A stretch of 64,000 nucleotides of DNA from assembly GCA_026770025.1 (NCBI GenBank), contig JAMXDE010000068.1:62001-126000 (forward strand). Direction: 5' to 3'. Origin of the DNA: Craspedostauros australis. Taxonomy: Eukaryota; Bacillariophyta; Bacillariophyceae; Mastogloiales; Achnanthaceae. The position numbers were made by a program, and so were the translations under genes. Below are positions 1 to 64,000 of this stretch, in pieces (within the stretch, counting starts at the first letter, position 1; every line of letters starts with the position of its first letter). The notes below the pieces were generated by a model. The model searched no databases and was not told the origin of the DNA. It saw only the letters and a program-made list of their open reading frames with translations.

Positions 1-101
1 AACCCCAACCAGGTGAAGATCTGGGTCAGTGTGATTGCCATGCTGTGTGGTGGTCAGCCGGTACTGCCGCTGCTGGACACCCTCACTTGGATGATCAATC
101 C
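1..101 (+). CDS. 3' part of an unidentified gene or exon, truncated by the window edge
   Basis: Frame 1 reads 34 codons from the first base, beginning NPNQVKIWVSVIAML and ending TWMINP, then TGA at 103-105. The stretch is hydrophobic and could be a membrane segment. GTGAGT at 102-107 is a perfect splice donor, identical to the one used by the receptor gene at 6089. The coding sequence may therefore be an exon ending at 101, with the TGA lying in an intron. No family is recognised from so short a piece, and a chance open frame cannot be excluded. Confidence 0.4.
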
Positions 102-105
102 GTGA

Positions 106-711
106 GTCCTTTGAGCTCCCAAGTGACCTGACTTCTTCGAGCCGTCGCTCCTGCCGTCACTGGTTCCAAATCGCAGAGCGAAGCAACTGATAAACCGAAT
201 GATTCTGGCTTGCTTGCGTGCTCAGGACACGAAATGAAGCACTCGCAGGCACACAGATGACAGTCTTCTATTGCTTATCTGTTGTTGGTGTATTGCTGAT
301 ACACTCCTTGTTGTGAACCAGATTGTGACCACATGCCATGAATCCAACAAAGACACATGCTCTGTTTGTTTGTTTTTCCCCTGTGTTGTTTCAGCCACAA
401 ACATTCCGCCTCGGTTGCTTGTGACTGTACGGTCACAGAATCTTTGACCAATACGAGCTACGCGACTCGTTTGACCCTAAAACTCGCTCTCTAGCGTTAT
501 CGTTGGTGCATCAACTACGATCTGCAGTTCGTATGCCATTCGGAGCTTCCATTCATCACAACAATACCTTACATTACATTGCATTACATTGCATTGCACA
601 GCATTGAATAGAGCACTATTCTACATAGCACTGCATATGATAGCATCACATAGCATCACACACACAAACATACTCAGACATACTACTGCGACTGAGCACA
701 ACAGGACAGGC
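106..711. other. Intergenic stretch or intron with CATTACATTG-type simple repeats
   Basis: No supported gene. About 571-605 holds short direct repeats of ACATTGCATT type, just upstream of the next start codon. If the donor at 102 is real, part of this stretch is intron. Confidence 0.5.
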
Positions 712-1467
712 ATGACGACAATGATAGAACCTCTCTCAGTGTTGACAATGTTGGACACTCCCGCTGCACCACCGCAAATGACTGGAATGGACAACAGCTG
801 CAATGACAGCACTCATGATGCTGCGCCGCGCACATCGCTGCACAAGAGCGATCGCAGGCAGCAGCGCGGCTTCGTCTTCGAGATGGACGGTGCTTACGAT
901 TGCAAGCACTCCGCATCGCTGTCGTCCATCGAGACGTTGCCGACGATGCGGTGCTCCCTGTCCTCGGAGTCCAGCGACGCTGACTACTACTGTCCATTCG
1001 AGGACCCCAAGCAAGTGCGCTTCGCACCGATGGTCGAGATCCGCGAGATGCCGACCACGTTGGGCGTCGGACCCGTGGTGATCGGACCGCCGCTGACGAT
1101 GCAGTGGGAACCGAGCCGAGAGTACACTGCTGTTCTCAACGACTCCTCGCGATCGCCGCCGCGCCGCCGATCCTCGGTGCTGTGTTCCATGACGACGTCG
1201 CTGCTCAACAATAGACGCAACGCGTTGCAACCATTGACGCCGCAGCAACGGCATGTGCGGTTGCGCCAGAACGGCATCACCGTGCAGGAGATTCAGAGTG
1301 CCATCGCTGTGTCGCAGCTCATTCTGCAGCAGCGCATGAAGACGCAGATGAAGGTGATGCAGCGGCAGCAGAAGCGCAGTCAGAAGAGCAGGCGGCAGCG
1401 GCGACAGAGCCATCCGGCCGTTGTCGATGCGATGACGCGTAAGGATATCTTTCTGGAGTGTGCGTAG
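712..1467 (+). CDS. Basic protein with a VRF...GPPL.M.W module (251 aa), function unknown
   Basis: The frame is open from 589, but the peptide before 712 is low-complexity and repeat-like, so I take the ATG at 712 (MTTMIEPLSV). The core, about residues 101-140, is VRFAPMVEIREMPTTLGVG followed by GPPLTMQWEP. It matches a short module I know from many diatom and related stramenopile proteins of unknown role. A later segment, LTPQQRHVRLRQNGITVQEI, is followed by AIAVSQLI and a strongly basic, Gln-rich tail that could bind nucleic acid or form a helix. The neighbouring gene at 2939 has the same two blocks in the same order, so the pair are diverged tandem paralogues. There are no membrane segments and no visible intron. 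Confidence 0.75.
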   Translation: MTTMIEPLSVLTMLDTPAAPPQMTGMDNSCNDSTHDAAPRTSLHKSDRRQQRGFVFEMDGAYDCKHSASLSSIETLPTMRCSLSSESSDADYYCPFEDPKQVRFAPMVEIREMPTTLGVGPVVIGPPLTMQWEPSREYTAVLNDSSRSPPRRRSSVLCSMTTSLLNNRRNALQPLTPQQRHVRLRQNGITVQEIQSAIAVSQLILQQRMKTQMKVMQRQQKRSQKSRRQRRQSHPAVVDAMTRKDIFLECA

Positions 1468-2938
1468 AGGTTGAGATGGAGCAGGGAATGAAATAGGGAG
1501 TGCAACGGAGAGAGAGGCGCAGCACATTTTTGAAGAGTAACCTCAATAGTTCTACAGTTGTCCATTGAGCAACTACACTACCAGACGACTGTGTTCGTAA
1601 CATGACTTGCTTAGGACTCTCATGTGCACTGCTGCAGCGCACGAATGTTGATGTGGTAGGAACATAGCTAGCATGTTATTACGATAGGTCCCATCCATTG
1701 ACAGTATCTTTCATGGTGGAGATCAAAGGAAAAGCACAGTGCGATTTGAGGATGGCGAGATGGCGAAGGAACCACATCGCAGATACCGACACTGAATGTA
1801 ACCCTATGTTAATGGTGGAAACAAGCAACCCATGTTCACAACTGCCAATGGCGTTACTCGCAACAGTGTATACCATTCAATGAGGTAGATAATTACCTCC
1901 CGATTGATCCTCCCTCGATTCGCCTCTATCACAATCAAACACTGGTTGTTGTCCGCAAGCAGCGTCGCAAGAGCCATGTTATCGCGTGATTCGGGCCTCT
2001 TTTGTGCCCTTCGTGATACAATGCACCGACACAACTCTCACATGTGTATGAGTGAGATTTAGAAGGCAAAGCACAACTATGGCATTGAAATAGCGTTACG
2101 ACAACACTGCAATAGCCTCGCAATGGCCTCAGGCTTAGTCATATATCCAAGCAAACGACAGCCAAAATCGCCCACAAAGTAGCCACCAAATCGATTCTTC
2201 TCGCATTTCGCAATTGACTGGCGTGCTCTGAGCAACGTGGAGAAGTACATGATGCATCTCCATCAATTGCAACCAACGCATACCGAGTAACACTCCCGTG
2301 GCTTGGACACCGAACGCTTTCGACACAATGAACACAAGAGTGTATTACAACTCAACTCTCTCGAGAGCATGGATTTCCGAAGGCATCGCTCCATTCACAT
2401 CCTTGCAACCGTTGATTGTGTAATCCCACACAATTCCAAACCAAAGAAAGCATCGACAGGCTATCCTACACTATCCTTCCATACATCTTCCATACATCTC
2501 CCATACATCTCCCATACATCGTCCAGACGAGCATCCACATCTCAGGTTGGAGCGATCTCTCAGGAGGTCAAACAATAAATCCCGACGATCGCACACTCAC
2601 AAAGACTGACGAAAACGAGAAACACTATCGGCGACGGCGACGACGACGGCGAAGAAGGGAGCGACCAAGCAATTGATCCAAGAGAGAGGGCGACCAAGGA
2701 AACGCAGCAGCGGCAGTGCAAGTATCGGTTGCGTCCACTGAGTGACTGAGTGTATGCGAGAGACGCCAATCCAGGCATTGAACGCATAGATTCAGGTACA
2801 TGTGACTGCGACGGCAACTCCAGCTTCGATTCCAGTCAGAAAAACGCAACCAGCAATACCACCAGCACATCATCAACCGCACCAACATCAAGATCAATAA
2901 CAATACCCATACTCATACGAGAACAGCATACGTGCACA
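1468..2938. other. Intergenic region between the two paralogues
   Basis: Only short, unconvincing open frames on either strand. It holds the 11-bp tandem repeat at 2478-2520 and a CGACGGCGACGACG-rich patch around 2630-2660. The last few hundred bases are presumably promoter and 5' untranslated region of the next gene. Confidence 0.5.
2478..2520. repeat. Short tandem repeat, unit about 11 bp (CCATACATCTC)
   Basis: About four imperfect copies of CCATACATCT(C/T) in a row. A minisatellite upstream of the 2939 gene, with no function visible. Confidence 0.8.
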
Positions 2939-4180
2939 ATGGCCATCCCAGAAAGCCCATCGCAAAAGTCACCCCGCTCTGTGAGTCGTTCACAGAGAGC
3001 CGCACCTTCGACGCCCGCTCCCGTGTTCAACACCAAGCGCAGGCAGAGGAGAACACCGACCTCCCAGGAGCATCGGGAAGCCACACTGCAGCAGCAACGC
3101 CGAACCTCGCTGCCAGCCTCGCCTATTCCAAGATCGAACAGGCGAGAAGTGCTACATCCAGCAACGCCGCCACCTGCCGCGGCAATTCGCAGTACGCGGC
3201 GCAGCTCGGATTCAATGGTCGCCCACGCTCGATCGCAGCAGGTCGTAGCGGAGACCCGGCGAAGGAGAAACACGGTGCAGTTCACTCAGATGCCGGATAT
3301 CTTCGAGTTCCCCATCACTCTCCACGCACCCTGCAGCATGGACGTGCAACCACTCAAGTCGTGTCTTTCGCCCGAGTCCTGGTCTGCAAGATCCGAGACG
3401 TTGAGGGTCCGATTCTCGACCGTCCAAGTCCAGGAGATGCAGACCATCTTGGATACCGGCGGCGCCATGGTTCCGTCCGGTGGGGCGCCCTTGTCCATGG
3501 GCTGGAAGCCGAAGCGCAGATGGGCGGTCTCTGTGGACTGCGTCGAACATCAACGGCACAACATCGTCATGCACATGGCCTCATTCAGCGAATCGGCATC
3601 CTTGTCGTCCAGCGATTCATCGACAGCGTCATCATCATCGTCGGCAGAGTCCACGCCGACGCGCACTTCCTTGCTGTCGCCATCGAGTTCACCCACCCGG
3701 TTCTCTCCATCTTCCGTGATTCCGGAGACCTTGACATCGCCCATGTCACCTTACGTCAAACGACCCCAATACCTGCCACTTTCACCCGCGGAACGGTGGC
3801 AGATCCTGCAAAGGATCGGATCTCCTCCAAACCAAATCAAGAAAGCCATCACGCGTTCCAAGTTGCTGCAGGAGCGACGGCTTGAGACGAATCTGCTGCA
3901 CGACATCGAAGTGGCGCAGCATCAGGCCCGGCAAAAGATGTGGACTCAGCCACGACACGCAATGTACTCGTCGCATGAGCTGCGCGAGGCGATGAGCATC
4001 GATCACGCGTACGTTGCGGCCAGCAGCCCAATCCAATTGCCGCGACACAGATCGTCGGTGTTGTTGCATCCGATGTCGCCCAACTATGCTTCGCCCAACC
4101 AATCGCCATCGTATACGAACGTGATGAAGCGCCGCCTCGATTCTGACATCGCAAAGCACATCCAGTCCGTGCCATTTTAA
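2939..4180 (+). CDS. Ser/Arg-rich protein with a VRF...GAPL.M.W module (413 aa), paralogue of the 712-1467 gene
   Basis: The frame is open from 2750, but the upstream part is Ser/Thr-rich and unlike the paralogue. The ATG at 2939 (MAIPESPSQKS) begins a Ser/Pro/Arg-rich, probably disordered N-terminus. The conserved module, about residues 180-220, reads VRFSTVQVQEMQTILDTGG then GAPLSMGWKPKRRW. A Ser-rich stretch about residues 230-290 resembles a phosphorylation-prone linker. The second shared block, about residues 300-340, is LSPAERWQILQRIGS...IKKAITRSKLL and matches LTPQQRHVRLRQNGI...IQSAIAVSQLI of the upstream gene. The two-block layout in both genes argues for tandem duplication. Biochemical role unknown; no catalytic motif or membrane helix seen. 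Confidence 0.75.
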   Translation: MAIPESPSQKSPRSVSRSQRAAPSTPAPVFNTKRRQRRTPTSQEHREATLQQQRRTSLPASPIPRSNRREVLHPATPPPAAAIRSTRRSSDSMVAHARSQQVVAETRRRRNTVQFTQMPDIFEFPITLHAPCSMDVQPLKSCLSPESWSARSETLRVRFSTVQVQEMQTILDTGGAMVPSGGAPLSMGWKPKRRWAVSVDCVEHQRHNIVMHMASFSESASLSSSDSSTASSSSSAESTPTRTSLLSPSSSPTRFSPSSVIPETLTSPMSPYVKRPQYLPLSPAERWQILQRIGSPPNQIKKAITRSKLLQERRLETNLLHDIEVAQHQARQKMWTQPRHAMYSSHELREAMSIDHAYVAASSPIQLPRHRSSVLLHPMSPNYASPNQSPSYTNVMKRRLDSDIAKHIQSVPF

Positions 4181-4301
4181 TAGCATGCCCATGCTGCCCT
4201 TGCAAAGAGAGATCCACTCGGAATCACTCAAAGCAATGCACTTGAGTGCAATTGCAAAATGGGATGGGATAGTGTGGTGTGACAGTAACAGATAACATCA
4301 C

Positions 4302-4327
4302 CTCTCTCTCTCTCTCTCTCTCTCTCT
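4302..4327. repeat. (TC)n microsatellite
   Basis: Thirteen uninterrupted CT/TC dinucleotides in the 3' flank of the 2939-4180 gene. Confidence 0.95.
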
Positions 4328-5050
4328 GGTGTTGTTTGACGGAGGTCGTCCGAGCACCCAATCTCTTGCGTCGACACCACGATCACAACAGTGAGAATCA
4401 ACAATGAATGAGGACAGAATCAAGGTGTTTGGAAAAGTGTGGGGCTCGTGCCATCTTGTGCGCACGCATTCTTTTCTCCTTCAACTTTATCACCAGAATC
4501 GTCGCGACCACCAATGACGTAGTTTTGTTCGGTGGAACTCTAATTGCTTGGACAGCTGATTCGTCAGTTGAGTTCTCTGGACAGAATCTGTGACTTTTCG
4601 CGTGTGCTTGTCGAGTCATGACGTCTTTCGAGTTTGTCTGCCGCATAATTATCAATGTCACTCAGACAAGAAAAGGCGTCGCAACAAGATAGCGGAGATG
4701 GGAGCGTCTTGCGCACAATTTGCCTGTCCGAACAACGCATCCGATCAACACCATGACGCATGTCACGAGTTGTGGTGCCCGCACGTTTTGTTCCTCCAAA
4801 CCTTTCCACAACCAGTCTGCCTCCAACGCGCACAGAGAGGGGACTGGAGCGTCGGATCATTCACAAGAGGGCGCGAGTGTCGGCACGGTATGGAACTGCG
4901 TTTCTGGGAATGCCAAACGTGTAGCCACTCTTCAGCCAGGTCATTCACCACGAAGCAAGCAACGACTGCTGTGGCGACATCATCATCCTCCTCCTCCGAA
5001 GCAGACGGTCAGAGCACCATCTCTCCAAGAGCGCGATTATTCACACGAGT

Positions 5051-5100
5051 AGATAGTGATAGATAGTGATAGATAGTGATAGATAGAGAGAGAGAGATAG
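5051..5100. repeat. GATAGTGATA tandem repeat running into (GA)n
   Basis: Three to four copies of a 10-bp unit, then AGAGAGAG. Located in the leader of the receptor-like gene. Confidence 0.9.
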
Positions 5101-5192
5101 AGACCCCCGCATCCTCGTACCTCCGTTCATGCCTCCATTCGTACCTGCACTCACTGCCAACAAGTCAATCACAAACGAACGAACCCAATGCG

Positions 5193-7129
5193 ATGGGACA
5201 GGATCGCACAGATGCGCAGTACATAGCGATGGGCGTCGCGATGACGACATCCAGCCTGCTCTCCATCGTGGGATCATCCTTGATCATCTACATGGCCAGA
5301 CGCGACCTATTCTTGGTCTACCATCGCATCCTCATCGTGATCTCCATCGCGGACATCATCGCTGGTGCATTCAATGCGGTCCATCTCTTCCTCGTCCCGT
5401 CCGACCGCACGGACAGCCCCATCGCATTCGGAAACGACATGACGTGCACCATGCTCGGTTTCGCCCTCAACAGCGCCCCCATGATTATCACGCCGTACAA
5501 CACCTTCCTGGCCGTCAACTTTCTGCTGCAGATACGGTACCGATGGACGAATCGACAAATTGCAACGCAGATCGAGCCATACGTCTTCCTCCTCACGATT
5601 CTCATGGCCGTCTGCATTCCCAGCGTCGGGCTCCTGCAGAATTCATTCGCATTGAACTACCTCAGCGGGTATTGCATCTTTGGCACGTATTCGGAAACGT
5701 GTACTACGGAAGAAGTAGTGGTATTGCTTCAGGATGACATGCACAATGCTACGACTACGACAACAACGATACAGCACTGCACACCTGACGCGCTGAGTCT
5801 CGATTTGCTCAGCATCATCGTTTCGTTCCTCGTCGGTATCATCGCGACGCTGGGTATCGCCAGCACGTACGCGCTGTACAGCTCGGTCTATTCAACGTAC
5901 ACAGCCAATGCGCAGTATGTGACGGATAGTGAGCCGGTTGTCAGTGAATCCATGGCAATGACGGTCGCAGACAGCGCGGAAGAGATTGCTGCACGGCGAA
6001 AGAGGAAACGAAAGCGATCGTCCATCACATCGAAGCTGCAACAGGAACGGTTCAAGCAGATCACGCAGCAGTGCATCCTGTACGGATTGTGAGTTCGGTC
6101 AGTGGGAGGGGAGCGGGTCACTCTTGCCATGGTTGTGCTTCGTATGGGCATGGAGCACTTGCGCGTGCAGCGTATCCTCTGCAATGCTCTCGCTTTGATT
6201 TGATTTGATGTATCCATGTTGGTTATGTCCTTGGCGATCCATTTTGAGTCTCCATTCAGCGCACTGTGCTTCCGCTCATCTCTCTCCCTCCTTTGCCCCC
6301 CAACTCTTCCAACACAACTTAACCAATAAACGCTTGCCCCCTATGCAGAGCCTTTGGAAACACATCCATCTGGCCGATGGCATTCACGATCGTCGACCTC
6401 ACAATGGAGACGCAAGACAAGTTGGGTTCGCCGGGGATCTTCCTGCTGGTCTTCCTCACGTGCGTCTTCATGCCGTTGCAGGGTGCGTTCAATTTCATTG
6501 TTTTCATTTGGCCCAAGTACCAACGCGTGCACAAGCTGCTTCGGAAACCCATGGGATCGCATGACATGATGATGCACTCTGTCGAATCGAATGGCGACTC
6601 CATTGTGGGGAGCAGTGAGATGCCGCATGCAACCTCGTTGGCGAAACAGAGCACAAGCAGCACCAGCGAGATGCATGGCAACGCCGGTGTCGCAGAGATA
6701 AAGGGCGACAGCATGAGGTGGTTCAGGATCATCCTCATGATCATCCAAGATGAGGATGCAACATCAGCGAGATTTTCCAGCAGAGCGTCGGACTTGCGCA
6801 TGCGATCGAATCGTCGTGCATCCGAGGAATTATCATCGTACTTCAGCAGGTTTCGTGAGGGTAGTGTGGATGCGATTGATCAGGACAGTAAATCACCGCA
6901 GCATGTTGTCGTACAAGATGAAATGAATGAGTCCACCATGCAGCAGGCCCGCAAGGATCCATCTCTTTTGGCAGAAACGCAAGAGGACGAGGTTGTGGGT
7001 GAGAACAGCAATACCAGCGAAAGCAATGAAGAAACCAATGCTGAGAGTCAGCAGAGACAGGCTGTACCTGGAAAGCCACGGTCGATGCACCTTCTGATCG
7101 ATCATACAGGCGATGTCAAACGAATTTGA
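5193..7129 (+). CDS. Seven-transmembrane GPCR-like protein, two exons (5193-6088 and 6349-7129), 558 aa
   Basis: Exon 1 carries helices 1 to 5: VAMTTSSLLSIVGSSLIIYM, ILIVISIADIIAGAFNAVHL, a third after the Cys of MTCTMLGF (LNSAPMIITPYNTFLAVNFL), EPYVFLLTILMAVCIPSVGL, and LLSIIVSFLVGIIATLGIAS. Loop 2 is long and Cys/Thr-rich. The third cytoplasmic loop has an RRKRKRKR stretch. Splicing 6088 to 6349 (donor GTGAGT, acceptor CTATGCAG) keeps the frame and adds helix 6 (YGLAFGNTSIWPMAFTIVDL) and helix 7 (GIFLLVFLTCVFMPLQGAFN), then a long charged cytoplasmic tail. The arrangement resembles the receptor-like proteins expanded in diatoms. G-protein coupling and ligand are inferred or unknown. I start at 5193 because the earlier ATG (5076) lies in a GATA repeat. 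Confidence 0.8.
6089..6348 (+). other. Spliceosomal intron of the GPCR-like gene
   Basis: 260 bp, GTGAGT at the 5' end and a pyrimidine-rich stretch with CTATGCAG at the 3' end. The codon is split 2+1 (TT|A, Leu). Reading through instead gives a stop at once (TGA at 6090-6092), which would lose helices 6 and 7. That makes the intron call strong. The donor has the same six bases as the possible donor at 102. Confidence 0.8.
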
Positions 7130-7527
7130 GACAAGATTTCAGTTTTTGCACGTTGACTTGGAGCGCTGTGAGGGATTGGCTGGTTGGGATTTGCATCTGC
7201 TGTTCTTGGTTGCGGACGGGTGCACATCGGCCGCCAACAGGACAGCTTCTTGCGTCGGCGAATCGCCTCAGCACTCGTTGGCCATGCGCTGGCGCAACAT
7301 GGTCTTGATTGACAACTGTTGCTGTTGGGTATATATATCTCACTTGTACCGAACGTGTCAGGAGCGCTGGGACGCGTGAAGTACTGGATTTACTTTTGTC
7401 CTCCCCGGGAGGGTGCGGGTTCGATTCCCGCCCTGGCACGAACAAGTGACGATTTGACATTGATGATCGTTGGAGCACTGGATGAACAGCAGATCCTCTA
7501 TGCTGCCGAGACAACCAAAGTCAACGG
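7130..7527. other. Intergenic region between the receptor gene and element A
   Basis: No protein gene. A TATATATAT box-like stretch lies at about 7330-7338, roughly 20 bp upstream of the tRNA-like sequence at 7356-7439. The last three bases (CGG, 7525-7527) are the left target duplication of element A. Confidence 0.5.
7356..7439 (+). tRNA. Degenerate tRNA-Ser-like sequence, anticodon position GGA
   Basis: A 7-bp acceptor stem is possible (TGTCAGG with CCTGGCA, one G-T pair). The anticodon stem AAGTA/TACTT encloses CTGGATT, placing GGA at 7386-7388. A long variable arm (CCTCC/GGAGG) is typical of tRNA-Ser or -Leu. The T arm GCGGG-TTCGATT-CCCGC contains a perfect B box, GGTTCGATTCC. The D arm is short and lacks a normal A box, the discriminator position is C, and no T-run terminator follows. 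GGA is also not the usual nuclear Ser anticodon in eukaryotes. I read it as a tRNA pseudogene or a tRNA-derived fragment. A functional, diverged tRNA is possible but less likely. Confidence 0.4.
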
Positions 7528-7770
7528 GGACACCCGGCAAGTCCATTGGAACGTGCGTCGTTTGACTCATTTGACCAGAGAGATGAATCGAGGCTGTTTA
7601 ATCGAATTAGTCTTTCCTCCACAACCTGTGTCGTTGCATTCGCTGAAAATGACCTATTGATGTCGTATCGTTAAGTATTATATTTAACGAGATCGTCTAT
7701 CGGTGTCCAATGACCGCCGTTGTGACTGTAGTTGTTTAAGTCACGAATCCATCTGATGCACAACTGAAAG

Positions 7771-7960
7771 TGCATTTAATGCACTCCAAATGCATTTAAT
7801 GCACTTCAATTGCATTTAATGCACTCCATTTGCATTTAATGCACTGCAAATGCATTTAATGCACTCCATTTGCATTTAATGCACTTCAAATGCATTTTTT
7901 GAACTCCAAGTGCATTTAATGCACTGCAAATGCATTTTTTGCACACCAAATGCATTTTTT
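7771..7960. repeat. Left subterminal array of element A, unit about 20 bp (TGCATTTAATGCACTCCAAA)
   Basis: About nine to ten imperfect copies. The core TGCATTTAATGCA is nearly palindromic. Some units have TGCATTTTTTG instead. Such arrays are commonly transposase-binding sites in TIR elements; that role is inferred here. Confidence 0.9.
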
Positions 7961-8257
7961 GGTGGAAGCACACAGGTCACGGGACTCGCTTGAGCTGTTT
8001 GTGTGTGGGTTGGCGATTGGTGTGCAGGCCCCAAGAACAGGATTTTTTGCGAAAAGATGGAGCGAAGTTCAAGAGCCGCGCTCGTTGCCGACACGAGCGC
8101 TTGAACTGCCGAATCAAGAACTTGAAGACCACGAGCGACGCTGTCCGCCATGGCCACCAATGCCATGTGCAACCATTCGAACCTCTGTGTGTGATTCTCC
8201 AACGCCAAATGGACAACGGACTCGAGTTGTTTGCTGTGTGGACCCAGCGTGAGCACA

Positions 8258-9541
8258 AGACCCATTCAGGATACAATTTTAACTTCGTTATGATACCATA
8301 TTTTAGCACTGAATTCATTCTGTTACGATTTATTGGGTGTGCGTGAAGTTATAGACTCCTCAGCCTTATAGTTACAAAGTTATATTTTTCGCATTAGACT
8401 TTGCCTAAACGCGTCCAGCGTGCGGACGGTGTAGGGCAAATGGGGTTCGGAATCGTCAGTCGTGTTTCGACATGCTGTCCAGTCGTGTCTATCATCGACA
8501 CACTCACATTTCACGTGGGTGAGGTGGTTACTTGTAACGAAATGTTGAGGATTGCGTGGTGGCGGTGGGCATGCCGAGGCTGCTGCTTTGTCTGGGCTTT
8601 GGATCGATGGAACCCAAGTGGAGAAGAATACATAAGGTGGTGAGCGGGTTGCAGGCTCCATGCTACCCAAGGATGGTACATCCCAATTCAACCTTTGCCC
8701 TCACCCTTAACTTGACCTGCATCATGCCTTGTTCTCGGTCTGCTGCTGTTCATGGTCCAGGACGTTCAGCTTCGTCCACATCTCAATCATCACATGCTGC
8801 CTTCCCTCCATGTACCTACTCTATAGTACAGCCTCGTCCTTGCTTCAGGTCTATTCCCTGCCTGTGTGTTTGGACCTCCTCTCTGCTTGTCGTCGCCAAT
8901 TGCCATCATTGGCTTCGAACTGTTGCTCATCTGCTCCACCTCTTTACTTCTTGTTTCAGTGGTATTGAATCCACAAGCACTTGAATCATGATGCAAGAAA
9001 CAACAAGGAGAACAACACTACAGTCACCAGTCTCTTTCTGCACCATGCCAACAGCTCAGCAGATGATCATGGCGTCCCATGTCCAAGGGGGACAAAGCAG
9101 GTTGTGCAGGACTTTGTAGAACATTCACAAACTAAGCCAAGTATTATTTAGTATTGTATTTTGTTGTGCATAGCAAAGGATAAGTCACTGCCCTCCATTA
9201 CATTACATAATATTATGTTGTGTAGCATTCACACGTGTGGCTGGTGTGGCCGACATGTAGGGATGACACCACCAATGCTTTGCTGCTTGACACAACACCG
9301 CCAGGAGGAAACACCCGAAGGAACAGCGTGAGCAACCGACATGGCACTGGACCTGTCACAACATCACCATCCACACCATTGATTACAATTTCGGTCTGTC
9401 ATCGACCGTCAATGACGTCATGCATTTTGTCCGCGTTGAGGACAAGCCAGCCAGTATTTGTGTCGTAGAAGCTAGCTAAATATGTATAAACCTAGTTGAC
9501 AAGACGGTACATAGCCATCTAATAAAGTATAGTTGTCCGAT
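8258..9541 (+). mobile_element. Element-C-related segment inside element A
   Basis: It begins AGACCCATTCAGGATACA, like the end of element C at 31,511. It then follows element C's sequence through to the AGTTGTCCGAT block near C's right end, without the LINE-2 insertion. It lacks C's last ~45 bp. The same segment lies at the same place in element B, so the insertion predates the A/B split. It serves as the empty-site reference for the LINE-2 insertion in C. Confidence 0.7.
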
Positions 9542-9792
9542 TATGCATCTTCAGGAAAACATGATGGTACCCAGCATGGGGCTTACAGAAAACACGATGG
9601 TACCCAGCATGGGGCTTGCAAGAACCACTGAATTGGCAGCAGGAGAATTGTTCTTGCTCACCACGACCACCTTCCGTTCGCAAACAGTACGTCTGGCTCA
9701 TGCAACCACCAGTTTTGCGCCCAGCGGTTGGATGTGGCGAGTTGACGCCAGGAGGATCCATTCACGAATTGTGGACAGCAAAACCGATGAAG

Positions 9793-9984
9793 TGCATTTA
9801 ATGCACTTCAAATGCATTTTTTGCACTCCAAATGCATTTAATGCACTCCAATTGCATTTTTTGAACCCCGAATGCATTTAATGCACTCCATTTGCATTTA
9901 ATGCACTCCAATTGCATTTAATGCACTTCAAATGCATTTTTTGAACCCCAAATGCATTAAATGCACTCCAAATGCATTTTTTGC
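9793..9984. repeat. Right subterminal array of element A
   Basis: About ten 20-bp units of the same TGCATTTAATGCAC family as at 7771-7960. Several carry TGCATTTTTTG cores. Together with the left array this makes element A roughly symmetrical. Confidence 0.9.
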
Positions 9985-10227
9985 AAAAGGAAGCAGGTTC
10001 GACGGGACTCGATGACGCTTCAACAACACGGATGCAATGACTGAATATGTCCGAGTAACACCGACTGATAAAGTTTTCATATCAATGAGTCAAACGAAGA
10101 CGTCGCTGCGACATTCGCTTTGTCAACATCTCACAAACAACGAAGAAACACAACAAATGACAAAAAGCACTTTCGAGTCGTACTAGTCGTAAACTGAAGT
10201 ATTCGATGCACTTGCCGGGTGTCCCGG

Positions 10228-10970
10228 AACGTGGGTGTGATGGGTGTGGAAGAACAAGGAATGAGAACCATCCTTCATTGACAACACACTAGACACAGTC
10301 AAGCTAGAGGTATGCGAACAAATCGGAATCCAAACACGGAAATGGCCAACATGAAGATCCATCACAAACATGCACATCTCTGGCAGAACGCAACACAACA
10401 CAAACAGTGGCAACATCGACATCAACTTCAACAGATCCGCACACCACAAACCATTTACATTGATTCTATTTGGACCTGTCACCAAGTCCAAACCATTCCT
10501 ACTGGCATCGTATTACCCCAAACACGATCAACCACGGATGACAGGCAGACGATTGAAGTGCGCCAACAATTCTTCACATCACCGAAAACAACGAACTGTT
10601 GATGTTGATGTCACACAGAACAACTACTCAACAACTATGGCAATACACATCCTCGTTCTGTGTAAGAGATCATGGTTGTACTTGCGTAGAACTACGTGCA
10701 TTGATGGAGGTGTCAGCCAATGTGTCATAGTCGTACGCATACATAACCAGGAAAGCAATGCATGGGTGAAACAACCAGCCACGCACAACGCCACATGCCG
10801 AAAAGGATGGATGAAGGCGACCATGGCAAGAGACGGAGATGGAGATGATGTTGATGATGACGCATGGAGCGATCGCAAACGTATCGCATCAATCGGCGAC
10901 ATCAGAAAGGAAGAAATCAAGGCAATCGCATAGGTAAACAATCACATGAACAATTGCAGTACCAACAACG
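10228..10970. other. Region upstream of the SRR1-like pseudogene
   Basis: A plus-strand frame (10,370-10,933) is open but shows no family resemblance and has skewed Thr/Asn/His-rich content. Its last part, ending in an Asp-rich stretch and KEEIKAIA, could be the decayed N-terminus of the SRR1-like gene that follows. Otherwise nothing recognisable. Confidence 0.35.
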
Positions 10971-11794
10971 GTGCCATCAACAACTGACATTCAATACCTG
11001 CTGGACGAGTGCATTCATGAGATCGGACGCAGCAGCTTCTTCGGGGCCTGGACCACCGGCTGTTCGGAGATACTCCTTCTATTACGCTACAACTGCACCC
11101 ACCATTACCACCAACGCCGGCTCATGCTGAAGCTCAAAGCGATGCATCACAGCCACAACTGCAAACGATGAGATGGAGGCACCGTGTCATCGGATCCACT
11201 AGTCGGAGAAATCATCTACCAAGGCATCAGCAACTTTCCTATGGCTCGCCATCCTTGCCGGCCGCATTGGGGCCCATGTGGCAGCTGGCGTTCGCTTGTG
11301 CCTTGCGTGATACCATCCAAACATGGCGGAAGCAACACCAACAAGCCAACAGTCGTGATACATACATCCTGCGCCGTCCAGTTGCAGTGGAGTACAACGA
11401 TCCATGCATGACGCCAGCGGATACCACCTTCCTTTTCCACACAATTCCTTCCGCACAACTCCTTCCACATCATTGAAACCAACGAACGCGGAAAGCATTT
11501 GATTGGCGACGACGATCTCGGCGACAACAGTGGTGGCCAGACCATCGTCGTCATGCCGCACTGCCCAATGATGCTGTATGGTACACCAACGTGCTGTTCA
11601 CTCACCGGGATCATCTGCTGCTCAGCGGCATGATCATCAGCAATGTATTGGCCAAAGACCATGCCTTGCTGTCCAGCCAGTCAGGCTGTGCTGCGAATGA
11701 TACGGTCGTGCATAGAACAGCACGCTGCGCGAGTCACCAAAGGCGAAATCCAACACTTGCCGGGCGCACCATTGGATGTATCACTGATGGCTAG
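10971..11794 (+). pseudogene. SRR1-like domain protein, broken gene
   Basis: Segments in two alternating plus frames line up with the SRR1-like domain in order. They are LLDECIHEIGRSSFFGAW (near 10,990), EIIYQGISNFPMAR (near 11,213), GPMWQLAFACALRD (near 11,270), VAVEYNDPCMTPADTTFLF (near 11,390), FHIIETNERGKHLIGDDDLG (near 11,465), GGQTIVVMPHCPMMLY (near 11,530) and YTNVLFTHRDHLLLSGMIIS (near 11,580). The QLAFACALRD, YNDP..TPAD and MPHCP..LY blocks are the family's signature. SRR1 proteins take part in circadian and light responses in plants and in haem-related regulation in other eukaryotes. About three frame changes and an in-frame TGA (11,169-11,171) separate the pieces. Short introns or assembly errors are alternatives to decay. 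Confidence 0.6.
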
Positions 11795-11927
11795 CTTACG
11801 AAATATGGTGGAGTAGTTACTTCTCTGATTACAGCCTCTTCATTTTCCTCTTCTTCATGACGCGCTCACGTCTCTGTCTACTGTTGTTGTGATTCACTCC
11901 TCTTCTCCAGCGGCAGCGCCATCGGCC

Positions 11928-13391
11928 TCAGCCAGGTGCGACGGACCGCACAAGGTTCATCAACGTTGCACGATCCATGTATGAATCCACTTGTGCTGTA
12001 CCCTCGCTTTCATCCACGACCTTGTACAAATCCATCATGGACATGGCACTGTACTTGTCATCAACTTCATTGCTTGCCGCTTTCCCACTGCAGATGGCCT
12101 GAATGCCTCCCATCAGGTGGGGATGTAGAATCAGCTTGCTGCAATCTTCACGAGCGAGTAAAGTCTGCATGTTTCGAGCTGCCATTCTCGTTGCTGCATC
12201 CTTCAACACCACGCAGTTGTGTTGATCAGCGAATATCACCATATCTACCACGGTGTCCTCTGTGAGATGAGCGCGGGCCAACTCTGCTTCAAGAACAAGC
12301 TTGAGTCGCCAGAAGCCGAACTCGTTGGCCACAAGGATCAGCTGTTGTAGATCGTCCTGTCCATCGAGGGTGGGAGTTGGCTGGTCAGCGCCATCATCAT
12401 CGTCATGAGCGCCATCGCGGGTATCAGTATCGTTGTCCGGAGCGCTGTGATCGAAGGATATCTCACCTGTGTAGATGCATTCGAGGACACGTTGGACATG
12501 TTTGGGTTGATGGTTGGGAAGAGGGATGAGCCTGCGGGTGAGGGCATTGGCAGAATCAGTGTTGTCATCAGTGCCGTCATCGACATGCTGATGTTGGATT
12601 CCCGAGTCGATCAATGTCTGAATGGACGGAACAGTGACCATGAGGACTCCGGAGTTTGCTTTGATTGGCTGTTGTTCGTCGCCTTGTCCGCACAGGAAGG
12701 TGATGTCTGCGTTGGCCTCAGAACGAACAGCGCTGCGACGATCTTGGCCGATGCTGATGTTGGTTGTTGTGTGGAGTTTAGGATTGTCGTGCTTGGTTGG
12801 TGTTGTGATGGTGTTTGTGTGGCTTTGCTTGCGCACCTGCGTCTCTGTTTGCAGCTGTGTCTGCAGTTGCAAGTTGCGTTGACTGAGATGACCGAGACGC
12901 TTCATGATTGATGTCATCATCTTGACCTGCTTGTCGGCTTTGATTAATTCGACGGGTGTTTTGTTGTCGTTGTTTTGGATGTCGATATTGACCTTGGTTG
13001 ATTCGATGAGGTACTCGACGCATTCAGACTGGCCCCAGTAGCATGCATAGTGAAGTGGAGTGTTGCCATCGTTGTTCTTGCAGTTGACATCGGCGTTGCA
13101 TGTTTCGATAAGGTACTCGACGCATTCAGAATAGCCTTCAATGCATGCTAGGTGAAGTGGAGTGTCGCCATCGTTGTTCTTGCAGTTGACATCGGCGTTG
13201 CATGTTTCGATTAGGTACTTGACACACTCCAGGCTGCCATAGTAGCATGCTTTATGAAGGGGAGTGAAGCCAAGGCTGCCTTTGACCGTGTTGACATCAC
13301 GTCCTTCGTTCTGCTCCTTCCATTTCTTCAACACCGACAGATCACCTGTCCAGGCAGCATTAAGGAGTTGTAGGTCTGAGACATTTGGCAT
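11928..13391 (-). CDS. Ankyrin-repeat and BTB/POZ domain protein (487 aa)
   Basis: The N-terminal half holds about four ankyrin repeats: the LLNAAWTGDLSVLKKW start, GFTPLHKACYYGSLECVKYL, GDTPLHLACIEGYSECVEYL and GNTPLHYACYWGQSECVEYL, with CNADVNCKNNDG spacers repeated almost exactly. A Gln-rich linker (about 165-200) follows. Next comes a BTB domain from ADITFLCG to LECIYTGEISF, with a long Asp-rich insert, then DLQQLILVANEFGFWRLKLV. Such proteins commonly act as substrate adaptors for cullin-3 ubiquitin ligases; that role is inferred. I start at MPNVSDLQLL (13,391): the frame stays open to 13,817, but that extension runs into the TIR of transposon D. D lies only about 385 bp upstream and may affect the promoter. 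Confidence 0.8.
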   Translation of the reverse strand: MPNVSDLQLLNAAWTGDLSVLKKWKEQNEGRDVNTVKGSLGFTPLHKACYYGSLECVKYLIETCNADVNCKNNDGDTPLHLACIEGYSECVEYLIETCNADVNCKNNDGNTPLHYACYWGQSECVEYLIESTKVNIDIQNNDNKTPVELIKADKQVKMMTSIMKRLGHLSQRNLQLQTQLQTETQVRKQSHTNTITTPTKHDNPKLHTTTNISIGQDRRSAVRSEANADITFLCGQGDEQQPIKANSGVLMVTVPSIQTLIDSGIQHQHVDDGTDDNTDSANALTRRLIPLPNHQPKHVQRVLECIYTGEISFDHSAPDNDTDTRDGAHDDDDGADQPTPTLDGQDDLQQLILVANEFGFWRLKLVLEAELARAHLTEDTVVDMVIFADQHNCVVLKDAATRMAARNMQTLLAREDCSKLILHPHLMGGIQAICSGKAASNEVDDKYSAMSMMDLYKVVDESEGTAQVDSYMDRATLMNLVRSVAPG

Positions 13392-13776
13392 GTTGGTCGT
13401 TGGTTGTTGAGCTGTTGGTAGACAAACAATTGCTGGATGATTGCTCAATGTGTTCACGGTCTTATGATGAAGATGCTGACTGATGGTATGAGACCAAACT
13501 GTTGCAAGGAATAGCAAGGTTGTCGTTGTCTTGTTCGCACGTTCTGTTTCTCTGTTCCATGATCGCACTCTGGTTTGTCGTGGAAGAACTGGTTGGTGCG
13601 GATCCTTCTCGACATCCACCACAAAACACACACACACACAAACAACACGAAAGAAACACGAAGAAGGAATCCGTGGGATCGAACTCGATGATCTTGAGTC
13701 CATTGAGTCATTCGACAGAACCTGCCCTGTTTGTGCCAAACTGTGCCGGATCGCTGGGTGTGCGTCCAACGGCCTG
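13392..13776. other. Upstream region of the BTB gene up to transposon D
   Basis: Open on the minus strand but with no family content. It includes an ACACACAC/AACACGAAAG stretch at about 13,620-13,660. The last three bases (CTG, 13,774-13,776) are the proposed left target duplication of D. Probably promoter and 5' untranslated sequence of the ankyrin-BTB gene. Confidence 0.5.
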
Positions 13777-14136
13777 GGGCTTCCGGTAAAACGGACTATC
13801 GGACTAACGAACAGCATCTCTATTTGGTTAACGGATAATGTTAGTCGTGAATGCGAAATGCTTAGTCCTGGTTGGAATGTCGTACTTGGAATTTATGGTT
13901 TTATCAATCCGTGATTGAATTATCTCTAGCCAACAGCGAAAAAGATGCCCTATTTAGAGCACGTTTTGAAAAGATTCCCTATGAGCCGCCTTAGTGAGTC
14001 GACCTGCACTTTGTTACGGGACTCAAGAACATTTTTTCAGTAGATCCAAACCAAGCATATAATCGTATTCTCCCACCTCTCCTTATAAATAATTAACCAT
14101 TACATTTTTGAGATAGATCCTATTTTAAGTTTTATG
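13777..14136. repeat. Left terminal inverted repeat of transposon D
   Basis: About 360 bp. The inner 170 bp (from GTGAGTCGACCTGCACTTTG to the TAAGTTTTATG end) match the complement of 31,291-31,507 with few differences. The outer half matches the right end of D2 closely but the right end of D only loosely. Confidence 0.8.
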
Positions 14137-14640
14137 CATATTCAAAGGTTTTCTGAAGTCGTATGGGTCGATCCCCATGAAATTCCTAGTTGTTTCGCAG
14201 AAAGTTCGATCATGTTCTCATGCATTTATCGTATGGTATCCAGTCACGGAATAGACGCCGGGATTGTCGTTCGTTTGGTACGCGTGAAATACACGTTAGC
14301 ATCTGCGACATGATCTCACATTTTGCTCGTCACAAAACACATCACACAAAACACATCACACAAAACACATCACACATCATCGGCATCTGTTCACAAATTC
14401 AGGCATCATCGCCACACTTTCGCTCCATTTCGCAACTTTCTTTGCCAATGTCATGTGTACTCTTTGTTGTGTTCCATGCTTGTGCTCGCCCTAGTAGTGT
14501 AGTAGTAGTAATAGTTGCTGTGGCTGTCAATGAATGGTGGCCTTTCATCCCATGCTCTCCTCTCCTCACTTCGTCTCAGACCTGTGCAGATCATCACATC
14601 CGACCAAATAGCAACTACACTCTCCACCAACAATTCCACC
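14137..14640 (+). promoter_or_regulatory. Leader region of the D transposase gene
   Basis: Between the TIR and the start codon. It includes three copies of a 14-bp CACAAAACACATCA unit at about 14,333-14,376. No gene is seen. By position it should hold the transposase promoter, but no specific element is recognised. Confidence 0.4.
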
Positions 14641-17600
14641 ATGTTTCCCTCTGCTGCTGCCAAGGCCCTTTCCAAGGATGGCAACCCCTCCCCCAGTAAG
14701 AAACCACGTTCTCTTTACCCTGTATCTCCTCCCTTCGATTCGAAGGGGTTCCTGCTGCCAACTGCGGAGCAACTGTTGCCTGACAAGCCCTCTGCTACGT
14801 TGAGGAAGCCGAGCATCATCACGCAAGTGATTGATGTGAAGCCGATGCTCGCAGCAGAGGGCAGCCTCGTCCCGAACAGTACGCATGCGCACGCTCGCGA
14901 GCTGCATGTGTACGTTCACATCCTCGACAACAACGGAGGCGTCTTCGACGACTCCAATGTCAGGGTGCGTTCGGAGGGACGAGGTGTCGGCGATTGTACG
15001 TCGGTGAGCGTTATCGTGAACGCGCCACCCCCGCCTGCTGCAGCTGATGTTGCACCACCTGTCGAGCCTGCCCCACCGGCGAGGCTCCCTCGTCGCTGCA
15101 ATGCTGTTGTTGCTGGTGTCTACGCAGACACCTCCAACGACAGCGACACCACCTACGACGACAACGACAGGGGTGAACGAACGCGCGCCAGCAGGAACAG
15201 GAGAGGAGGTCAGTTCGGGTTTGATCCGGAAGAGGCGGGAAACTGGAGGCGCGATGCCATTGTTCGTGTCATGGCAGTGCTTGGATCTAACCTAGATCCT
15301 GAACTGTTGTACCACATGCCCAAAACAGGATTCGTTCTTGACAGCAACGGTGATAGGACAACATGGTGGAACTTGACACGCGTGTGGGTCACTGTGGCTA
15401 CTGCACTCTGGGGTGTCTTGCTCCCTCAGGAGGAGTTGCCAACTCGTCAGATGAAACAGGTGGTGGGGTTTGTCCGCGCTCGCGTGGACCTGCCGCCGCC
15501 TGCACTCGGTTCAAATCTGTACACCCTGTGTGTGAGGGGGGAAAAGACAATTGCTAACGTGGCGAGAGCCGTTCTCGCTGCATCTACTTCATGCAACAAC
15601 GTCACTGCAATCCTGTCTCGTCATGTGGAAATCATGCCAGAGGAACAACGTGTTCGTGTCGCACCCGCACGCGCCACTAACACTAGGAGTCAACTAACAA
15701 CGTTGCGACGCGCCTTCGACATATTCAGCTGTGGCGGGATCATTCCGCCCAAGGTTCTACAGTATCGTGTGCGTGCTTGCAATCTGTCTGGTGTGACGTC
15801 GTTTCTCATGACCACCACTACGTACAAGGCAGGGTTGAGTCACACGGTACAGTTTGGAGGTGTCAAATTTGAAAATGTCCCCGTGTTCGATCGCGGAAGC
15901 ACGACCATCGAACAACTATTCGGCATGTACTCATCCACGACCAACAACCCAGTGGGAATGCCCGTTTTCACCCTCATCACTAACCTACTCACACGCAAAA
16001 GCAAGATCAAGACGGGCCTCTCTTCCTTCGAAAGCTACTTCTGGATGGCGACGGAGAAACTCAAACAGGCGATTTCGCGCCTAGTAGACCTACTGAAGGC
16101 TAAGTATGAAACAGACGGGGAGGAACAAAACGATGCCAATGACGAGAGCGACAACCACAACGACGAGCCAGATGACGTCATCGCGCCACATGTGCGCACA
16201 GCCGATTCCCTCTTGCATGCACTCGAACTGCTTGTTGTGTTCCTCAAATGGGAATTCACCGCCTCCCACATGCAGCTTCAGTGTGACGATCCCATGCATT
16301 CGGCTGCGTTCGCACTCATCACAGGAAAGGAGAAGAAGGCAACAACCACATCAACCAATCAACGCAAACCACGCACCAACAAGCACAAGCGCAAGAAGAC
16401 CGCCACCATCACAAATGACACTCCAACCATCACAATTGACATTCCTCCCACCACCTCAACCGAACAACCGTGTAAAGTATGCAACCGTTGTGGATCAGCA
16501 ATGCGATTTGTGAATGATCGTTTCGTTCCTTTTGTCACAATGCTTAAGGACAACGAACTCGCAGAACACAAGGACGAATTGCAATCAATGCTCGCGGCGG
16601 CACCGGGATTCGCCAACGAAATTGTTAACTACATGGCTCACAAAGTGCGTGCCAAAGTGCAATTCCGACAAATCGCTTTTTATCAATCTGAGCTCAATGA
16701 TAAGCCTGAAAGAGCCTATGTGGTACTCGACCATAAGCAAAAAATTCTACCAACAGGCCAAGGCGAAGCCCAACAAGAATATTGGGGGAAGAAGGGGATG
16801 TCACTGCTCGGGGCAATGGTCATCACGTGTCGCAACGACATTTTTACTTATCGGTTCATTGACATTGTGGTCGATGGAAGACCGACACAAGACACACTTC
16901 AAGTTGGTGGACTGCTGGAGATCGTGCAAAAAAAGGTCAAAGACATTCATCCATCCGTGACTGAAATCATCCTACAGAGCGATAACGCGTGTTGCTTCGC
17001 CAGTCACGAGCACATCGCGCTCATCACGTCCAAACTCAACAAGAACCTTGCGACACGAAACGTGGCCAAAATCATCCTGTGGATCTACACGGAGGCCCAA
17101 ACCGGTAAGAGCATGCTGGACACCCACTTCGCGTACATCACCCGTGTACTGCGAAAATACGTGCAAAGTGGCAAGGACATCAAGACCCCTTTCCAAGTCT
17201 TCCTCGCGCTCCAAGCCGGCAGCATCGCAGGGACGACCACGGTACTTGCCAATGCAGAGGCCCTCCAAGGCAACATCACGACGCTTCCTGGCGCACCAAA
17301 AAGACGATTCTGCGCGAATGGGCAACAGGTACGTCAAACTCACGAGGTGAAGTATGATGATGACCAGGCGCGGTTGGTGGCTGCATCTGGTATCACGGAA
17401 GAAGTCGTGGTCAAGAGCACCGAATGGGAAGGCTGGAGCATCAACAAGTTGGGTGTCGTCCCTGCCCATTCGCACACGTCCGACAAGCTGCCAATCACGT
17501 CCGAATCGTCCAGGAAAACGGACAAGACGCGCAAAATGGGGCGCACAGCAACAGAGAGCAAGGCGTTCGCGATTGGCAAAGCCCTCCAAGACGGACAACA

Positions 17601-17910
17601 ACATCTACCATCCGATCACACCACAGCACTACAAGACCAGACCGCGGAAACCGAACACCCACCACTCGCAGGGACACCCGGCAAGTGCATCAAATACTTC
17701 AGTTTACGACTAGTACGACTCAAAAGTGGTTTTTGTCGTTTGTTGTGTTTCTTCGTTGTTTGTGAGATGTTGACAAAGCAAATGTTGCAGCGACGTCTTC
17801 GTTTGACTCATTGATATTACTACTTTATCAGTCGGTGTTACTCGGACAAATTTAGTCATTGCTTCCGTTCGGTTGAAGTGTCATCGAGTCCCGTCGAACC
17901 TGCTTCCTTT

Positions 17911-18064
17911 TGCATTTAATGCATTTGGAGTGCATTTAATGCACTTGGGGTTCAAAAAATGCATTTGAAGTGCATTAAATGCAAATGGAGTGCATTAAAT
18001 GCAATCGGGGTGCATTAAATGCATTTGGGGTTCAAAAAATGCATTTGAAGTGCATTAAATGCAC
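17911..18064. repeat. Subterminal array of element B (left in window orientation)
   Basis: About eight 20-bp units of the TGCATTTAATGCAC family, complementary in orientation to the right array of element A. Confidence 0.9.
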
Positions 18065-18314
18065 TTGATCGGTTTTGCTGTCCACAATTCGTGAATGGAT
18101 CCTCCTGGCGTCAACTCGCCACATCCAACCACTGGGCGCAAAACTGGTGGTTGCATGAGCCAGACGTACTGTTTGCGAACGGAAGGTGGCCGTGGCGATG
18201 AAGAACAATTCTCCTGCTGCCAATTCAGTGGTTCTTGCAAGCCCCATGCTGCGTACCATCGTGTTTTCTGTAAGCCCCATGCTGGGTACCGTCATGTTTT
18301 CCTGAATATAGCGA

Positions 18315-19611
18315 ATCGGACAACACTACTTTCTTAGCAAACGATGTAACGTGTTGTCAAATAGGGTAATACATATTTAGCTAGTGTCTACGACACAAAT
18401 ACTGGCTGGCTTGTCCTCAACGCGGACAAAAGGCATGACGTCATTGACGGTCGATGACAGACCGAAATTGTATTCAATGGTGTGGATGGTGATGTCGTGA
18501 CAGGTCCAGTGCCATGTCGGTTGCTCACGCTGTTGGTGATTTGGCTCCTTTGGGTGTTTCCTCCTGCCAATGTTGTGTCAAGCAGCAAAGCATTGGTGGT
18601 GTCATCCCTACATGTCGGCCACACCAGCCACACGTGTGAATGCTACACAACATAATATTATGTAATGTAATGGAGGGCAGTGACTTATCCTTTGCTATGC
18701 ACAACAAAATACAATACTAAATAATACTTGGCTTAGTTTGTGAATGTTCTACAAAGTCCTGCACAACCTACTTTGTTCCCCTTGGACATGGGACACCATA
18801 ATCATCTGCTGAGCTGTTGACATGGTGCAGAAAGAGACTGGTGACAGTAGTGTTGTCATCCTTGTTGTTTCTTGCATCGTGATTCAAGTGCTTGTGGATT
18901 CAATACCACTGAAACAAGAAGTAAAGAGGGGGAGCAGATGAGCAACGGTTCAAAGCCAATGATGGCCATTGGCGACAACGAGCAGAGAGGAGGTCCAAAC
19001 ACACAGGCAGGGAATAGACCTGAAGCAAGGACGAGGCTGTACTATAGAGTAGGTATATGGAGGGAAGGAAGTGTGTGCTGATTGATATGTGGACAAAGCT
19101 GAACGTCCTGGACCATGAACAGCAGCGGACCGAGAACAAGGCATGATGCAGCTTGAGTTAAGGGTGAGGGCAAAGGTTGAATTGGGGTGTACCATCCTTG
19201 GGTAGCATGGAGCCTGCAACCTGCTCACCACCATATGTATTCTTCTCCACATGGGTTCCATTGATCCAAAGCCCAGACAAAGCAGCAGCCTTGGCATGCC
19301 CACTGCCACCACGCAATCCTCAACATGTTGTTACAAGTAACCGCCTCACCCACGTGAAATGTGAGTGTGTCGATGATAGACATGACTGGTCAGCACGTCA
19401 AAACACGACTGACGATTCCCAACCCCATTTGCCCTCCACCGTCCGCACGCTGGACGCGTTTAGGCAAAGGCTAATGCGAAAAAATAACTTTGTAACTATA
19501 CGGCTGAGGAGTCTATAACTTCACGCAAATACCCAATACAGCATAATAGGATGAATTCAGTGCTGAAATAATGTATCAGAACGAAGTTTCAATCGTATCC
19601 TGAATGGGTCT
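18315..19611 (-). mobile_element. Element-C-related segment inside element B
   Basis: Complement of the segment at 8258-9541 in element A, ending in TCCTGAATGGGTCT at 19,611. Like A's copy it lacks the LINE-2 insertion and C's last ~45 bp. Confidence 0.7.
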
Positions 19612-19903
19612 TATGCTCACGCTGGGTCCACACAGCAAACAACTCGAGTCTGTTGTCCATTTGGTATTGGAGAATCACACACAGAGCCTCGAATGGGTGC
19701 ACATGGCACTGGTGGCCATGGCGAACAGTGTCGCTCATGGTCTTCAGGTTCTTGATTCGGCAGTTCAAACGCTCGGCAACGAGCGCGGCTCTTGAACTTT
19801 GCACCATCTTTTCGCGAACAATCCTGTCCTCGGGGCCTGCACACCAATCGCCAACCCACACACAAACAGCTCAAGCGAGTCCCGCGACCTGTGTGCTTCC
19901 ACC

Positions 19904-20054
19904 AAAAAATGCATTTGGTGTGCAAAAAATGCATTTGCAGTGCATTAAATGCACTTGGAGTTCAAAAAATGCACTTGAAGTGCATTAAATGCAAATGGAG
20001 TGCATTAAATGCAAATGCAGTGCATTAAATGCATTTGGAGTGCATTAAATGCAC
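19904..20054. repeat. Subterminal array of element B (right in window orientation)
   Basis: About seven to eight 20-bp units, including TGCAAAAAATGCA forms. Counterpart of the left array of element A. Confidence 0.9.
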
Positions 20055-20805
20055 TTTCAGTTGTGCATCAGATTGATTCGTGACTTAAACAACTACAGTC
20101 ACAACGGCGGTCATTGGACACCAGTATACGATCTCGTTAAATAGAATACTTAACGACACGACATTCACCGGTCATTTTCAGCGAATGCAACGACACAGAT
20201 TGTGGAGGCAAGACTAATTCGATTAAACAGCCTCGATTCATCTCCATGGTCAAGTGAGTCAAACGACGAACATTTCAATGGACTTGCCGGGTGTCCCAGT
20301 GCCAGGTTGGGCAAGCAAAACAACACGGACCAACACCAAACTACCAGACTACATCGCGGACAAGTTGAAGGACATCTGTGAAGCGTCCGCGAAGGACCCA
20401 AAAAACAGGCCATCGGAGCACGAAGCACACGAGAAACTGATGAACAACGCAAGAACCAAAACTGACTGGTACGTGCAACTGCACGCAAATCCCATGCGTG
20501 TCAAATCGTCGCTGTTTGCGGCGTACAGTGCCAAACAACGCAAAGAAAAGAAGGAGGCTGCCCTCATCAAGACAGAAACCACCACAACACCGACCACCAC
20601 CACCAACACAACAAGCACAGCAACAGCATCTGTAATCGTGGTGGCCCCCAATGCGCCAGCTGCAACAGAGGAGGAACGAATCGAAGAGGAGTTGCAGAGA
20701 GAGGAAGAGGAATTGGAGAATCAGAGGTGGTGTGATGCTCACACAGTGAAGGCGAATGCAGAAAGTGAGGCTGTGTTGGATGATGATGGCACGAAAATTT
20801 TGTGA

Positions 20806-22538
20806 GGGGTGTGCATCACCGCGATAGCACGAGTTGTGGAGTTTTGTGGGTGCCCGGCCAGGCTACTACAACGAGTCTAGATGCCATCCAAAAACACATC
20901 CAAATATCGGCTTGTCATGCTATATCTCAACAACAAACTGCTTAAAATCAAAACTAAGCATTGCATTCGTACACATGACTATCGGTTTATCAGAATATTG
21001 AAGTTAAATGAGTATAGAAAATATTTTGGAAGTCATGTTGGTTTGCGGTGTTTTGTGTGGTGGATTCGGAAAAAATTGTTGATGCCACAATGTTGCCCTC
21101 CAATGAGCACACATGATCATCATCATCATCCTTGTATTTCAGCAAACTGTGCATACCATTCGCTCTGCATACCTCCCAGCTATCCGCTCCATGAAGCATG
21201 GACACAGATATCGGCTCTGCATGCAGCAATGCATCCACACACCGAAACAGATCGTTTTCGAAAAATCAGTTTCAATGTGGATGCAGTTTAGATATGGATC
21301 CGTATCTCGTCCATACGATCCTTTAACCCCCTCCAAGCGCTCCTCGTGCATTCCCACACTCCATGGCGACACGCAGCTGCATCCAGAATGGGCTGGGAGT
21401 GCATGGCCAACGTGATGCACCTCCACAAGATGATGTGGTGGTGCATTTGTTGCTCCCACCAACAACGACCATTCTGCAGATATGGTCAGCTGCAGTCTCT
21501 TCCAGACAACTTGAGCAGAGCATACTTCACGACGTGCATCTTCAATGGATGCCGCACGCATCTTGTATGGGTGGCTTGGTGATTGAGGGGTGTCTTCCCA
21601 CCGCCCCTCACAGCCAAAGCCACGCGACTGGTGCCAGGCGAGCCCCAACCAAAACTCTTGAAAACCACCTTTGCCTCTGCGCGGACACCTTCCCGGTGCT
21701 CCGCGACCCTCAAACTTCGAGGGTGCCTTCATCTTGGCCTCCTCGAGGCATCTTGCCCATCCGTAGGCGCTGATATGGCCTGTGTGTGCCACACATCGGC
21801 CAAAACCAACCAGCCGATTTGGGGCCAAATTGTGATCGTATTTCTGGGGCCTACGACGGCCCCAAATCAACCCCTCTTCCCGCCTCCGTTCGTCCACCCA
21901 CCAAACGTTGCGTGGAGGTGACGGCGATGTGCTTGGATCTTGAATTGGCCGGCTGGTTGTTGCGGCGCCAAGCATACCGTTCGACGGCCATTGTGGTTTT
22001 TTTTTGGCGTTGCTCCACTTCCATGTCGGTGTGTCGAGTTTGCCACTCTCAACCAGCCTCACATGTTGGGGGAAGTGGAGATTTACCTCCAATGGTACCA
22101 ACGGTCCAACAAAACACACAACACAAAACACTCGAGGAGTACCAACCCCACTCAACCACTTCGCCACGACGAAGCAGACCTGATGACGTTGCGCATCGTG
22201 ATATCATTGGTGTTTCATGACGAAGTATCCAATTTCGTGACGTCGATGACGGATTGGACAAGCACATGGTATAAGTAACGTAAACGAGTGTTCACTGCTG
22301 TCAGGAATCGGGTGTTCTGAAACACCATATTGCCGCACTTCCCAAGAGTAAGGAACCGAACGTTGGGATATTCTACATTACCGCAACTCCCACCTTTGGA
22401 TCTTTATGACAGAGAAATGTGAGCTGCACGTGTTCCGGTGATGGAGAACGACACGTGCGGAATGCGAACCATGCCTTGACGATTCATGACTCCAATGCAG
22501 GAATGCGAATCACACGTGTATGTCGCAGGGGGCAGGGA
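20806..22538. other. Interior of transposon D downstream of the transposase gene
   Basis: No supported gene. A minus-strand frame at 21,139-22,167 is open for 342 codons, but it is Trp/Arg/Gly-rich without motifs and overlaps competing open frames, so I do not call it. An 11-bp inverted repeat, GATTTGGGGCC/GGCCCCAAATC, spans about 21,818-21,867 and could form a hairpin. Copia-1 begins at 22,545 after its TGTTGG flank. Confidence 0.5.
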
Positions 22539-22544
22539 TGTTGG

Positions 22545-23343
22545 TGTCGAGATGTACATGTGAGTATATGTCAAGATGTACGTGTATATGTGCATCGTTC
22601 ACCCGTTATTCTCTCATACGCACTTGGACGGTATAACTATACTCGTGTCGATAGTATACTGTGATTCGTCAGAATTACAGGGGAAATGGAACACACGAAA
22701 AGGGGCAAGATTTCTGGAGGAAATTTGCAAATAACGATTTCTGAGAGAATCAGAAGATCGTCCGTCCATGCATCAATGGTACCAAGAGAATCTCGAGGTA
22801 CTTCCCAACTAAACCTCAGATGACGATATCATCTGACAGACTACTGCATCACCAATGGAACGTGACATCTGGAGAGCAGAAGGACGCCTACTGACGTCGA
22901 CAGGATGTCAACATGTCACCACGTCGACAGCTGTCTCCAAGTCAGAGCAGGAGGCGAAGATACGATGACCCATGAAGATCATGGATACTGAAGGTGAACT
23001 TCAAATGGTAAGTACTCATGGAGTAGAAGTCAGTACTGAATGAACGGAGTGTCGAATGCGGAGCACGCATCGAACACGGAGTATCGTGTAGCACGAGCAC
23101 ACGATGGTGAGAAAGAGAGAGAGAGAGAGAATACAGAGAGGAGCGAGAGAGAGGATCTCGCGTACCGACTCATAGTCGGAGACCGAATCTACAAAACAGA
23201 TTGAAGCGCCGAGAGCATCGGGCAAGAGAACGAACGGACACCGAGAGTATCGGAGTACCAACGTAATGAAATAGCAAACAGACGACTATCAACCAATACC
23301 ATCTTCCACGATCGTAGGTTACCGTGAGCGGAACTTGCCAACA
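22545..23343 (+). repeat. 5' LTR of Copia-1
   Basis: 799 bp, same length as the 3' LTR. Contains an (AG)n run near 23,115-23,130. It is followed at once by the 12-nt palindrome CGTTTATAAACG (23,344-23,355) where a primer-binding site would be expected. Confidence 0.9.
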
Positions 23344-23425
23344 CGTTTATAAACGATAGATCAGGGCAAGCCCGCGAATCGTATCGTGCGAGGAAGACGA
23401 ACATCATTCAAGAGCAGCAGGCTGA

Positions 23426-26400
23426 ATGAGCGAGGAAGAGGAATTGAAAGAGATCCCTCTGTCCAATCCGGCTATCAAGAGAGAAGAAGGTGCGAGTGAG
23501 ACTCCACCACGACAAGAGAAGGAAGCAGCCGCGGCTACTGTCCTATCAGGCGCAGACGCAAGCGCAATCGACGAGACCGAAGAAGAACGGTCTGCAAGAC
23601 AACATCGTAAGGAGAAGAGGATTCTCAAGGCGATCAAGCAAGAGGAGACTGGTGTGACGAAGAGCATTCGCACAGCCAAACAGGGTGGGAAAAGTGAGAC
23701 ACCACCAGGAGGAGAATTTGTGACGAAAACAATCTCCGCGCAACAACAGGCGAAAATCGAAGAAGCGCTAACACAGAAACAGACGGAAATCAAGGGCGCG
23801 AGCGCACCAACAACGAAACAACGAATCAACATGGCGACATCAGCCAACGTGAACAAGCGACGCATCAAGGCGCCGATGTTCAGCGGTGAACAGGAAGACT
23901 ACAGCGCATGGGAGTCCCAAGCGAAGGCATACGCTCGTGCACAGAAGACGAGAGACGTGATGTTGGGCAAGACCAAGGTGCCAACAGTGAGCGAGATCGC
24001 GGCAGCCGCCGATGAAGACAAGGAAGCGATGGAGGAGATCTACGAACTGGGATGCGACTGCTTCAGCGATCTGATCCTCATGATGGATGCAGAGAAAGGA
24101 AAAGGTAAACAGGCCATCCAGTACATCAACCAATGCATCTCCGACGACTACCCCGAAGGAGACGCACACGGAGCGTGGAACGTTCTCGCGGAGAAGTTCC
24201 GACCATCCGATGCGGTGACGAAGATCAAACTCAAGCGCCAATTCAACAACGAAAAGATGAAGAGAGACACGGACCCCGACATCTACATCACGCAACTCGA
24301 GAGTCTACGATCGCGTCTCCACGATGTCAAATACGAGATCTCGGACGAGGAAATGATCATGCAAATCCTCAGCACGGTGAGCAACGAGTACAGAACTCAC
24401 ATCGTGAACTTCCAACACCAACTCACGTTCAATCCGGAACTGGTCACCATCAACACGATCAGAGGAGTACTCCGTACTGCATACGCCACGCACAGAGGGG
24501 GCAAAGCATACGTCGACGACTTCCAAGACAGTAACACGAAGAGCAACGACACTGGCTTCACAAGCACCGGTAACTTCAAGGGTACTTGTCACAACTGTGG
24601 CGTGTATGGCCATAGATCCGCCGATTGCCCAGAACGCAAGAAATCGAACAACAAGAAAAATAACAACAACAACAACAAAATGAACGGAAAGCGCAACAAG
24701 GGAAGCGGCTTCAAGGGCAAATGCAATTACTGCGGCATCTTCGGACATCGTGAGGCTGAGTGCCGAAAGAAGAAGTTCAACGAAAGCAAGAAGAACAACG
24801 AACAAGCCAACGCGGCTACGGAAGGACACGACAAGAGCGGGCACGAGATGGTACTCTCTGCGAAAGACATGCCGCTCTGCATGTTGGTGTCCGACGACTA
24901 CATCGAAGACTCCTTCTTCGATAACTTCGAGTGCGTCGGGAGTGACGACGAAGTGCAGGATGATGAGATCATCCCGGAGTGGCTCAGCGAGGAGCCAATC
25001 ATCCACGAGGTGGATCCAAGACGCGAAGTGAGCTACGAATGCTGCTTCAACGCGCACGATCTGATCGGTTCATATGGCGACGAAGCTGAGATGGACGACG
25101 AGGCCAACGATAGCGACATCGAAGAGGCCATGAGCGATGACGACGACGACGCTGACGAGGACGGCGCAGATGAAGACGACGAGGCGAACCGCGACGAGTT
25201 GCCTCCTCCTCAAGCTGGGAGATACGAGAGAACGGGAACCTTCATCAATCAAGGCGAAACGCGCCGCGCCGCGGCGCCTCCTCCTCTAGCAGCGGGGAAC
25301 AACAGATCGGGCATCTTCGACGAGGATGACAGCGACGAATCCGAGGACGGCAATCATCCAGACGACAGCTTCAATCCAAACGAGCGAGTCGTCTACCCAG
25401 GGAACATCGACTTCCCACCTATTGAGGATCCCAACAGCGTCGATTACCTCCTCCGTCACAGCACCATCCCGAATGCAACAGCAACAGCATTGATAATCCA
25501 AAAGCAGCTCATCTTTGACGCCGTAATGGAAGCGGGGATGCGAGTGTTCCCAGGAACAACACGAGGAGCACTCATGCCAATATGGGTGAACATGATGGGA
25601 TCCATCCTATCCGAGCACTTCGAATCAATCGAAGAGATCCTCGCCAATGCAATCATCATCAACCGCATACTGGAAGGGAACGACTCGGAAACGATCCCAG
25701 AGACGGATCTACATTACATCCTTGGAGGATGTATGCGCGTGCTCTTGCGAGAGCGATCACGCGTCCATCCATACGATCCAGCCACAGGATCTCATCGAAA
25801 CAGTACAATTCCATCGGACTACGCGCAACTACCCGATGACATGGATGACGGAGATCATCATCCTCCATACAACGAAGATGGAGTTCACGAAGACGACGAC
25901 GACGGCAGCTTCGACGACGAGATAGCTGCGGCAGCTGTGGAGCAACTCCACGAGCTGAGCACCAAGTACAAGGACAAGGTCAACAAGGACACCTGGCTCG
26001 CCGATAGCGGAGCTTCGTGTCACATCGTCAACTCAGACGCCGCTCTCTTCAACGTGCGGCATATCAAGTCCTTCGTCCAAGTGGGAGACAGCACGAAGCT
26101 GGACTCTCCCAAGATGGGATCCATTCGCTTGAAAGTCAAACAGCGAGACAACACTGGCCACATCATCCGGCTCGATGATGTGAAGTACACACCCAAGATG
26201 GCGGTGAACCTTTTCTCCACGAACAAGGCTCTGTACAACGGTTACCAGCTTGGTAACAACGGCATTCTGATGGACATCATCAACGGATCCGGAACGAAGA
26301 TCGTGTTCGATCGAGTCTTCCCCACATCCAACGGATTCATCACGGGAGTGCAGATGCATCCCATCATGCCAACAGACGACGACAAGGCTTGCACAGCCAT

Positions 26401-29400
26401 TGTCAAGAATCCATCCAAGGAGATCAGCGCGGTGAACCTGCACCAAATGCTCGGGCACGCGCCACTCGAAACCATGAAGCGGACGGCCGCTCAGTATGGA
26501 TGGAAGATTATCGGCGAGATGCCGGTATGTCGCGACTGCGCGGTCGCGAATGCAAGAGTGAAGAATATTCCGAAGGCAACCATTCCGAGAGCAACTCGCC
26601 GTGGCGAACGGCTCTTCATTGATATTAGTTACACTAAACACATAAGCTTCGGAGATAAACGCTACTGGACCGTGATCGTGGACGACTGCACGGATCACTG
26701 CTGGAGTTTCTTTCTCAAGAACAATAGTGATCAACCAGGATACATCAAACGATTCGTTCAAACGATCAAGTCACAGACTGGTGACCAACAGATCATCTTC
26801 CGAGGTGACAACAGCGGAGAGAACAAGTCCACGCAGGATATTCTCATCGATGCAGGACTCAACGTGAAATTCGAATACACGGCATCGAACACGCCGCAAC
26901 AGAACGGCAGAGTGGAACGCAAGTTCGCGTACCTCTACACCAAGATCCGCTCCATGCTCAACGGAGCACAGCTCGACGAAGAGTATAGGCATGGCCTGTG
27001 GGCAGCAGCTGCTAGCACTGCCACCGCCATCGCCAACATCACCGTAGCGAAGAACCAGAAGGAGTCACCACATCGACAATTCTTTGGCAACGATCCACCA
27101 TATGCGGATGCACTCCGCACATTTGGAGAGGTAGGTGTTGTGAAGACCACCTACGGCGGGATCACCGCCAAACTCAAGAACAGAGGAGAAGAGATGGTAT
27201 TCATCGGATATGCACACCAACATGCATCAGGGGTCTACAACATGTATAGACCATCGACCAAGTCACTCATCTGTTCACGGGACATCAAATGGCTCAACCA
27301 ATCGTACGGACAGTTCCGTGGCTGGGCACCAGCACCGAACATATCCAATGAAACAGGAACAACGGACGCAGACGGCTTCACAACCATCGGACGGAAGGGA
27401 GCAACGCCAAGGACGGCAACGCGTCAAACATCGGAAGCGAAGAGAGTATCTTTCGCTGACAGCAACAGATACTACATCCTATCAGACAGCGATGATGAGG
27501 ATAATGAGGACGACGGAGTAGTGACCCAACTAATCCAGAATGACGAGAAAGATCGGAGCGAATCCAATCATGAGGATGACGAAATCCTACCCTCCGGCGA
27601 CGAAGCCGATGACGAGACAGGTGTCACCCCTCCGAATACACCAGCGAGGTCCACACATGACACACCATCCAGATCTCCACCAAGCAAACCAAACAAGCGT
27701 GACATAGCTAGAAAGGAGAGGATCCGACGTCACGAAGCACGAGGCAGGAAGGGAGAAGCTAATCCCAAGTCAACTGCAGGGAAGAGTATTCCCAGAGCTC
27801 TGCGCGAGCTCGCAGACTTCAACGAACGAGGTCGAAAGGAAGAAGGCTATGAGAGCGATCCATCATCCAACGAGGCGAGTGACGAACTCAGCGACGAGAT
27901 GATCGACGACTCCAACAACGAAACTACAGATGATGAAGAAATCGAAGACGAAGATGAAGAGATCGAGATCACTCATCATAGCACAACAGGACTATACGGA
28001 ATGAATGCAATCATTACCGAATCACCAGCGATCGACATCGGACTGTCGATGCAGGACGAGAACAAGGATCCAGAGAAGCACATCGAACCTACAACGTTCG
28101 ACGGAGCCTTCAATCACCCAGATCCTATCCATCGGAAGGGATATCGAGCAGCCATCAAGAAGGAGTTCGACTCCATGGATACACGAAAGGTGTATAGCAA
28201 GATCAAACGAGACGCCATCCCACGCGGCCGCAGATGCTGCAAATGCAAGTGGGTCTTCAAGCTGAAGCGTGACGGCACACATCGAGCGCGGCTCGTTGCA
28301 TGTGGCTATTCACAAGTCGCAGGAGTAGACTTCCAAGAGCATTACTCACCTGTCATCCATGACGTGACCTATCGGGTCATGATGGTGATCATGCTAATCA
28401 AGAAGATGGACTGCGCACTCGTCGATGTCGTAACGGCATTCCTACATGGAGACCTCGACGAGGAGATCTACATGAACTGTCCCAACGGGATGGATCATCA
28501 ACCAGACGAAGCCCTGACCCTACACAAGCCAATCTACGGACTTGTACAGAGCGCCAGGCAATGGTTCAAGATGTTGGTATCGACCCTCAAGAATATCGAC
28601 TTCGAACAGAGCGCAGCAGACCCGTGCCTGTTCTACAGGAAGACGAACGAAGGAAGCATGATCGTGGCCATCTACGTGGACGATTGCTTCTGTTGCGGAG
28701 ACTCCAAGGCACTGGAGACATTCCTGAAGGACATCCAAGGCAGCAAATTCAAGGTGACAATCGAGCGCGGACTCGGAGACTACCTCAGCTGCAACATTGA
28801 ATTGAACCATGACAAGACTAGAGCGACATTGCGTCAACCGCACCTCATCCGACATCTCATCGAAGAGTTCGGAACTAAGGTTGAGAAGATGCAACGCTAT
28901 GGGACACCGGGAACCCCGGGTCAAATCATCGTACGACCATCCGAAGATAACGGACTGCAGAAGGTCGGACCGGAAGAACATGCCGAATACCGCCGAGGTG
29001 TCGGTATGCTACTCTTCCTCATCAAGCACTCGCGACCAGATATCGCGAACCCTGTGAGGGAACTCTCCAAGGTATTGATCGGGCCCACCAAGGCCGCAAT
29101 GAAGGAGATGTATCGGATCATCAAGTATGTGATTGATACAAAGGACTATGGATTGAAGATCCATCCAGCGCGTCCAGACGACGACGGCTGGGACATGGAG
29201 CTCTTCTGCGATAGCGAATATGCAGGAGACAAGAACACGAGAATCAGCGTAGGAGGGTTCATCCTATACCTGTGCAAGGTACCAATCCTTTGGCGATCCA
29301 AGGCACAGAAGGCCGTCACACTCAGCTCATCCGAAGCAGAATACGTTGCCCTTTCCGAAGCGGCAAAGGAAATCTTCTTCGTCATGCAGCTACTCGAAAG

Positions 29401-29671
29401 TGTGGGCGTCCCAGTGAAGACACCGATCAAGGTCCGTGTGGACAACATCGGAGCGATCTTCATCGCCAAGAACCCATCAACATCCCAACGATCGCGGCAC
29501 ATCGACGTGCGCCATCACTACGTGAGGAACATGGTAATCAACAAAACCATCGAAATCATTTTCGTCAAATCCGAGCAGAACACAAGCGACGGATTCACCA
29601 AGAACATCAAGGCCAACTTGCAACGTGAACACGAGAAGTCGTACCTTGACACATCGAGAACATTCGAATGA
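23426..29671 (+). CDS. Copia-1 gag-pol polyprotein (2081 aa)
   Basis: The fossil polyprotein's parts in order are as follows. A basic and acidic N-terminal extension of about 130 residues is followed by a Copia-type gag domain (about 140-370). Two CCHC zinc knuckles follow (about 391-405 and 433-447), then an acidic linker of about 400 residues that holds an unassigned, well-ordered-looking block. The protease (DSGAS, about 860), pre-integrase and integrase (about 1000-1250), an acidic spacer, reverse transcriptase (about 1600-1850, YVDD) and RNase H (about 1930-2060) complete it. It supplies capsid and replication enzymes for the element. Start taken at the first ATG after the 5' LTR (23,426), 83 bp from its end. 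Confidence 0.85.
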   Translation: MSEEEELKEIPLSNPAIKREEGASETPPRQEKEAAAATVLSGADASAIDETEEERSARQHRKEKRILKAIKQEETGVTKSIRTAKQGGKSETPPGGEFVTKTISAQQQAKIEEALTQKQTEIKGASAPTTKQRINMATSANVNKRRIKAPMFSGEQEDYSAWESQAKAYARAQKTRDVMLGKTKVPTVSEIAAAADEDKEAMEEIYELGCDCFSDLILMMDAEKGKGKQAIQYINQCISDDYPEGDAHGAWNVLAEKFRPSDAVTKIKLKRQFNNEKMKRDTDPDIYITQLESLRSRLHDVKYEISDEEMIMQILSTVSNEYRTHIVNFQHQLTFNPELVTINTIRGVLRTAYATHRGGKAYVDDFQDSNTKSNDTGFTSTGNFKGTCHNCGVYGHRSADCPERKKSNNKKNNNNNNKMNGKRNKGSGFKGKCNYCGIFGHREAECRKKKFNESKKNNEQANAATEGHDKSGHEMVLSAKDMPLCMLVSDDYIEDSFFDNFECVGSDDEVQDDEIIPEWLSEEPIIHEVDPRREVSYECCFNAHDLIGSYGDEAEMDDEANDSDIEEAMSDDDDDADEDGADEDDEANRDELPPPQAGRYERTGTFINQGETRRAAAPPPLAAGNNRSGIFDEDDSDESEDGNHPDDSFNPNERVVYPGNIDFPPIEDPNSVDYLLRHSTIPNATATALIIQKQLIFDAVMEAGMRVFPGTTRGALMPIWVNMMGSILSEHFESIEEILANAIIINRILEGNDSETIPETDLHYILGGCMRVLLRERSRVHPYDPATGSHRNSTIPSDYAQLPDDMDDGDHHPPYNEDGVHEDDDDGSFDDEIAAAAVEQLHELSTKYKDKVNKDTWLADSGASCHIVNSDAALFNVRHIKSFVQVGDSTKLDSPKMGSIRLKVKQRDNTGHIIRLDDVKYTPKMAVNLFSTNKALYNGYQLGNNGILMDIINGSGTKIVFDRVFPTSNGFITGVQMHPIMPTDDDKACTAIVKNPSKEISAVNLHQMLGHAPLETMKRTAAQYGWKIIGEMPVCRDCAVANARVKNIPKATIPRATRRGERLFIDISYTKHISFGDKRYWTVIVDDCTDHCWSFFLKNNSDQPGYIKRFVQTIKSQTGDQQIIFRGDNSGENKSTQDILIDAGLNVKFEYTASNTPQQNGRVERKFAYLYTKIRSMLNGAQLDEEYRHGLWAAAASTATAIANITVAKNQKESPHRQFFGNDPPYADALRTFGEVGVVKTTYGGITAKLKNRGEEMVFIGYAHQHASGVYNMYRPSTKSLICSRDIKWLNQSYGQFRGWAPAPNISNETGTTDADGFTTIGRKGATPRTATRQTSEAKRVSFADSNRYYILSDSDDEDNEDDGVVTQLIQNDEKDRSESNHEDDEILPSGDEADDETGVTPPNTPARSTHDTPSRSPPSKPNKRDIARKERIRRHEARGRKGEANPKSTAGKSIPRALRELADFNERGRKEEGYESDPSSNEASDELSDEMIDDSNNETTDDEEIEDEDEEIEITHHSTTGLYGMNAIITESPAIDIGLSMQDENKDPEKHIEPTTFDGAFNHPDPIHRKGYRAAIKKEFDSMDTRKVYSKIKRDAIPRGRRCCKCKWVFKLKRDGTHRARLVACGYSQVAGVDFQEHYSPVIHDVTYRVMMVIMLIKKMDCALVDVVTAFLHGDLDEEIYMNCPNGMDHQPDEALTLHKPIYGLVQSARQWFKMLVSTLKNIDFEQSAADPCLFYRKTNEGSMIVAIYVDDCFCCGDSKALETFLKDIQGSKFKVTIERGLGDYLSCNIELNHDKTRATLRQPHLIRHLIEEFGTKVEKMQRYGTPGTPGQIIVRPSEDNGLQKVGPEEHAEYRRGVGMLLFLIKHSRPDIANPVRELSKVLIGPTKAAMKEMYRIIKYVIDTKDYGLKIHPARPDDDGWDMELFCDSEYAGDKNTRISVGGFILYLCKVPILWRSKAQKAVTLSSSEAEYVALSEAAKEIFFVMQLLESVGVPVKTPIKVRVDNIGAIFIAKNPSTSQRSRHIDVRHHYVRNMVINKTIEIIFVKSEQNTSDGFTKNIKANLQREHEKSYLDTSRTFE

Positions 29672-29691
29672 CCGAATGCACACAGGAAGGG

Positions 29692-30490
29692 TGTCGAGAT
29701 GTACATGTGAGTATATGTCAAGATGTACGTATATATGTGCATCGTTCACCCGTTATTCTCTCATACGCACTTGGACGGTATAACTATACTCGTGTCGATA
29801 GTATGCTGTGATTCGTCAGAATTACAGGGGAAATGGAACACACGAAAAGGGGCAAGATTTCTGGAGGAAATTTGCAAATAACGATTTCTGAGAGAATCAG
29901 AGGATCGTCCGTCCATGCATCAATGGTACCAAGAGAATCTCGAGGTACTTCCCAACTAAACCTCAGATGACGATATCATCTGACAGACTACTGCATCACC
30001 AATGGAACATGACATCTGGAGAGCAGAAGAACGCCTACTGACGTCGACAGGATGTCAACATGTCACCACGTCGACAGCTGTCTCCAAGTCAGAGCAGGAG
30101 GCGAAGATACAATGACCCATGAAGATCATGGATACTGAAGGTGAACTTCAAATGGTAAGTACTCACGGAGTAGGAACCAGTACTGAATGAACGGAGTGTC
30201 AAATGCGGAGCACGCATCGAACACGGAGTATCGTGTAGCACGAGCACACGATGGTGAGAAAGAGAGAGAGAGAGAGAATACAGAGAGGAGCGAGAGAGAG
30301 GATCTCGCGTACCGACTCATAGTCGGAGACCGAATCTACAAAACAGATTGAAGCGCCGAGAGCATCGGGCAAGAGAACGAACGGACACCGAGAGTATCGG
30401 AGTACCAACGTAATGAAATAGCAAACAGACGACTATCAACCAATACCATCTTCCACGATCGTAGGTTACCGTGAGCGGAACTTGCCAACA
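29692..30490 (+). repeat. 3' LTR of Copia-1
   Basis: 799 bp. About 11 differences from the 5' LTR by eye. Confidence 0.9.
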
Positions 30491-30496
30491 TGTTGG

Positions 30497-31290
30497 AATC
30501 GTGACCAACATCACGATACGAACGACTACGGCCCCCATGTCGCAACCAATGAGAAAAGAGTACTAGAGGAAGGCCAATGTCACGAAGTGTGAGATGGCCT
30601 GTGAACGAACCTGGTATGAGGAACCTCCAGGAAGCCGGTGAAGTGATCGGCGAAGTAAGCGGAGAAACGATAAGCGAAACATCGGAGATGATCGGAGATG
30701 ATCGGAGATGTGTGATGGTCGAGGAGCTGAATGAGCTCCCAACCGAGGTGTTCCCGTGACGAATGGGAGACCGTGATCTGGTTGAATGGACCGACCTGTG
30801 TGATGCCTACGACTCGGCGATGTCTAAGGCATCGAAACTATCAGTGGAGGACAACGTGCTTTTGTGCACGAACATGGGGTACTCGGTGGTGCATGCATGT
30901 CCATGACGAATTTGCAATGAATGCAAGATGAATGCCTGCTAGACCAAGAGAGGGACCCATGGTGATCGCAGGAGGAGATCGAACTTTGAGATTGAGAGCA
31001 ATGAAGAGCTCACAGTTCAGAGAAGTAGATTCTAACAAACGATTAGTTCTCTACTATCATACCACCCCGGATTTCCAACACACCGCTGCCCCCAACATTC
31101 TACAACTAGTGCTATCGTGGATGGACTGTTGGATGGTCTCATCCGAACACCTGAAAAAGAGACTAAACAATTCAAAATCGGAACAACCTTGCTGAAACGA
31201 AGAACAGCAAAGGGTTAAATTGGATCGATGTAGTCGGTAGAAGACGGCCGAGTCCCTAAAGCAGTCTAAAAATGCGCACATTGACGGGTC
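30497..31290. other. Interior of transposon D between Copia-1 and the right TIR
   Basis: No gene seen. It contains GATGATCGGA direct repeats near 30,685-30,710. Assigned to D by position only. Confidence 0.4.
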
Positions 31291-31507
31291 CATAAAACTT
31301 AAAATAGGATCTATCTCAAAAATGTAATGGTTAATTATTTATAAAGAGAGTTAGGAGAATACGAATATGTACGTTGTTTGGATATCTGAGACAAAAGTTC
31401 TGGAGTCCCGTAACAAAGTGCAGGTCGACTCACTAAGTGGGGTCCTATTTACGGCACGTTTTGAAAAGGTGCCCTAATTTAGGGCATGGTTTGAGAACGT
31501 GCCCTAT
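31291..31507. repeat. Inner part of the right TIR of transposon D
   Basis: Complement of the inner part of 13,777-14,136 (TTAATTATTTATAAAGAGAG, CAAAGTGCAGGTCGACTCAC and similar blocks). The TIR is interrupted at 31,508-39,231 by element C and its TAA duplication, then resumes at 39,232. Confidence 0.8.
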
Positions 31508-32521
31508 TAAAGACCCCATTCAGGATACAAAGGTATTATCGTGCCGATTTTTAGTTTGAGGACTTCGTTCATCCTAAAATGTTGTAGATAGTATATGTGT
31601 GAAGTAACAAGCTCCTGATCCTTGTAGTTAAAAAGTTTATATTTTTCGCATTAGTCTATGACTAGACACGTTGGGAATACGGACGTAGACGTGCAATTTT
31701 GTTTGGAAACTCCAGTCGTGCTTCGATTTTGTTATCCAGTCGTGCCTATCAACGACACAATCACATTTCGCGTTGGTGAGGCGGTTGATTTCGAAGAAAT
31801 GTTGAGGATTGCGTGGCAGCGGTAGGCATGCCAAGGATGCTGATTCATCTGGGCCATGGATCAGTTGTCAAAATTCAGAGTTGTGGGTTAGTGGGTAATC
31901 CAGATCTTGACCCCCAGCTTGACTTTCACACTGCCTTGTTCTCGGTTCTGCTACCGTTTATGTTCCGTGACGTTGAGCTTTGTCCATGTCCCAATCAGCA
32001 CACACTGCCTTCCCTCCATATGCCTACTCTTATTGCAGCCTCATCCTCATTTCAGATCTATTCTCTGTTTGTTCCGTTGGACCTCCTCTCTGTTCGTCGT
32101 CGCCAACAGCCATCTCTGGCTGCTGGCTGTTGTTCATCTGCTCTCCTCTCGGCTTGTTATTTTGGTGTCAATGAATCTGGAAGCACACGAATCACAACAC
32201 GAGAAACAACATGGAAAACAACAACACTGCCACCAGTCTCTTTCCGCACCATGCCAACAGCTCAGCAGATGACCTCGGCATCCCCTGTCCAATGGAAGCA
32301 AAGAAGGTTGCACAGGACTTTGTACTCACAAACTAAGCTTAGTGTGAAATAATGCTATATTTTGCATACTAAAGAATGTCCCATGGCTCTTCCACAGTTG
32401 ATGACGTACGTAGGACCAGTATGAAAATTCTCATGTAGAACCTGTAGAATCAGTACTACAACAAAAAATTTGACAATGGTGCGCACAGGCGCAAAAAACG
32501 GCTCTGGCAAAGCCAACCAGA

Positions 32522-34505
32522 GTGCTCGATCGATGCCGACCATGGCACAAGGATGTCCAGGACAAGGAGGCCGAGGTGGCAAGCGACTCTCCAGGCAACA
32601 AGACAACAAAAAAGCAACCCACTGAAAACGAGAACCATTGGACTTGGAGTCATCAGCACGAGAGAAGTTGGGGTGACAACCTCTGCAAGAGGAACCTGAT
32701 GACATGGGACTTGGAACCTTTCCAAGCTGCATCTGGGGAAGAGGGCACATTTGACGAGCCCATTGACTTTGTAAAGGAGATGAGGGACGATCTGGCGGAC
32801 GGAGTATCCTTCGAACAGTGGAAGCAGCTGTTCAGCAACGCGGACGACAACAAACTAACCACAGAATCCAACCTGCTGATGTTGCAAATCATGGTGCAAC
32901 TGTTGGCAACATCCAACATCTTCTCCTCTTCGATGTGGAAATTGGACAGATCCTATCCACACATGTGACAGCTGCATGGATTGCAGCAAGGACGGTATTC
33001 ATGGAGGTCAAGGGCACCCATCTCGACAAAATGAAGATGAAAACGTTCCACAGGCCAACTCTCCAAACCCCACATCCAAAAAGAAGTTGTGCAAGCCAAA
33101 AAAACAAAGTAATGGTGTACCCAAGGAAGAACCCACAAGCTTGAGAACTGGTGAGCATCAATGATGTCCTCAGCAACATCCACAAGAGCTTCTTTGATGT
33201 GTGTCTGCCAATGTCAAGGAACGGCAGTGATACTCTGTTGGTGCAAGTCATCGCAGGATTGAACGCGTTACGCGCATTCATTTTCCGCACTGACTCCAAG
33301 ACAAAAATCCTGGCATGGCGGAGAAGCAAAAAGCTATGACCCTGGATGGCCGCGGACGTTGCATGGACCAGCTGTGAGATGCTGAAGCAATTTGTAGAGA
33401 TTCTCTATGCAAGAACAGAATTCATAACCTACATGTGCATTTGGGTTGGCCACAAACAGGACCTTGACACTTTTGAGGATGATGGAACACTAGTAACAGC
33501 TGCGATGGCTTTCAGGAAGTCTGACATGCAGAAAAACAACATTGTGGCAGCAGGTTGGCTGTTCGGCAGCCACAGCACCATGAATATGGAGGATTTGGCA
33601 GAAGTAATCAATGAGCATGAGGTTGTGAAGAACCAATGCATAGTTCAACTTCACATCCATAAGATTCAACTGGTGAAGAAGAGAGGACAACAATCAGAAT
33701 TGGATGGCTACCACAACTGGCCAAGGGCCACCCACATCATGTGCAGCAAGTCAAAGCCCAGATCCTGCCATGTCGTGATGAAAGACATGGTCAACAACTG
33801 TGCAGACACGGTACTCCTTCTCGGAAAACAGATGAGGTTCATGCTGGACGCTCTTGACCAACAGTTCTATCACCCACGCTTGGAACTCGCGAACTTGAGT
33901 TTGATGGTAGCGCATCAGGTCGCATTCGAAAAGAAAATGGTGACAGAGGGCATGTACTCTATCATGCAGTTGGATGTGGAAGTGCTGATATGAAGACTCA
34001 CTCTGCGCGAGGTCATCATGAATCTTTGGCCTTTCGAAGACCCAGACTACACATTGTTCATGTCAGTGGATACAGACAAGTCCGACCGCAATCGCACCTT
34101 TTTCATCTTCCATCCCAAATGACAGGTGGAAGCGCGGGGACTGATTTCCAAACTACCATTTTGTTTGCAGCAAAAAGCTGGACCATGCTCTTTTTCGAAG
34201 AATACAGCAAACACAACATACACAGACACGTGGAGGAATTGTTGGCAACAGCAAAGGCCCAAGGATGGACCATGACACAAGAGCAGCGCCTCCAGTTCGA
34301 CAAGCTCCTGGAACAAACGAACCAGATCAGGCAGTTTGCAGAGAAAGGGTGCAGCAAGTTGAAAATGGGGGAAGTCGCATGGTCGCCAGAGATACAACGC
34401 TCTCAGGACGTGATTCAACTCTGGTCACTTGAGGTGAAGCATCTCCTGGGTGTGAAAGTGAACTCCTCTCTTCAACAGCAAGCCAGAAAGTGGGTAGGTC
34501 TCTAG
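32522..34505 (+). pseudogene. ORF1-like region of LINE-2
   Basis: Remnants lie in several frames at 32,522-32,968, 33,346-33,993 and 33,990-34,505. The longest is a 215-codon piece (MAADVAWTSCEMLKQF...), followed in another frame by NLWPFEDPDYTLFMSVDTDK and a Gln-rich helical segment. By position this should be the nucleic-acid-binding first ORF. No zinc knuckle is visible and family similarity is weak. The stops between pieces show it cannot make a full protein. Confidence 0.5.
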
Positions 34506-34867
34506 GAAGGCATGAACCTCCAACAAGCACAGCAAATGTGCTCTGAAGCATACAAAGCCTACTAGAAGCAAAATATAGAGCACACGCAAGCAAGGCAAGA
34601 TCACCTGGTGCAGATGGCAAGACAACGGCATGACTCAAACGAACAGGACTACGAAGCTGCTCTACAAATGCTCCTGAACAGGGAGAAGCAGCGAGAGCAA
34701 GCCGGCGGCCTCAGAGCAGCGTTTGGGCAAGGCAAATTGATGACCACCAAAGTTCTGTTAATGGACAACAAGGACAGCTGCATGAATGTAATGAGCAGTA
34801 CAAGATAGTCACAGCATGCATCCAGGAAAACAAGAAGAGGTTCTCCCAGGTCAACAGCGCCCCCTGT

Positions 34868-37800
34868 ATGATCGGCCAGGGCAAGCAACTCATGGACCGT
34901 ATATGGATACCAGAACTTGGACGACAGCTCGTTGAGACGGAGGCACCCATACCAGAGACAATTGACCCCATGATCAGGGTTCTGTTGGAGTCCCTTGAGT
35001 CTATTGTGCAGGACGAGTCGGAACTCACTGTAATGGAGCATTCGAAGGCCTGGAAAAAGCAGATGGAGCTCACCAATTCAGAGCTGAGCTGTCCCCATTT
35101 TGATCATTGCAAGGCTGCTGCAATGGTTCAGGCACTGGCCCACGTGGATACAATGCTGAAGGAGGCACCATACCAGACCGGGCATTCCCCAACACCGTGG
35201 CAACGCGTTACCGATGTGGAAATTCTCAAGAAGGCGCAAGTGTTCAACATTGAAAATTGCGTGCGATACAGCTCATGGACGCACAATTCAACCTGAACAA
35301 CAAGTGGCTTGGCAAGCAGATGATGCAGACGGCGGAGAAGGCCGGCTGGCTATCGGGCTTTCAGTTAGGGAGCCAAAAGCGCAGATCGGCGATGAGTGTT
35401 GCACTGAGCAAGCAGCTCACCATTGTCCTTGGATTCCAACATAAGGTAGCAGTGGTGTTCTGTTCCAATGATGCGAAGTTGTATTCCAACAGGATCATAC
35501 CCAACTGTGTGGCTGCGGCGATGATGGCCGCGGGTGCGAACGGATCGGCTACAAGGAGCATGTTCAAAACCCTACACGATGCCAGACACCACATCAACAC
35601 TGCATATGGAGTGTCCAGCAGGTGCTACAAAAAGGCACTGACTGTGACATGCATGGCATTGGACAAGACAATGGGGCAGGCCCTGCAATCTGGGCTGGTA
35701 TCAGCTCTGTCATGTTTAAGGCCATGACAAGACTGGGCCACATGTTGGCCTTGTCCAGTCTGCTGGGAGAGTTCATACCAGTGCTAGGCTTGGAATTGGT
35801 TGATGATACCGACCTGATCCGACTCGAGCAACGGGAGCACGACGGCGCCGATACCGAAGCCTTGAAACAGACAGTCCAGGATTAGAGCCAACTGCTGCAA
35901 GTTACAGGAGGAGCGCTGGTACCAGAGAAGTCAGCATGGTGGGCCATCCAACCGGAGTTCAACACCAATAAATGGGAACGGTGCGATGCCAAGGCCACCA
36001 CCAATATTCGCATCGACGAAGGACAAGGTACAAGAGCGGAGATCCCCAACAAGACGATGGATCAGCCGCTGTTCACCCTGGGTGTGCTCATTGAGTTTGA
36101 CAGAGACAATGGGGAGCAAGTGAAGCAGTTGTGAAAGAAAGCCGAAGACGTCGGACGAAAGATGCGTACTGCGCAGATCTCCCCAGAGGACGCAAGATCG
36201 GCGCTTACACTGAGACTCATGAAGGCAATTGAGTACGCCTTGCCGCTAGTCCAGCTCACCCAGACGCAGTGGCGATACATCATGGCACCGGCGCTACTAG
36301 TGTCCCTGCCAAAGATGGGCTGCTCGCGAACCCAGCCAAGACATCTGGTGCACAGCACGAAATCCCTTGGAGGATTAGGCATTGTAAGTCCTGCCAATTC
36401 CCAGCTGATGGCTCAGATTCAGCTGGCTTTCGATGAGGTTCATCAGGGGCCCAGACCAGCAAGGTGATCAAGTGCTCGGTGCAAGCGCTCAAGGAGGAGC
36501 TAGGGGTAGGGAGTTCCCTATTCCAATACTTGTATGCTTGGCTTGGACATTGCACATCCAAATTCTGGATTGCTGGTCTGTGGGGTCAACTACAGGGTAC
36601 CGGCATTGAGGTGTGCGAAACAACGACGTCCAGCGAAACGCAGTGTGAAGGTGACTCCTTTCTGATGGATATCTGGATCCGGCAGCAGGTGAAGGGGGCG
36701 CAGCTCTATCACCTGAACATGTGCATCAAAAACTAGGGGTGTTGTGATTGTCAGACATCGTGTCAGTCGAAGGTACCAGGATCTTGTCGGAGGCACACAA
36801 CGGAATACGGGCGTCCATCATACCAAGATGATGGGCGAAGCAACCGCAGAGATTACCAAGTGGTTGGTGGAAGGAGTGGCAACAGTGGTGCAGATTGATA
36901 TGGTACCAAGGTATAACGCTACACCGACCATTGGGCAAGTGGCACTGCGACAACAGGTTGTGGCGATGGTGGAAGGAGCCATATCAAGATGACATCTTGG
37001 ACCTGGCTGCCTCTCCGATTCTATGGTATCGACTGTATCAATGAAGCCAGACCCAAAGGAAGCAGTACACCCAAATTGCGACAGTGGCTGAAGCTCCAGC
37101 GAACGCCAAGAGAGTCTCTGTGGTTTCCACAGAACACGGAATTGAATGGGACAGGCATGTTGGGCTCGCAAAGCCTCCTGACGAGCCCACCGCCGCATAT
37201 GATCCGATTGAAAACCTTGTGGGGGATATGGTGCTCCACCAGGCGACGAGGGCAGCAAACTGCAACAAACTTTTGATGGTGAGCGCCGGGTCGTCCAAAG
37301 ACAGGCAAGCAACATCAGTATTGATTGCGTTTGACGTCAAATCCCAGCAGTACATGTACTGCCAAACGTTCGTTCTGAGGGCCCCAGAAGTTCACAGTGC
37401 CTATGGAAGCGAGTTAACTGGGATATGGGCGTCCCTTGCAATCGTCTCGGAGATTCCAGGCATTCACAAGGACAGTGTGATCACCATTGCCCTGGACGGC
37501 AAGCAGGCACTCTTGCCAGCACAGGAGGACGACTTGCTACCAAGCCAAAAGGACTGGGATGTTCTTACGGAAATCAGGAGGCTCCAATGGCAGATCCTGG
37601 CTTTGCTGAAGTGGAAATGGGTGAAGGGGCACTAAGAAGCCACCGGCAAACAGCTGACGGTGATGGATCAGCTCAACATGGAGGCCAACAAGAAAGCCAA
37701 GCAATTCTGGGAAGAAACCTGTCAGAGGCCCAACGTGCGAACCTGGTCCACTGACACCGGCAGGTGGCGACTCCAGCTTTGCAAAGATGACCACTCACAC

Positions 37801-38729
37801 ATGGACCCAGGTGCGATGAATGAGCTCCTTCAGTCTGCCTTGGCGATGAAGTATTGGTCCTCGAAGTTCCAGTCGGACAGCAACCAGCTGGACCAGGTCG
37901 ATTGGCGCACGGACAATGCGATGCGCCAGTCCAAGCAAAACTGCAGCTTGACCATGTTCATTTTGAAGTGGGCCTCTGGATTCATTGGGGTCAACAAGAA
38001 GTTGCTCCAGACCGGACAGATGTCATTGGCCAAGTGCAAGATCTGCAGGCGCGACGAAACCAACCAGCATGTGTACCAATGCCCAGAACATCACGAGGCA
38101 TGGACGATCGTCACCTCGAACCTAGTGGATCGCATGGCGGAGAGTGGAACATCCCCACGATTGGTAAGGAACATGAGAGTGGGTTTGGTTTGGCGAAATG
38201 GACAAGGAACGTAGGCTCGAATGACACACAAAGTGTCATTGGATGGTACCCACTACTGGTAGGGCTTCTGCACAAGGACTGGGTAAGCCAGCAGGAACAA
38301 TGGATGATGATACACGAGTGCTGATATCCAGACACAAACGCATGGGCTCGGGAAATGGTGCGATGGATACGGAAAGTGCCCTGGGAGGTGTGGATGGCCA
38401 GGAACGCCAAAGTGCATGATGAAGAACAACACCTGGCCACGAGGGACTTGCGTAGGCAGGTACGAAGACTGATACAGGGTGCGAGCCAGAACATGAACAA
38501 ATCGGAGCTACACCTACTCCAAGAAGCCTGCAGTATCAAGTACAGTACAGAGAAACAGATGAAACAGTGGGTGAACTCTATGATAGCCATCCAAGCGGTG
38601 GTGAAAGCGCGGCGACGATTGCGAACAATACAAGCCAAGAGGCGAGCATGGCGTTGTGGCTGGGGATGGCTTGAGAAGGGACACTTGACAGATTGCTCAA
38701 CACATTGCCCCAGGGGGCCGGGGAGGTGA
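34868..38729 (+). pseudogene. Reverse transcriptase-RNase H region of LINE-2
   Basis: Reverse transcriptase blocks include FNLNNKWLGKQMMQTAEKAG (near 35,285), a degraded motif A, NDAKLYSNRI (near 35,468, where intact relatives have NDAKGCYDRI), GIGQDNGAGPAIW (near 35,658) and LVDDTDLI (near 35,797). The RNase H-like part at about 37,084-37,635 has AYGSELTGIWASLA and WKWVKGH, then TAA. A further piece, 37,660-38,214, carries CKICRRDETNQHVYQC, similar to the CPRCGATETHDHLWVC knuckle of LINE-1. The last piece is 38,355-38,729. At least five frame changes or stops separate these, so the gene is dead. Confidence 0.7.
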
Positions 38730-39231
38730 GGGTAAAGCCTTATGGCACATCTACGATGTAATCACTGAGTTATTTATGTATATATTTGCTTTGCATACCA
38801 AAGAAAATTTAGTGTGCTCCATGACATTATATAATATAATTCTGTGTTGTGTGGTATTCGCAAATGTTGCTGTTGCAGCTGACGCGCAGGGGTGCCACCA
38901 CCAACGCTGTGCTGCTTTGCGCAACACGCGCGAAGGAGGAAACACACAACCGAGCCAAATCATCGACAACGTGAGGAATCAACGCGACACCGAAACTGCC
39001 ACAACATCACCATCCACACCATTGAATACAATCGTGGTCTGACATCGACCGTCGTTGACGTCATCATTTTCGTCCACGCTGAAGACAAGTCAGCCAGGTG
39101 TTTGTGTCGTAGAAGCTAGCTAATTAAATATGACCCTAATGAACAATACGCCACATCGTTTGCCAAAAAAGTCATGTTGTCCGATAAAAAATCGGCAGGA
39201 TACTACCTTTTTGTCCTGAATGGGGTCTTAA

Positions 39232-39393
39232 GGGCATCTTTTGACATCACACTGATACGAGTCGCAAGTGGCGACGACAATGTCTGAAGGACACTGCAAC
39301 CAAGACTAATAACATCTCATTCACGACTAATATTGTTCGTGAGCCCGTTAAAATGAACTCGAACCACCATGTCCGGCAGTTTACCGGAAGCCC
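39232..39393. repeat. Outer part of the right TIR of transposon D
   Basis: Continues the TIR beyond element C and ends CCGGAAGCCC at 39,393, followed by CTG. Its outer sequence (ACTGATACGAGTCGCAAGTG, GTCCGGCAGTTTACC) is the complement of the left end of D2. Confidence 0.8.
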
Positions 39394-39529
39394 CTGACTG
39401 TTAGCGCGAGTGACTTGGTCGCGACGATGGCTTTTCCATCACGCTCGTTTCCCCAGTCGTACACTTCCCACAGAACACCACACAAACACACCATGATTTC
39501 CAAATCCCACCATAGCAACACCCGTCCTG

Positions 39530-39931
39530 GGGCTTCCGCTAAACTGCCGGACATGCTGGTTCGAGTTCATTTTAACGGGCTTACGAACAATATTAGTCGT
39601 GAACGAGATCTTATTAGTCTTGGTTGCCATGTCCTTCAGACATTGTCGTCGCCACTTGCGACTCGTATCAGTGCGATGTCAACAGATGCACTAAAATAGG
39701 GCACCTATTCAAAACGTGCCTTAAATAGAGCATCTTTTCATAACGTGCCATAAATAGGGCATCTTTGTTCGCTGTAGGCTAGAGACAATTCAATCACGGA
39801 TTGATAAAACCAGAATGTCCTAATACGACATTCCAACCACGACTAAGGAATTCGCATTCACGACTACTATCGTCCGTTAACCAGATGGTGATGCTGTTCG
39901 TTAGTCCAATAGTCCGTTTTACCGGAAGCCC
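39530..39931 (-). mobile_element. D2: 402-bp miniature (MITE-like) derivative of transposon D
   Basis: It starts GGGCTTCCGCTAAACTGCCG (39,530), ends with the complement of GGGCTTCCGGTAAAACGG (39,931), and has CTG on both sides (39,527-39,529; 39,932-39,934). One end matches D's right end and the other D's left end, so D2 is essentially the two ends of D joined, in opposite orientation. It has no coding sequence. It would need D's transposase to move. Confidence 0.8.
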
Positions 39932-40181
39932 CTGGCACACTTCCTTCTGCAAACACCGTCCAGATGATGAGCGCGATCGCTGGTGCTTCAATTCCCCCAT
40001 CTGAACAAGTTCGGGTGGAGGATGCACGCCTTGTGTGGAAACGTGAAGCTTACAGATGGCAGAGCTGAGGCCAGATCACGCATCATGCTGGAGATGTGTG
40101 CGATGTCTCAGCATTGATGCCAATGCTGCACATCTTTGATCCAATGATGCCTTTGGCCAAGTCGTCAAGCTGGAGCATTGC
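39932..40181. other. Short flank between D2 and Copia-3
   Basis: No gene or repeat recognised. Confidence 0.5.
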
Positions 40182-40890
40182 TGTTGGAAATCCGGGGTAA
40201 CCCAGCCTTATTAGTTATATCTGATTACCTATTCCTGTTGTTGCATTCTCAGAACTGTGAGCATAACATCTTCAGCTCTTCCAATTCCATTTGCCATAGC
40301 ATGTATAATCCACAGTAACATCATGTCATACTGTTGCCTTCATGCTGTCTTCATGCTGTCTTCATCATGCATTCTCGCCTGTATTCATCGATCCTTTCAT
40401 CAGGCATCTCCATCATGCATCTCATCATGCATATCATCATCTACATTCATGCGGTACGATTCCGCAGTCATGCGTTTCTCTCTTGGTCTCCTGACACCAT
40501 TTCTTACGATTGGTGTCAAGCTTGATGTCCTTTCTGAATTGTTCTAGTCCGTGAGTGGCACGTGTTTCGGTTCTCCTGATGGGGTGATCACAGACCTGCT
40601 GGTCATCGATGTTTCTCCTGTGACGTCGTTGTTTGGATTTTCTTGTTAGAGGAGGACAGGCTTGTTTTCTTGCCAAGACTGAGATCAGTCACGTTTGTCT
40701 TGAGTCACGGGTGTGATCAACAAGACTCAAAGGTGTGATCAACAGGAGTTGATTTCAGTCGTGATTGATAATTTTGGGAGGTGCGGCAATCATGGGTATC
40801 TTGACAAAGTCGTACCCTCGATTCCTGACACCCTTCCATTGTCGCATCGACAACATATCATTCTGACTTCATACTCCCTTGACTCTCATC
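40182..40890 (-). repeat. 3' LTR of Copia-3 (inner edge uncertain)
   Basis: Starts TGTTGGAAATCC at 40,182. It is the same as 63,668-64,000 for all 333 comparable bases by eye. The inner edge is unclear: a TGACA at 40,830 or the bases before the pyrimidine run at 40,902 are candidates. On the minus strand that run is a purine tract, as expected next to a 3' LTR. Confidence 0.65.
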
Positions 40891-40901
40891 ACCAATACTT
40901 C

Positions 40902-40925
40902 TCTCTCTCTCTCTCTCTCTCTCTT
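40902..40925 (-). repeat. (CT)n run; purine tract on the minus strand
   Basis: TCTCTCTC run reading (GA)n on the minus strand, beside the 3' LTR of Copia-3. Either a polypurine-tract-like element or an expanded microsatellite. Confidence 0.6.
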
Positions 40926-40949
40926 TTATCACCTTTACTTCTCTCTCTC

Positions 40950-43900
40950 TCACACCATCGTCATCAATCCATTGCTAACCGCAATCAGATGATGTGGCCC
41001 TTGTGTCTTCAACCCGATGTTGTTCATCAGTTGATTCTGGAAGCGGATCTCATTTCCAGCCTCCGATAGTGCGATGTGCTCTGCCTCCGTTGAGCTGAGT
41101 GTCACACTGTGCTGTGCCCTCGATCTCCAAATGATCGGCACTCCTTGTAGTAGGACGATATGTCCTCTCATGCTGATGCGATTGTCCTTGTCACCACCGA
41201 ATTCGTTGTTGGTGTAGATCACAACCTTTCATGCATCGTTCTCCAATGGACTTGGCTTCATCCGTAGTCCATATTCTTTTCTGTGTCCGACATGCACTTC
41301 ATGATCCTCAGAATTTCCTTGTATGCTGCGGCAGTTGGCTCCATCCAACACCTTGGTCAGTCCGTGCACTGCGTTGGCGATGTCGGGTTGCGAGTGCTTC
41401 ATTTGATATAGCAGCATACCTACTCCACTTCAGTATCTGCTGTGTTGGTCTCTGTCCTCCTTGGGCGAATCGCTATCCCTTGTTGGATGCCTTGCCCTGG
41501 TGTTCCTGGTGTACCATACCATTGCAGTTTTATCACGTCGCGGTTGGATACGATCTCGCAGCTGATGTGGTCTTCCAGATCATCCTCCACCTTGATACCG
41601 AACCGCTCTGCTTTGATATCTTCCATGAGTTTCTTCAACTCCTGTTCATCCTTGATGCATAGGCAGTCGTCGACATGGGTTCTGATCAATAGCAGTCTCC
41701 CTTCTTTGATTCCGAATCAGAAGGCATGGATCAACTCGGCTTGGTCCGAATCCCAATTCGAGTAGGATGTCGACCAGCTTCTTCCATTGTCTTGCCCTTT
41801 GCACGAGTCCGTTGATCGTCTTCTGGATGGTTGCCATGGTTGGTGCGGTATCGGGACCTCCTGATCCGCCATAGGTGTCGTCCTTGTGTTACTGGAGGAC
41901 AGGCTATCCTCCTCGCGGTAGTACAGGTGTTAATCACGTCCGTACCCTTAGTCATAGTCATAATGACATGGCATATAAAGGTGTGACAAATAGTCTCCGA
42001 ACATGTGACGAATAGTATTCAAAGCTGTGACGAATAATGTTGGGAGGTGCGGCAATCACGGGTATTCCGACAAAGTCGTACCCTCGATTCCTAACATGCT
42101 CCATGCCCTTCCGGCAAAGCATGTAGACCTCCTCTTCGAGATCTCCATGTAGAAATTCTGTCTCAAGGTTGATAGCGGTGCTGTCCAATGTTCAGTAGCA
42201 TCTTCATTGTGAGCATTCTGCGGTAGGTTGCGTCATGCATCATGGGTGTGTTGCGTTGAGGAGTCGACTCCTGCGATCTGTGAGTATCCGCATGCAATGA
42301 GTCTGGCGATGAATACGCTGTTCCTCTTCTCCTTGAATACCCCTTTTTCTTCACGCATCGCCGATCTCTCGGCATCTCACTCTTCTTGATCTTCTTGATC
42401 TTCTGCCAGACTCCTCGTCTGACCATGTCATAGAACTCCTTATTGATGGCATCTCGCCATTTCTTTTCCTTCGCTGGATCCGCATGATCCCAGTATTCTT
42501 CAAATGTGGTGGGGTCCAGCATCACAGCCGTGTATGCATGCTTCGGACGTCTTAACCCCTCTCTTGCGGTTGCTGAGGTCTGCTCTGTTTCCTCAGCTGA
42601 CTCACCACCTCCACTGCTTGAATCTGTGTCGGAGTGGTGTTCTGGCATGTTGTTGTGCGGTGCCAAGCCGCGTAGCATCCGTGGCATCTTTGCCACTGGT
42701 CTCATGGGAGATTATGTGAGGTCCTTGCCTTCAGCAGGTTGCCTCCGAGTCTCTCGTACTTCGTCCCTTCCGCTAGTCAGGATCCACATGATCCTATCAT
42801 TCCTCAGGCGCATATAGACTCGGCATCATTTCATTTTTGATGTGCACGAATCTCTCTCGCCGTCACGTTCGCTCTCAACGTCCTGACTCGCAGCGATGAA
42901 GTCGATCACTCTCATCCTTCATTGGATAGCATCGATCCTCGTGCCTGCGACGTCCTTGTTGATGATTGACCCGTCTTGGTCGAAGTTGGGTCCGTCTGTT
43001 GCCACTGGAGCTGTCATTGTCTCCTGTGCAGTTGCGTAGCCATCGTCATCTCCTGATTATGATGCTTCGTTCGTCACCCTCGTTGGGTGTTGGCATATTG
43101 TAATAAGCTGCCGGCTCTGTCGTCGTGTTGCCTTGCAACCACGTTGTCGATCGCCTTCATCCTCTTCTGGATAGCATCGATTCATCATGCTGCAGCTTTT
43201 TCGTCATGGGAGTTGTTGGTGGCCTCCTGCCATTCATCCTCCATTCATCTGAGGTTCCTCCCTTCCGGCTCTGTCATTGGATTCTTCATCCGACATGCCC
43301 GCGTTTCTCATTGCTTGTGTATCGACGTATCTTGACTCACTGTATCTAGAGTCTGCCTTCCGTGGCTTTTGCTCTCATAGCTGTGTCATATCCAGATCCG
43401 AGTCTCTCTCGTCGATTTCATTCTCATCGCTCATCGATCTCATATCTGTGCTCGTAGTATCTTGCTGATCATTCGGCATCCGGTTCTTCTTGATCATCTC
43501 CCATGCTCATGCCATGGCTATATCACTGAACCGTACCATCATGGCCTCCCGCCATTCATTGCTCTTCTCGGAATCCATATGACTCCGTCATTCGTCAATT
43601 GTGGTTGGATCCAGCATCATTGCGTCATTTGCTTGCTCGGATCCCTCTCTGTTATGTTGATAGTTCAATGCTTGGTTCACAGTGATGAAGTCACCCAAGC
43701 TCATCCTCTCATGAGTGGTGCCAATCATCATGCCTGCGATATCTCTGTTGAATGTTGACCCATCAATATGATGGTTGGGTCCTCCTGTCGCCGGTAGTGT
43801 GGTAGTCATCTCTTGAGTGGTCTCATACCCCTCATCATCCTTCTGATTCCGATTCTCCACTTGATCCAAGTTCTCGCTCCTCCTTTGGATGGGTGTATTA

Positions 43901-44278
43901 TTGTACCCCGCGAGAGCACTTAGCATCCTCGGCATGCGCGCAACAGGTTCTGCGATTGGGACCGTGCTTGGTTCGTTTTCGACCATATCGTCTCGTCCCG
44001 TCTCATCGTCCCTTCCGGATTCATCGTCGTCGTTATCGTACGATTCATTGTCCCCTTGGGTAGGGAGCAAGTCATCTTGCCCGCGAGCAGTGTCTTCTGT
44101 ATCTGTATCTTCTCCGGCTCTTCTGCTCTGATCAGCGTCGTCGGTCTCCATGCTTCGGATGGTATCCGTTCGTCGCTCCCAAGTCACTCATCTATTTGGG
44201 GAAACATTCCCCGATGTAGAGTCGTTATTTCCCAGGTCTATCAGTACTGACCTGTTGGCGTTCTTAATACTCTCAAAT
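40950..44278 (-). pseudogene. Pol remnants of Copia-3 (RNase H, reverse transcriptase, acidic spacer)
   Basis: Fossil pol region recognised by Copia-type RNase H and reverse-transcriptase blocks and an acidic spacer. Two partly repeated blocks occur: the spacer motif around 42,640-42,700 recurs near 43,880-43,950. A segment near 41,890-42,095 resembles the inner LTR-side sequence at about 40,640-40,830, so this stretch has been rearranged. Broken in several places; not a working gene. Confidence 0.7.
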
Positions 44279-44983
44279 TATCAACATCTAGATCGAAATT
44301 AGGTACCCATCTCCCATGACTGAAACGTGATTCATTATTTTTGATTCGACTCGATTTGAGAGTATAGTCGAGTGAGTCTTGATACACGATTGATATTCAG
44401 TCACTACAGTCATCGAACCTGACGTAGGCACTGACATCATCGTATGACGTCAGAGGATCGGTCATTGTGATCCTCGGAATCGAGATTATATTTTAGTCAT
44501 GGTACGCTGACCTGTCTAGCCTAGCCGAGTGCATCATCGAGCACGTGGCAACAACATTTAGGATCCAGAACAACATCGTCAGAGGTGATGCATGCACCTT
44601 GTCGACGTAGACGGATCAATCCATATGTGATCAAACAGAGACCAAGACCAGACAAGATCAGACAGAGATGAAGAAAGACCAAAGGTGGAGATAACACGAG
44701 ATATCGTGTAGATCAACATGCCATCTTGGGCAATATTTTAGGAAAGACTGCGAGAGAAACCACGAGGTAATCGAGCAGCACGTTAGCAACCGTGCATTAG
44801 GCACCATCATTAGAAATAGGAGATCATCATCTCATAATCCAAACTCAATCATCAATTGACACACTAACTTAGCAACAACGAATATCACCAAACATTCTGG
44901 CTTCCCTTGACGGCTTGATCACCCTGGCGGAGAAGTAAGTGCAGTGTTTGGTGCCCTGTCCTGTGTGTAATTGCTGATTATCA
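44279..44983 (+). repeat. 5' LTR of Copia-2
   Basis: 705 bp, apparently identical to the 3' LTR. Followed by GATTAACAGTCGCAG with no obvious tRNA-complementary site. Confidence 0.9.
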
Positions 44984-46577
44984 GATTAACAGTCGCAGTC
45001 TCTATCGGAGTACATGAACGAATCCTGAAGCGCTGTGCTGCCTTGGTGACATCACGCTGTCCCTTCCTTTGATTCCGGCCGAAGAACCCAACGCGTTCGT
45101 GACGACGAACCCAATTGCTCGTGTGTGCAGATTGCTACGTGCCGCCACACCCGCTTTGCCCTGCCAAAGTGCAGAAAGGCTCACCCGCTGTTGCGAATAT
45201 CGCAGGCGGAGTAATTCATCCCAACAACCAAGTATCGCATCACTGCGTTACTTACGATAGCTGGTCAGCTAAAAGACAAAGGTGTAAAAGCCCGTGAAGC
45301 AAGACACACGTAAACACTTGGCCTGGTCAGCATCGACAAAGGTGAAAGCCCGTGAAGCAAGACACACGTAAAAACTTGGAGCGTAAAGGCCCTCTGAAAC
45401 CTATCGGCAATCTCCCCGTGAGTTGTCGCGACCAGGTCAGTCGTTAACACTAAGTCTAAGCCGTACTTGAGATCGGTTAACGTCCAAAAGGGACGCAGAG
45501 ATAACTGCTAACCAGACTAGCGTCTGCCCTTGACTGGGGAAGAAACGTGATCGGTAGGAATACCGCGGATGCAACCCGTAAAGCTAGCATTGTGCTGATA
45601 GCAATATCACCAAGTGAGTCTAACGACACCGGAAGGCAGGTATACGCTGGACGAAAACGCGAGTGGTGGAACCAGGTGAATTAAAGCGACTGCTGGCACC
45701 TGGGGGGCACTGCGCTCATTAGCGTGCAAAATCCTGTTAGTATCAGGTACATCGGGCAAGCTGCTGCCAGATCTAAAAGACGTATAGCAAGCTGATTCGT
45801 GGCACTCAAAGGAGGCACGGATTGGATCGAAGGTCCAACTGGGTGAAACCAAAGGTGCACCACATCCTGGTGGAGCACAGCTGAACAAGCGCAAGAATAC
45901 GGCGTTCGGGGAGACGAAATCCGAACGGGCAGGGCCATCCAACGCGCAATCCATCCGCGACGTTTCATCGTTTCAAGACCAACAAAACAAACAATCGCTC
46001 CATCAACAACAGCCATTTGCGCTCAGTCCACCTTCTGATTGGCTACGAATTCCTTCGGTTCGTACCATCACTGGCGCGTCACATCGGTTCACAACTCCTT
46101 CGCTATCCCAGTCATTCATCCGACTTCGGGTCGCGCGCCAACACATCGCTCAAACGGGAAATTCACACGGTCCTGGTTGACATTTTCCATCGGTCATCCT
46201 TCGCCTCGAGTTAAGCACGGTCATCTTCGCGTTCATCAATCGGGAAATTCACACGGTCCCGTCTGGCCTTCCATCCGTCAGTCAGTCACAATTCGAGACA
46301 TCGCGCACGGATTAATCGCAGTCCACTCGTGACATCACATCACAGCTGACGCCTTCGCCATCACTGGCGCTTTGCATCCGGCACCACTTCCATTCCCGAC
46401 GAATTCCGACAAGCGCAGAAGTCCACCGTCACATCCCGGCGAACGCTTCGACATCACAGCGGACGGCACAGTCATTTCCAAGTGTGACCACTTTCCTGGG
46501 AGCTGCGGGAAAATACTCGTCCGATAATAATAACAAATTGGACCAACAACCACATCCTCGTAACACCCAGCCACACG
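44984..46577 (+). promoter_or_regulatory. Long leader of Copia-2 with an internal tandem duplication
   Basis: 1.6 kb without a gene on the plus strand. A unit of about 58 bp, beginning CTGGTCAGC and containing GCCCGTGAAGCAAGACACAC, occurs twice (about 45,261-45,320 and 45,323-45,379). The stretch 45,380-45,610 is rich in short complementary blocks and could be structured RNA (packaging signal or ribosome-entry type). That role is a guess. Confidence 0.5.
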
Positions 46578-49500
46578 ATGTCCAACGCAATCCCAATCAA
46601 CGACACCATCCTGGCGCACGTCCTCAGCGTTCTCGGATATGACGACTCGTCTACCGAATGGCTTATCTTGCATACCGAAGAGATCCGAACCATCATGGAT
46701 TTCGCTTCGCTTCATCGCGAAGACATGCTTGACATGAACGCCACCATCGCGCGATCTGATCCGGAACCCGACTACGTAGCCCAACTGTCTAAGGTAGCAA
46801 TCCGGAAATTCTCAAATGCCATTGGCTGGTTCAGTGTTCAACCTAATCCCACCGTAGAGACATGGCGAGAACTCAATCAAGCTTCATACATGGAGTATGT
46901 CGCTCGGACGTTCACACCCTCGCCCGCATCCTCAACCGCCATGCCTGACGCAGCCACCAGCGCATTCCCCTTCGAACCAACGAAAACCGAACCAACGGAG
47001 AAGACCGGACGCGACCTCGCCGCAGACTTCAACCGCAGCATCAAACGTAACATTAGCGACTATCCCAAGTTGTCTGATGACAAGTACTTCGCTACATTCC
47101 ATCGTCGTCTACGTGCCACTGCTGCTGCTCATGGCATCTCCAATGTTCTCGATGTTGACTACGTCGCACCCGAAGAACAAGCCGAGCTCTTCAAAGTGCA
47201 GTCCACCTTCCTGTTCAACGTGTTTGTATCCAACCTGCAGACCACGAAGAGTAGGAAGTGTGTCACTCCGTACGAGTCGATCTGTGACGGTCAAGCCGTC
47301 TACTGCATGCTGGTCCGCGAGTACACCACCGGTGCCACCGCCGTCAACACCATCCGACGCATCCGTGACGACATCATCAAGTTCAAGCTGGACAAGCAGT
47401 GGCGCAGAAATCGTGAGCAGTTCCTGGACCTGTGGCAACACAAGGTTCACGAACTTGAGGCACTGCGTGATGATCCCATCGACGACGCGACGAAGAAGGA
47501 GTGGTTGACGAACGCCATCGAGGCCGACAAGGCTCTGTACCAGTCTATCTTCCAGACTGACTACCTGCAGACCGCGATCCTGGCCTACACACCCGGCACC
47601 TCCGCAACCACCATGGAATTCGACACTCTCGTGGAGCTCGTTCGATCCTACGCTGTCCAGCTCGATGGCCACGACGCCAACAAGCCAAAGACGCCACGGC
47701 AAGTTAACAACACCGACCAGCGCAAGCAACGTGGGAAGGATAAGGACGACGGACCCAATCTCTGGAAGTCCAACAAGGACTACAGCAAGGAGACACGAGA
47801 ACGGCTGCCGCGAGAGGAGTTCCAAAAGCTGACTGACAAGCAACGCAGCGACTTCCTCCAAGCCCGGCGAGCCAAGTCTGGACGTGGTAAGAAGGACAAG
47901 CCTAGGCGTTCTGCCAACAACACCAACCGCAGTGGATCCACATCCAACCAGAACGACCAACAGGACACCCAGACCAACGACAAAGGTAGTAACAATAATG
48001 AATCTAGTTCTACCGCTGGAACAGCAATCAACCGTATGCTATCCAGTGCCATGTCTAGCGCGTCCGGGAGCCCGCCGACTACCCTCGTCATTGACGGTCG
48101 CACCTACACCCTGTCTCACACGAACGTATCGTACAAGTTCAACAACGCGAACGTGACTGTGCAAGGCGCATTGGTGGATGGAGGTGCGAACGGCGGTCTC
48201 GTTGGCGATGACATGCTGGTGATGGAGTCCACGTCCAACCGTGCTGATGTCTCTGGAATCGGCGACGCAGAGATCAAGGATCTGGCGCTGGTCACAGCCA
48301 CCGCTGTCATCCAGACCACCTCAGGGCCGGTGATCGGTTGGTTCCATCAGTACGCCAACTACGGGAAAGGGCGCACCATCCATTCTGCCAACCAACTCGC
48401 GGCGTTTGGATTGGATGTCAATGAGCGACCCAAGAACCTCCCTGGCGGTCGGCAGACCATCGTCACGCCAGACGGATTCGTCATCCCGCTCACCGTGCGT
48501 CAAGGCCTCGCATACATGGACATGCACAGGCCAACTCAGGCAGAGCTAGATGATCTGCCACACGTGTTCTTCACTTCCGACCAAGAATGGGACCCATCTG
48601 TCCTGGACGGAGAGGCTGATCTGGACAACATTCCCGCAACCGAACGCGGCGAAGGCGACGACAACGACATCGACATCACCATCTCCAAGTGCGTTCAGTA
48701 CGTTCAATCCGCTGCAACGCTCGGGGATGGGGAGAAGGCAATCAAGGCCGGGCCACGCAACATCGTGGGTAAAGCGCCCAACTTCCATGCGCTACGGCCG
48801 TACTTCGGGTGGATTCCAGCAGACCGCGTGCGTGACACTCTTGCATGTACTACCCAGTGGTACCGCATGTCTGAGCGTTATCCCATGCGTAAGCACTATA
48901 AATCTAGATTCCCCGCAGCCAATGTCAGTCGACTACACGATGTTGTTTCCATGGACACGTTGTTCTCTGACACGCCTGCTCATCATGATGGAGTCCCCGG
49001 ACACGGTGGATGTACCATGGTGCAGGTGTTTGTAGGATCCAACACGCGCCTCACAGCGGCGTACCCTCTGGCAAGCGAATCCCATGTTCCCCATGTTGTG
49101 CAGGACTTCATTCGGGAGCATGGTGCCATGGACGTGTTGATGTCCGACAACGCCACGGCGCAGATCGGGGGCAAGATGAAGGACATCCTCCGGCAGTACT
49201 GCATCGCAGACCACCAGTCCGAACCACACCACCAACATCAGAATCCTGTCGAGCGACGCATCCAGGATGTGAAGCGCACCACCAACGGCATCATGGACAG
49301 AACTGGCACTCCTGCCAGGTTCTGGCTCATCTGCACCTTGTACGTCGTGGGACTGTTCAACCATCTGTCCCAGTCCACGGCCGGTCACATCACGCCCATC
49401 CAAGCCGCCACAGGCCAACGTCCCGACGTGAGCAAGTACCTCGGCTTCCACTGGTGGGAGCCAGTGTACTACAAGGTCGGGAACGCTGCCTTCCCAGGCA

Positions 49501-52043
49501 CCACGCAGGAACGGCGTGGACGCTGGGCTGGACCGTGCGAGCACAAGGGTGATGAACTGACGTTCTGGGTTCTAGATGACGCAACGCAACGGCTGTTGCC
49601 ACGCTCAAGCATCCGACGTGTGTCTGATGACGCGCGAAACCTTCGGGCAGACTACCCCCTGCCTGCTTCTGGGGAGGATGGTGACGTGGACGACGAAGCT
49701 AGCGAAACCGAAAATCCAGAAGACTTCGACAGTGACAGCACACCTAAAGCTAGACAACCCGTTGTGCATGCACTGTCTGACCTGGTAGCCACATCACATG
49801 GAGAATCAGATCCAGGTGTAATCAAAGTCCCCAAGTTCAGTCCTGATGAGCTGCTCGGATTGACCTTCCTCCACCAACAGGATGGACTCAAGTGGAGAGC
49901 TCGAGTGATCCGCAAGATCAAGGACGGTGACGCAGCCAACCATGACAACATCAAGATGCTCATCGCATACGGCGACGACGACACTGAAGAGCTCATTGCG
50001 TACACGGATCTAGCTGACATCATCGAACAGCAGCACGAACAGGAGATCGGCGACGGGGAGATGTGCGTTTTCAAAGCCATCACCGGTCATGAAGGTCCAT
50101 TCCACTCCAGTCACAGCAAGTACAACGGCTCCTCCTACAACGTAAAGGTACAATGGGAGGATGGCAGTGTGACCATGGAACCACTGGATGTGATCGCCAA
50201 AGATGACCCTGTATCTTGTGCAAAGTACGCCGCAGACAACAACCTCCTCGGTCTGCCTGGCTGGAAGCGATTCCGTAAACTAGCAAAGAGAAAGAAGAAA
50301 CTCAATCGTCTTATCAATGCTGGTAAACGCAAGACCCGTGCACAAGGTCCTATCTTCAAGTTTGGTGTTCAAGTTCCACGGAACGGAAAAGAAGCACGCC
50401 AACTTGATGAGAAGAACGGCAACTCCAAGTGGGTAGATGCTGAGAGAAAGGAAATGGCTCAGCTCCACGAGTATGGCACGTTCAAGGATCTTGGCAAGAA
50501 CGCTCGGAAACCAGATGGATACAAGCAGATCAAGCTCCTCTGGGTGTACGACGTGAAACACGACCTTCGACACAAGGCAAGATGCGTAGCAGGAGGGCAC
50601 TTAACGGATCCATGTAAGGATATGGCATATGCAGGAGTAGTCAATCTCAGATCATTCAGGATTGCACTGCTTGCAGCAGAACTCAACAACCTCAAACCCA
50701 TGGTGGGTGATATTGGTAACGCCTATCTAGAAGCATACACAAAAGAAAAGATCTGTTTCGTTGCTGGTCCTGAGTTCCAAGAGTTTGCTGGTCACATGAT
50801 GATCATTGTGAAAGCGCTCTACGGACTACGCACATCCGGTGCTCGATTCCACGAGTCTCTGGCCGACACACTCCGCGACATGAAGTTCTTTCAGTGCAAA
50901 GCTGACCCGGATGTGTGGATGAGGGATGCTGGTAGATGCTGGGAATACATCTGTGTGTACGTAGATGATCTGATGGCCGTCATGGAAGACCCACAGTCAT
51001 TCTTCGACACGCTCATCAACAAGTACAAGTACAAGTTGAAAGGTGTAGGACCAATCAAGTATCACCTCGGCGCAGACTTCGACCGAGACAAAGACGGAAC
51101 CCTGACTATGAGCCCGCAATCTTACATCAAACGGATGCTGGCGAATTACGAACAGGTGCATGGGGAGCTTCCACGGACCTACACCAGTCCCATGGAACAC
51201 AACGATGCCCCAGAGCTAGACACATCACGCGAACTAAACCCTGTAGAGACCAGACAATTCCAATCACTCATTGGCGCCCTTCAATGGTGCATCACATTGG
51301 GACGGTTTGATATTGCTGCAGCTGTGATGACATTGTCTAGATTCAGAGCCCAACCCAGGATTGGTCACATGGACCGCGCTAAACGTGTGTATGGATATCT
51401 CCGAAAGCGTTCTGATGCCGCCATCAGGTTCAGAACGGGAATTCCAGATCACGAGCGCTTCTTCAAGGTTCCTGACCATGAATGGATGTACACTGTATAT
51501 GGTGACGCCGAAGAGGAGACCGCGGACGACGATCCAACACCCAAGGGCAAGGCAGTTCGTATGACGACGTTTGTAGATGCCAATCTCATGCACTGCAAAG
51601 TGACAGGCAAATCTGCAACTGGTGTTCTCCATCTGCTCAACCAGACACCCATCGAATGGTTCAGCAAACGCCAGACCACTGTCGAGACTGCAACCTATGG
51701 ATCGGAATTCGTCGCGGCAAGACAGGCAACAGAGCAAGTGATTGCGATGCGCCTCACCCTTCGTGCGATGGGAATTCCGCTGGACGGACCTGCCTGGATG
51801 TTCGGAGATAACCAGAGCGTGATCACATCCTCCACCATTCCCAACAGTGTGTTGTCCAAACGACACAACGCACTAGCGTACCACCGCGTGCGTGCCGCAG
51901 TAGCTGCGAAGATCCTGCATTTCTGCAAGATAGACGGAACGGAAAACGTAGCCGACGTCATGACCAAGTTCCTTCCATGGGCGAAGTACTGGCCGTTAGT
52001 GAGGCCACTTCTATTCTGGAAAGGAGAGACTCTGGGTGGATGA
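46578..52043 (+). CDS. Copia-2 gag-pol polyprotein (1821 aa)
   Basis: The fossil polyprotein's parts in order are as follows. A gag region (about 1-480) has a basic Gln/Asn/Ser-rich end and no visible zinc knuckle. A protease-like block (VDGGANGGL, about 535) and an integrase core (about 790-930, with MSDNA and NPVERRIQDVK) follow. An acidic linker precedes the reverse transcriptase (about 1290-1500, YVDDLM). RNase H and a conserved tail (about 1650-1815) complete it. The ATG at 46,578 is the first in the frame and gives a gag of sensible length. Confidence 0.85.
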   Translation: MSNAIPINDTILAHVLSVLGYDDSSTEWLILHTEEIRTIMDFASLHREDMLDMNATIARSDPEPDYVAQLSKVAIRKFSNAIGWFSVQPNPTVETWRELNQASYMEYVARTFTPSPASSTAMPDAATSAFPFEPTKTEPTEKTGRDLAADFNRSIKRNISDYPKLSDDKYFATFHRRLRATAAAHGISNVLDVDYVAPEEQAELFKVQSTFLFNVFVSNLQTTKSRKCVTPYESICDGQAVYCMLVREYTTGATAVNTIRRIRDDIIKFKLDKQWRRNREQFLDLWQHKVHELEALRDDPIDDATKKEWLTNAIEADKALYQSIFQTDYLQTAILAYTPGTSATTMEFDTLVELVRSYAVQLDGHDANKPKTPRQVNNTDQRKQRGKDKDDGPNLWKSNKDYSKETRERLPREEFQKLTDKQRSDFLQARRAKSGRGKKDKPRRSANNTNRSGSTSNQNDQQDTQTNDKGSNNNESSSTAGTAINRMLSSAMSSASGSPPTTLVIDGRTYTLSHTNVSYKFNNANVTVQGALVDGGANGGLVGDDMLVMESTSNRADVSGIGDAEIKDLALVTATAVIQTTSGPVIGWFHQYANYGKGRTIHSANQLAAFGLDVNERPKNLPGGRQTIVTPDGFVIPLTVRQGLAYMDMHRPTQAELDDLPHVFFTSDQEWDPSVLDGEADLDNIPATERGEGDDNDIDITISKCVQYVQSAATLGDGEKAIKAGPRNIVGKAPNFHALRPYFGWIPADRVRDTLACTTQWYRMSERYPMRKHYKSRFPAANVSRLHDVVSMDTLFSDTPAHHDGVPGHGGCTMVQVFVGSNTRLTAAYPLASESHVPHVVQDFIREHGAMDVLMSDNATAQIGGKMKDILRQYCIADHQSEPHHQHQNPVERRIQDVKRTTNGIMDRTGTPARFWLICTLYVVGLFNHLSQSTAGHITPIQAATGQRPDVSKYLGFHWWEPVYYKVGNAAFPGTTQERRGRWAGPCEHKGDELTFWVLDDATQRLLPRSSIRRVSDDARNLRADYPLPASGEDGDVDDEASETENPEDFDSDSTPKARQPVVHALSDLVATSHGESDPGVIKVPKFSPDELLGLTFLHQQDGLKWRARVIRKIKDGDAANHDNIKMLIAYGDDDTEELIAYTDLADIIEQQHEQEIGDGEMCVFKAITGHEGPFHSSHSKYNGSSYNVKVQWEDGSVTMEPLDVIAKDDPVSCAKYAADNNLLGLPGWKRFRKLAKRKKKLNRLINAGKRKTRAQGPIFKFGVQVPRNGKEARQLDEKNGNSKWVDAERKEMAQLHEYGTFKDLGKNARKPDGYKQIKLLWVYDVKHDLRHKARCVAGGHLTDPCKDMAYAGVVNLRSFRIALLAAELNNLKPMVGDIGNAYLEAYTKEKICFVAGPEFQEFAGHMMIIVKALYGLRTSGARFHESLADTLRDMKFFQCKADPDVWMRDAGRCWEYICVYVDDLMAVMEDPQSFFDTLINKYKYKLKGVGPIKYHLGADFDRDKDGTLTMSPQSYIKRMLANYEQVHGELPRTYTSPMEHNDAPELDTSRELNPVETRQFQSLIGALQWCITLGRFDIAAAVMTLSRFRAQPRIGHMDRAKRVYGYLRKRSDAAIRFRTGIPDHERFFKVPDHEWMYTVYGDAEEETADDDPTPKGKAVRMTTFVDANLMHCKVTGKSATGVLHLLNQTPIEWFSKRQTTVETATYGSEFVAARQATEQVIAMRLTLRAMGIPLDGPAWMFGDNQSVITSSTIPNSVLSKRHNALAYHRVRAAVAAKILHFCKIDGTENVADVMTKFLPWAKYWPLVRPLLFWKGETLGG

Positions 52044-52067
52044 ACAAGACTCCCGACCATAGGGGAG

Positions 52068-52772
52068 TATCAACATCTAGATCGAAATTAGGTACCCATC
52101 TCCCATGACTGAAACGTGATTCATTATTTTTGATTCGACTCGATTTGAGAGTATAGTCGAGTGAGTCTTGATACACGATTGATATTCAGTCACTACAGTC
52201 ATCGAACCTGACGTAGGCACTGACATCATCGTATGACGTCAGAGGATCGGTCATTGTGATCCTCGGAATCGAGATTATATTTTAGTCATGGTACGCTGAC
52301 CTGTCTAGCCTAGCCGAGTGCATCATCGAGCACGTGGCAACAACATTTAGGATCCAGAACAACATCGTCAGAGGTGATGCATGCACCTTGTCGACGTAGA
52401 CGGATCAATCCATATGTGATCAAACAGAGACCAAGACCAGACAAGATCAGACAGAGATGAAGAAAGACCAAAGGTGGAGATAACACGAGATATCGTGTAG
52501 ATCAACATGCCATCTTGGGCAATATTTTAGGAAAGACTGCGAGAGAAACCACGAGGTAATCGAGCAGCACGTTAGCAACCGTGCATTAGGCACCATCATT
52601 AGAAATAGGAGATCATCATCTCATAATCCAAACTCAATCATCAATTGACACACTAACTTAGCAACAACGAATATCACCAAACATTCTGGCTTCCCTTGAC
52701 GGCTTGATCACCCTGGCGGAGAAGTAAGTGCAGTGTTTGGTGCCCTGTCCTGTGTGTAATTGCTGATTATCA
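52068..52772 (+). repeat. 3' LTR of Copia-2
   Basis: 705 bp, apparently identical to the 5' LTR. Preceded by a short purine tract, AGGGGAG. Confidence 0.9.
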
Positions 52773-52777
52773 CAAAT

Positions 52778-55057
52778 CGCCCATTTGACTGATCCATCCA
52801 TGTCATGTCTCTCATGATTAGGATTCTGGTCGTTGCCAGATTCATCATGCGGTGCATACCGCTTGCGTGCGACCCATGTATCCAATCAGCATCTGTTAGA
52901 TCGGGGCGGCGTTTTTGTTTTCCAGCATGTCGTTGATTGCGTATGCGTTGCGAGCCACATCGAGTGTGCTTCGCACACCAATCTCATGCATCATCTAGTG
53001 CAACGCGCGTGAGTGCACGCACCTGCACGGTCAACTTTCGAATTCATCGATCGCATCATAGTAGATCGTCGAAGATTCAAAGTACACATCGTTGGCAAAC
53101 ATCATGTTGCTCAATGGTTATCGAACCGAGAGGCAGATCGGATCTGCGTCCATGAGCAGTCCTCTGCACTCCTCCCTTTCCGCTTCGGTCCGTGGGATTG
53201 CTCCTCTTGGCCCGTCCGGAATCTGAATGGAGAATATGATCTCTGGGCAGTCCATGTACCATGCATTCAATGGTCCGCGCTTAAAGCGCAACGGGCATCG
53301 TGCGCTGTTCATGTCCCAGCGCGACGCCTCATCGATCTTCCTGTCGAGGAAGCTCCGAATTGAGGTGAGACTATGTACCGGCACTTGGATGGCGCGGTCA
53401 ATCTCCTCGTCCGCGTTCACTCCATTCAATTCCATTTCAATCTCGTCTGCGCCCACTTCACTTGATACGCCTTCGTAGTACTTGGCATCCTCCTCGTTGT
53501 CGTGAGTGCGGCCACCTTTCTCTTTATTCTTGGATGGAGAGAGTTCTCGGTTGATCAACTCTTCGTGGTCGATCGTAGATCCGTAGTAGCCATGCACTCC
53601 CGAAGTGTACTCGGGTGTCTCCTCCCTGGTCCACTCGTAGTCGTTGAATGGTGTTCCGCTGTCAAAGTCGGAGACATCATCATTGTCAGTTGTCACGAGT
53701 ATCCATCGTGTAGTTTCCCGTGGTCACATTATTGTTTTGTTGTTCGCGATTTCGGTGATGACCATGAATTTCGCATTGGTCATCGCGCATCATCGCGTGG
53801 TTTCTGATGGTCACATTTTTGATGTCGACCGCGTTTTTGTTGTTCGCGATTTCGGTGGTGACCACAAATTACGTGTTGGTCACATTTTTGATGTCGGCCG
53901 CGTTTTTGTTGATGGCCGCACACATCAACTCGTCAATGATGAGAGCGATGTCATCCATCCTGTCAATCGCGACGTTGGTCGACTCAGCCTCCTGCATCAC
54001 ATCCTTTGTTTGTCATCGCGGTTGCTCTGCCTCTTGGCATCACCGCTATTGTTGCTTTTGCCTTTCGTTGGCAAGCGTTGATCCGTCATCTCATTGTCGT
54101 GGGCATCGCGGTTTGGACTGTTACTTCCCCAACCGATCGATCCGTAGCCAGCATCGTCTTGCTCTCACTACTGTTGCCTCGTGCGCGCTTATAACCGTTT
54201 TGGGTACGGTGGCGATCGTAGATGAGGCTCATAGCTGCGCGGATGTTCCGATTCGTCGTCTTCCCTGATGCGAGGATACCTCCTGTTCCTCGGCTTTCGT
54301 CTCGAGCGTGGGATCGAAGCGCGGTCGGACCTCTCGTCCGCCTTGTTGCAGCACTGTCCCTTCTCATCGAAGCACACACTTCCTGTGTTGCTATTTTTAT
54401 TGTTGTCGCCAATTCATGGCTGGTAGGTTACATCCTTACCTCCGCGATCATATCGCAGCAGTATTCGCAGCCAGCACTCGAACCAGTATCACACGATGGC
54501 CAACAGCGCCATGTGATCATCTCGGTGCTTCCATTGCTGCTCCTTGTGTCACTTGCGATGTGCTCGCGACCATGGGCCATGCCCATGCCTGCGAATATCT
54601 TATTCATTCTTTATCATAGCATCATCTCATTGAGCTCCTTCAGCTATCTCGCCTTCATGGCGCAGTCTGCTGAGTCTGATGCGTCCGAGAGTGTCGCCTG
54701 CTGCGTCCAAATCTCTTCTTGCGAGCAGCTTGCTCTCGTGCTCCAACCTAGCCGTGAAGGTCTCCATGTGCCTCCCCCGACTTCATGGTCCCATGACCAT
54801 GGACAGTTCTTCCAATGCGTGTGTCGAGCGCCTCCTTGCTTCCAGTAGTACATGCAGTGCTTGCGCTTACCTCAGCTGCGGTCTCCACTCTGCTGGTGGA
54901 CTCGCGGGGGCGCTCGATTCGATCATCATCATCATCATCTCGACGTCGTCGCTCGTGTGGGGGTTGCCGTGCCGTTCTTGGCGTCCATTGGCAAGGAGCA
55001 CCGTGCTCCAGAGCGTCCTGCTCTCCTTTCTCTTGACACAGGGGACCATTACTTGCG
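52778..55057 (-). pseudogene. Gag-side and integrase-tail remnants of Copia-3
   Basis: Near 52,790-52,890 the minus strand encodes MRDMTWMDQSNGRF, matching Copia-1's SRDIKWLNQSYGQF at the integrase tail. That joins the pol part at 44,278 across the Copia-2 insertion. A 192-codon acidic piece at 53,118-53,696 resembles the acidic linker of Copia-1. Above this only low-similarity remnants remain. Plus-strand open frames here are Val/Ser/His-rich antisense shadows. Fossil, broken. Confidence 0.55.
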
Positions 55058-55072
55058 ATAGTCTTGGGTGTG

Positions 55073-55323
55073 TATATATATAACTCATGGATTAGACTGC
55101 TTACTCCGCAGACTGCGCCGTAGGCGCTTTAATGCCGCCCGCTTTAATCTCGTGTAGGGCACGAGGCAGCACGGCGTATCGATTCAATATGTATATGCGC
55201 TAACCGGTCGGCAAGTCGTCACTCGGACTCCTCCCTGTCGACCCCGCATCTGACGTTCATGTATTTCTTCATGTATGGTCCCGTTCGTGTCTGTAGGAGA
55301 AACGCCATGCAACGATCCGTGCG
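55073..55323 (-). other. 3' UTR and (TA)n tail of LINE-1
   Basis: About 250 bp after the ORF2 stop, ending GAGTTATATATATA on the minus strand. The same end pattern appears in LINE-2, which points to a shared 3' recognition sequence for the reverse transcriptase. Confidence 0.75.
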
Positions 55324-58300
55324 CTATCGCCAGCGTCGAAGCCAACGTCGCACTTCTGCTGGCGCGTGACTTGCCGGTATCCTTCGCACTCGTTGCACTT
55401 GGCCTATCCAAACGGCTACGGTCCCTATGTCGGTGGCGTGATCTCCGTCAAGCTGTAGTCGCTCCCACGCAGCGCCTCCGTCTTCCTTGGCCATTTCGTC
55501 GTCCTGTAGTCGCCCGGCATACTCTCTCACTGCCTGCCGTAATTCCACTTCTGGACCGTCCTCACCGTGGTGCATGGCGCGGTTGCGTTGGTGCCAATGC
55601 TCCCACGCGATCCTCCAGAGCTTCCTCACGATCTGCGCCGCCCACTTCTCCGCCGACCGTCGCCGTCCGATGTCGACATAGTAGCGCGCCTGTAGCTCTG
55701 TCCACGAGCGGGCCATCACCCCTTTCAGGAGCTTGTCCCACCCGACTGCATCTTGATCGTCCATCAGCCCCGATTCCAATCTGTTCGCCCGTATGCGGCC
55801 CACCGGTCCTAGCTCTCTTGATGCTTGCTTCACATTGCTCACCATCACTTTCACGATCGCCGGATGAGTGTTGGCCCGCTGCAACGTCTTCCGGAGCCTT
55901 TTCCTTTGCGCCTTCCACAACATGAGCGACTCGTTTGCCTGGCATACCCACAAATGGTCGTGCGTTTCGGTTGCCCCACACCTGGGACACGCAGCCGTCG
56001 TTCTTTCTTTCCATTGTACCATTCGTGTCCCGACCGCCGCCTCTCTGAGCACTAGCTTCATCGTCAGCACTCGCTGGGTGTCGGAGAGACCGCTCGCCGC
56101 CCGTTGCATGGCTTGGGTGTCAGCCACGCCTTCGCCGCTGGCTGCCAACCCTCGCTTCGCCCGCACTTGTGCCATCTCGTCTTCGACCTCTTCGCCAGCT
56201 ACACTGTCATATGTGATACGCGATCGCTTTACGCCTCTGCGCCATACGCTCCATGCAGTTGCCCCCGTGTGCTGATGGTGTTGCCACCCCTCAGCTTCCT
56301 CCAGAAGCTCCCACCGTTGCCCAGCTAGCTTGTCCGTGATCACGTTCATGCGTTCCCACACATCCAATTCGTGCATTTGTTTCCGCTCATCCTGATGGCC
56401 TTTGACGTGTCGCCCGGTGACCCTTGTCCGCAGCTGTCGCCGCATTCGCATGGTCGCCACCATCATGTCGTAGTCTGGCGTAGATGGGTCCGGCTCGTGC
56501 TCCCATTCCAACGCCTTGAGCGCCTGCATGTTATCACAGCTCCATCGAAGACATCCACCTGCCATGTTGTACCGTTTCTCCATCTCCCTCACTGTGATCA
56601 AGGCGCTGTAGATCCCCGCAAGTTCCGCGCGTTGAGACGATGTAGGCCCTTCTCGTCGGGGCGCCTCCAGAGTCCCAAAGGCTATTGTTTCGAGGGATCC
56701 GTCGGTCGCCATCACCCACGCCGCCGTGCCTTTCTCCTTCTTAACAGATCCATCACTGCCTCCCACCGCCGTGCCGTCCTTGATGCTCGTCGCCATGTCC
56801 TTCCAGTCAGTCTCACATTTGATATGCCGTAGTGCCCACGCTTCTGTTTCCTCCAGCTTCGTCCAGGCATCCGTCATGGCGGCGTCGGCTCGTTCTGCTG
56901 GCGCTGCGACCCACTCTCCGGCCGTTGTCATCCTGAATCCGTCGCCCTGCAGGTACCCGTCTGCTGGCACACCGGCCCCGTCGCCCACTTCTCCTGATAT
57001 TCTTCGGAACATTCGGCGACGCGACCGCATTGGTACCTCCCGCCATACCGTCCAGGTGCTCTCTTTGATCTGCAGCCTTCCCGAGCCTTCCTCCCACCTT
57101 ATCGGCGTCGCCATGCCGTCTCGCCTCCACCCGCCGAGCCTGTACTGTTCTTGTAGTCCGCCATCCCTGGTCGTCATCGACTTGAGCTTTGCCCTCCACG
57201 TCGCCCAGTACGCCGCCTTCATCCTCCCCACTTTTGGAACTCTCACCGTGCTGCATCCCAGCAGTGGCCGTCCTTCAGTTGCATCCGTGGTGATGTTCCT
57301 GCCGTCAGCAGATACGATGTCTGACATCCAGAAGGCCTGAAGCGACCGCCTGCACAGGTTCACCTGTCGCATCTCTTCCGGATTGCATGTCGCCGCGAAC
57401 ACATCCATGATGGGGCTATCGCCTTGCCGTCTGGGCTGGATGATTGCCTCTTCCATGCGCACCTCCAGCTTGGCTGTCGCTGCTTCTTCAGCTACGCTCG
57501 CCCACCACGAATGTGGGACTATCTTGGACCATTTGTCTCCTGTCGCTTGAAACAGGTTGATGGTCCCTGCGCTTGCTGCAGCGGCTTGGTAGGACACTCT
57601 GAGCATCTTCCCAGTCAGTGTGTCACGATGCCAATGGCGGAAGATGGTGGCCATGTGTGCCGTGAGCTGCTGCCAATACAGGTGCTTAACACCGAGTCCC
57701 AGCAGTTCCGTCGGCCCAAACACGATGGCGCGTGACACGTTGCGCTGGACCCCTGCCGCCGGCAGAGCCACCTTGAGCACCGGGCGCATCACGTCTTCGC
57801 ACTGTCTTTTCGTCATGGTGGTAACTGGTAGCGGATATTCCAGCGTCTTCCATATGGTGTGTTTCAGTGCCCGCCATGTTTCCCTTCGACTGAGTCTGCC
57901 TGCTTTTACATTGCGTGCCCACTCCGTGCCTTTCCTTATGAGATCCTTGACCGCGTGGTGCTGATCACCATCCGGGCTAGCTACGATCCCCAGAGTACGT
58001 CTGGCTTCCGTTGCCTCCAGCCGCTCTATGTCGATGCGCTCCTCACTGTCCGGTTTCGTGAGTCGGATTGTTCCCGGTGTCTCCTCTGTCTTGCGGTATT
58101 CCCATTTGTCGTTCTTCCATACGAAGGAGATGAGGTACCAATGGCTCTTGGCCGGCTCGATGGCGCCCCCTGTGGCTTTTAGCAGTCCGTTCCAGGTCTC
58201 CGCCACTGCTTGGGCCTCCCCGATCAATCTTGTTTTGTCTGTTGCGCGGAAGGTGTGAATCAGATCTGTGTCGTCGACAAACGTGAAGCATACGAATTCC

Positions 58301-60921
58301 ACGTTTTCACCTGTCATGCACCCTGTGTGTTGAAACCCGTGGTCCTGCTGCCGCATCACTTCGATGAGCGGTGAGCTCACAACCACCCAGCATGCTGGGG
58401 CTGCGCCGTGACCTTGCGTCACTCCTTGAAACGGAGCTTCTCTACTCCCTTTGTATTTGGCCTTGGAGGGCCCGAGCATTGTCTGGATCCGGTGCTTCAT
58501 TCCTTCAATATTGCGTATCATTGCTTGTATCTGAGTCCACGGCACCCCCATAGCTTGCATGCTTGCTGCTAGCATTGGATGAGCGATCCTGTCGTAGCAC
58601 CCTTTTGCGTCGTTGGCACAAATGATACCTGAAGTGGCGTGCATGCGCATAACGTCGTTCGAGAGGCGATTGTTGAGACTCACTTCTTGCGACCTGTGCC
58701 GCTTCCGACTGCCGTATTGCTCTGGGGCGATCAGACCGTGTGCTTCAGCATGCTTCATGATCCTTGCTCCCAGCATCTTGTTGTTCATGTTCATGTCGGC
58801 TTCGAGTAGGCTGATTGTCCGGAATTTCTCCACGTTGATGTTCCCTTCTTGTTTTGCGAGCTGCACATCGGTGCACTGGCTCCATCGTTGGAGGTTGTAG
58901 CCTGTTCGGAACGAAATGCTTCGCATGGATGCGTCAACCTGTCGGAGATCCTGTTCCAGGCTTTGGGCTTTCCACAGGCCGAAGTGCAAGCCGGACGGCC
59001 CAGACGTGATGCGTTCACTCGCCTTTTTCCACCGCGACTCATGCTCCTCCGTCTCCACCCTGCACAACTGTTCCGCCCATTCTGGCCCTTGCCTCTGACT
59101 CAGGCATTGAAGTAGCCAGTTGGTATACTCGTCGGGACCTCTTGTTGAAGATGTGAGGGTAGTTAGCCACTCGCCTTGCCCTTTCCACATACCCTCAGGT
59201 AGACCGTATTGAAACACCGGTGCCGCCAGAGCCTTCTGGTACTTTTTGCCGTTTTCGGCGCAAAAGCATTGTGCTATCTGCTCAGGCTCTGTCCACGTTT
59301 TCCGCTCGGAGCCTCTTACTTCCCCTGTCACCATGCCGACTCCGGCTCCTTTCGACTTCCCCGTAGCCCATTGAATCTTCCTCCACGCTTCTTTGGTTTC
59401 CTCACGCTTCAGCACTTGTTTCCTGTGCTGGCTCTCCACTGTCTTCCCCGACGCCGTCTTCTGTTGGACCTCCTCCTCCAGAAAGTCTCTTCGGTACCGG
59501 ATTGCATCCCCTTTTACCTGCTTCCATTTTGTCCACGCTTTCTGTCTCTCCTTTTCGATGTCCCTCAGTGTCATGTATCTGGTGTTGATTGTTAGCTTGG
59601 CCTTCTTCTTCAGTCTGTCCATGTGTCTGGACTTCACGACCTTTCCCTTCCTTCGTTTGGCCGCTGCGTCCCAGAACTGTTTCACCTTCCGTGCCTTGTC
59701 CACTTGAGGACTGAACGGGACCTTCCCCACCCTCACTTTTCGGCAGTTGCGTTCCGCCTTGGCCATGATCTCTGTCCTGGCTCTGTCGATGGCTTCGAGC
59801 TCTGCTCGTTGGGCTTCATTCATGTTGGAGTGGACTTCCCTCTCGAGTGCCTGAACTCGTTCCTGGATGCCCTGCTGCTTCATGTGTTTTCGTACGTCGT
59901 TGGTGTACTTTTGCACTGACTGCTTCAGCCCCAGCCTCAGTCGGCGCCCGGTGAATTTGACATCCCTCTGTTTCTTTCTCCCAAAAACCCTCTCCTCCCT
60001 TACGTCCGCCCACACGGTTCTGTGGTCCCATTCGTGGAAATCCGTCATGCCTGCTCGTTCTGTTGCTAACGATGCTGAACCCCACAGACCGTCGATGACT
60101 CTCCCCGTGTTTCCTGACCGATGAGTGTCCACTGGCTGCTCTTGTTGGCTGGATAGCACCAGTTCGTTTAACTCCTCCTCTCTCATCATCCGTGCGAATT
60201 CTGATCCTTGTACGTCCATGTTCACGTCCCCTCCAACGACGAGTTCTTCTCCTCGCCCTCGCCATTCGATGATTTGCGTTCGAAGATCTGCGATCAGTTG
60301 CTTGATTGGATTGTTGGTCGCGACCTCTCCCTCTCGGCTGGTTGCCGCCAATTGTTGCATGTACACCGACCTGGGTCCGTTGTTACTTTTGACTGGCACG
60401 TAGACGCTCACCATTCTCACTTTGATGCCGTCTTTTCCTTGTAGGAGCATACTCGCCCATCGTCCGAGGTTGTCGTTGTCTTTCCCAAGGACTCGGCTTG
60501 CTGTGTGTCCTGTTACTACCACCGCTGTTCCTCCCCATTGCACCATCCCACCGGTCGTCTCCTCTTTGTTCCATGCTCGTGCCTCCTTCGCCTTGCTGAA
60601 CTGGTGCTGTACGCGTGCCTGCCAGCTGCCATGAGTTCCAGCTTTGTCCCAGTTTATCCCCACTTCCGTCAGTAGGCACACGTCTATTTTGTTCTGTCTG
60701 ATCCAATGCCACAGCTCCTGTTGTTTGTGCGATGTTGGATCCTTCGGAAGTCTTCCGACATTGAGTGTCGCTATCCGGATTGTGTTGTCGCCTTTCCTCC
60801 TTTCATCCTCCCCCCACCTTTGACTTGCTCGTTGCACATCCGTCCCAACAGCCGTCCTCATTCCTTGCCGCTTGGTTCGCCCCGGGCTTGGCTTTCCCAG
60901 AGCTACCTTGCCCCTTATCAT
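55324..60921 (-). CDS. LINE-1 ORF2: endonuclease, reverse transcriptase, RNase H (1865 aa)
   Basis: The domains are an apurinic-type endonuclease at about 48-310 (IRIATLNVGRL, LLTEVGIN, VVGGDVNMD near 225, HEWDHRTVW near 300) and a reverse transcriptase at about 690-1000. The reverse transcriptase has motif A ANDAKGCYDRI near 768, motif B GVTQGHGAAPA near 832 and motif C FVDDTDLI near 879. An RNase H domain lies at about 1380-1530 (GGSDGSVKK, SSQRAELAGIYSAL, SCDNMQAL, GRHVKGHQ). A knuckle CPRCGATETHDHLWVC lies near 1644. It cuts target DNA and copies the element's RNA into it. All catalytic motifs are present. The start codon overlaps the ORF1 stop (ATGA, 60,918-60,921), so translation probably relies on termination-reinitiation. 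Confidence 0.9.
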   Translation of the reverse strand: MIRGKVALGKPSPGRTKRQGMRTAVGTDVQRASQRWGEDERRKGDNTIRIATLNVGRLPKDPTSHKQQELWHWIRQNKIDVCLLTEVGINWDKAGTHGSWQARVQHQFSKAKEARAWNKEETTGGMVQWGGTAVVVTGHTASRVLGKDNDNLGRWASMLLQGKDGIKVRMVSVYVPVKSNNGPRSVYMQQLAATSREGEVATNNPIKQLIADLRTQIIEWRGRGEELVVGGDVNMDVQGSEFARMMREEELNELVLSSQQEQPVDTHRSGNTGRVIDGLWGSASLATERAGMTDFHEWDHRTVWADVREERVFGRKKQRDVKFTGRRLRLGLKQSVQKYTNDVRKHMKQQGIQERVQALEREVHSNMNEAQRAELEAIDRARTEIMAKAERNCRKVRVGKVPFSPQVDKARKVKQFWDAAAKRRKGKVVKSRHMDRLKKKAKLTINTRYMTLRDIEKERQKAWTKWKQVKGDAIRYRRDFLEEEVQQKTASGKTVESQHRKQVLKREETKEAWRKIQWATGKSKGAGVGMVTGEVRGSERKTWTEPEQIAQCFCAENGKKYQKALAAPVFQYGLPEGMWKGQGEWLTTLTSSTRGPDEYTNWLLQCLSQRQGPEWAEQLCRVETEEHESRWKKASERITSGPSGLHFGLWKAQSLEQDLRQVDASMRSISFRTGYNLQRWSQCTDVQLAKQEGNINVEKFRTISLLEADMNMNNKMLGARIMKHAEAHGLIAPEQYGSRKRHRSQEVSLNNRLSNDVMRMHATSGIICANDAKGCYDRIAHPMLAASMQAMGVPWTQIQAMIRNIEGMKHRIQTMLGPSKAKYKGSREAPFQGVTQGHGAAPACWVVVSSPLIEVMRQQDHGFQHTGCMTGENVEFVCFTFVDDTDLIHTFRATDKTRLIGEAQAVAETWNGLLKATGGAIEPAKSHWYLISFVWKNDKWEYRKTEETPGTIRLTKPDSEERIDIERLEATEARRTLGIVASPDGDQHHAVKDLIRKGTEWARNVKAGRLSRRETWRALKHTIWKTLEYPLPVTTMTKRQCEDVMRPVLKVALPAAGVQRNVSRAIVFGPTELLGLGVKHLYWQQLTAHMATIFRHWHRDTLTGKMLRVSYQAAAASAGTINLFQATGDKWSKIVPHSWWASVAEEAATAKLEVRMEEAIIQPRRQGDSPIMDVFAATCNPEEMRQVNLCRRSLQAFWMSDIVSADGRNITTDATEGRPLLGCSTVRVPKVGRMKAAYWATWRAKLKSMTTRDGGLQEQYRLGGWRRDGMATPIRWEEGSGRLQIKESTWTVWREVPMRSRRRMFRRISGEVGDGAGVPADGYLQGDGFRMTTAGEWVAAPAERADAAMTDAWTKLEETEAWALRHIKCETDWKDMATSIKDGTAVGGSDGSVKKEKGTAAWVMATDGSLETIAFGTLEAPRREGPTSSQRAELAGIYSALITVREMEKRYNMAGGCLRWSCDNMQALKALEWEHEPDPSTPDYDMMVATMRMRRQLRTRVTGRHVKGHQDERKQMHELDVWERMNVITDKLAGQRWELLEEAEGWQHHQHTGATAWSVWRRGVKRSRITYDSVAGEEVEDEMAQVRAKRGLAASGEGVADTQAMQRAASGLSDTQRVLTMKLVLREAAVGTRMVQWKERTTAACPRCGATETHDHLWVCQANESLMLWKAQRKRLRKTLQRANTHPAIVKVMVSNVKQASRELGPVGRIRANRLESGLMDDQDAVGWDKLLKGVMARSWTELQARYYVDIGRRRSAEKWAAQIVRKLWRIAWEHWHQRNRAMHHGEDGPEVELRQAVREYAGRLQDDEMAKEDGGAAWERLQLDGDHATDIGTVAVWIGQVQRVRRIPASHAPAEVRRWLRRWR

Positions 60922-63512
60922 TCTTGCATGTCGGTCTCCCCGTCCCCTCCTGGCTCTTTTGCTCTCTTCCTGTCGAGCGCCGCCTGAATCTTCGCGATGC
61001 GTTTGACGAGAGCGTCTTCCGACTGGTTCTCAAGGGTGTTGGTTGCCACACTGTCAAAAGCCGACAGCTCCGAAATTCCCGTGTTGACGGACATCTCGGA
61101 TCCTGCTGACTCACTTGCCTCCGACTGCGCGTCGTCTGTCTTGCGTCGCTTCATGGCTGACTTGATTGGTTGTTCCAACGCTGACCCTTTTCTGCTGGTT
61201 CGATTGGTGAAAGAGAAGGCACTTTTGTCATCCAGCGCAATGGGCCTGTATGGCGTCCCGTCAACCATGTCAAGTCCTTCCAGAACAATGTTGGGGAATT
61301 CGTCTGCAACCAATAGCATGGACTCCACCTGGGGTACCTTGTACTTCCCAGTCACTTCGTCAAACTGCACTTGGTTGGCCTCTGCTTGCTCTGCCAGTGT
61401 GAACCACCGTGCCGTGGACTGCCCAATCTCTCTCCTGCATCTTGCCGCCAGGGTATTGACGATCACCTCTGCATGCTGAAGATGCTCCGGAAAGACGTAC
61501 GCGTACGCCACGTCTGTCTCCCCGTTCCATGGGACTTCCTGTTTGTCCACGTGGATGAAGACTGGCCGCTTCGTCACTGGATGTACTTGGTTCGCCAGGT
61601 ATGTCCTCAGTGTCTTGCGTGGATGATCTGTATCCGGTTCGTCGAGCTCGTCCACTCCTCTGATCCTCACTTCTTGCATCATGTCCAGCACTGCTTCGTG
61701 CTTGCCTTTCAGCCTCTTTGTCGCGAGCACTCCGTCTGGTCCGAGCGTCATTGCCAGTGGGTTCGGCACGAATCTGTTTCGGAGTCCTCCTGGTCCCACT
61801 TTGAGCATGTCGTTGAACATCACACACAGTGCCTTCGTGATGGGTACATGGTACCTGATGTCGGCCTCTAGTCTGAGGGCTTGCCACGGCTGCACTTTGA
61901 AACTTTTTCCTGCTGCTTTGTGCGCGTCGCGTCGCTCCTGACTCACGAGTCCGTCGGCTCTGATCCTTCCCCCTACTTCCCCTTTCATTCCGTCTGCCTT
62001 CAGTCTTTTGTTGATGATGTCACAGATGGCTTGGGCGTTGGCGAAATTGCTGGTGTACGTGAGCATACCGATCTGTTTGGTGTACTCCGCTTCGTCGAGG
62101 GGGCGCTTGTAAAGCGTTTGCCCTGACGACTGGTAGTAGAAGTTCATCTGCGACCCCATTTTGGACACGATGTCTCGCGGATCGCATGTCATGGCGATTC
62201 TGACTTGGGCGGTCACTGTCCTGCCGTTGGCTGTCATTCTCATCCTGCTTGTGTACACCATGAGCTCTCTCTCTGTCTTCGGGAACTGTTTCTCGTTGCT
62301 GATGACTTCCTTCGTGTCTTTTTCCATCCAGGCCATCAGGAAGATCGTGTTGTCGTGCTCCTTCAGTGCCTTGAGCCAACGCCTGAGCGCCTTCAGGTAT
62401 CTCTTCAATGTGTGGCTTCCTTGTTTCGTCGGTACGGTCAAGTCAAACCTCTTGGCCACCATGCCTTCTTTCACTGTGTGTGTGGTGGTGCTCTCGACTG
62501 TACTGGTGTCACTGTCGCTGTCTGCTTCCACTGACTCTTCGCTGCTGTGTGCTTCGTCCTCTTCGCTGGAGTCTTCGTCCTCGTCATCTTCGCTTTCGCT
62601 GCTCGTGTTGTGTTGGAGCGCCTTCGCGAGCCTCGCCGCTTCTTTTTCGCGTGCATCGGTGTTGCTGATGGAGAATTTGATTTTGCGTTGTTTGAGTCTT
62701 TTCTTGCTTGTGACCACTTTAGGCTGTGCAACCGAGCTGGCTAGTCCTGCTGTTGCTGTGTCCTTCGTCGTTTCGGCTACTCCCATGACTACATCCTCGC
62801 CTTGCGGTACCAGTACCACGTCCGGATATCTGGATCCCAGTGCGTTTACTGCTGCCCGCCATGCGATGGTGATTTCGGTTTTGCGTAGGAGCCCTCCTGA
62901 GTCTGGTATCATCATGTCCTTGAACACCACGTTGGGGTCTGTCATGCTCAGATCTGCTGCGAGTTTCTTGATTCGCTGTCTGCGTTCGTCTGCTTTTGGG
63001 ACCTGTGCCACCCCGAATTTCTCCTTGCGCCCGTCGATCGCCATGCTGATGAACGCTTGGACGTCTTGAACTGGAATCACTTTGCCGGTCTGTGCTGCTG
63101 CCTTGCCTGTCCACTGTGTTCGTAGGGACATCATGCCTTTCACTAGGTTGTGTACAGACCTTCCTTCTTCTGCCAAGACTTCAGCGTACGCGAAAGAGGC
63201 TGCTGTCTTGCGTATCTCTCCTGGTAGCGACTTCCACGTGCTCGTTGTTGTCTTTCGCGCTGTCGACACTCCTTCGTCGTTTTCTCCTTCCACAAGGGTC
63301 GGCATCTTGCCTGGTTTCTTGCCACCGGTGCTCTCCGATATCTGCTTGTTCTCCCTTGCCTGATGCTCCTTGCTTCCGCCTATGCCGATGGTTGTCTTCC
63401 TCTGATTTGTGATCACCTTGTTCAGTTTCGTCGCTGCTGTCTCCGTCGTCATCGTATCTTTTCTACGATTGACACCCGTAGGCTTCACTACCACATCGGT
63501 GTTCTGGTTCAT
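60918..63512 (-). CDS. LINE-1 ORF1 protein (864 aa), putative RNA-binding
   Basis: First ORF of LINE-1, starting 55 bp from the element's 5' end. The N-terminus is Lys/Thr-rich. A block TWKSLPGEIRKTAASFAYAE follows, then a Ser/Glu/Asp-rich acidic stretch of about 50 residues (SSESEDDEDEDSSEEDEAHS). A long C-terminal half (from about residue 350) lacks zinc knuckles. In LINEs this protein usually coats the RNA; the family here is not recognised. A coiled-coil-like end (residues about 830-855, ALVKRIAKIQAALDRKRAKE) could mediate multimerisation. Uninterrupted. Confidence 0.8.
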   Translation of the reverse strand: MNQNTDVVVKPTGVNRRKDTMTTETAATKLNKVITNQRKTTIGIGGSKEHQARENKQISESTGGKKPGKMPTLVEGENDEGVSTARKTTTSTWKSLPGEIRKTAASFAYAEVLAEEGRSVHNLVKGMMSLRTQWTGKAAAQTGKVIPVQDVQAFISMAIDGRKEKFGVAQVPKADERRQRIKKLAADLSMTDPNVVFKDMMIPDSGGLLRKTEITIAWRAAVNALGSRYPDVVLVPQGEDVVMGVAETTKDTATAGLASSVAQPKVVTSKKRLKQRKIKFSISNTDAREKEAARLAKALQHNTSSESEDDEDEDSSEEDEAHSSEESVEADSDSDTSTVESTTTHTVKEGMVAKRFDLTVPTKQGSHTLKRYLKALRRWLKALKEHDNTIFLMAWMEKDTKEVISNEKQFPKTERELMVYTSRMRMTANGRTVTAQVRIAMTCDPRDIVSKMGSQMNFYYQSSGQTLYKRPLDEAEYTKQIGMLTYTSNFANAQAICDIINKRLKADGMKGEVGGRIRADGLVSQERRDAHKAAGKSFKVQPWQALRLEADIRYHVPITKALCVMFNDMLKVGPGGLRNRFVPNPLAMTLGPDGVLATKRLKGKHEAVLDMMQEVRIRGVDELDEPDTDHPRKTLRTYLANQVHPVTKRPVFIHVDKQEVPWNGETDVAYAYVFPEHLQHAEVIVNTLAARCRREIGQSTARWFTLAEQAEANQVQFDEVTGKYKVPQVESMLLVADEFPNIVLEGLDMVDGTPYRPIALDDKSAFSFTNRTSRKGSALEQPIKSAMKRRKTDDAQSEASESAGSEMSVNTGISELSAFDSVATNTLENQSEDALVKRIAKIQAALDRKRAKEPGGDGETDMQE

Positions 63513-63582
63513 CTTTGTACTATCTTTACGTGTTTCTACTTGTTTTGTTTTGCTGGTCCTCGTTTTTATAGTCTTGGGTGTG

Positions 63583-63667
63583 GTTGATGGTCATGTCGAC
63601 GATGGTGATGTTGGCTAGTGTTGGTGGTGATGGAAACGTTGGATTTCAATCATAACGTTTCGAAACG
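63583..63667 (-). other. Start of the Copia-3 interior, between LINE-1 and the 5' LTR
   Basis: On the minus strand this directly follows the LTR end CAACA and begins with the palindrome CGTTTCGAAACG (63,656-63,667). Copia-1 has CGTTTATAAACG at the same place. No gene. Confidence 0.6.
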
Positions 63668-64000
63668 TGTTGGAAATCCGGGGTAACCCAGCCTTATTAG
63701 TTATATCTGATTACCTATTCCTGTTGTTGCATTCTCAGAACTGTGAGCATAACATCTTCAGCTCTTCCAATTCCATTTGCCATAGCATGTATAATCCACA
63801 GTAACATCATGTCATACTGTTGCCTTCATGCTGTCTTCATGCTGTCTTCATCATGCATTCTCGCCTGTATTCATCGATCCTTTCATCAGGCATCTCCATC
63901 ATGCATCTCATCATGCATATCATCATCTACATTCATGCGGTACGATTCCGCAGTCATGCGTTTCTCTCTTGGTCTCCTGACACCATTTCTTACGATTGGT
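63668..64000 (-). repeat. Part of an LTR of Copia-3 (5' LTR on the minus strand), cut by the window end
   Basis: 333 bp that match 40,182-40,514 at every base I compared. The adjacent palindromic interior start, as in Copia-1, argues that this is the 5' LTR of the minus-strand element. Confidence 0.7.

What the first reader, a model, noticed from the sequence alone, without database searches (positions are those of the whole stretch)
13777..39393. A DDE transposon with long TIRs and CNG target duplications, possibly an undescribed superfamily
Seen: opposed ends GGGCTTCCGG with CTG on both sides, inverted repeats of ~360 bp, and between them a gene with a plausible D697-D781-E818 triad and a Cys cluster. 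D2, A and B independently show 3-bp CNG duplications (CTG, CGG, CAG). I know no standard superfamily defined by a CNG duplication with these ends. Inference: D is the autonomous member.
Basis: partly seen in the sequence, partly recalled or inferred. Interest (0 to 1): 0.75.

Follow-up and report, generated by a model that had tools for sequence, protein, structure and literature searches.

The report
Nested jumping genes in a diatom
What looked like one new kind of jumping gene is a stack of nested ones in a diatom-like alga: the outer ones belong with a known kind, while the gene inside belongs to a separate, very abundant and recently active jumping gene that matched no protein family we could search.

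Summary
D (13777-39393, CTG both sides) is one member of a short non-coding family with 14-bp inverted ends. The transposase-like gene lies in a second element, E (13983-31444), inserted in D's 29-bp repeats: removing E and one CTAT restores a sequence that aligns across the junction to 10 of 10 other D copies. E's left end precedes the gene in 29 of 30 gene loci; D's end is near in 1 of 30, the window. E has ~155-bp inverted repeats and 4-bp NTAN duplications, 19 of 20 paired copies. A capped search scored 150 copies of the core, 114 in open frames of 1150 aa or more; the gene is under purifying selection. Libraries searched gave no transposase match, so E's superfamily is open. The CNG elements A and B carry the 3' end of a DDE_Tnp_4 (PIF/Harbinger, PHIS-type) transposase; intact relatives of that gene lie beside a near-identical right end and CTG in two loci. 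CWG duplications are in print for PHIS group NuwaI (PMC4482050).

The parts
13777..39393 (.). Element D: non-coding CNG-type (probably PHIS) transposon; 14-bp inverted ends GGGCTTCCGGTAAA; CTG at 13774-13776 and 39394-39396; interrupted by E and by a degenerate insertion
39530..39931 (.). Element D2: ~400-bp relative of D, opposite orientation, CTG both sides
13983..31444 (+). Element E: inserted in D; inverted repeats about 13983-14136 and 31291-31444; itself interrupted by B and by a retroelement; five undisturbed copies are 6.03-6.10 kb
13979..13982 (.). CTAT, left copy of E's 4-bp target duplication
31445..31448 (.). CTAT, right copy of E's 4-bp target duplication
14641..17668 (+). E transposase-like gene, N-terminal and catalytic part (D697 16729-16731, D781 16981-16983, E818 17092-17094, D827 17119-17121); interrupted by B
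20300..20805 (+). E transposase-like gene, C-terminal part after B
17672..20296 (-). Element B: CNG-type (PHIS-derived), CAG at 17669-17671 and 20297-20299; inverted relative to A
7528..10224 (+). Element A: CNG-type (PHIS-derived), CGG both sides
8062..8238 (+). Remnant (59 codons, 73% identical) of the 3' end of a DDE_Tnp_4 transposase inside A
19631..19795 (-). Same remnant inside B (55 codons, 71%)
22300..31082 (+). Copia-type retroelement insertion inside E (ORF 23426-29671 with gag, rve and RVT_2 matches); absent from the E copy on C8; limits approximate
32361..38790 (+). Degenerate coding insertion in D, perhaps a retroelement (weak evidence), between near-repeats TTTGCATACTAAAGAA and TTTGCATACCAAAGAA; limits approximate

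Best explanation
The span is a nest. A non-coding CNG-type element (D), moved by a PIF/Harbinger (PHIS)-type transposase made elsewhere, inserted at CTG. Later E, a 6-kb autonomous cut-and-paste transposon of a different and unclassified lineage, inserted at a CTAT in D's internal 29-bp repeats. E was then broken by B (a PHIS-derived CNG element, in the transposase gene) and by a Copia-type retroelement. E most likely works as follows: its ~1180-aa protein binds the ~155-bp inverted repeats, excises the element through an RNase H-like DDE/D active site, and joins the ends to target strands cut 4 bp apart around a central TA, so each insertion is flanked by a repeated NTAN. Shown: the boundaries, inverted repeats, duplications, empty site, gene ownership, selection, and near-identical copies at different sites. 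Inferred: the catalytic fold and triad (D697, D781, and E818 or D827), protein-end binding, cut-and-paste rather than copying, and that D (as opposed to A and B) is moved by a PHIS transposase.
For: Empty site: flanks of E joined without one CTAT align to 10 of 10 other D loci across the junction at position 210; in 7 the alignment runs over 270-276 columns, in 3 it ends 13-15 bases past the junction. Ownership: 29 of 30 gene loci start with E's end, 1 of 30 has D's. Duplication: 19 of 20 paired copies; 11 different NTAN words, central TA in 31 of 31 intact left ends of 32 examined. Inverted repeats of about 147-167 bp in 5 of 5 assembled copies, 6.03-6.10 kb long. dN/dS 0.23-0.31 over 1171-1182 codons in 10 of 10 pairs of these 5 copies; codon-phase bias over the ORF in 3 of 3 pairs tested and none in the 1.8 kb downstream. 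The core search scored 150 of 369 candidates: 150 matches, 149 without a stop, 114 in frames of 1150 aa or more. Copies L036 and L038 are identical at 5197 of 5199 aligned bases but carry CTAG and CTAT. CNG side: DDE_Tnp_4 remnants in A and B; DDE_Tnp_4 genes with right ends identical or one base off, then CTG, in L107 and L105.
Against: No fold was obtained: single-sequence models have mean pLDDT 35.5 and 41.4, and Foldseek gave 0 matches at E<=0.001. So the DDE/D assignment rests on invariant residues in closely related copies plus a predicted order of strands and helices. No excision footprint or transposition was observed. One of 20 E pairs (L005/L062) has a damaged left end, and one gene locus (L035) has no E end within its 1.5-kb flank. 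A second empty site, on C51, gave no hit. The left end of the L105 PHIS element was not found in the 721 bases fetched, and 12 other DDE_Tnp_4 loci showed only matches with 3-4 changes to the D or A ends. No transposase remnant was found in D.
Confidence: 0.9

Rival explanations
1. One reading: D is one autonomous element of a new superfamily defined by CNG duplications, and the DDE-like gene is its transposase.
For: D's ends and CTG flanks enclose the gene; CNG duplications recur.
Against: The gene starts inside E in 29 of 30 loci and is near D's end in 1 of 30; E has its own 4-bp duplications; empty site in D; the ten other D loci fetched are non-coding; A and B carry a different transposase's remnant.
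Confidence: 0.02
2. E is a divergent member of the Sola superfamily (DDD transposase, 4-bp duplications, variable termini, mostly 2-9 kb), not a new superfamily.
For: PMC10741241 (passages) gives for Sola a DDD transposase, 4-bp TSDs, sizes mostly 2-9 kb and TIRs of 11-1124 bp; E has 4-bp duplications, 6 kb and ~155-bp TIRs. D827 is invariant in 12 copies and falls in the helix after the strand that ends at residue 816 in the weak model, so a DDD triad is possible.
Against: No Sola sequence was available to compare. Pfam-A gave no hit at E<=1 for the window protein and no transposase family for 12 members. The DUF7869 search rang neither in this genome nor in the 14 controls, so it is uninformative; its link to Sola is recalled.
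Confidence: 0.25
3. E belongs to some other named eukaryotic superfamily that is poorly covered by Pfam (for example Academ, Novosib, IS3EU, Zisupton), or to a family already deposited in Repbase.
For: Repbase counts 20 superfamilies with a DDD/E transposase (PMC9587614, passages); public Pfam need not cover all.
Against: No credible match in the five libraries searched. Ginger has TG..CA ends and IS481EU has TNT..AYA or TGT..ACA ends, unlike GAGCC/GACCC. Kolobok and piggyBac are described as TTAA-specific, but E takes 11 different words, TTAA not among them.
Confidence: 0.35
4. A, B and D are not PHIS elements but CACTA/EnSpm-like elements with 3-bp duplications and subterminal repeats that captured a DDE_Tnp_4 fragment.
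For: 3-bp duplications, short ends and internal 20- and 29-bp tandem repeats.
Against: DDE_Tnp_4 genes lie upstream of the same kind of right end followed by CTG in L105 and L107; the duplication is CNG in 20 of 20 tallied sites (3 loci left out), close to PHIS NuwaI's CWG.
Confidence: 0.08

Closest known systems
PHIS superfamily (PIF/Harbinger and kin), group NuwaI
   Same: For A, B and probably D: DDE_Tnp_4 transposase remnant or neighbour, 3-bp duplication with C and G outside (CWG in NuwaI; abstract and passages of PMC4482050)
   Different: A/B also use CGG and CCG (4 of 11 sites); the second ORF of L105 has no Pfam hit at E<=0.1, where most NuwaI autonomous candidates are described with a Myb/SANT protein; NuwaI is described as mainly in animals
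Sola superfamily
   Same: E: 4-bp duplication, long TIRs, 6 kb, possible DDD triad (for Sola; for E)
   Different: No sequence similarity shown or testable here; E's target has a central TA in 31 of 31 intact left ends
Kolobok / piggyBac
   Same: 4-bp duplication
   Different: Described as TTAA-specific, while E takes 11 different NTAN words, TTAA not among them
Tc1/mariner
   Same: TA at the target
   Different: 2-bp TA duplication; E's duplication includes the bases on both sides of TA in 19 of 20 paired copies; no Pfam transposase hit

Membership tests
PHIS / PIF-Harbinger (for A and B) | DDE transposase of the DDE_Tnp_4 type in the element or its source | tested here: met
   59- and 55-codon remnants, E 5e-23 and 4e-20; the related gene in L105 hits PF13359 at 1.4e-13
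PHIS / PIF-Harbinger (for A and B) | 3-bp target duplication | tested here: met
   11 of 11 A/B-type sites: 9 fetched pairs plus the window's A and B
PHIS group NuwaI | CWG duplication | tested here: not met
   A/B: CGG or CCG in 4 of 11 sites; D-type: CWG in 9 of 9 tallied, 3 loci left out
PHIS group NuwaI | second ORF with Myb/SANT domain | tested here: inconclusive
   402-aa ORF of L105 has no Pfam hit at E<=0.1; the element's left part was not delimited
PHIS / PIF-Harbinger (for D) | transposase remnant in the element | tested here: inconclusive
   none found in D by tblastn of one PHIS protein; D shares non-coding stretches with A at 78-82%
Sola (for E) | 4-bp duplication | tested here: met
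   19 of 20 paired copies
Sola (for E) | DDD catalytic triad | tested here: inconclusive
   D697, D781, D827 invariant in 12 copies, but E818 is too; models of low confidence
Sola (for E) | transposase sequence similarity | not testable with these tools
   no Sola sequences held; the PF25273 search rang nowhere, controls included
PHIS / PIF-Harbinger (for E) | DDE_Tnp_4-type transposase | tested here: not met
   no Pfam hit of that kind; hhalign of E core (6 rows) with PHIS (3 rows): probability 0.1, E 0.54 (shallow profiles)
Any Pfam-covered transposase family (for E) | hit to a family model | tested here: not met
   no transposase family for 12 of 12 members at E<=1; four unrelated families at E 0.097-0.16 in 2-5 members

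The most novel reading that the evidence does not exclude
E founds a new superfamily of eukaryotic cut-and-paste transposons: a ~1180-aa protein with a Cys cluster and an RNase H-like DDE/D core unlike any modelled transposase, ~155-bp inverted repeats opening GAGCC or GACCC, and strict 4-bp NTAN duplications. It has spread recently to at least 150 copies, most with intact genes.
Probability: 0.3. Interest if true: 0.7.

Novelty: new variant of a known kind. Interest (0 to 1): 0.45.

Why it matters
It removes a false superfamily claim (CNG plus this gene) and replaces it with two testable ones. First, this alga carries PHIS-type elements whose target rule is CNG, broader than the CWG in print for NuwaI. 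Second, a young and mostly intact transposon family has a transposase that the libraries searched could not place. If E proves distinct, it adds to the 20 DDD/E superfamilies counted in Repbase, and its many intact copies would make it a candidate genetic tool for algae.

Tried and rejected
D as an autonomous element: rejected. D's long TIRs: rejected; the repeats pair D with D2. A second gene on E's minus strand (ATG ORFs of up to 404 codons in one copy, shorter in the other four): rejected; frames are not kept between the five copies and there is no codon-phase signal.

Relatives elsewhere: none confirmed in viral contigs (by profile; patterns 39, 41, 42, built partly on a recalled motif) or prokaryote genome contigs. 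These scans need short conserved peptides, so they miss distant relatives. No collection of other eukaryotes was at hand.

Structure: two single-sequence AlphaFold runs gave useless confidence, and Foldseek gave nothing at E<=0.001. I used only the order of predicted strands and helices. A second E empty site on C51 gave no hit.

Papers: search listings 33, 34, 35, 48, 80, 84 and 98 showed no title on an NTAN-duplicating superfamily; only listings were seen. One paper in listing 98 (PMC12222921) holds a word beginning 'ntan' and was not opened. One search found 0 papers holding Harbinger, CNG, transposon and target site duplication as whole words; one search (silicon transporters) found 0. Two central classification papers are not held. 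Of PMC9587614, PMC4455052, PMC10045372, PMC4482050, PMC10741241 and PMC10294476 I saw passages only.
Full report
What was checked. The window lies in a 74.8-Mb genome of 90 contigs. It has 88 matches to the silicon-transporter family PF03842, 32 of them over at least 480 of the model's 513 positions (one of 14 control genomes rings, below the cut-off), so the host is most likely a diatom. Of 100 shuffled windows, 11 reach the same number of one-mismatch hits, so the motif count alone proves nothing; the proof is in the other genomic copies.

D is a real but non-coding family. Ten other places matching D's left 206 bases were fetched, and all carry ends within one change of GGGCTTCCGGTAAA. Seven of them, plus D and D2, have identical 3-bp flanks: five CTG/CTG and four CAG/CAG. 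The other three (L040, L042, L046) share the window's insertion surroundings and do not show a clean duplication; I left them out of the tally. The seven clean copies are 767-883 bp long, and the longest ORF in the ten loci is 135 codons. D's two ends match for 14 bases.

The gene belongs to another element, E. A search with the first 501 bases of D (40 of 347 candidates scored) found two main sets of places, one matching bases 1-206 and the other from about base 200 to the end; in that list only the window matched both in one piece. The second set begins at GAGCC after a TA-containing flank. The long inverted repeat 13980-14136 with 31291-31447 is E's. Undisturbed copies on five contigs are 6.03-6.10 kb with inverted repeats of about 147-167 bp. 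Twenty copies had both ends in hand: in 19 the 4 bases on either side are identical, and one (L005/L062) has a damaged left end. One of the 19 (L016/L061) has a doubled right end, and the outer one matches. Intact left ends (31 of 32 examined) show 11 different words, all NTAN. Thirty gene loci were examined, of the 43 matches listed: 29 have E's end upstream of the gene, 1 (L035) has not within 1.5 kb, and 1 (the window) has D's end.

E was inserted into D. Flanks joined without one CTAT align to 10 of 10 D loci across the junction; seven alignments run over 270-276 columns with 3-4 gap columns, and three end 13-15 bases past the junction. The target was a CCCTATTTA unit of D's 29-bp array. 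E in turn holds B in its gene (CAG at 17669-17671 and 20297-20299) and a Copia-type retroelement at about 22300-31082, absent from the copy on C8.

E's protein. The full ORF is 1175-1182 codons in five assembled copies, and dN/dS is 0.23-0.31 in 10 of 10 pairs. Substitutions concentrate at one codon position over the ORF in 3 of 3 pairs but not in the 1.8 kb after it (in the closest pair, C8/C51, single sub-windows of the ORF are not all significant). A search with 151 residues of the core scored 150 of 369 candidates: the 150 matched at 91% or more, 149 without a stop, and 114 lie in open frames of 1150 aa or more, 28 in frames under 1000. The list was full, so the true number may be larger. 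Three copies at different sites differ at 2-9 of about 5200 aligned bases, gaps apart, and have different duplications, so movement is recent. D697, D781, E818, D827, C614 and C617 are invariant in the 12 aligned copies, but so are many other residues. The weak model places D697 at the end of a strand, D781 just after another, E818 just after a third and D827 in the following helix. By analogy with other RNase H-like transposases (general knowledge), D827 is at least as good a third residue as E818. Library searches: Pfam none at E<=1 for the window protein, one unrelated hit at 0.096 for a piece and four unrelated families at 0.097-0.16 for some members; NCBIfam none; PADLOC none; PHROGs two unknowns at 0.081 and 0.43; PDB sequences nothing better than 0.28.

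The CNG elements A and B are PHIS-type. They are 2.6-2.7-kb copies, without an intact transposase, of a family whose left end has 39 matches in the genome (right end 33). Nine further copies with both ends show CAG, CGG, CTG, CTG, CCG, CTG, CAG, CCG and CTG on both sides. With the window's A and B that is 11 of 11. Both A and B contain the last 55-59 codons of a DDE_Tnp_4 transposase, and one search lists about 15 more such remnants at places next to A-type ends. In L100, a piece of that gene lies inside an A-type right end followed by CGG. L105 and L107 have DDE_Tnp_4 genes (E 1.4e-13 and 5.2e-12) followed by an A-like right end (one base off in L105) and CTG. I did not find the left end of L105 in the extra 721 bases fetched, and twelve other DDE_Tnp_4 loci showed only matches with 3-4 changes to the D or A ends. 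So the link rests on remnants plus right ends. The PHIS paper PMC4482050 (passages) describes NuwaI with CWG duplications; here A/B also use CGG and CCG, so I call them PHIS-type with a CNG rule and do not file them as NuwaI. D shares non-coding stretches with A at 78-82% and its duplication type, but no transposase remnant was found in it; its placement is inferred.

A side observation fits target choice by CNG elements: a different element with the same terminal GGACACCCGGCAA lies at exactly the same CAG of the E gene in another E copy (L025); only its left end was seen.

Verdict. The finding as written joins unlike things. Its CNG part is most likely ordinary PHIS biology with a slightly broader target rule. 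Its transposase part is a different transposon that is unclassified by everything I could search and strikingly abundant and intact.

Noticed in passing
G000 genome (not in window): 32 silicon-transporter matches (PF03842) over at least 480 of 513 model positions, a few with stops; I think this is an unusually large number for a diatom (comparison from recall).
   Followed up: no
window 17669-17671 and L025 around 4525: Two different CNG-type elements sit at exactly the same CAG of the E transposase gene in two E copies, suggesting a target hot spot.
   Followed up: partly
window 11928-13817 (-): Ankyrin-BTB ORF whose 5' end overlaps the left border of D; the D loci L040, L042 and L046 share similar flanks.
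   Followed up: no
window 40182-40481 / 63668-63967 and 44279-44578 / 52068-52367: Two pairs of direct repeats, 300 bases shown at 100% identity, one around a Copia-type ORF (46578-52043, RVT_2) and the other 23.5 kb apart enclosing it: probably nested LTR elements.
   Followed up: no
window 32361-38790: Degenerate coding stretch that may be a retroelement (best Pfam hint zf-RVT, E 0.085, below cut-off, on a possible relative in L100); family not settled.
   Followed up: partly
C4:3215510-3216466: Two E right ends in opposite orientation within 1 kb, possibly a short non-autonomous E derivative.
   Followed up: no
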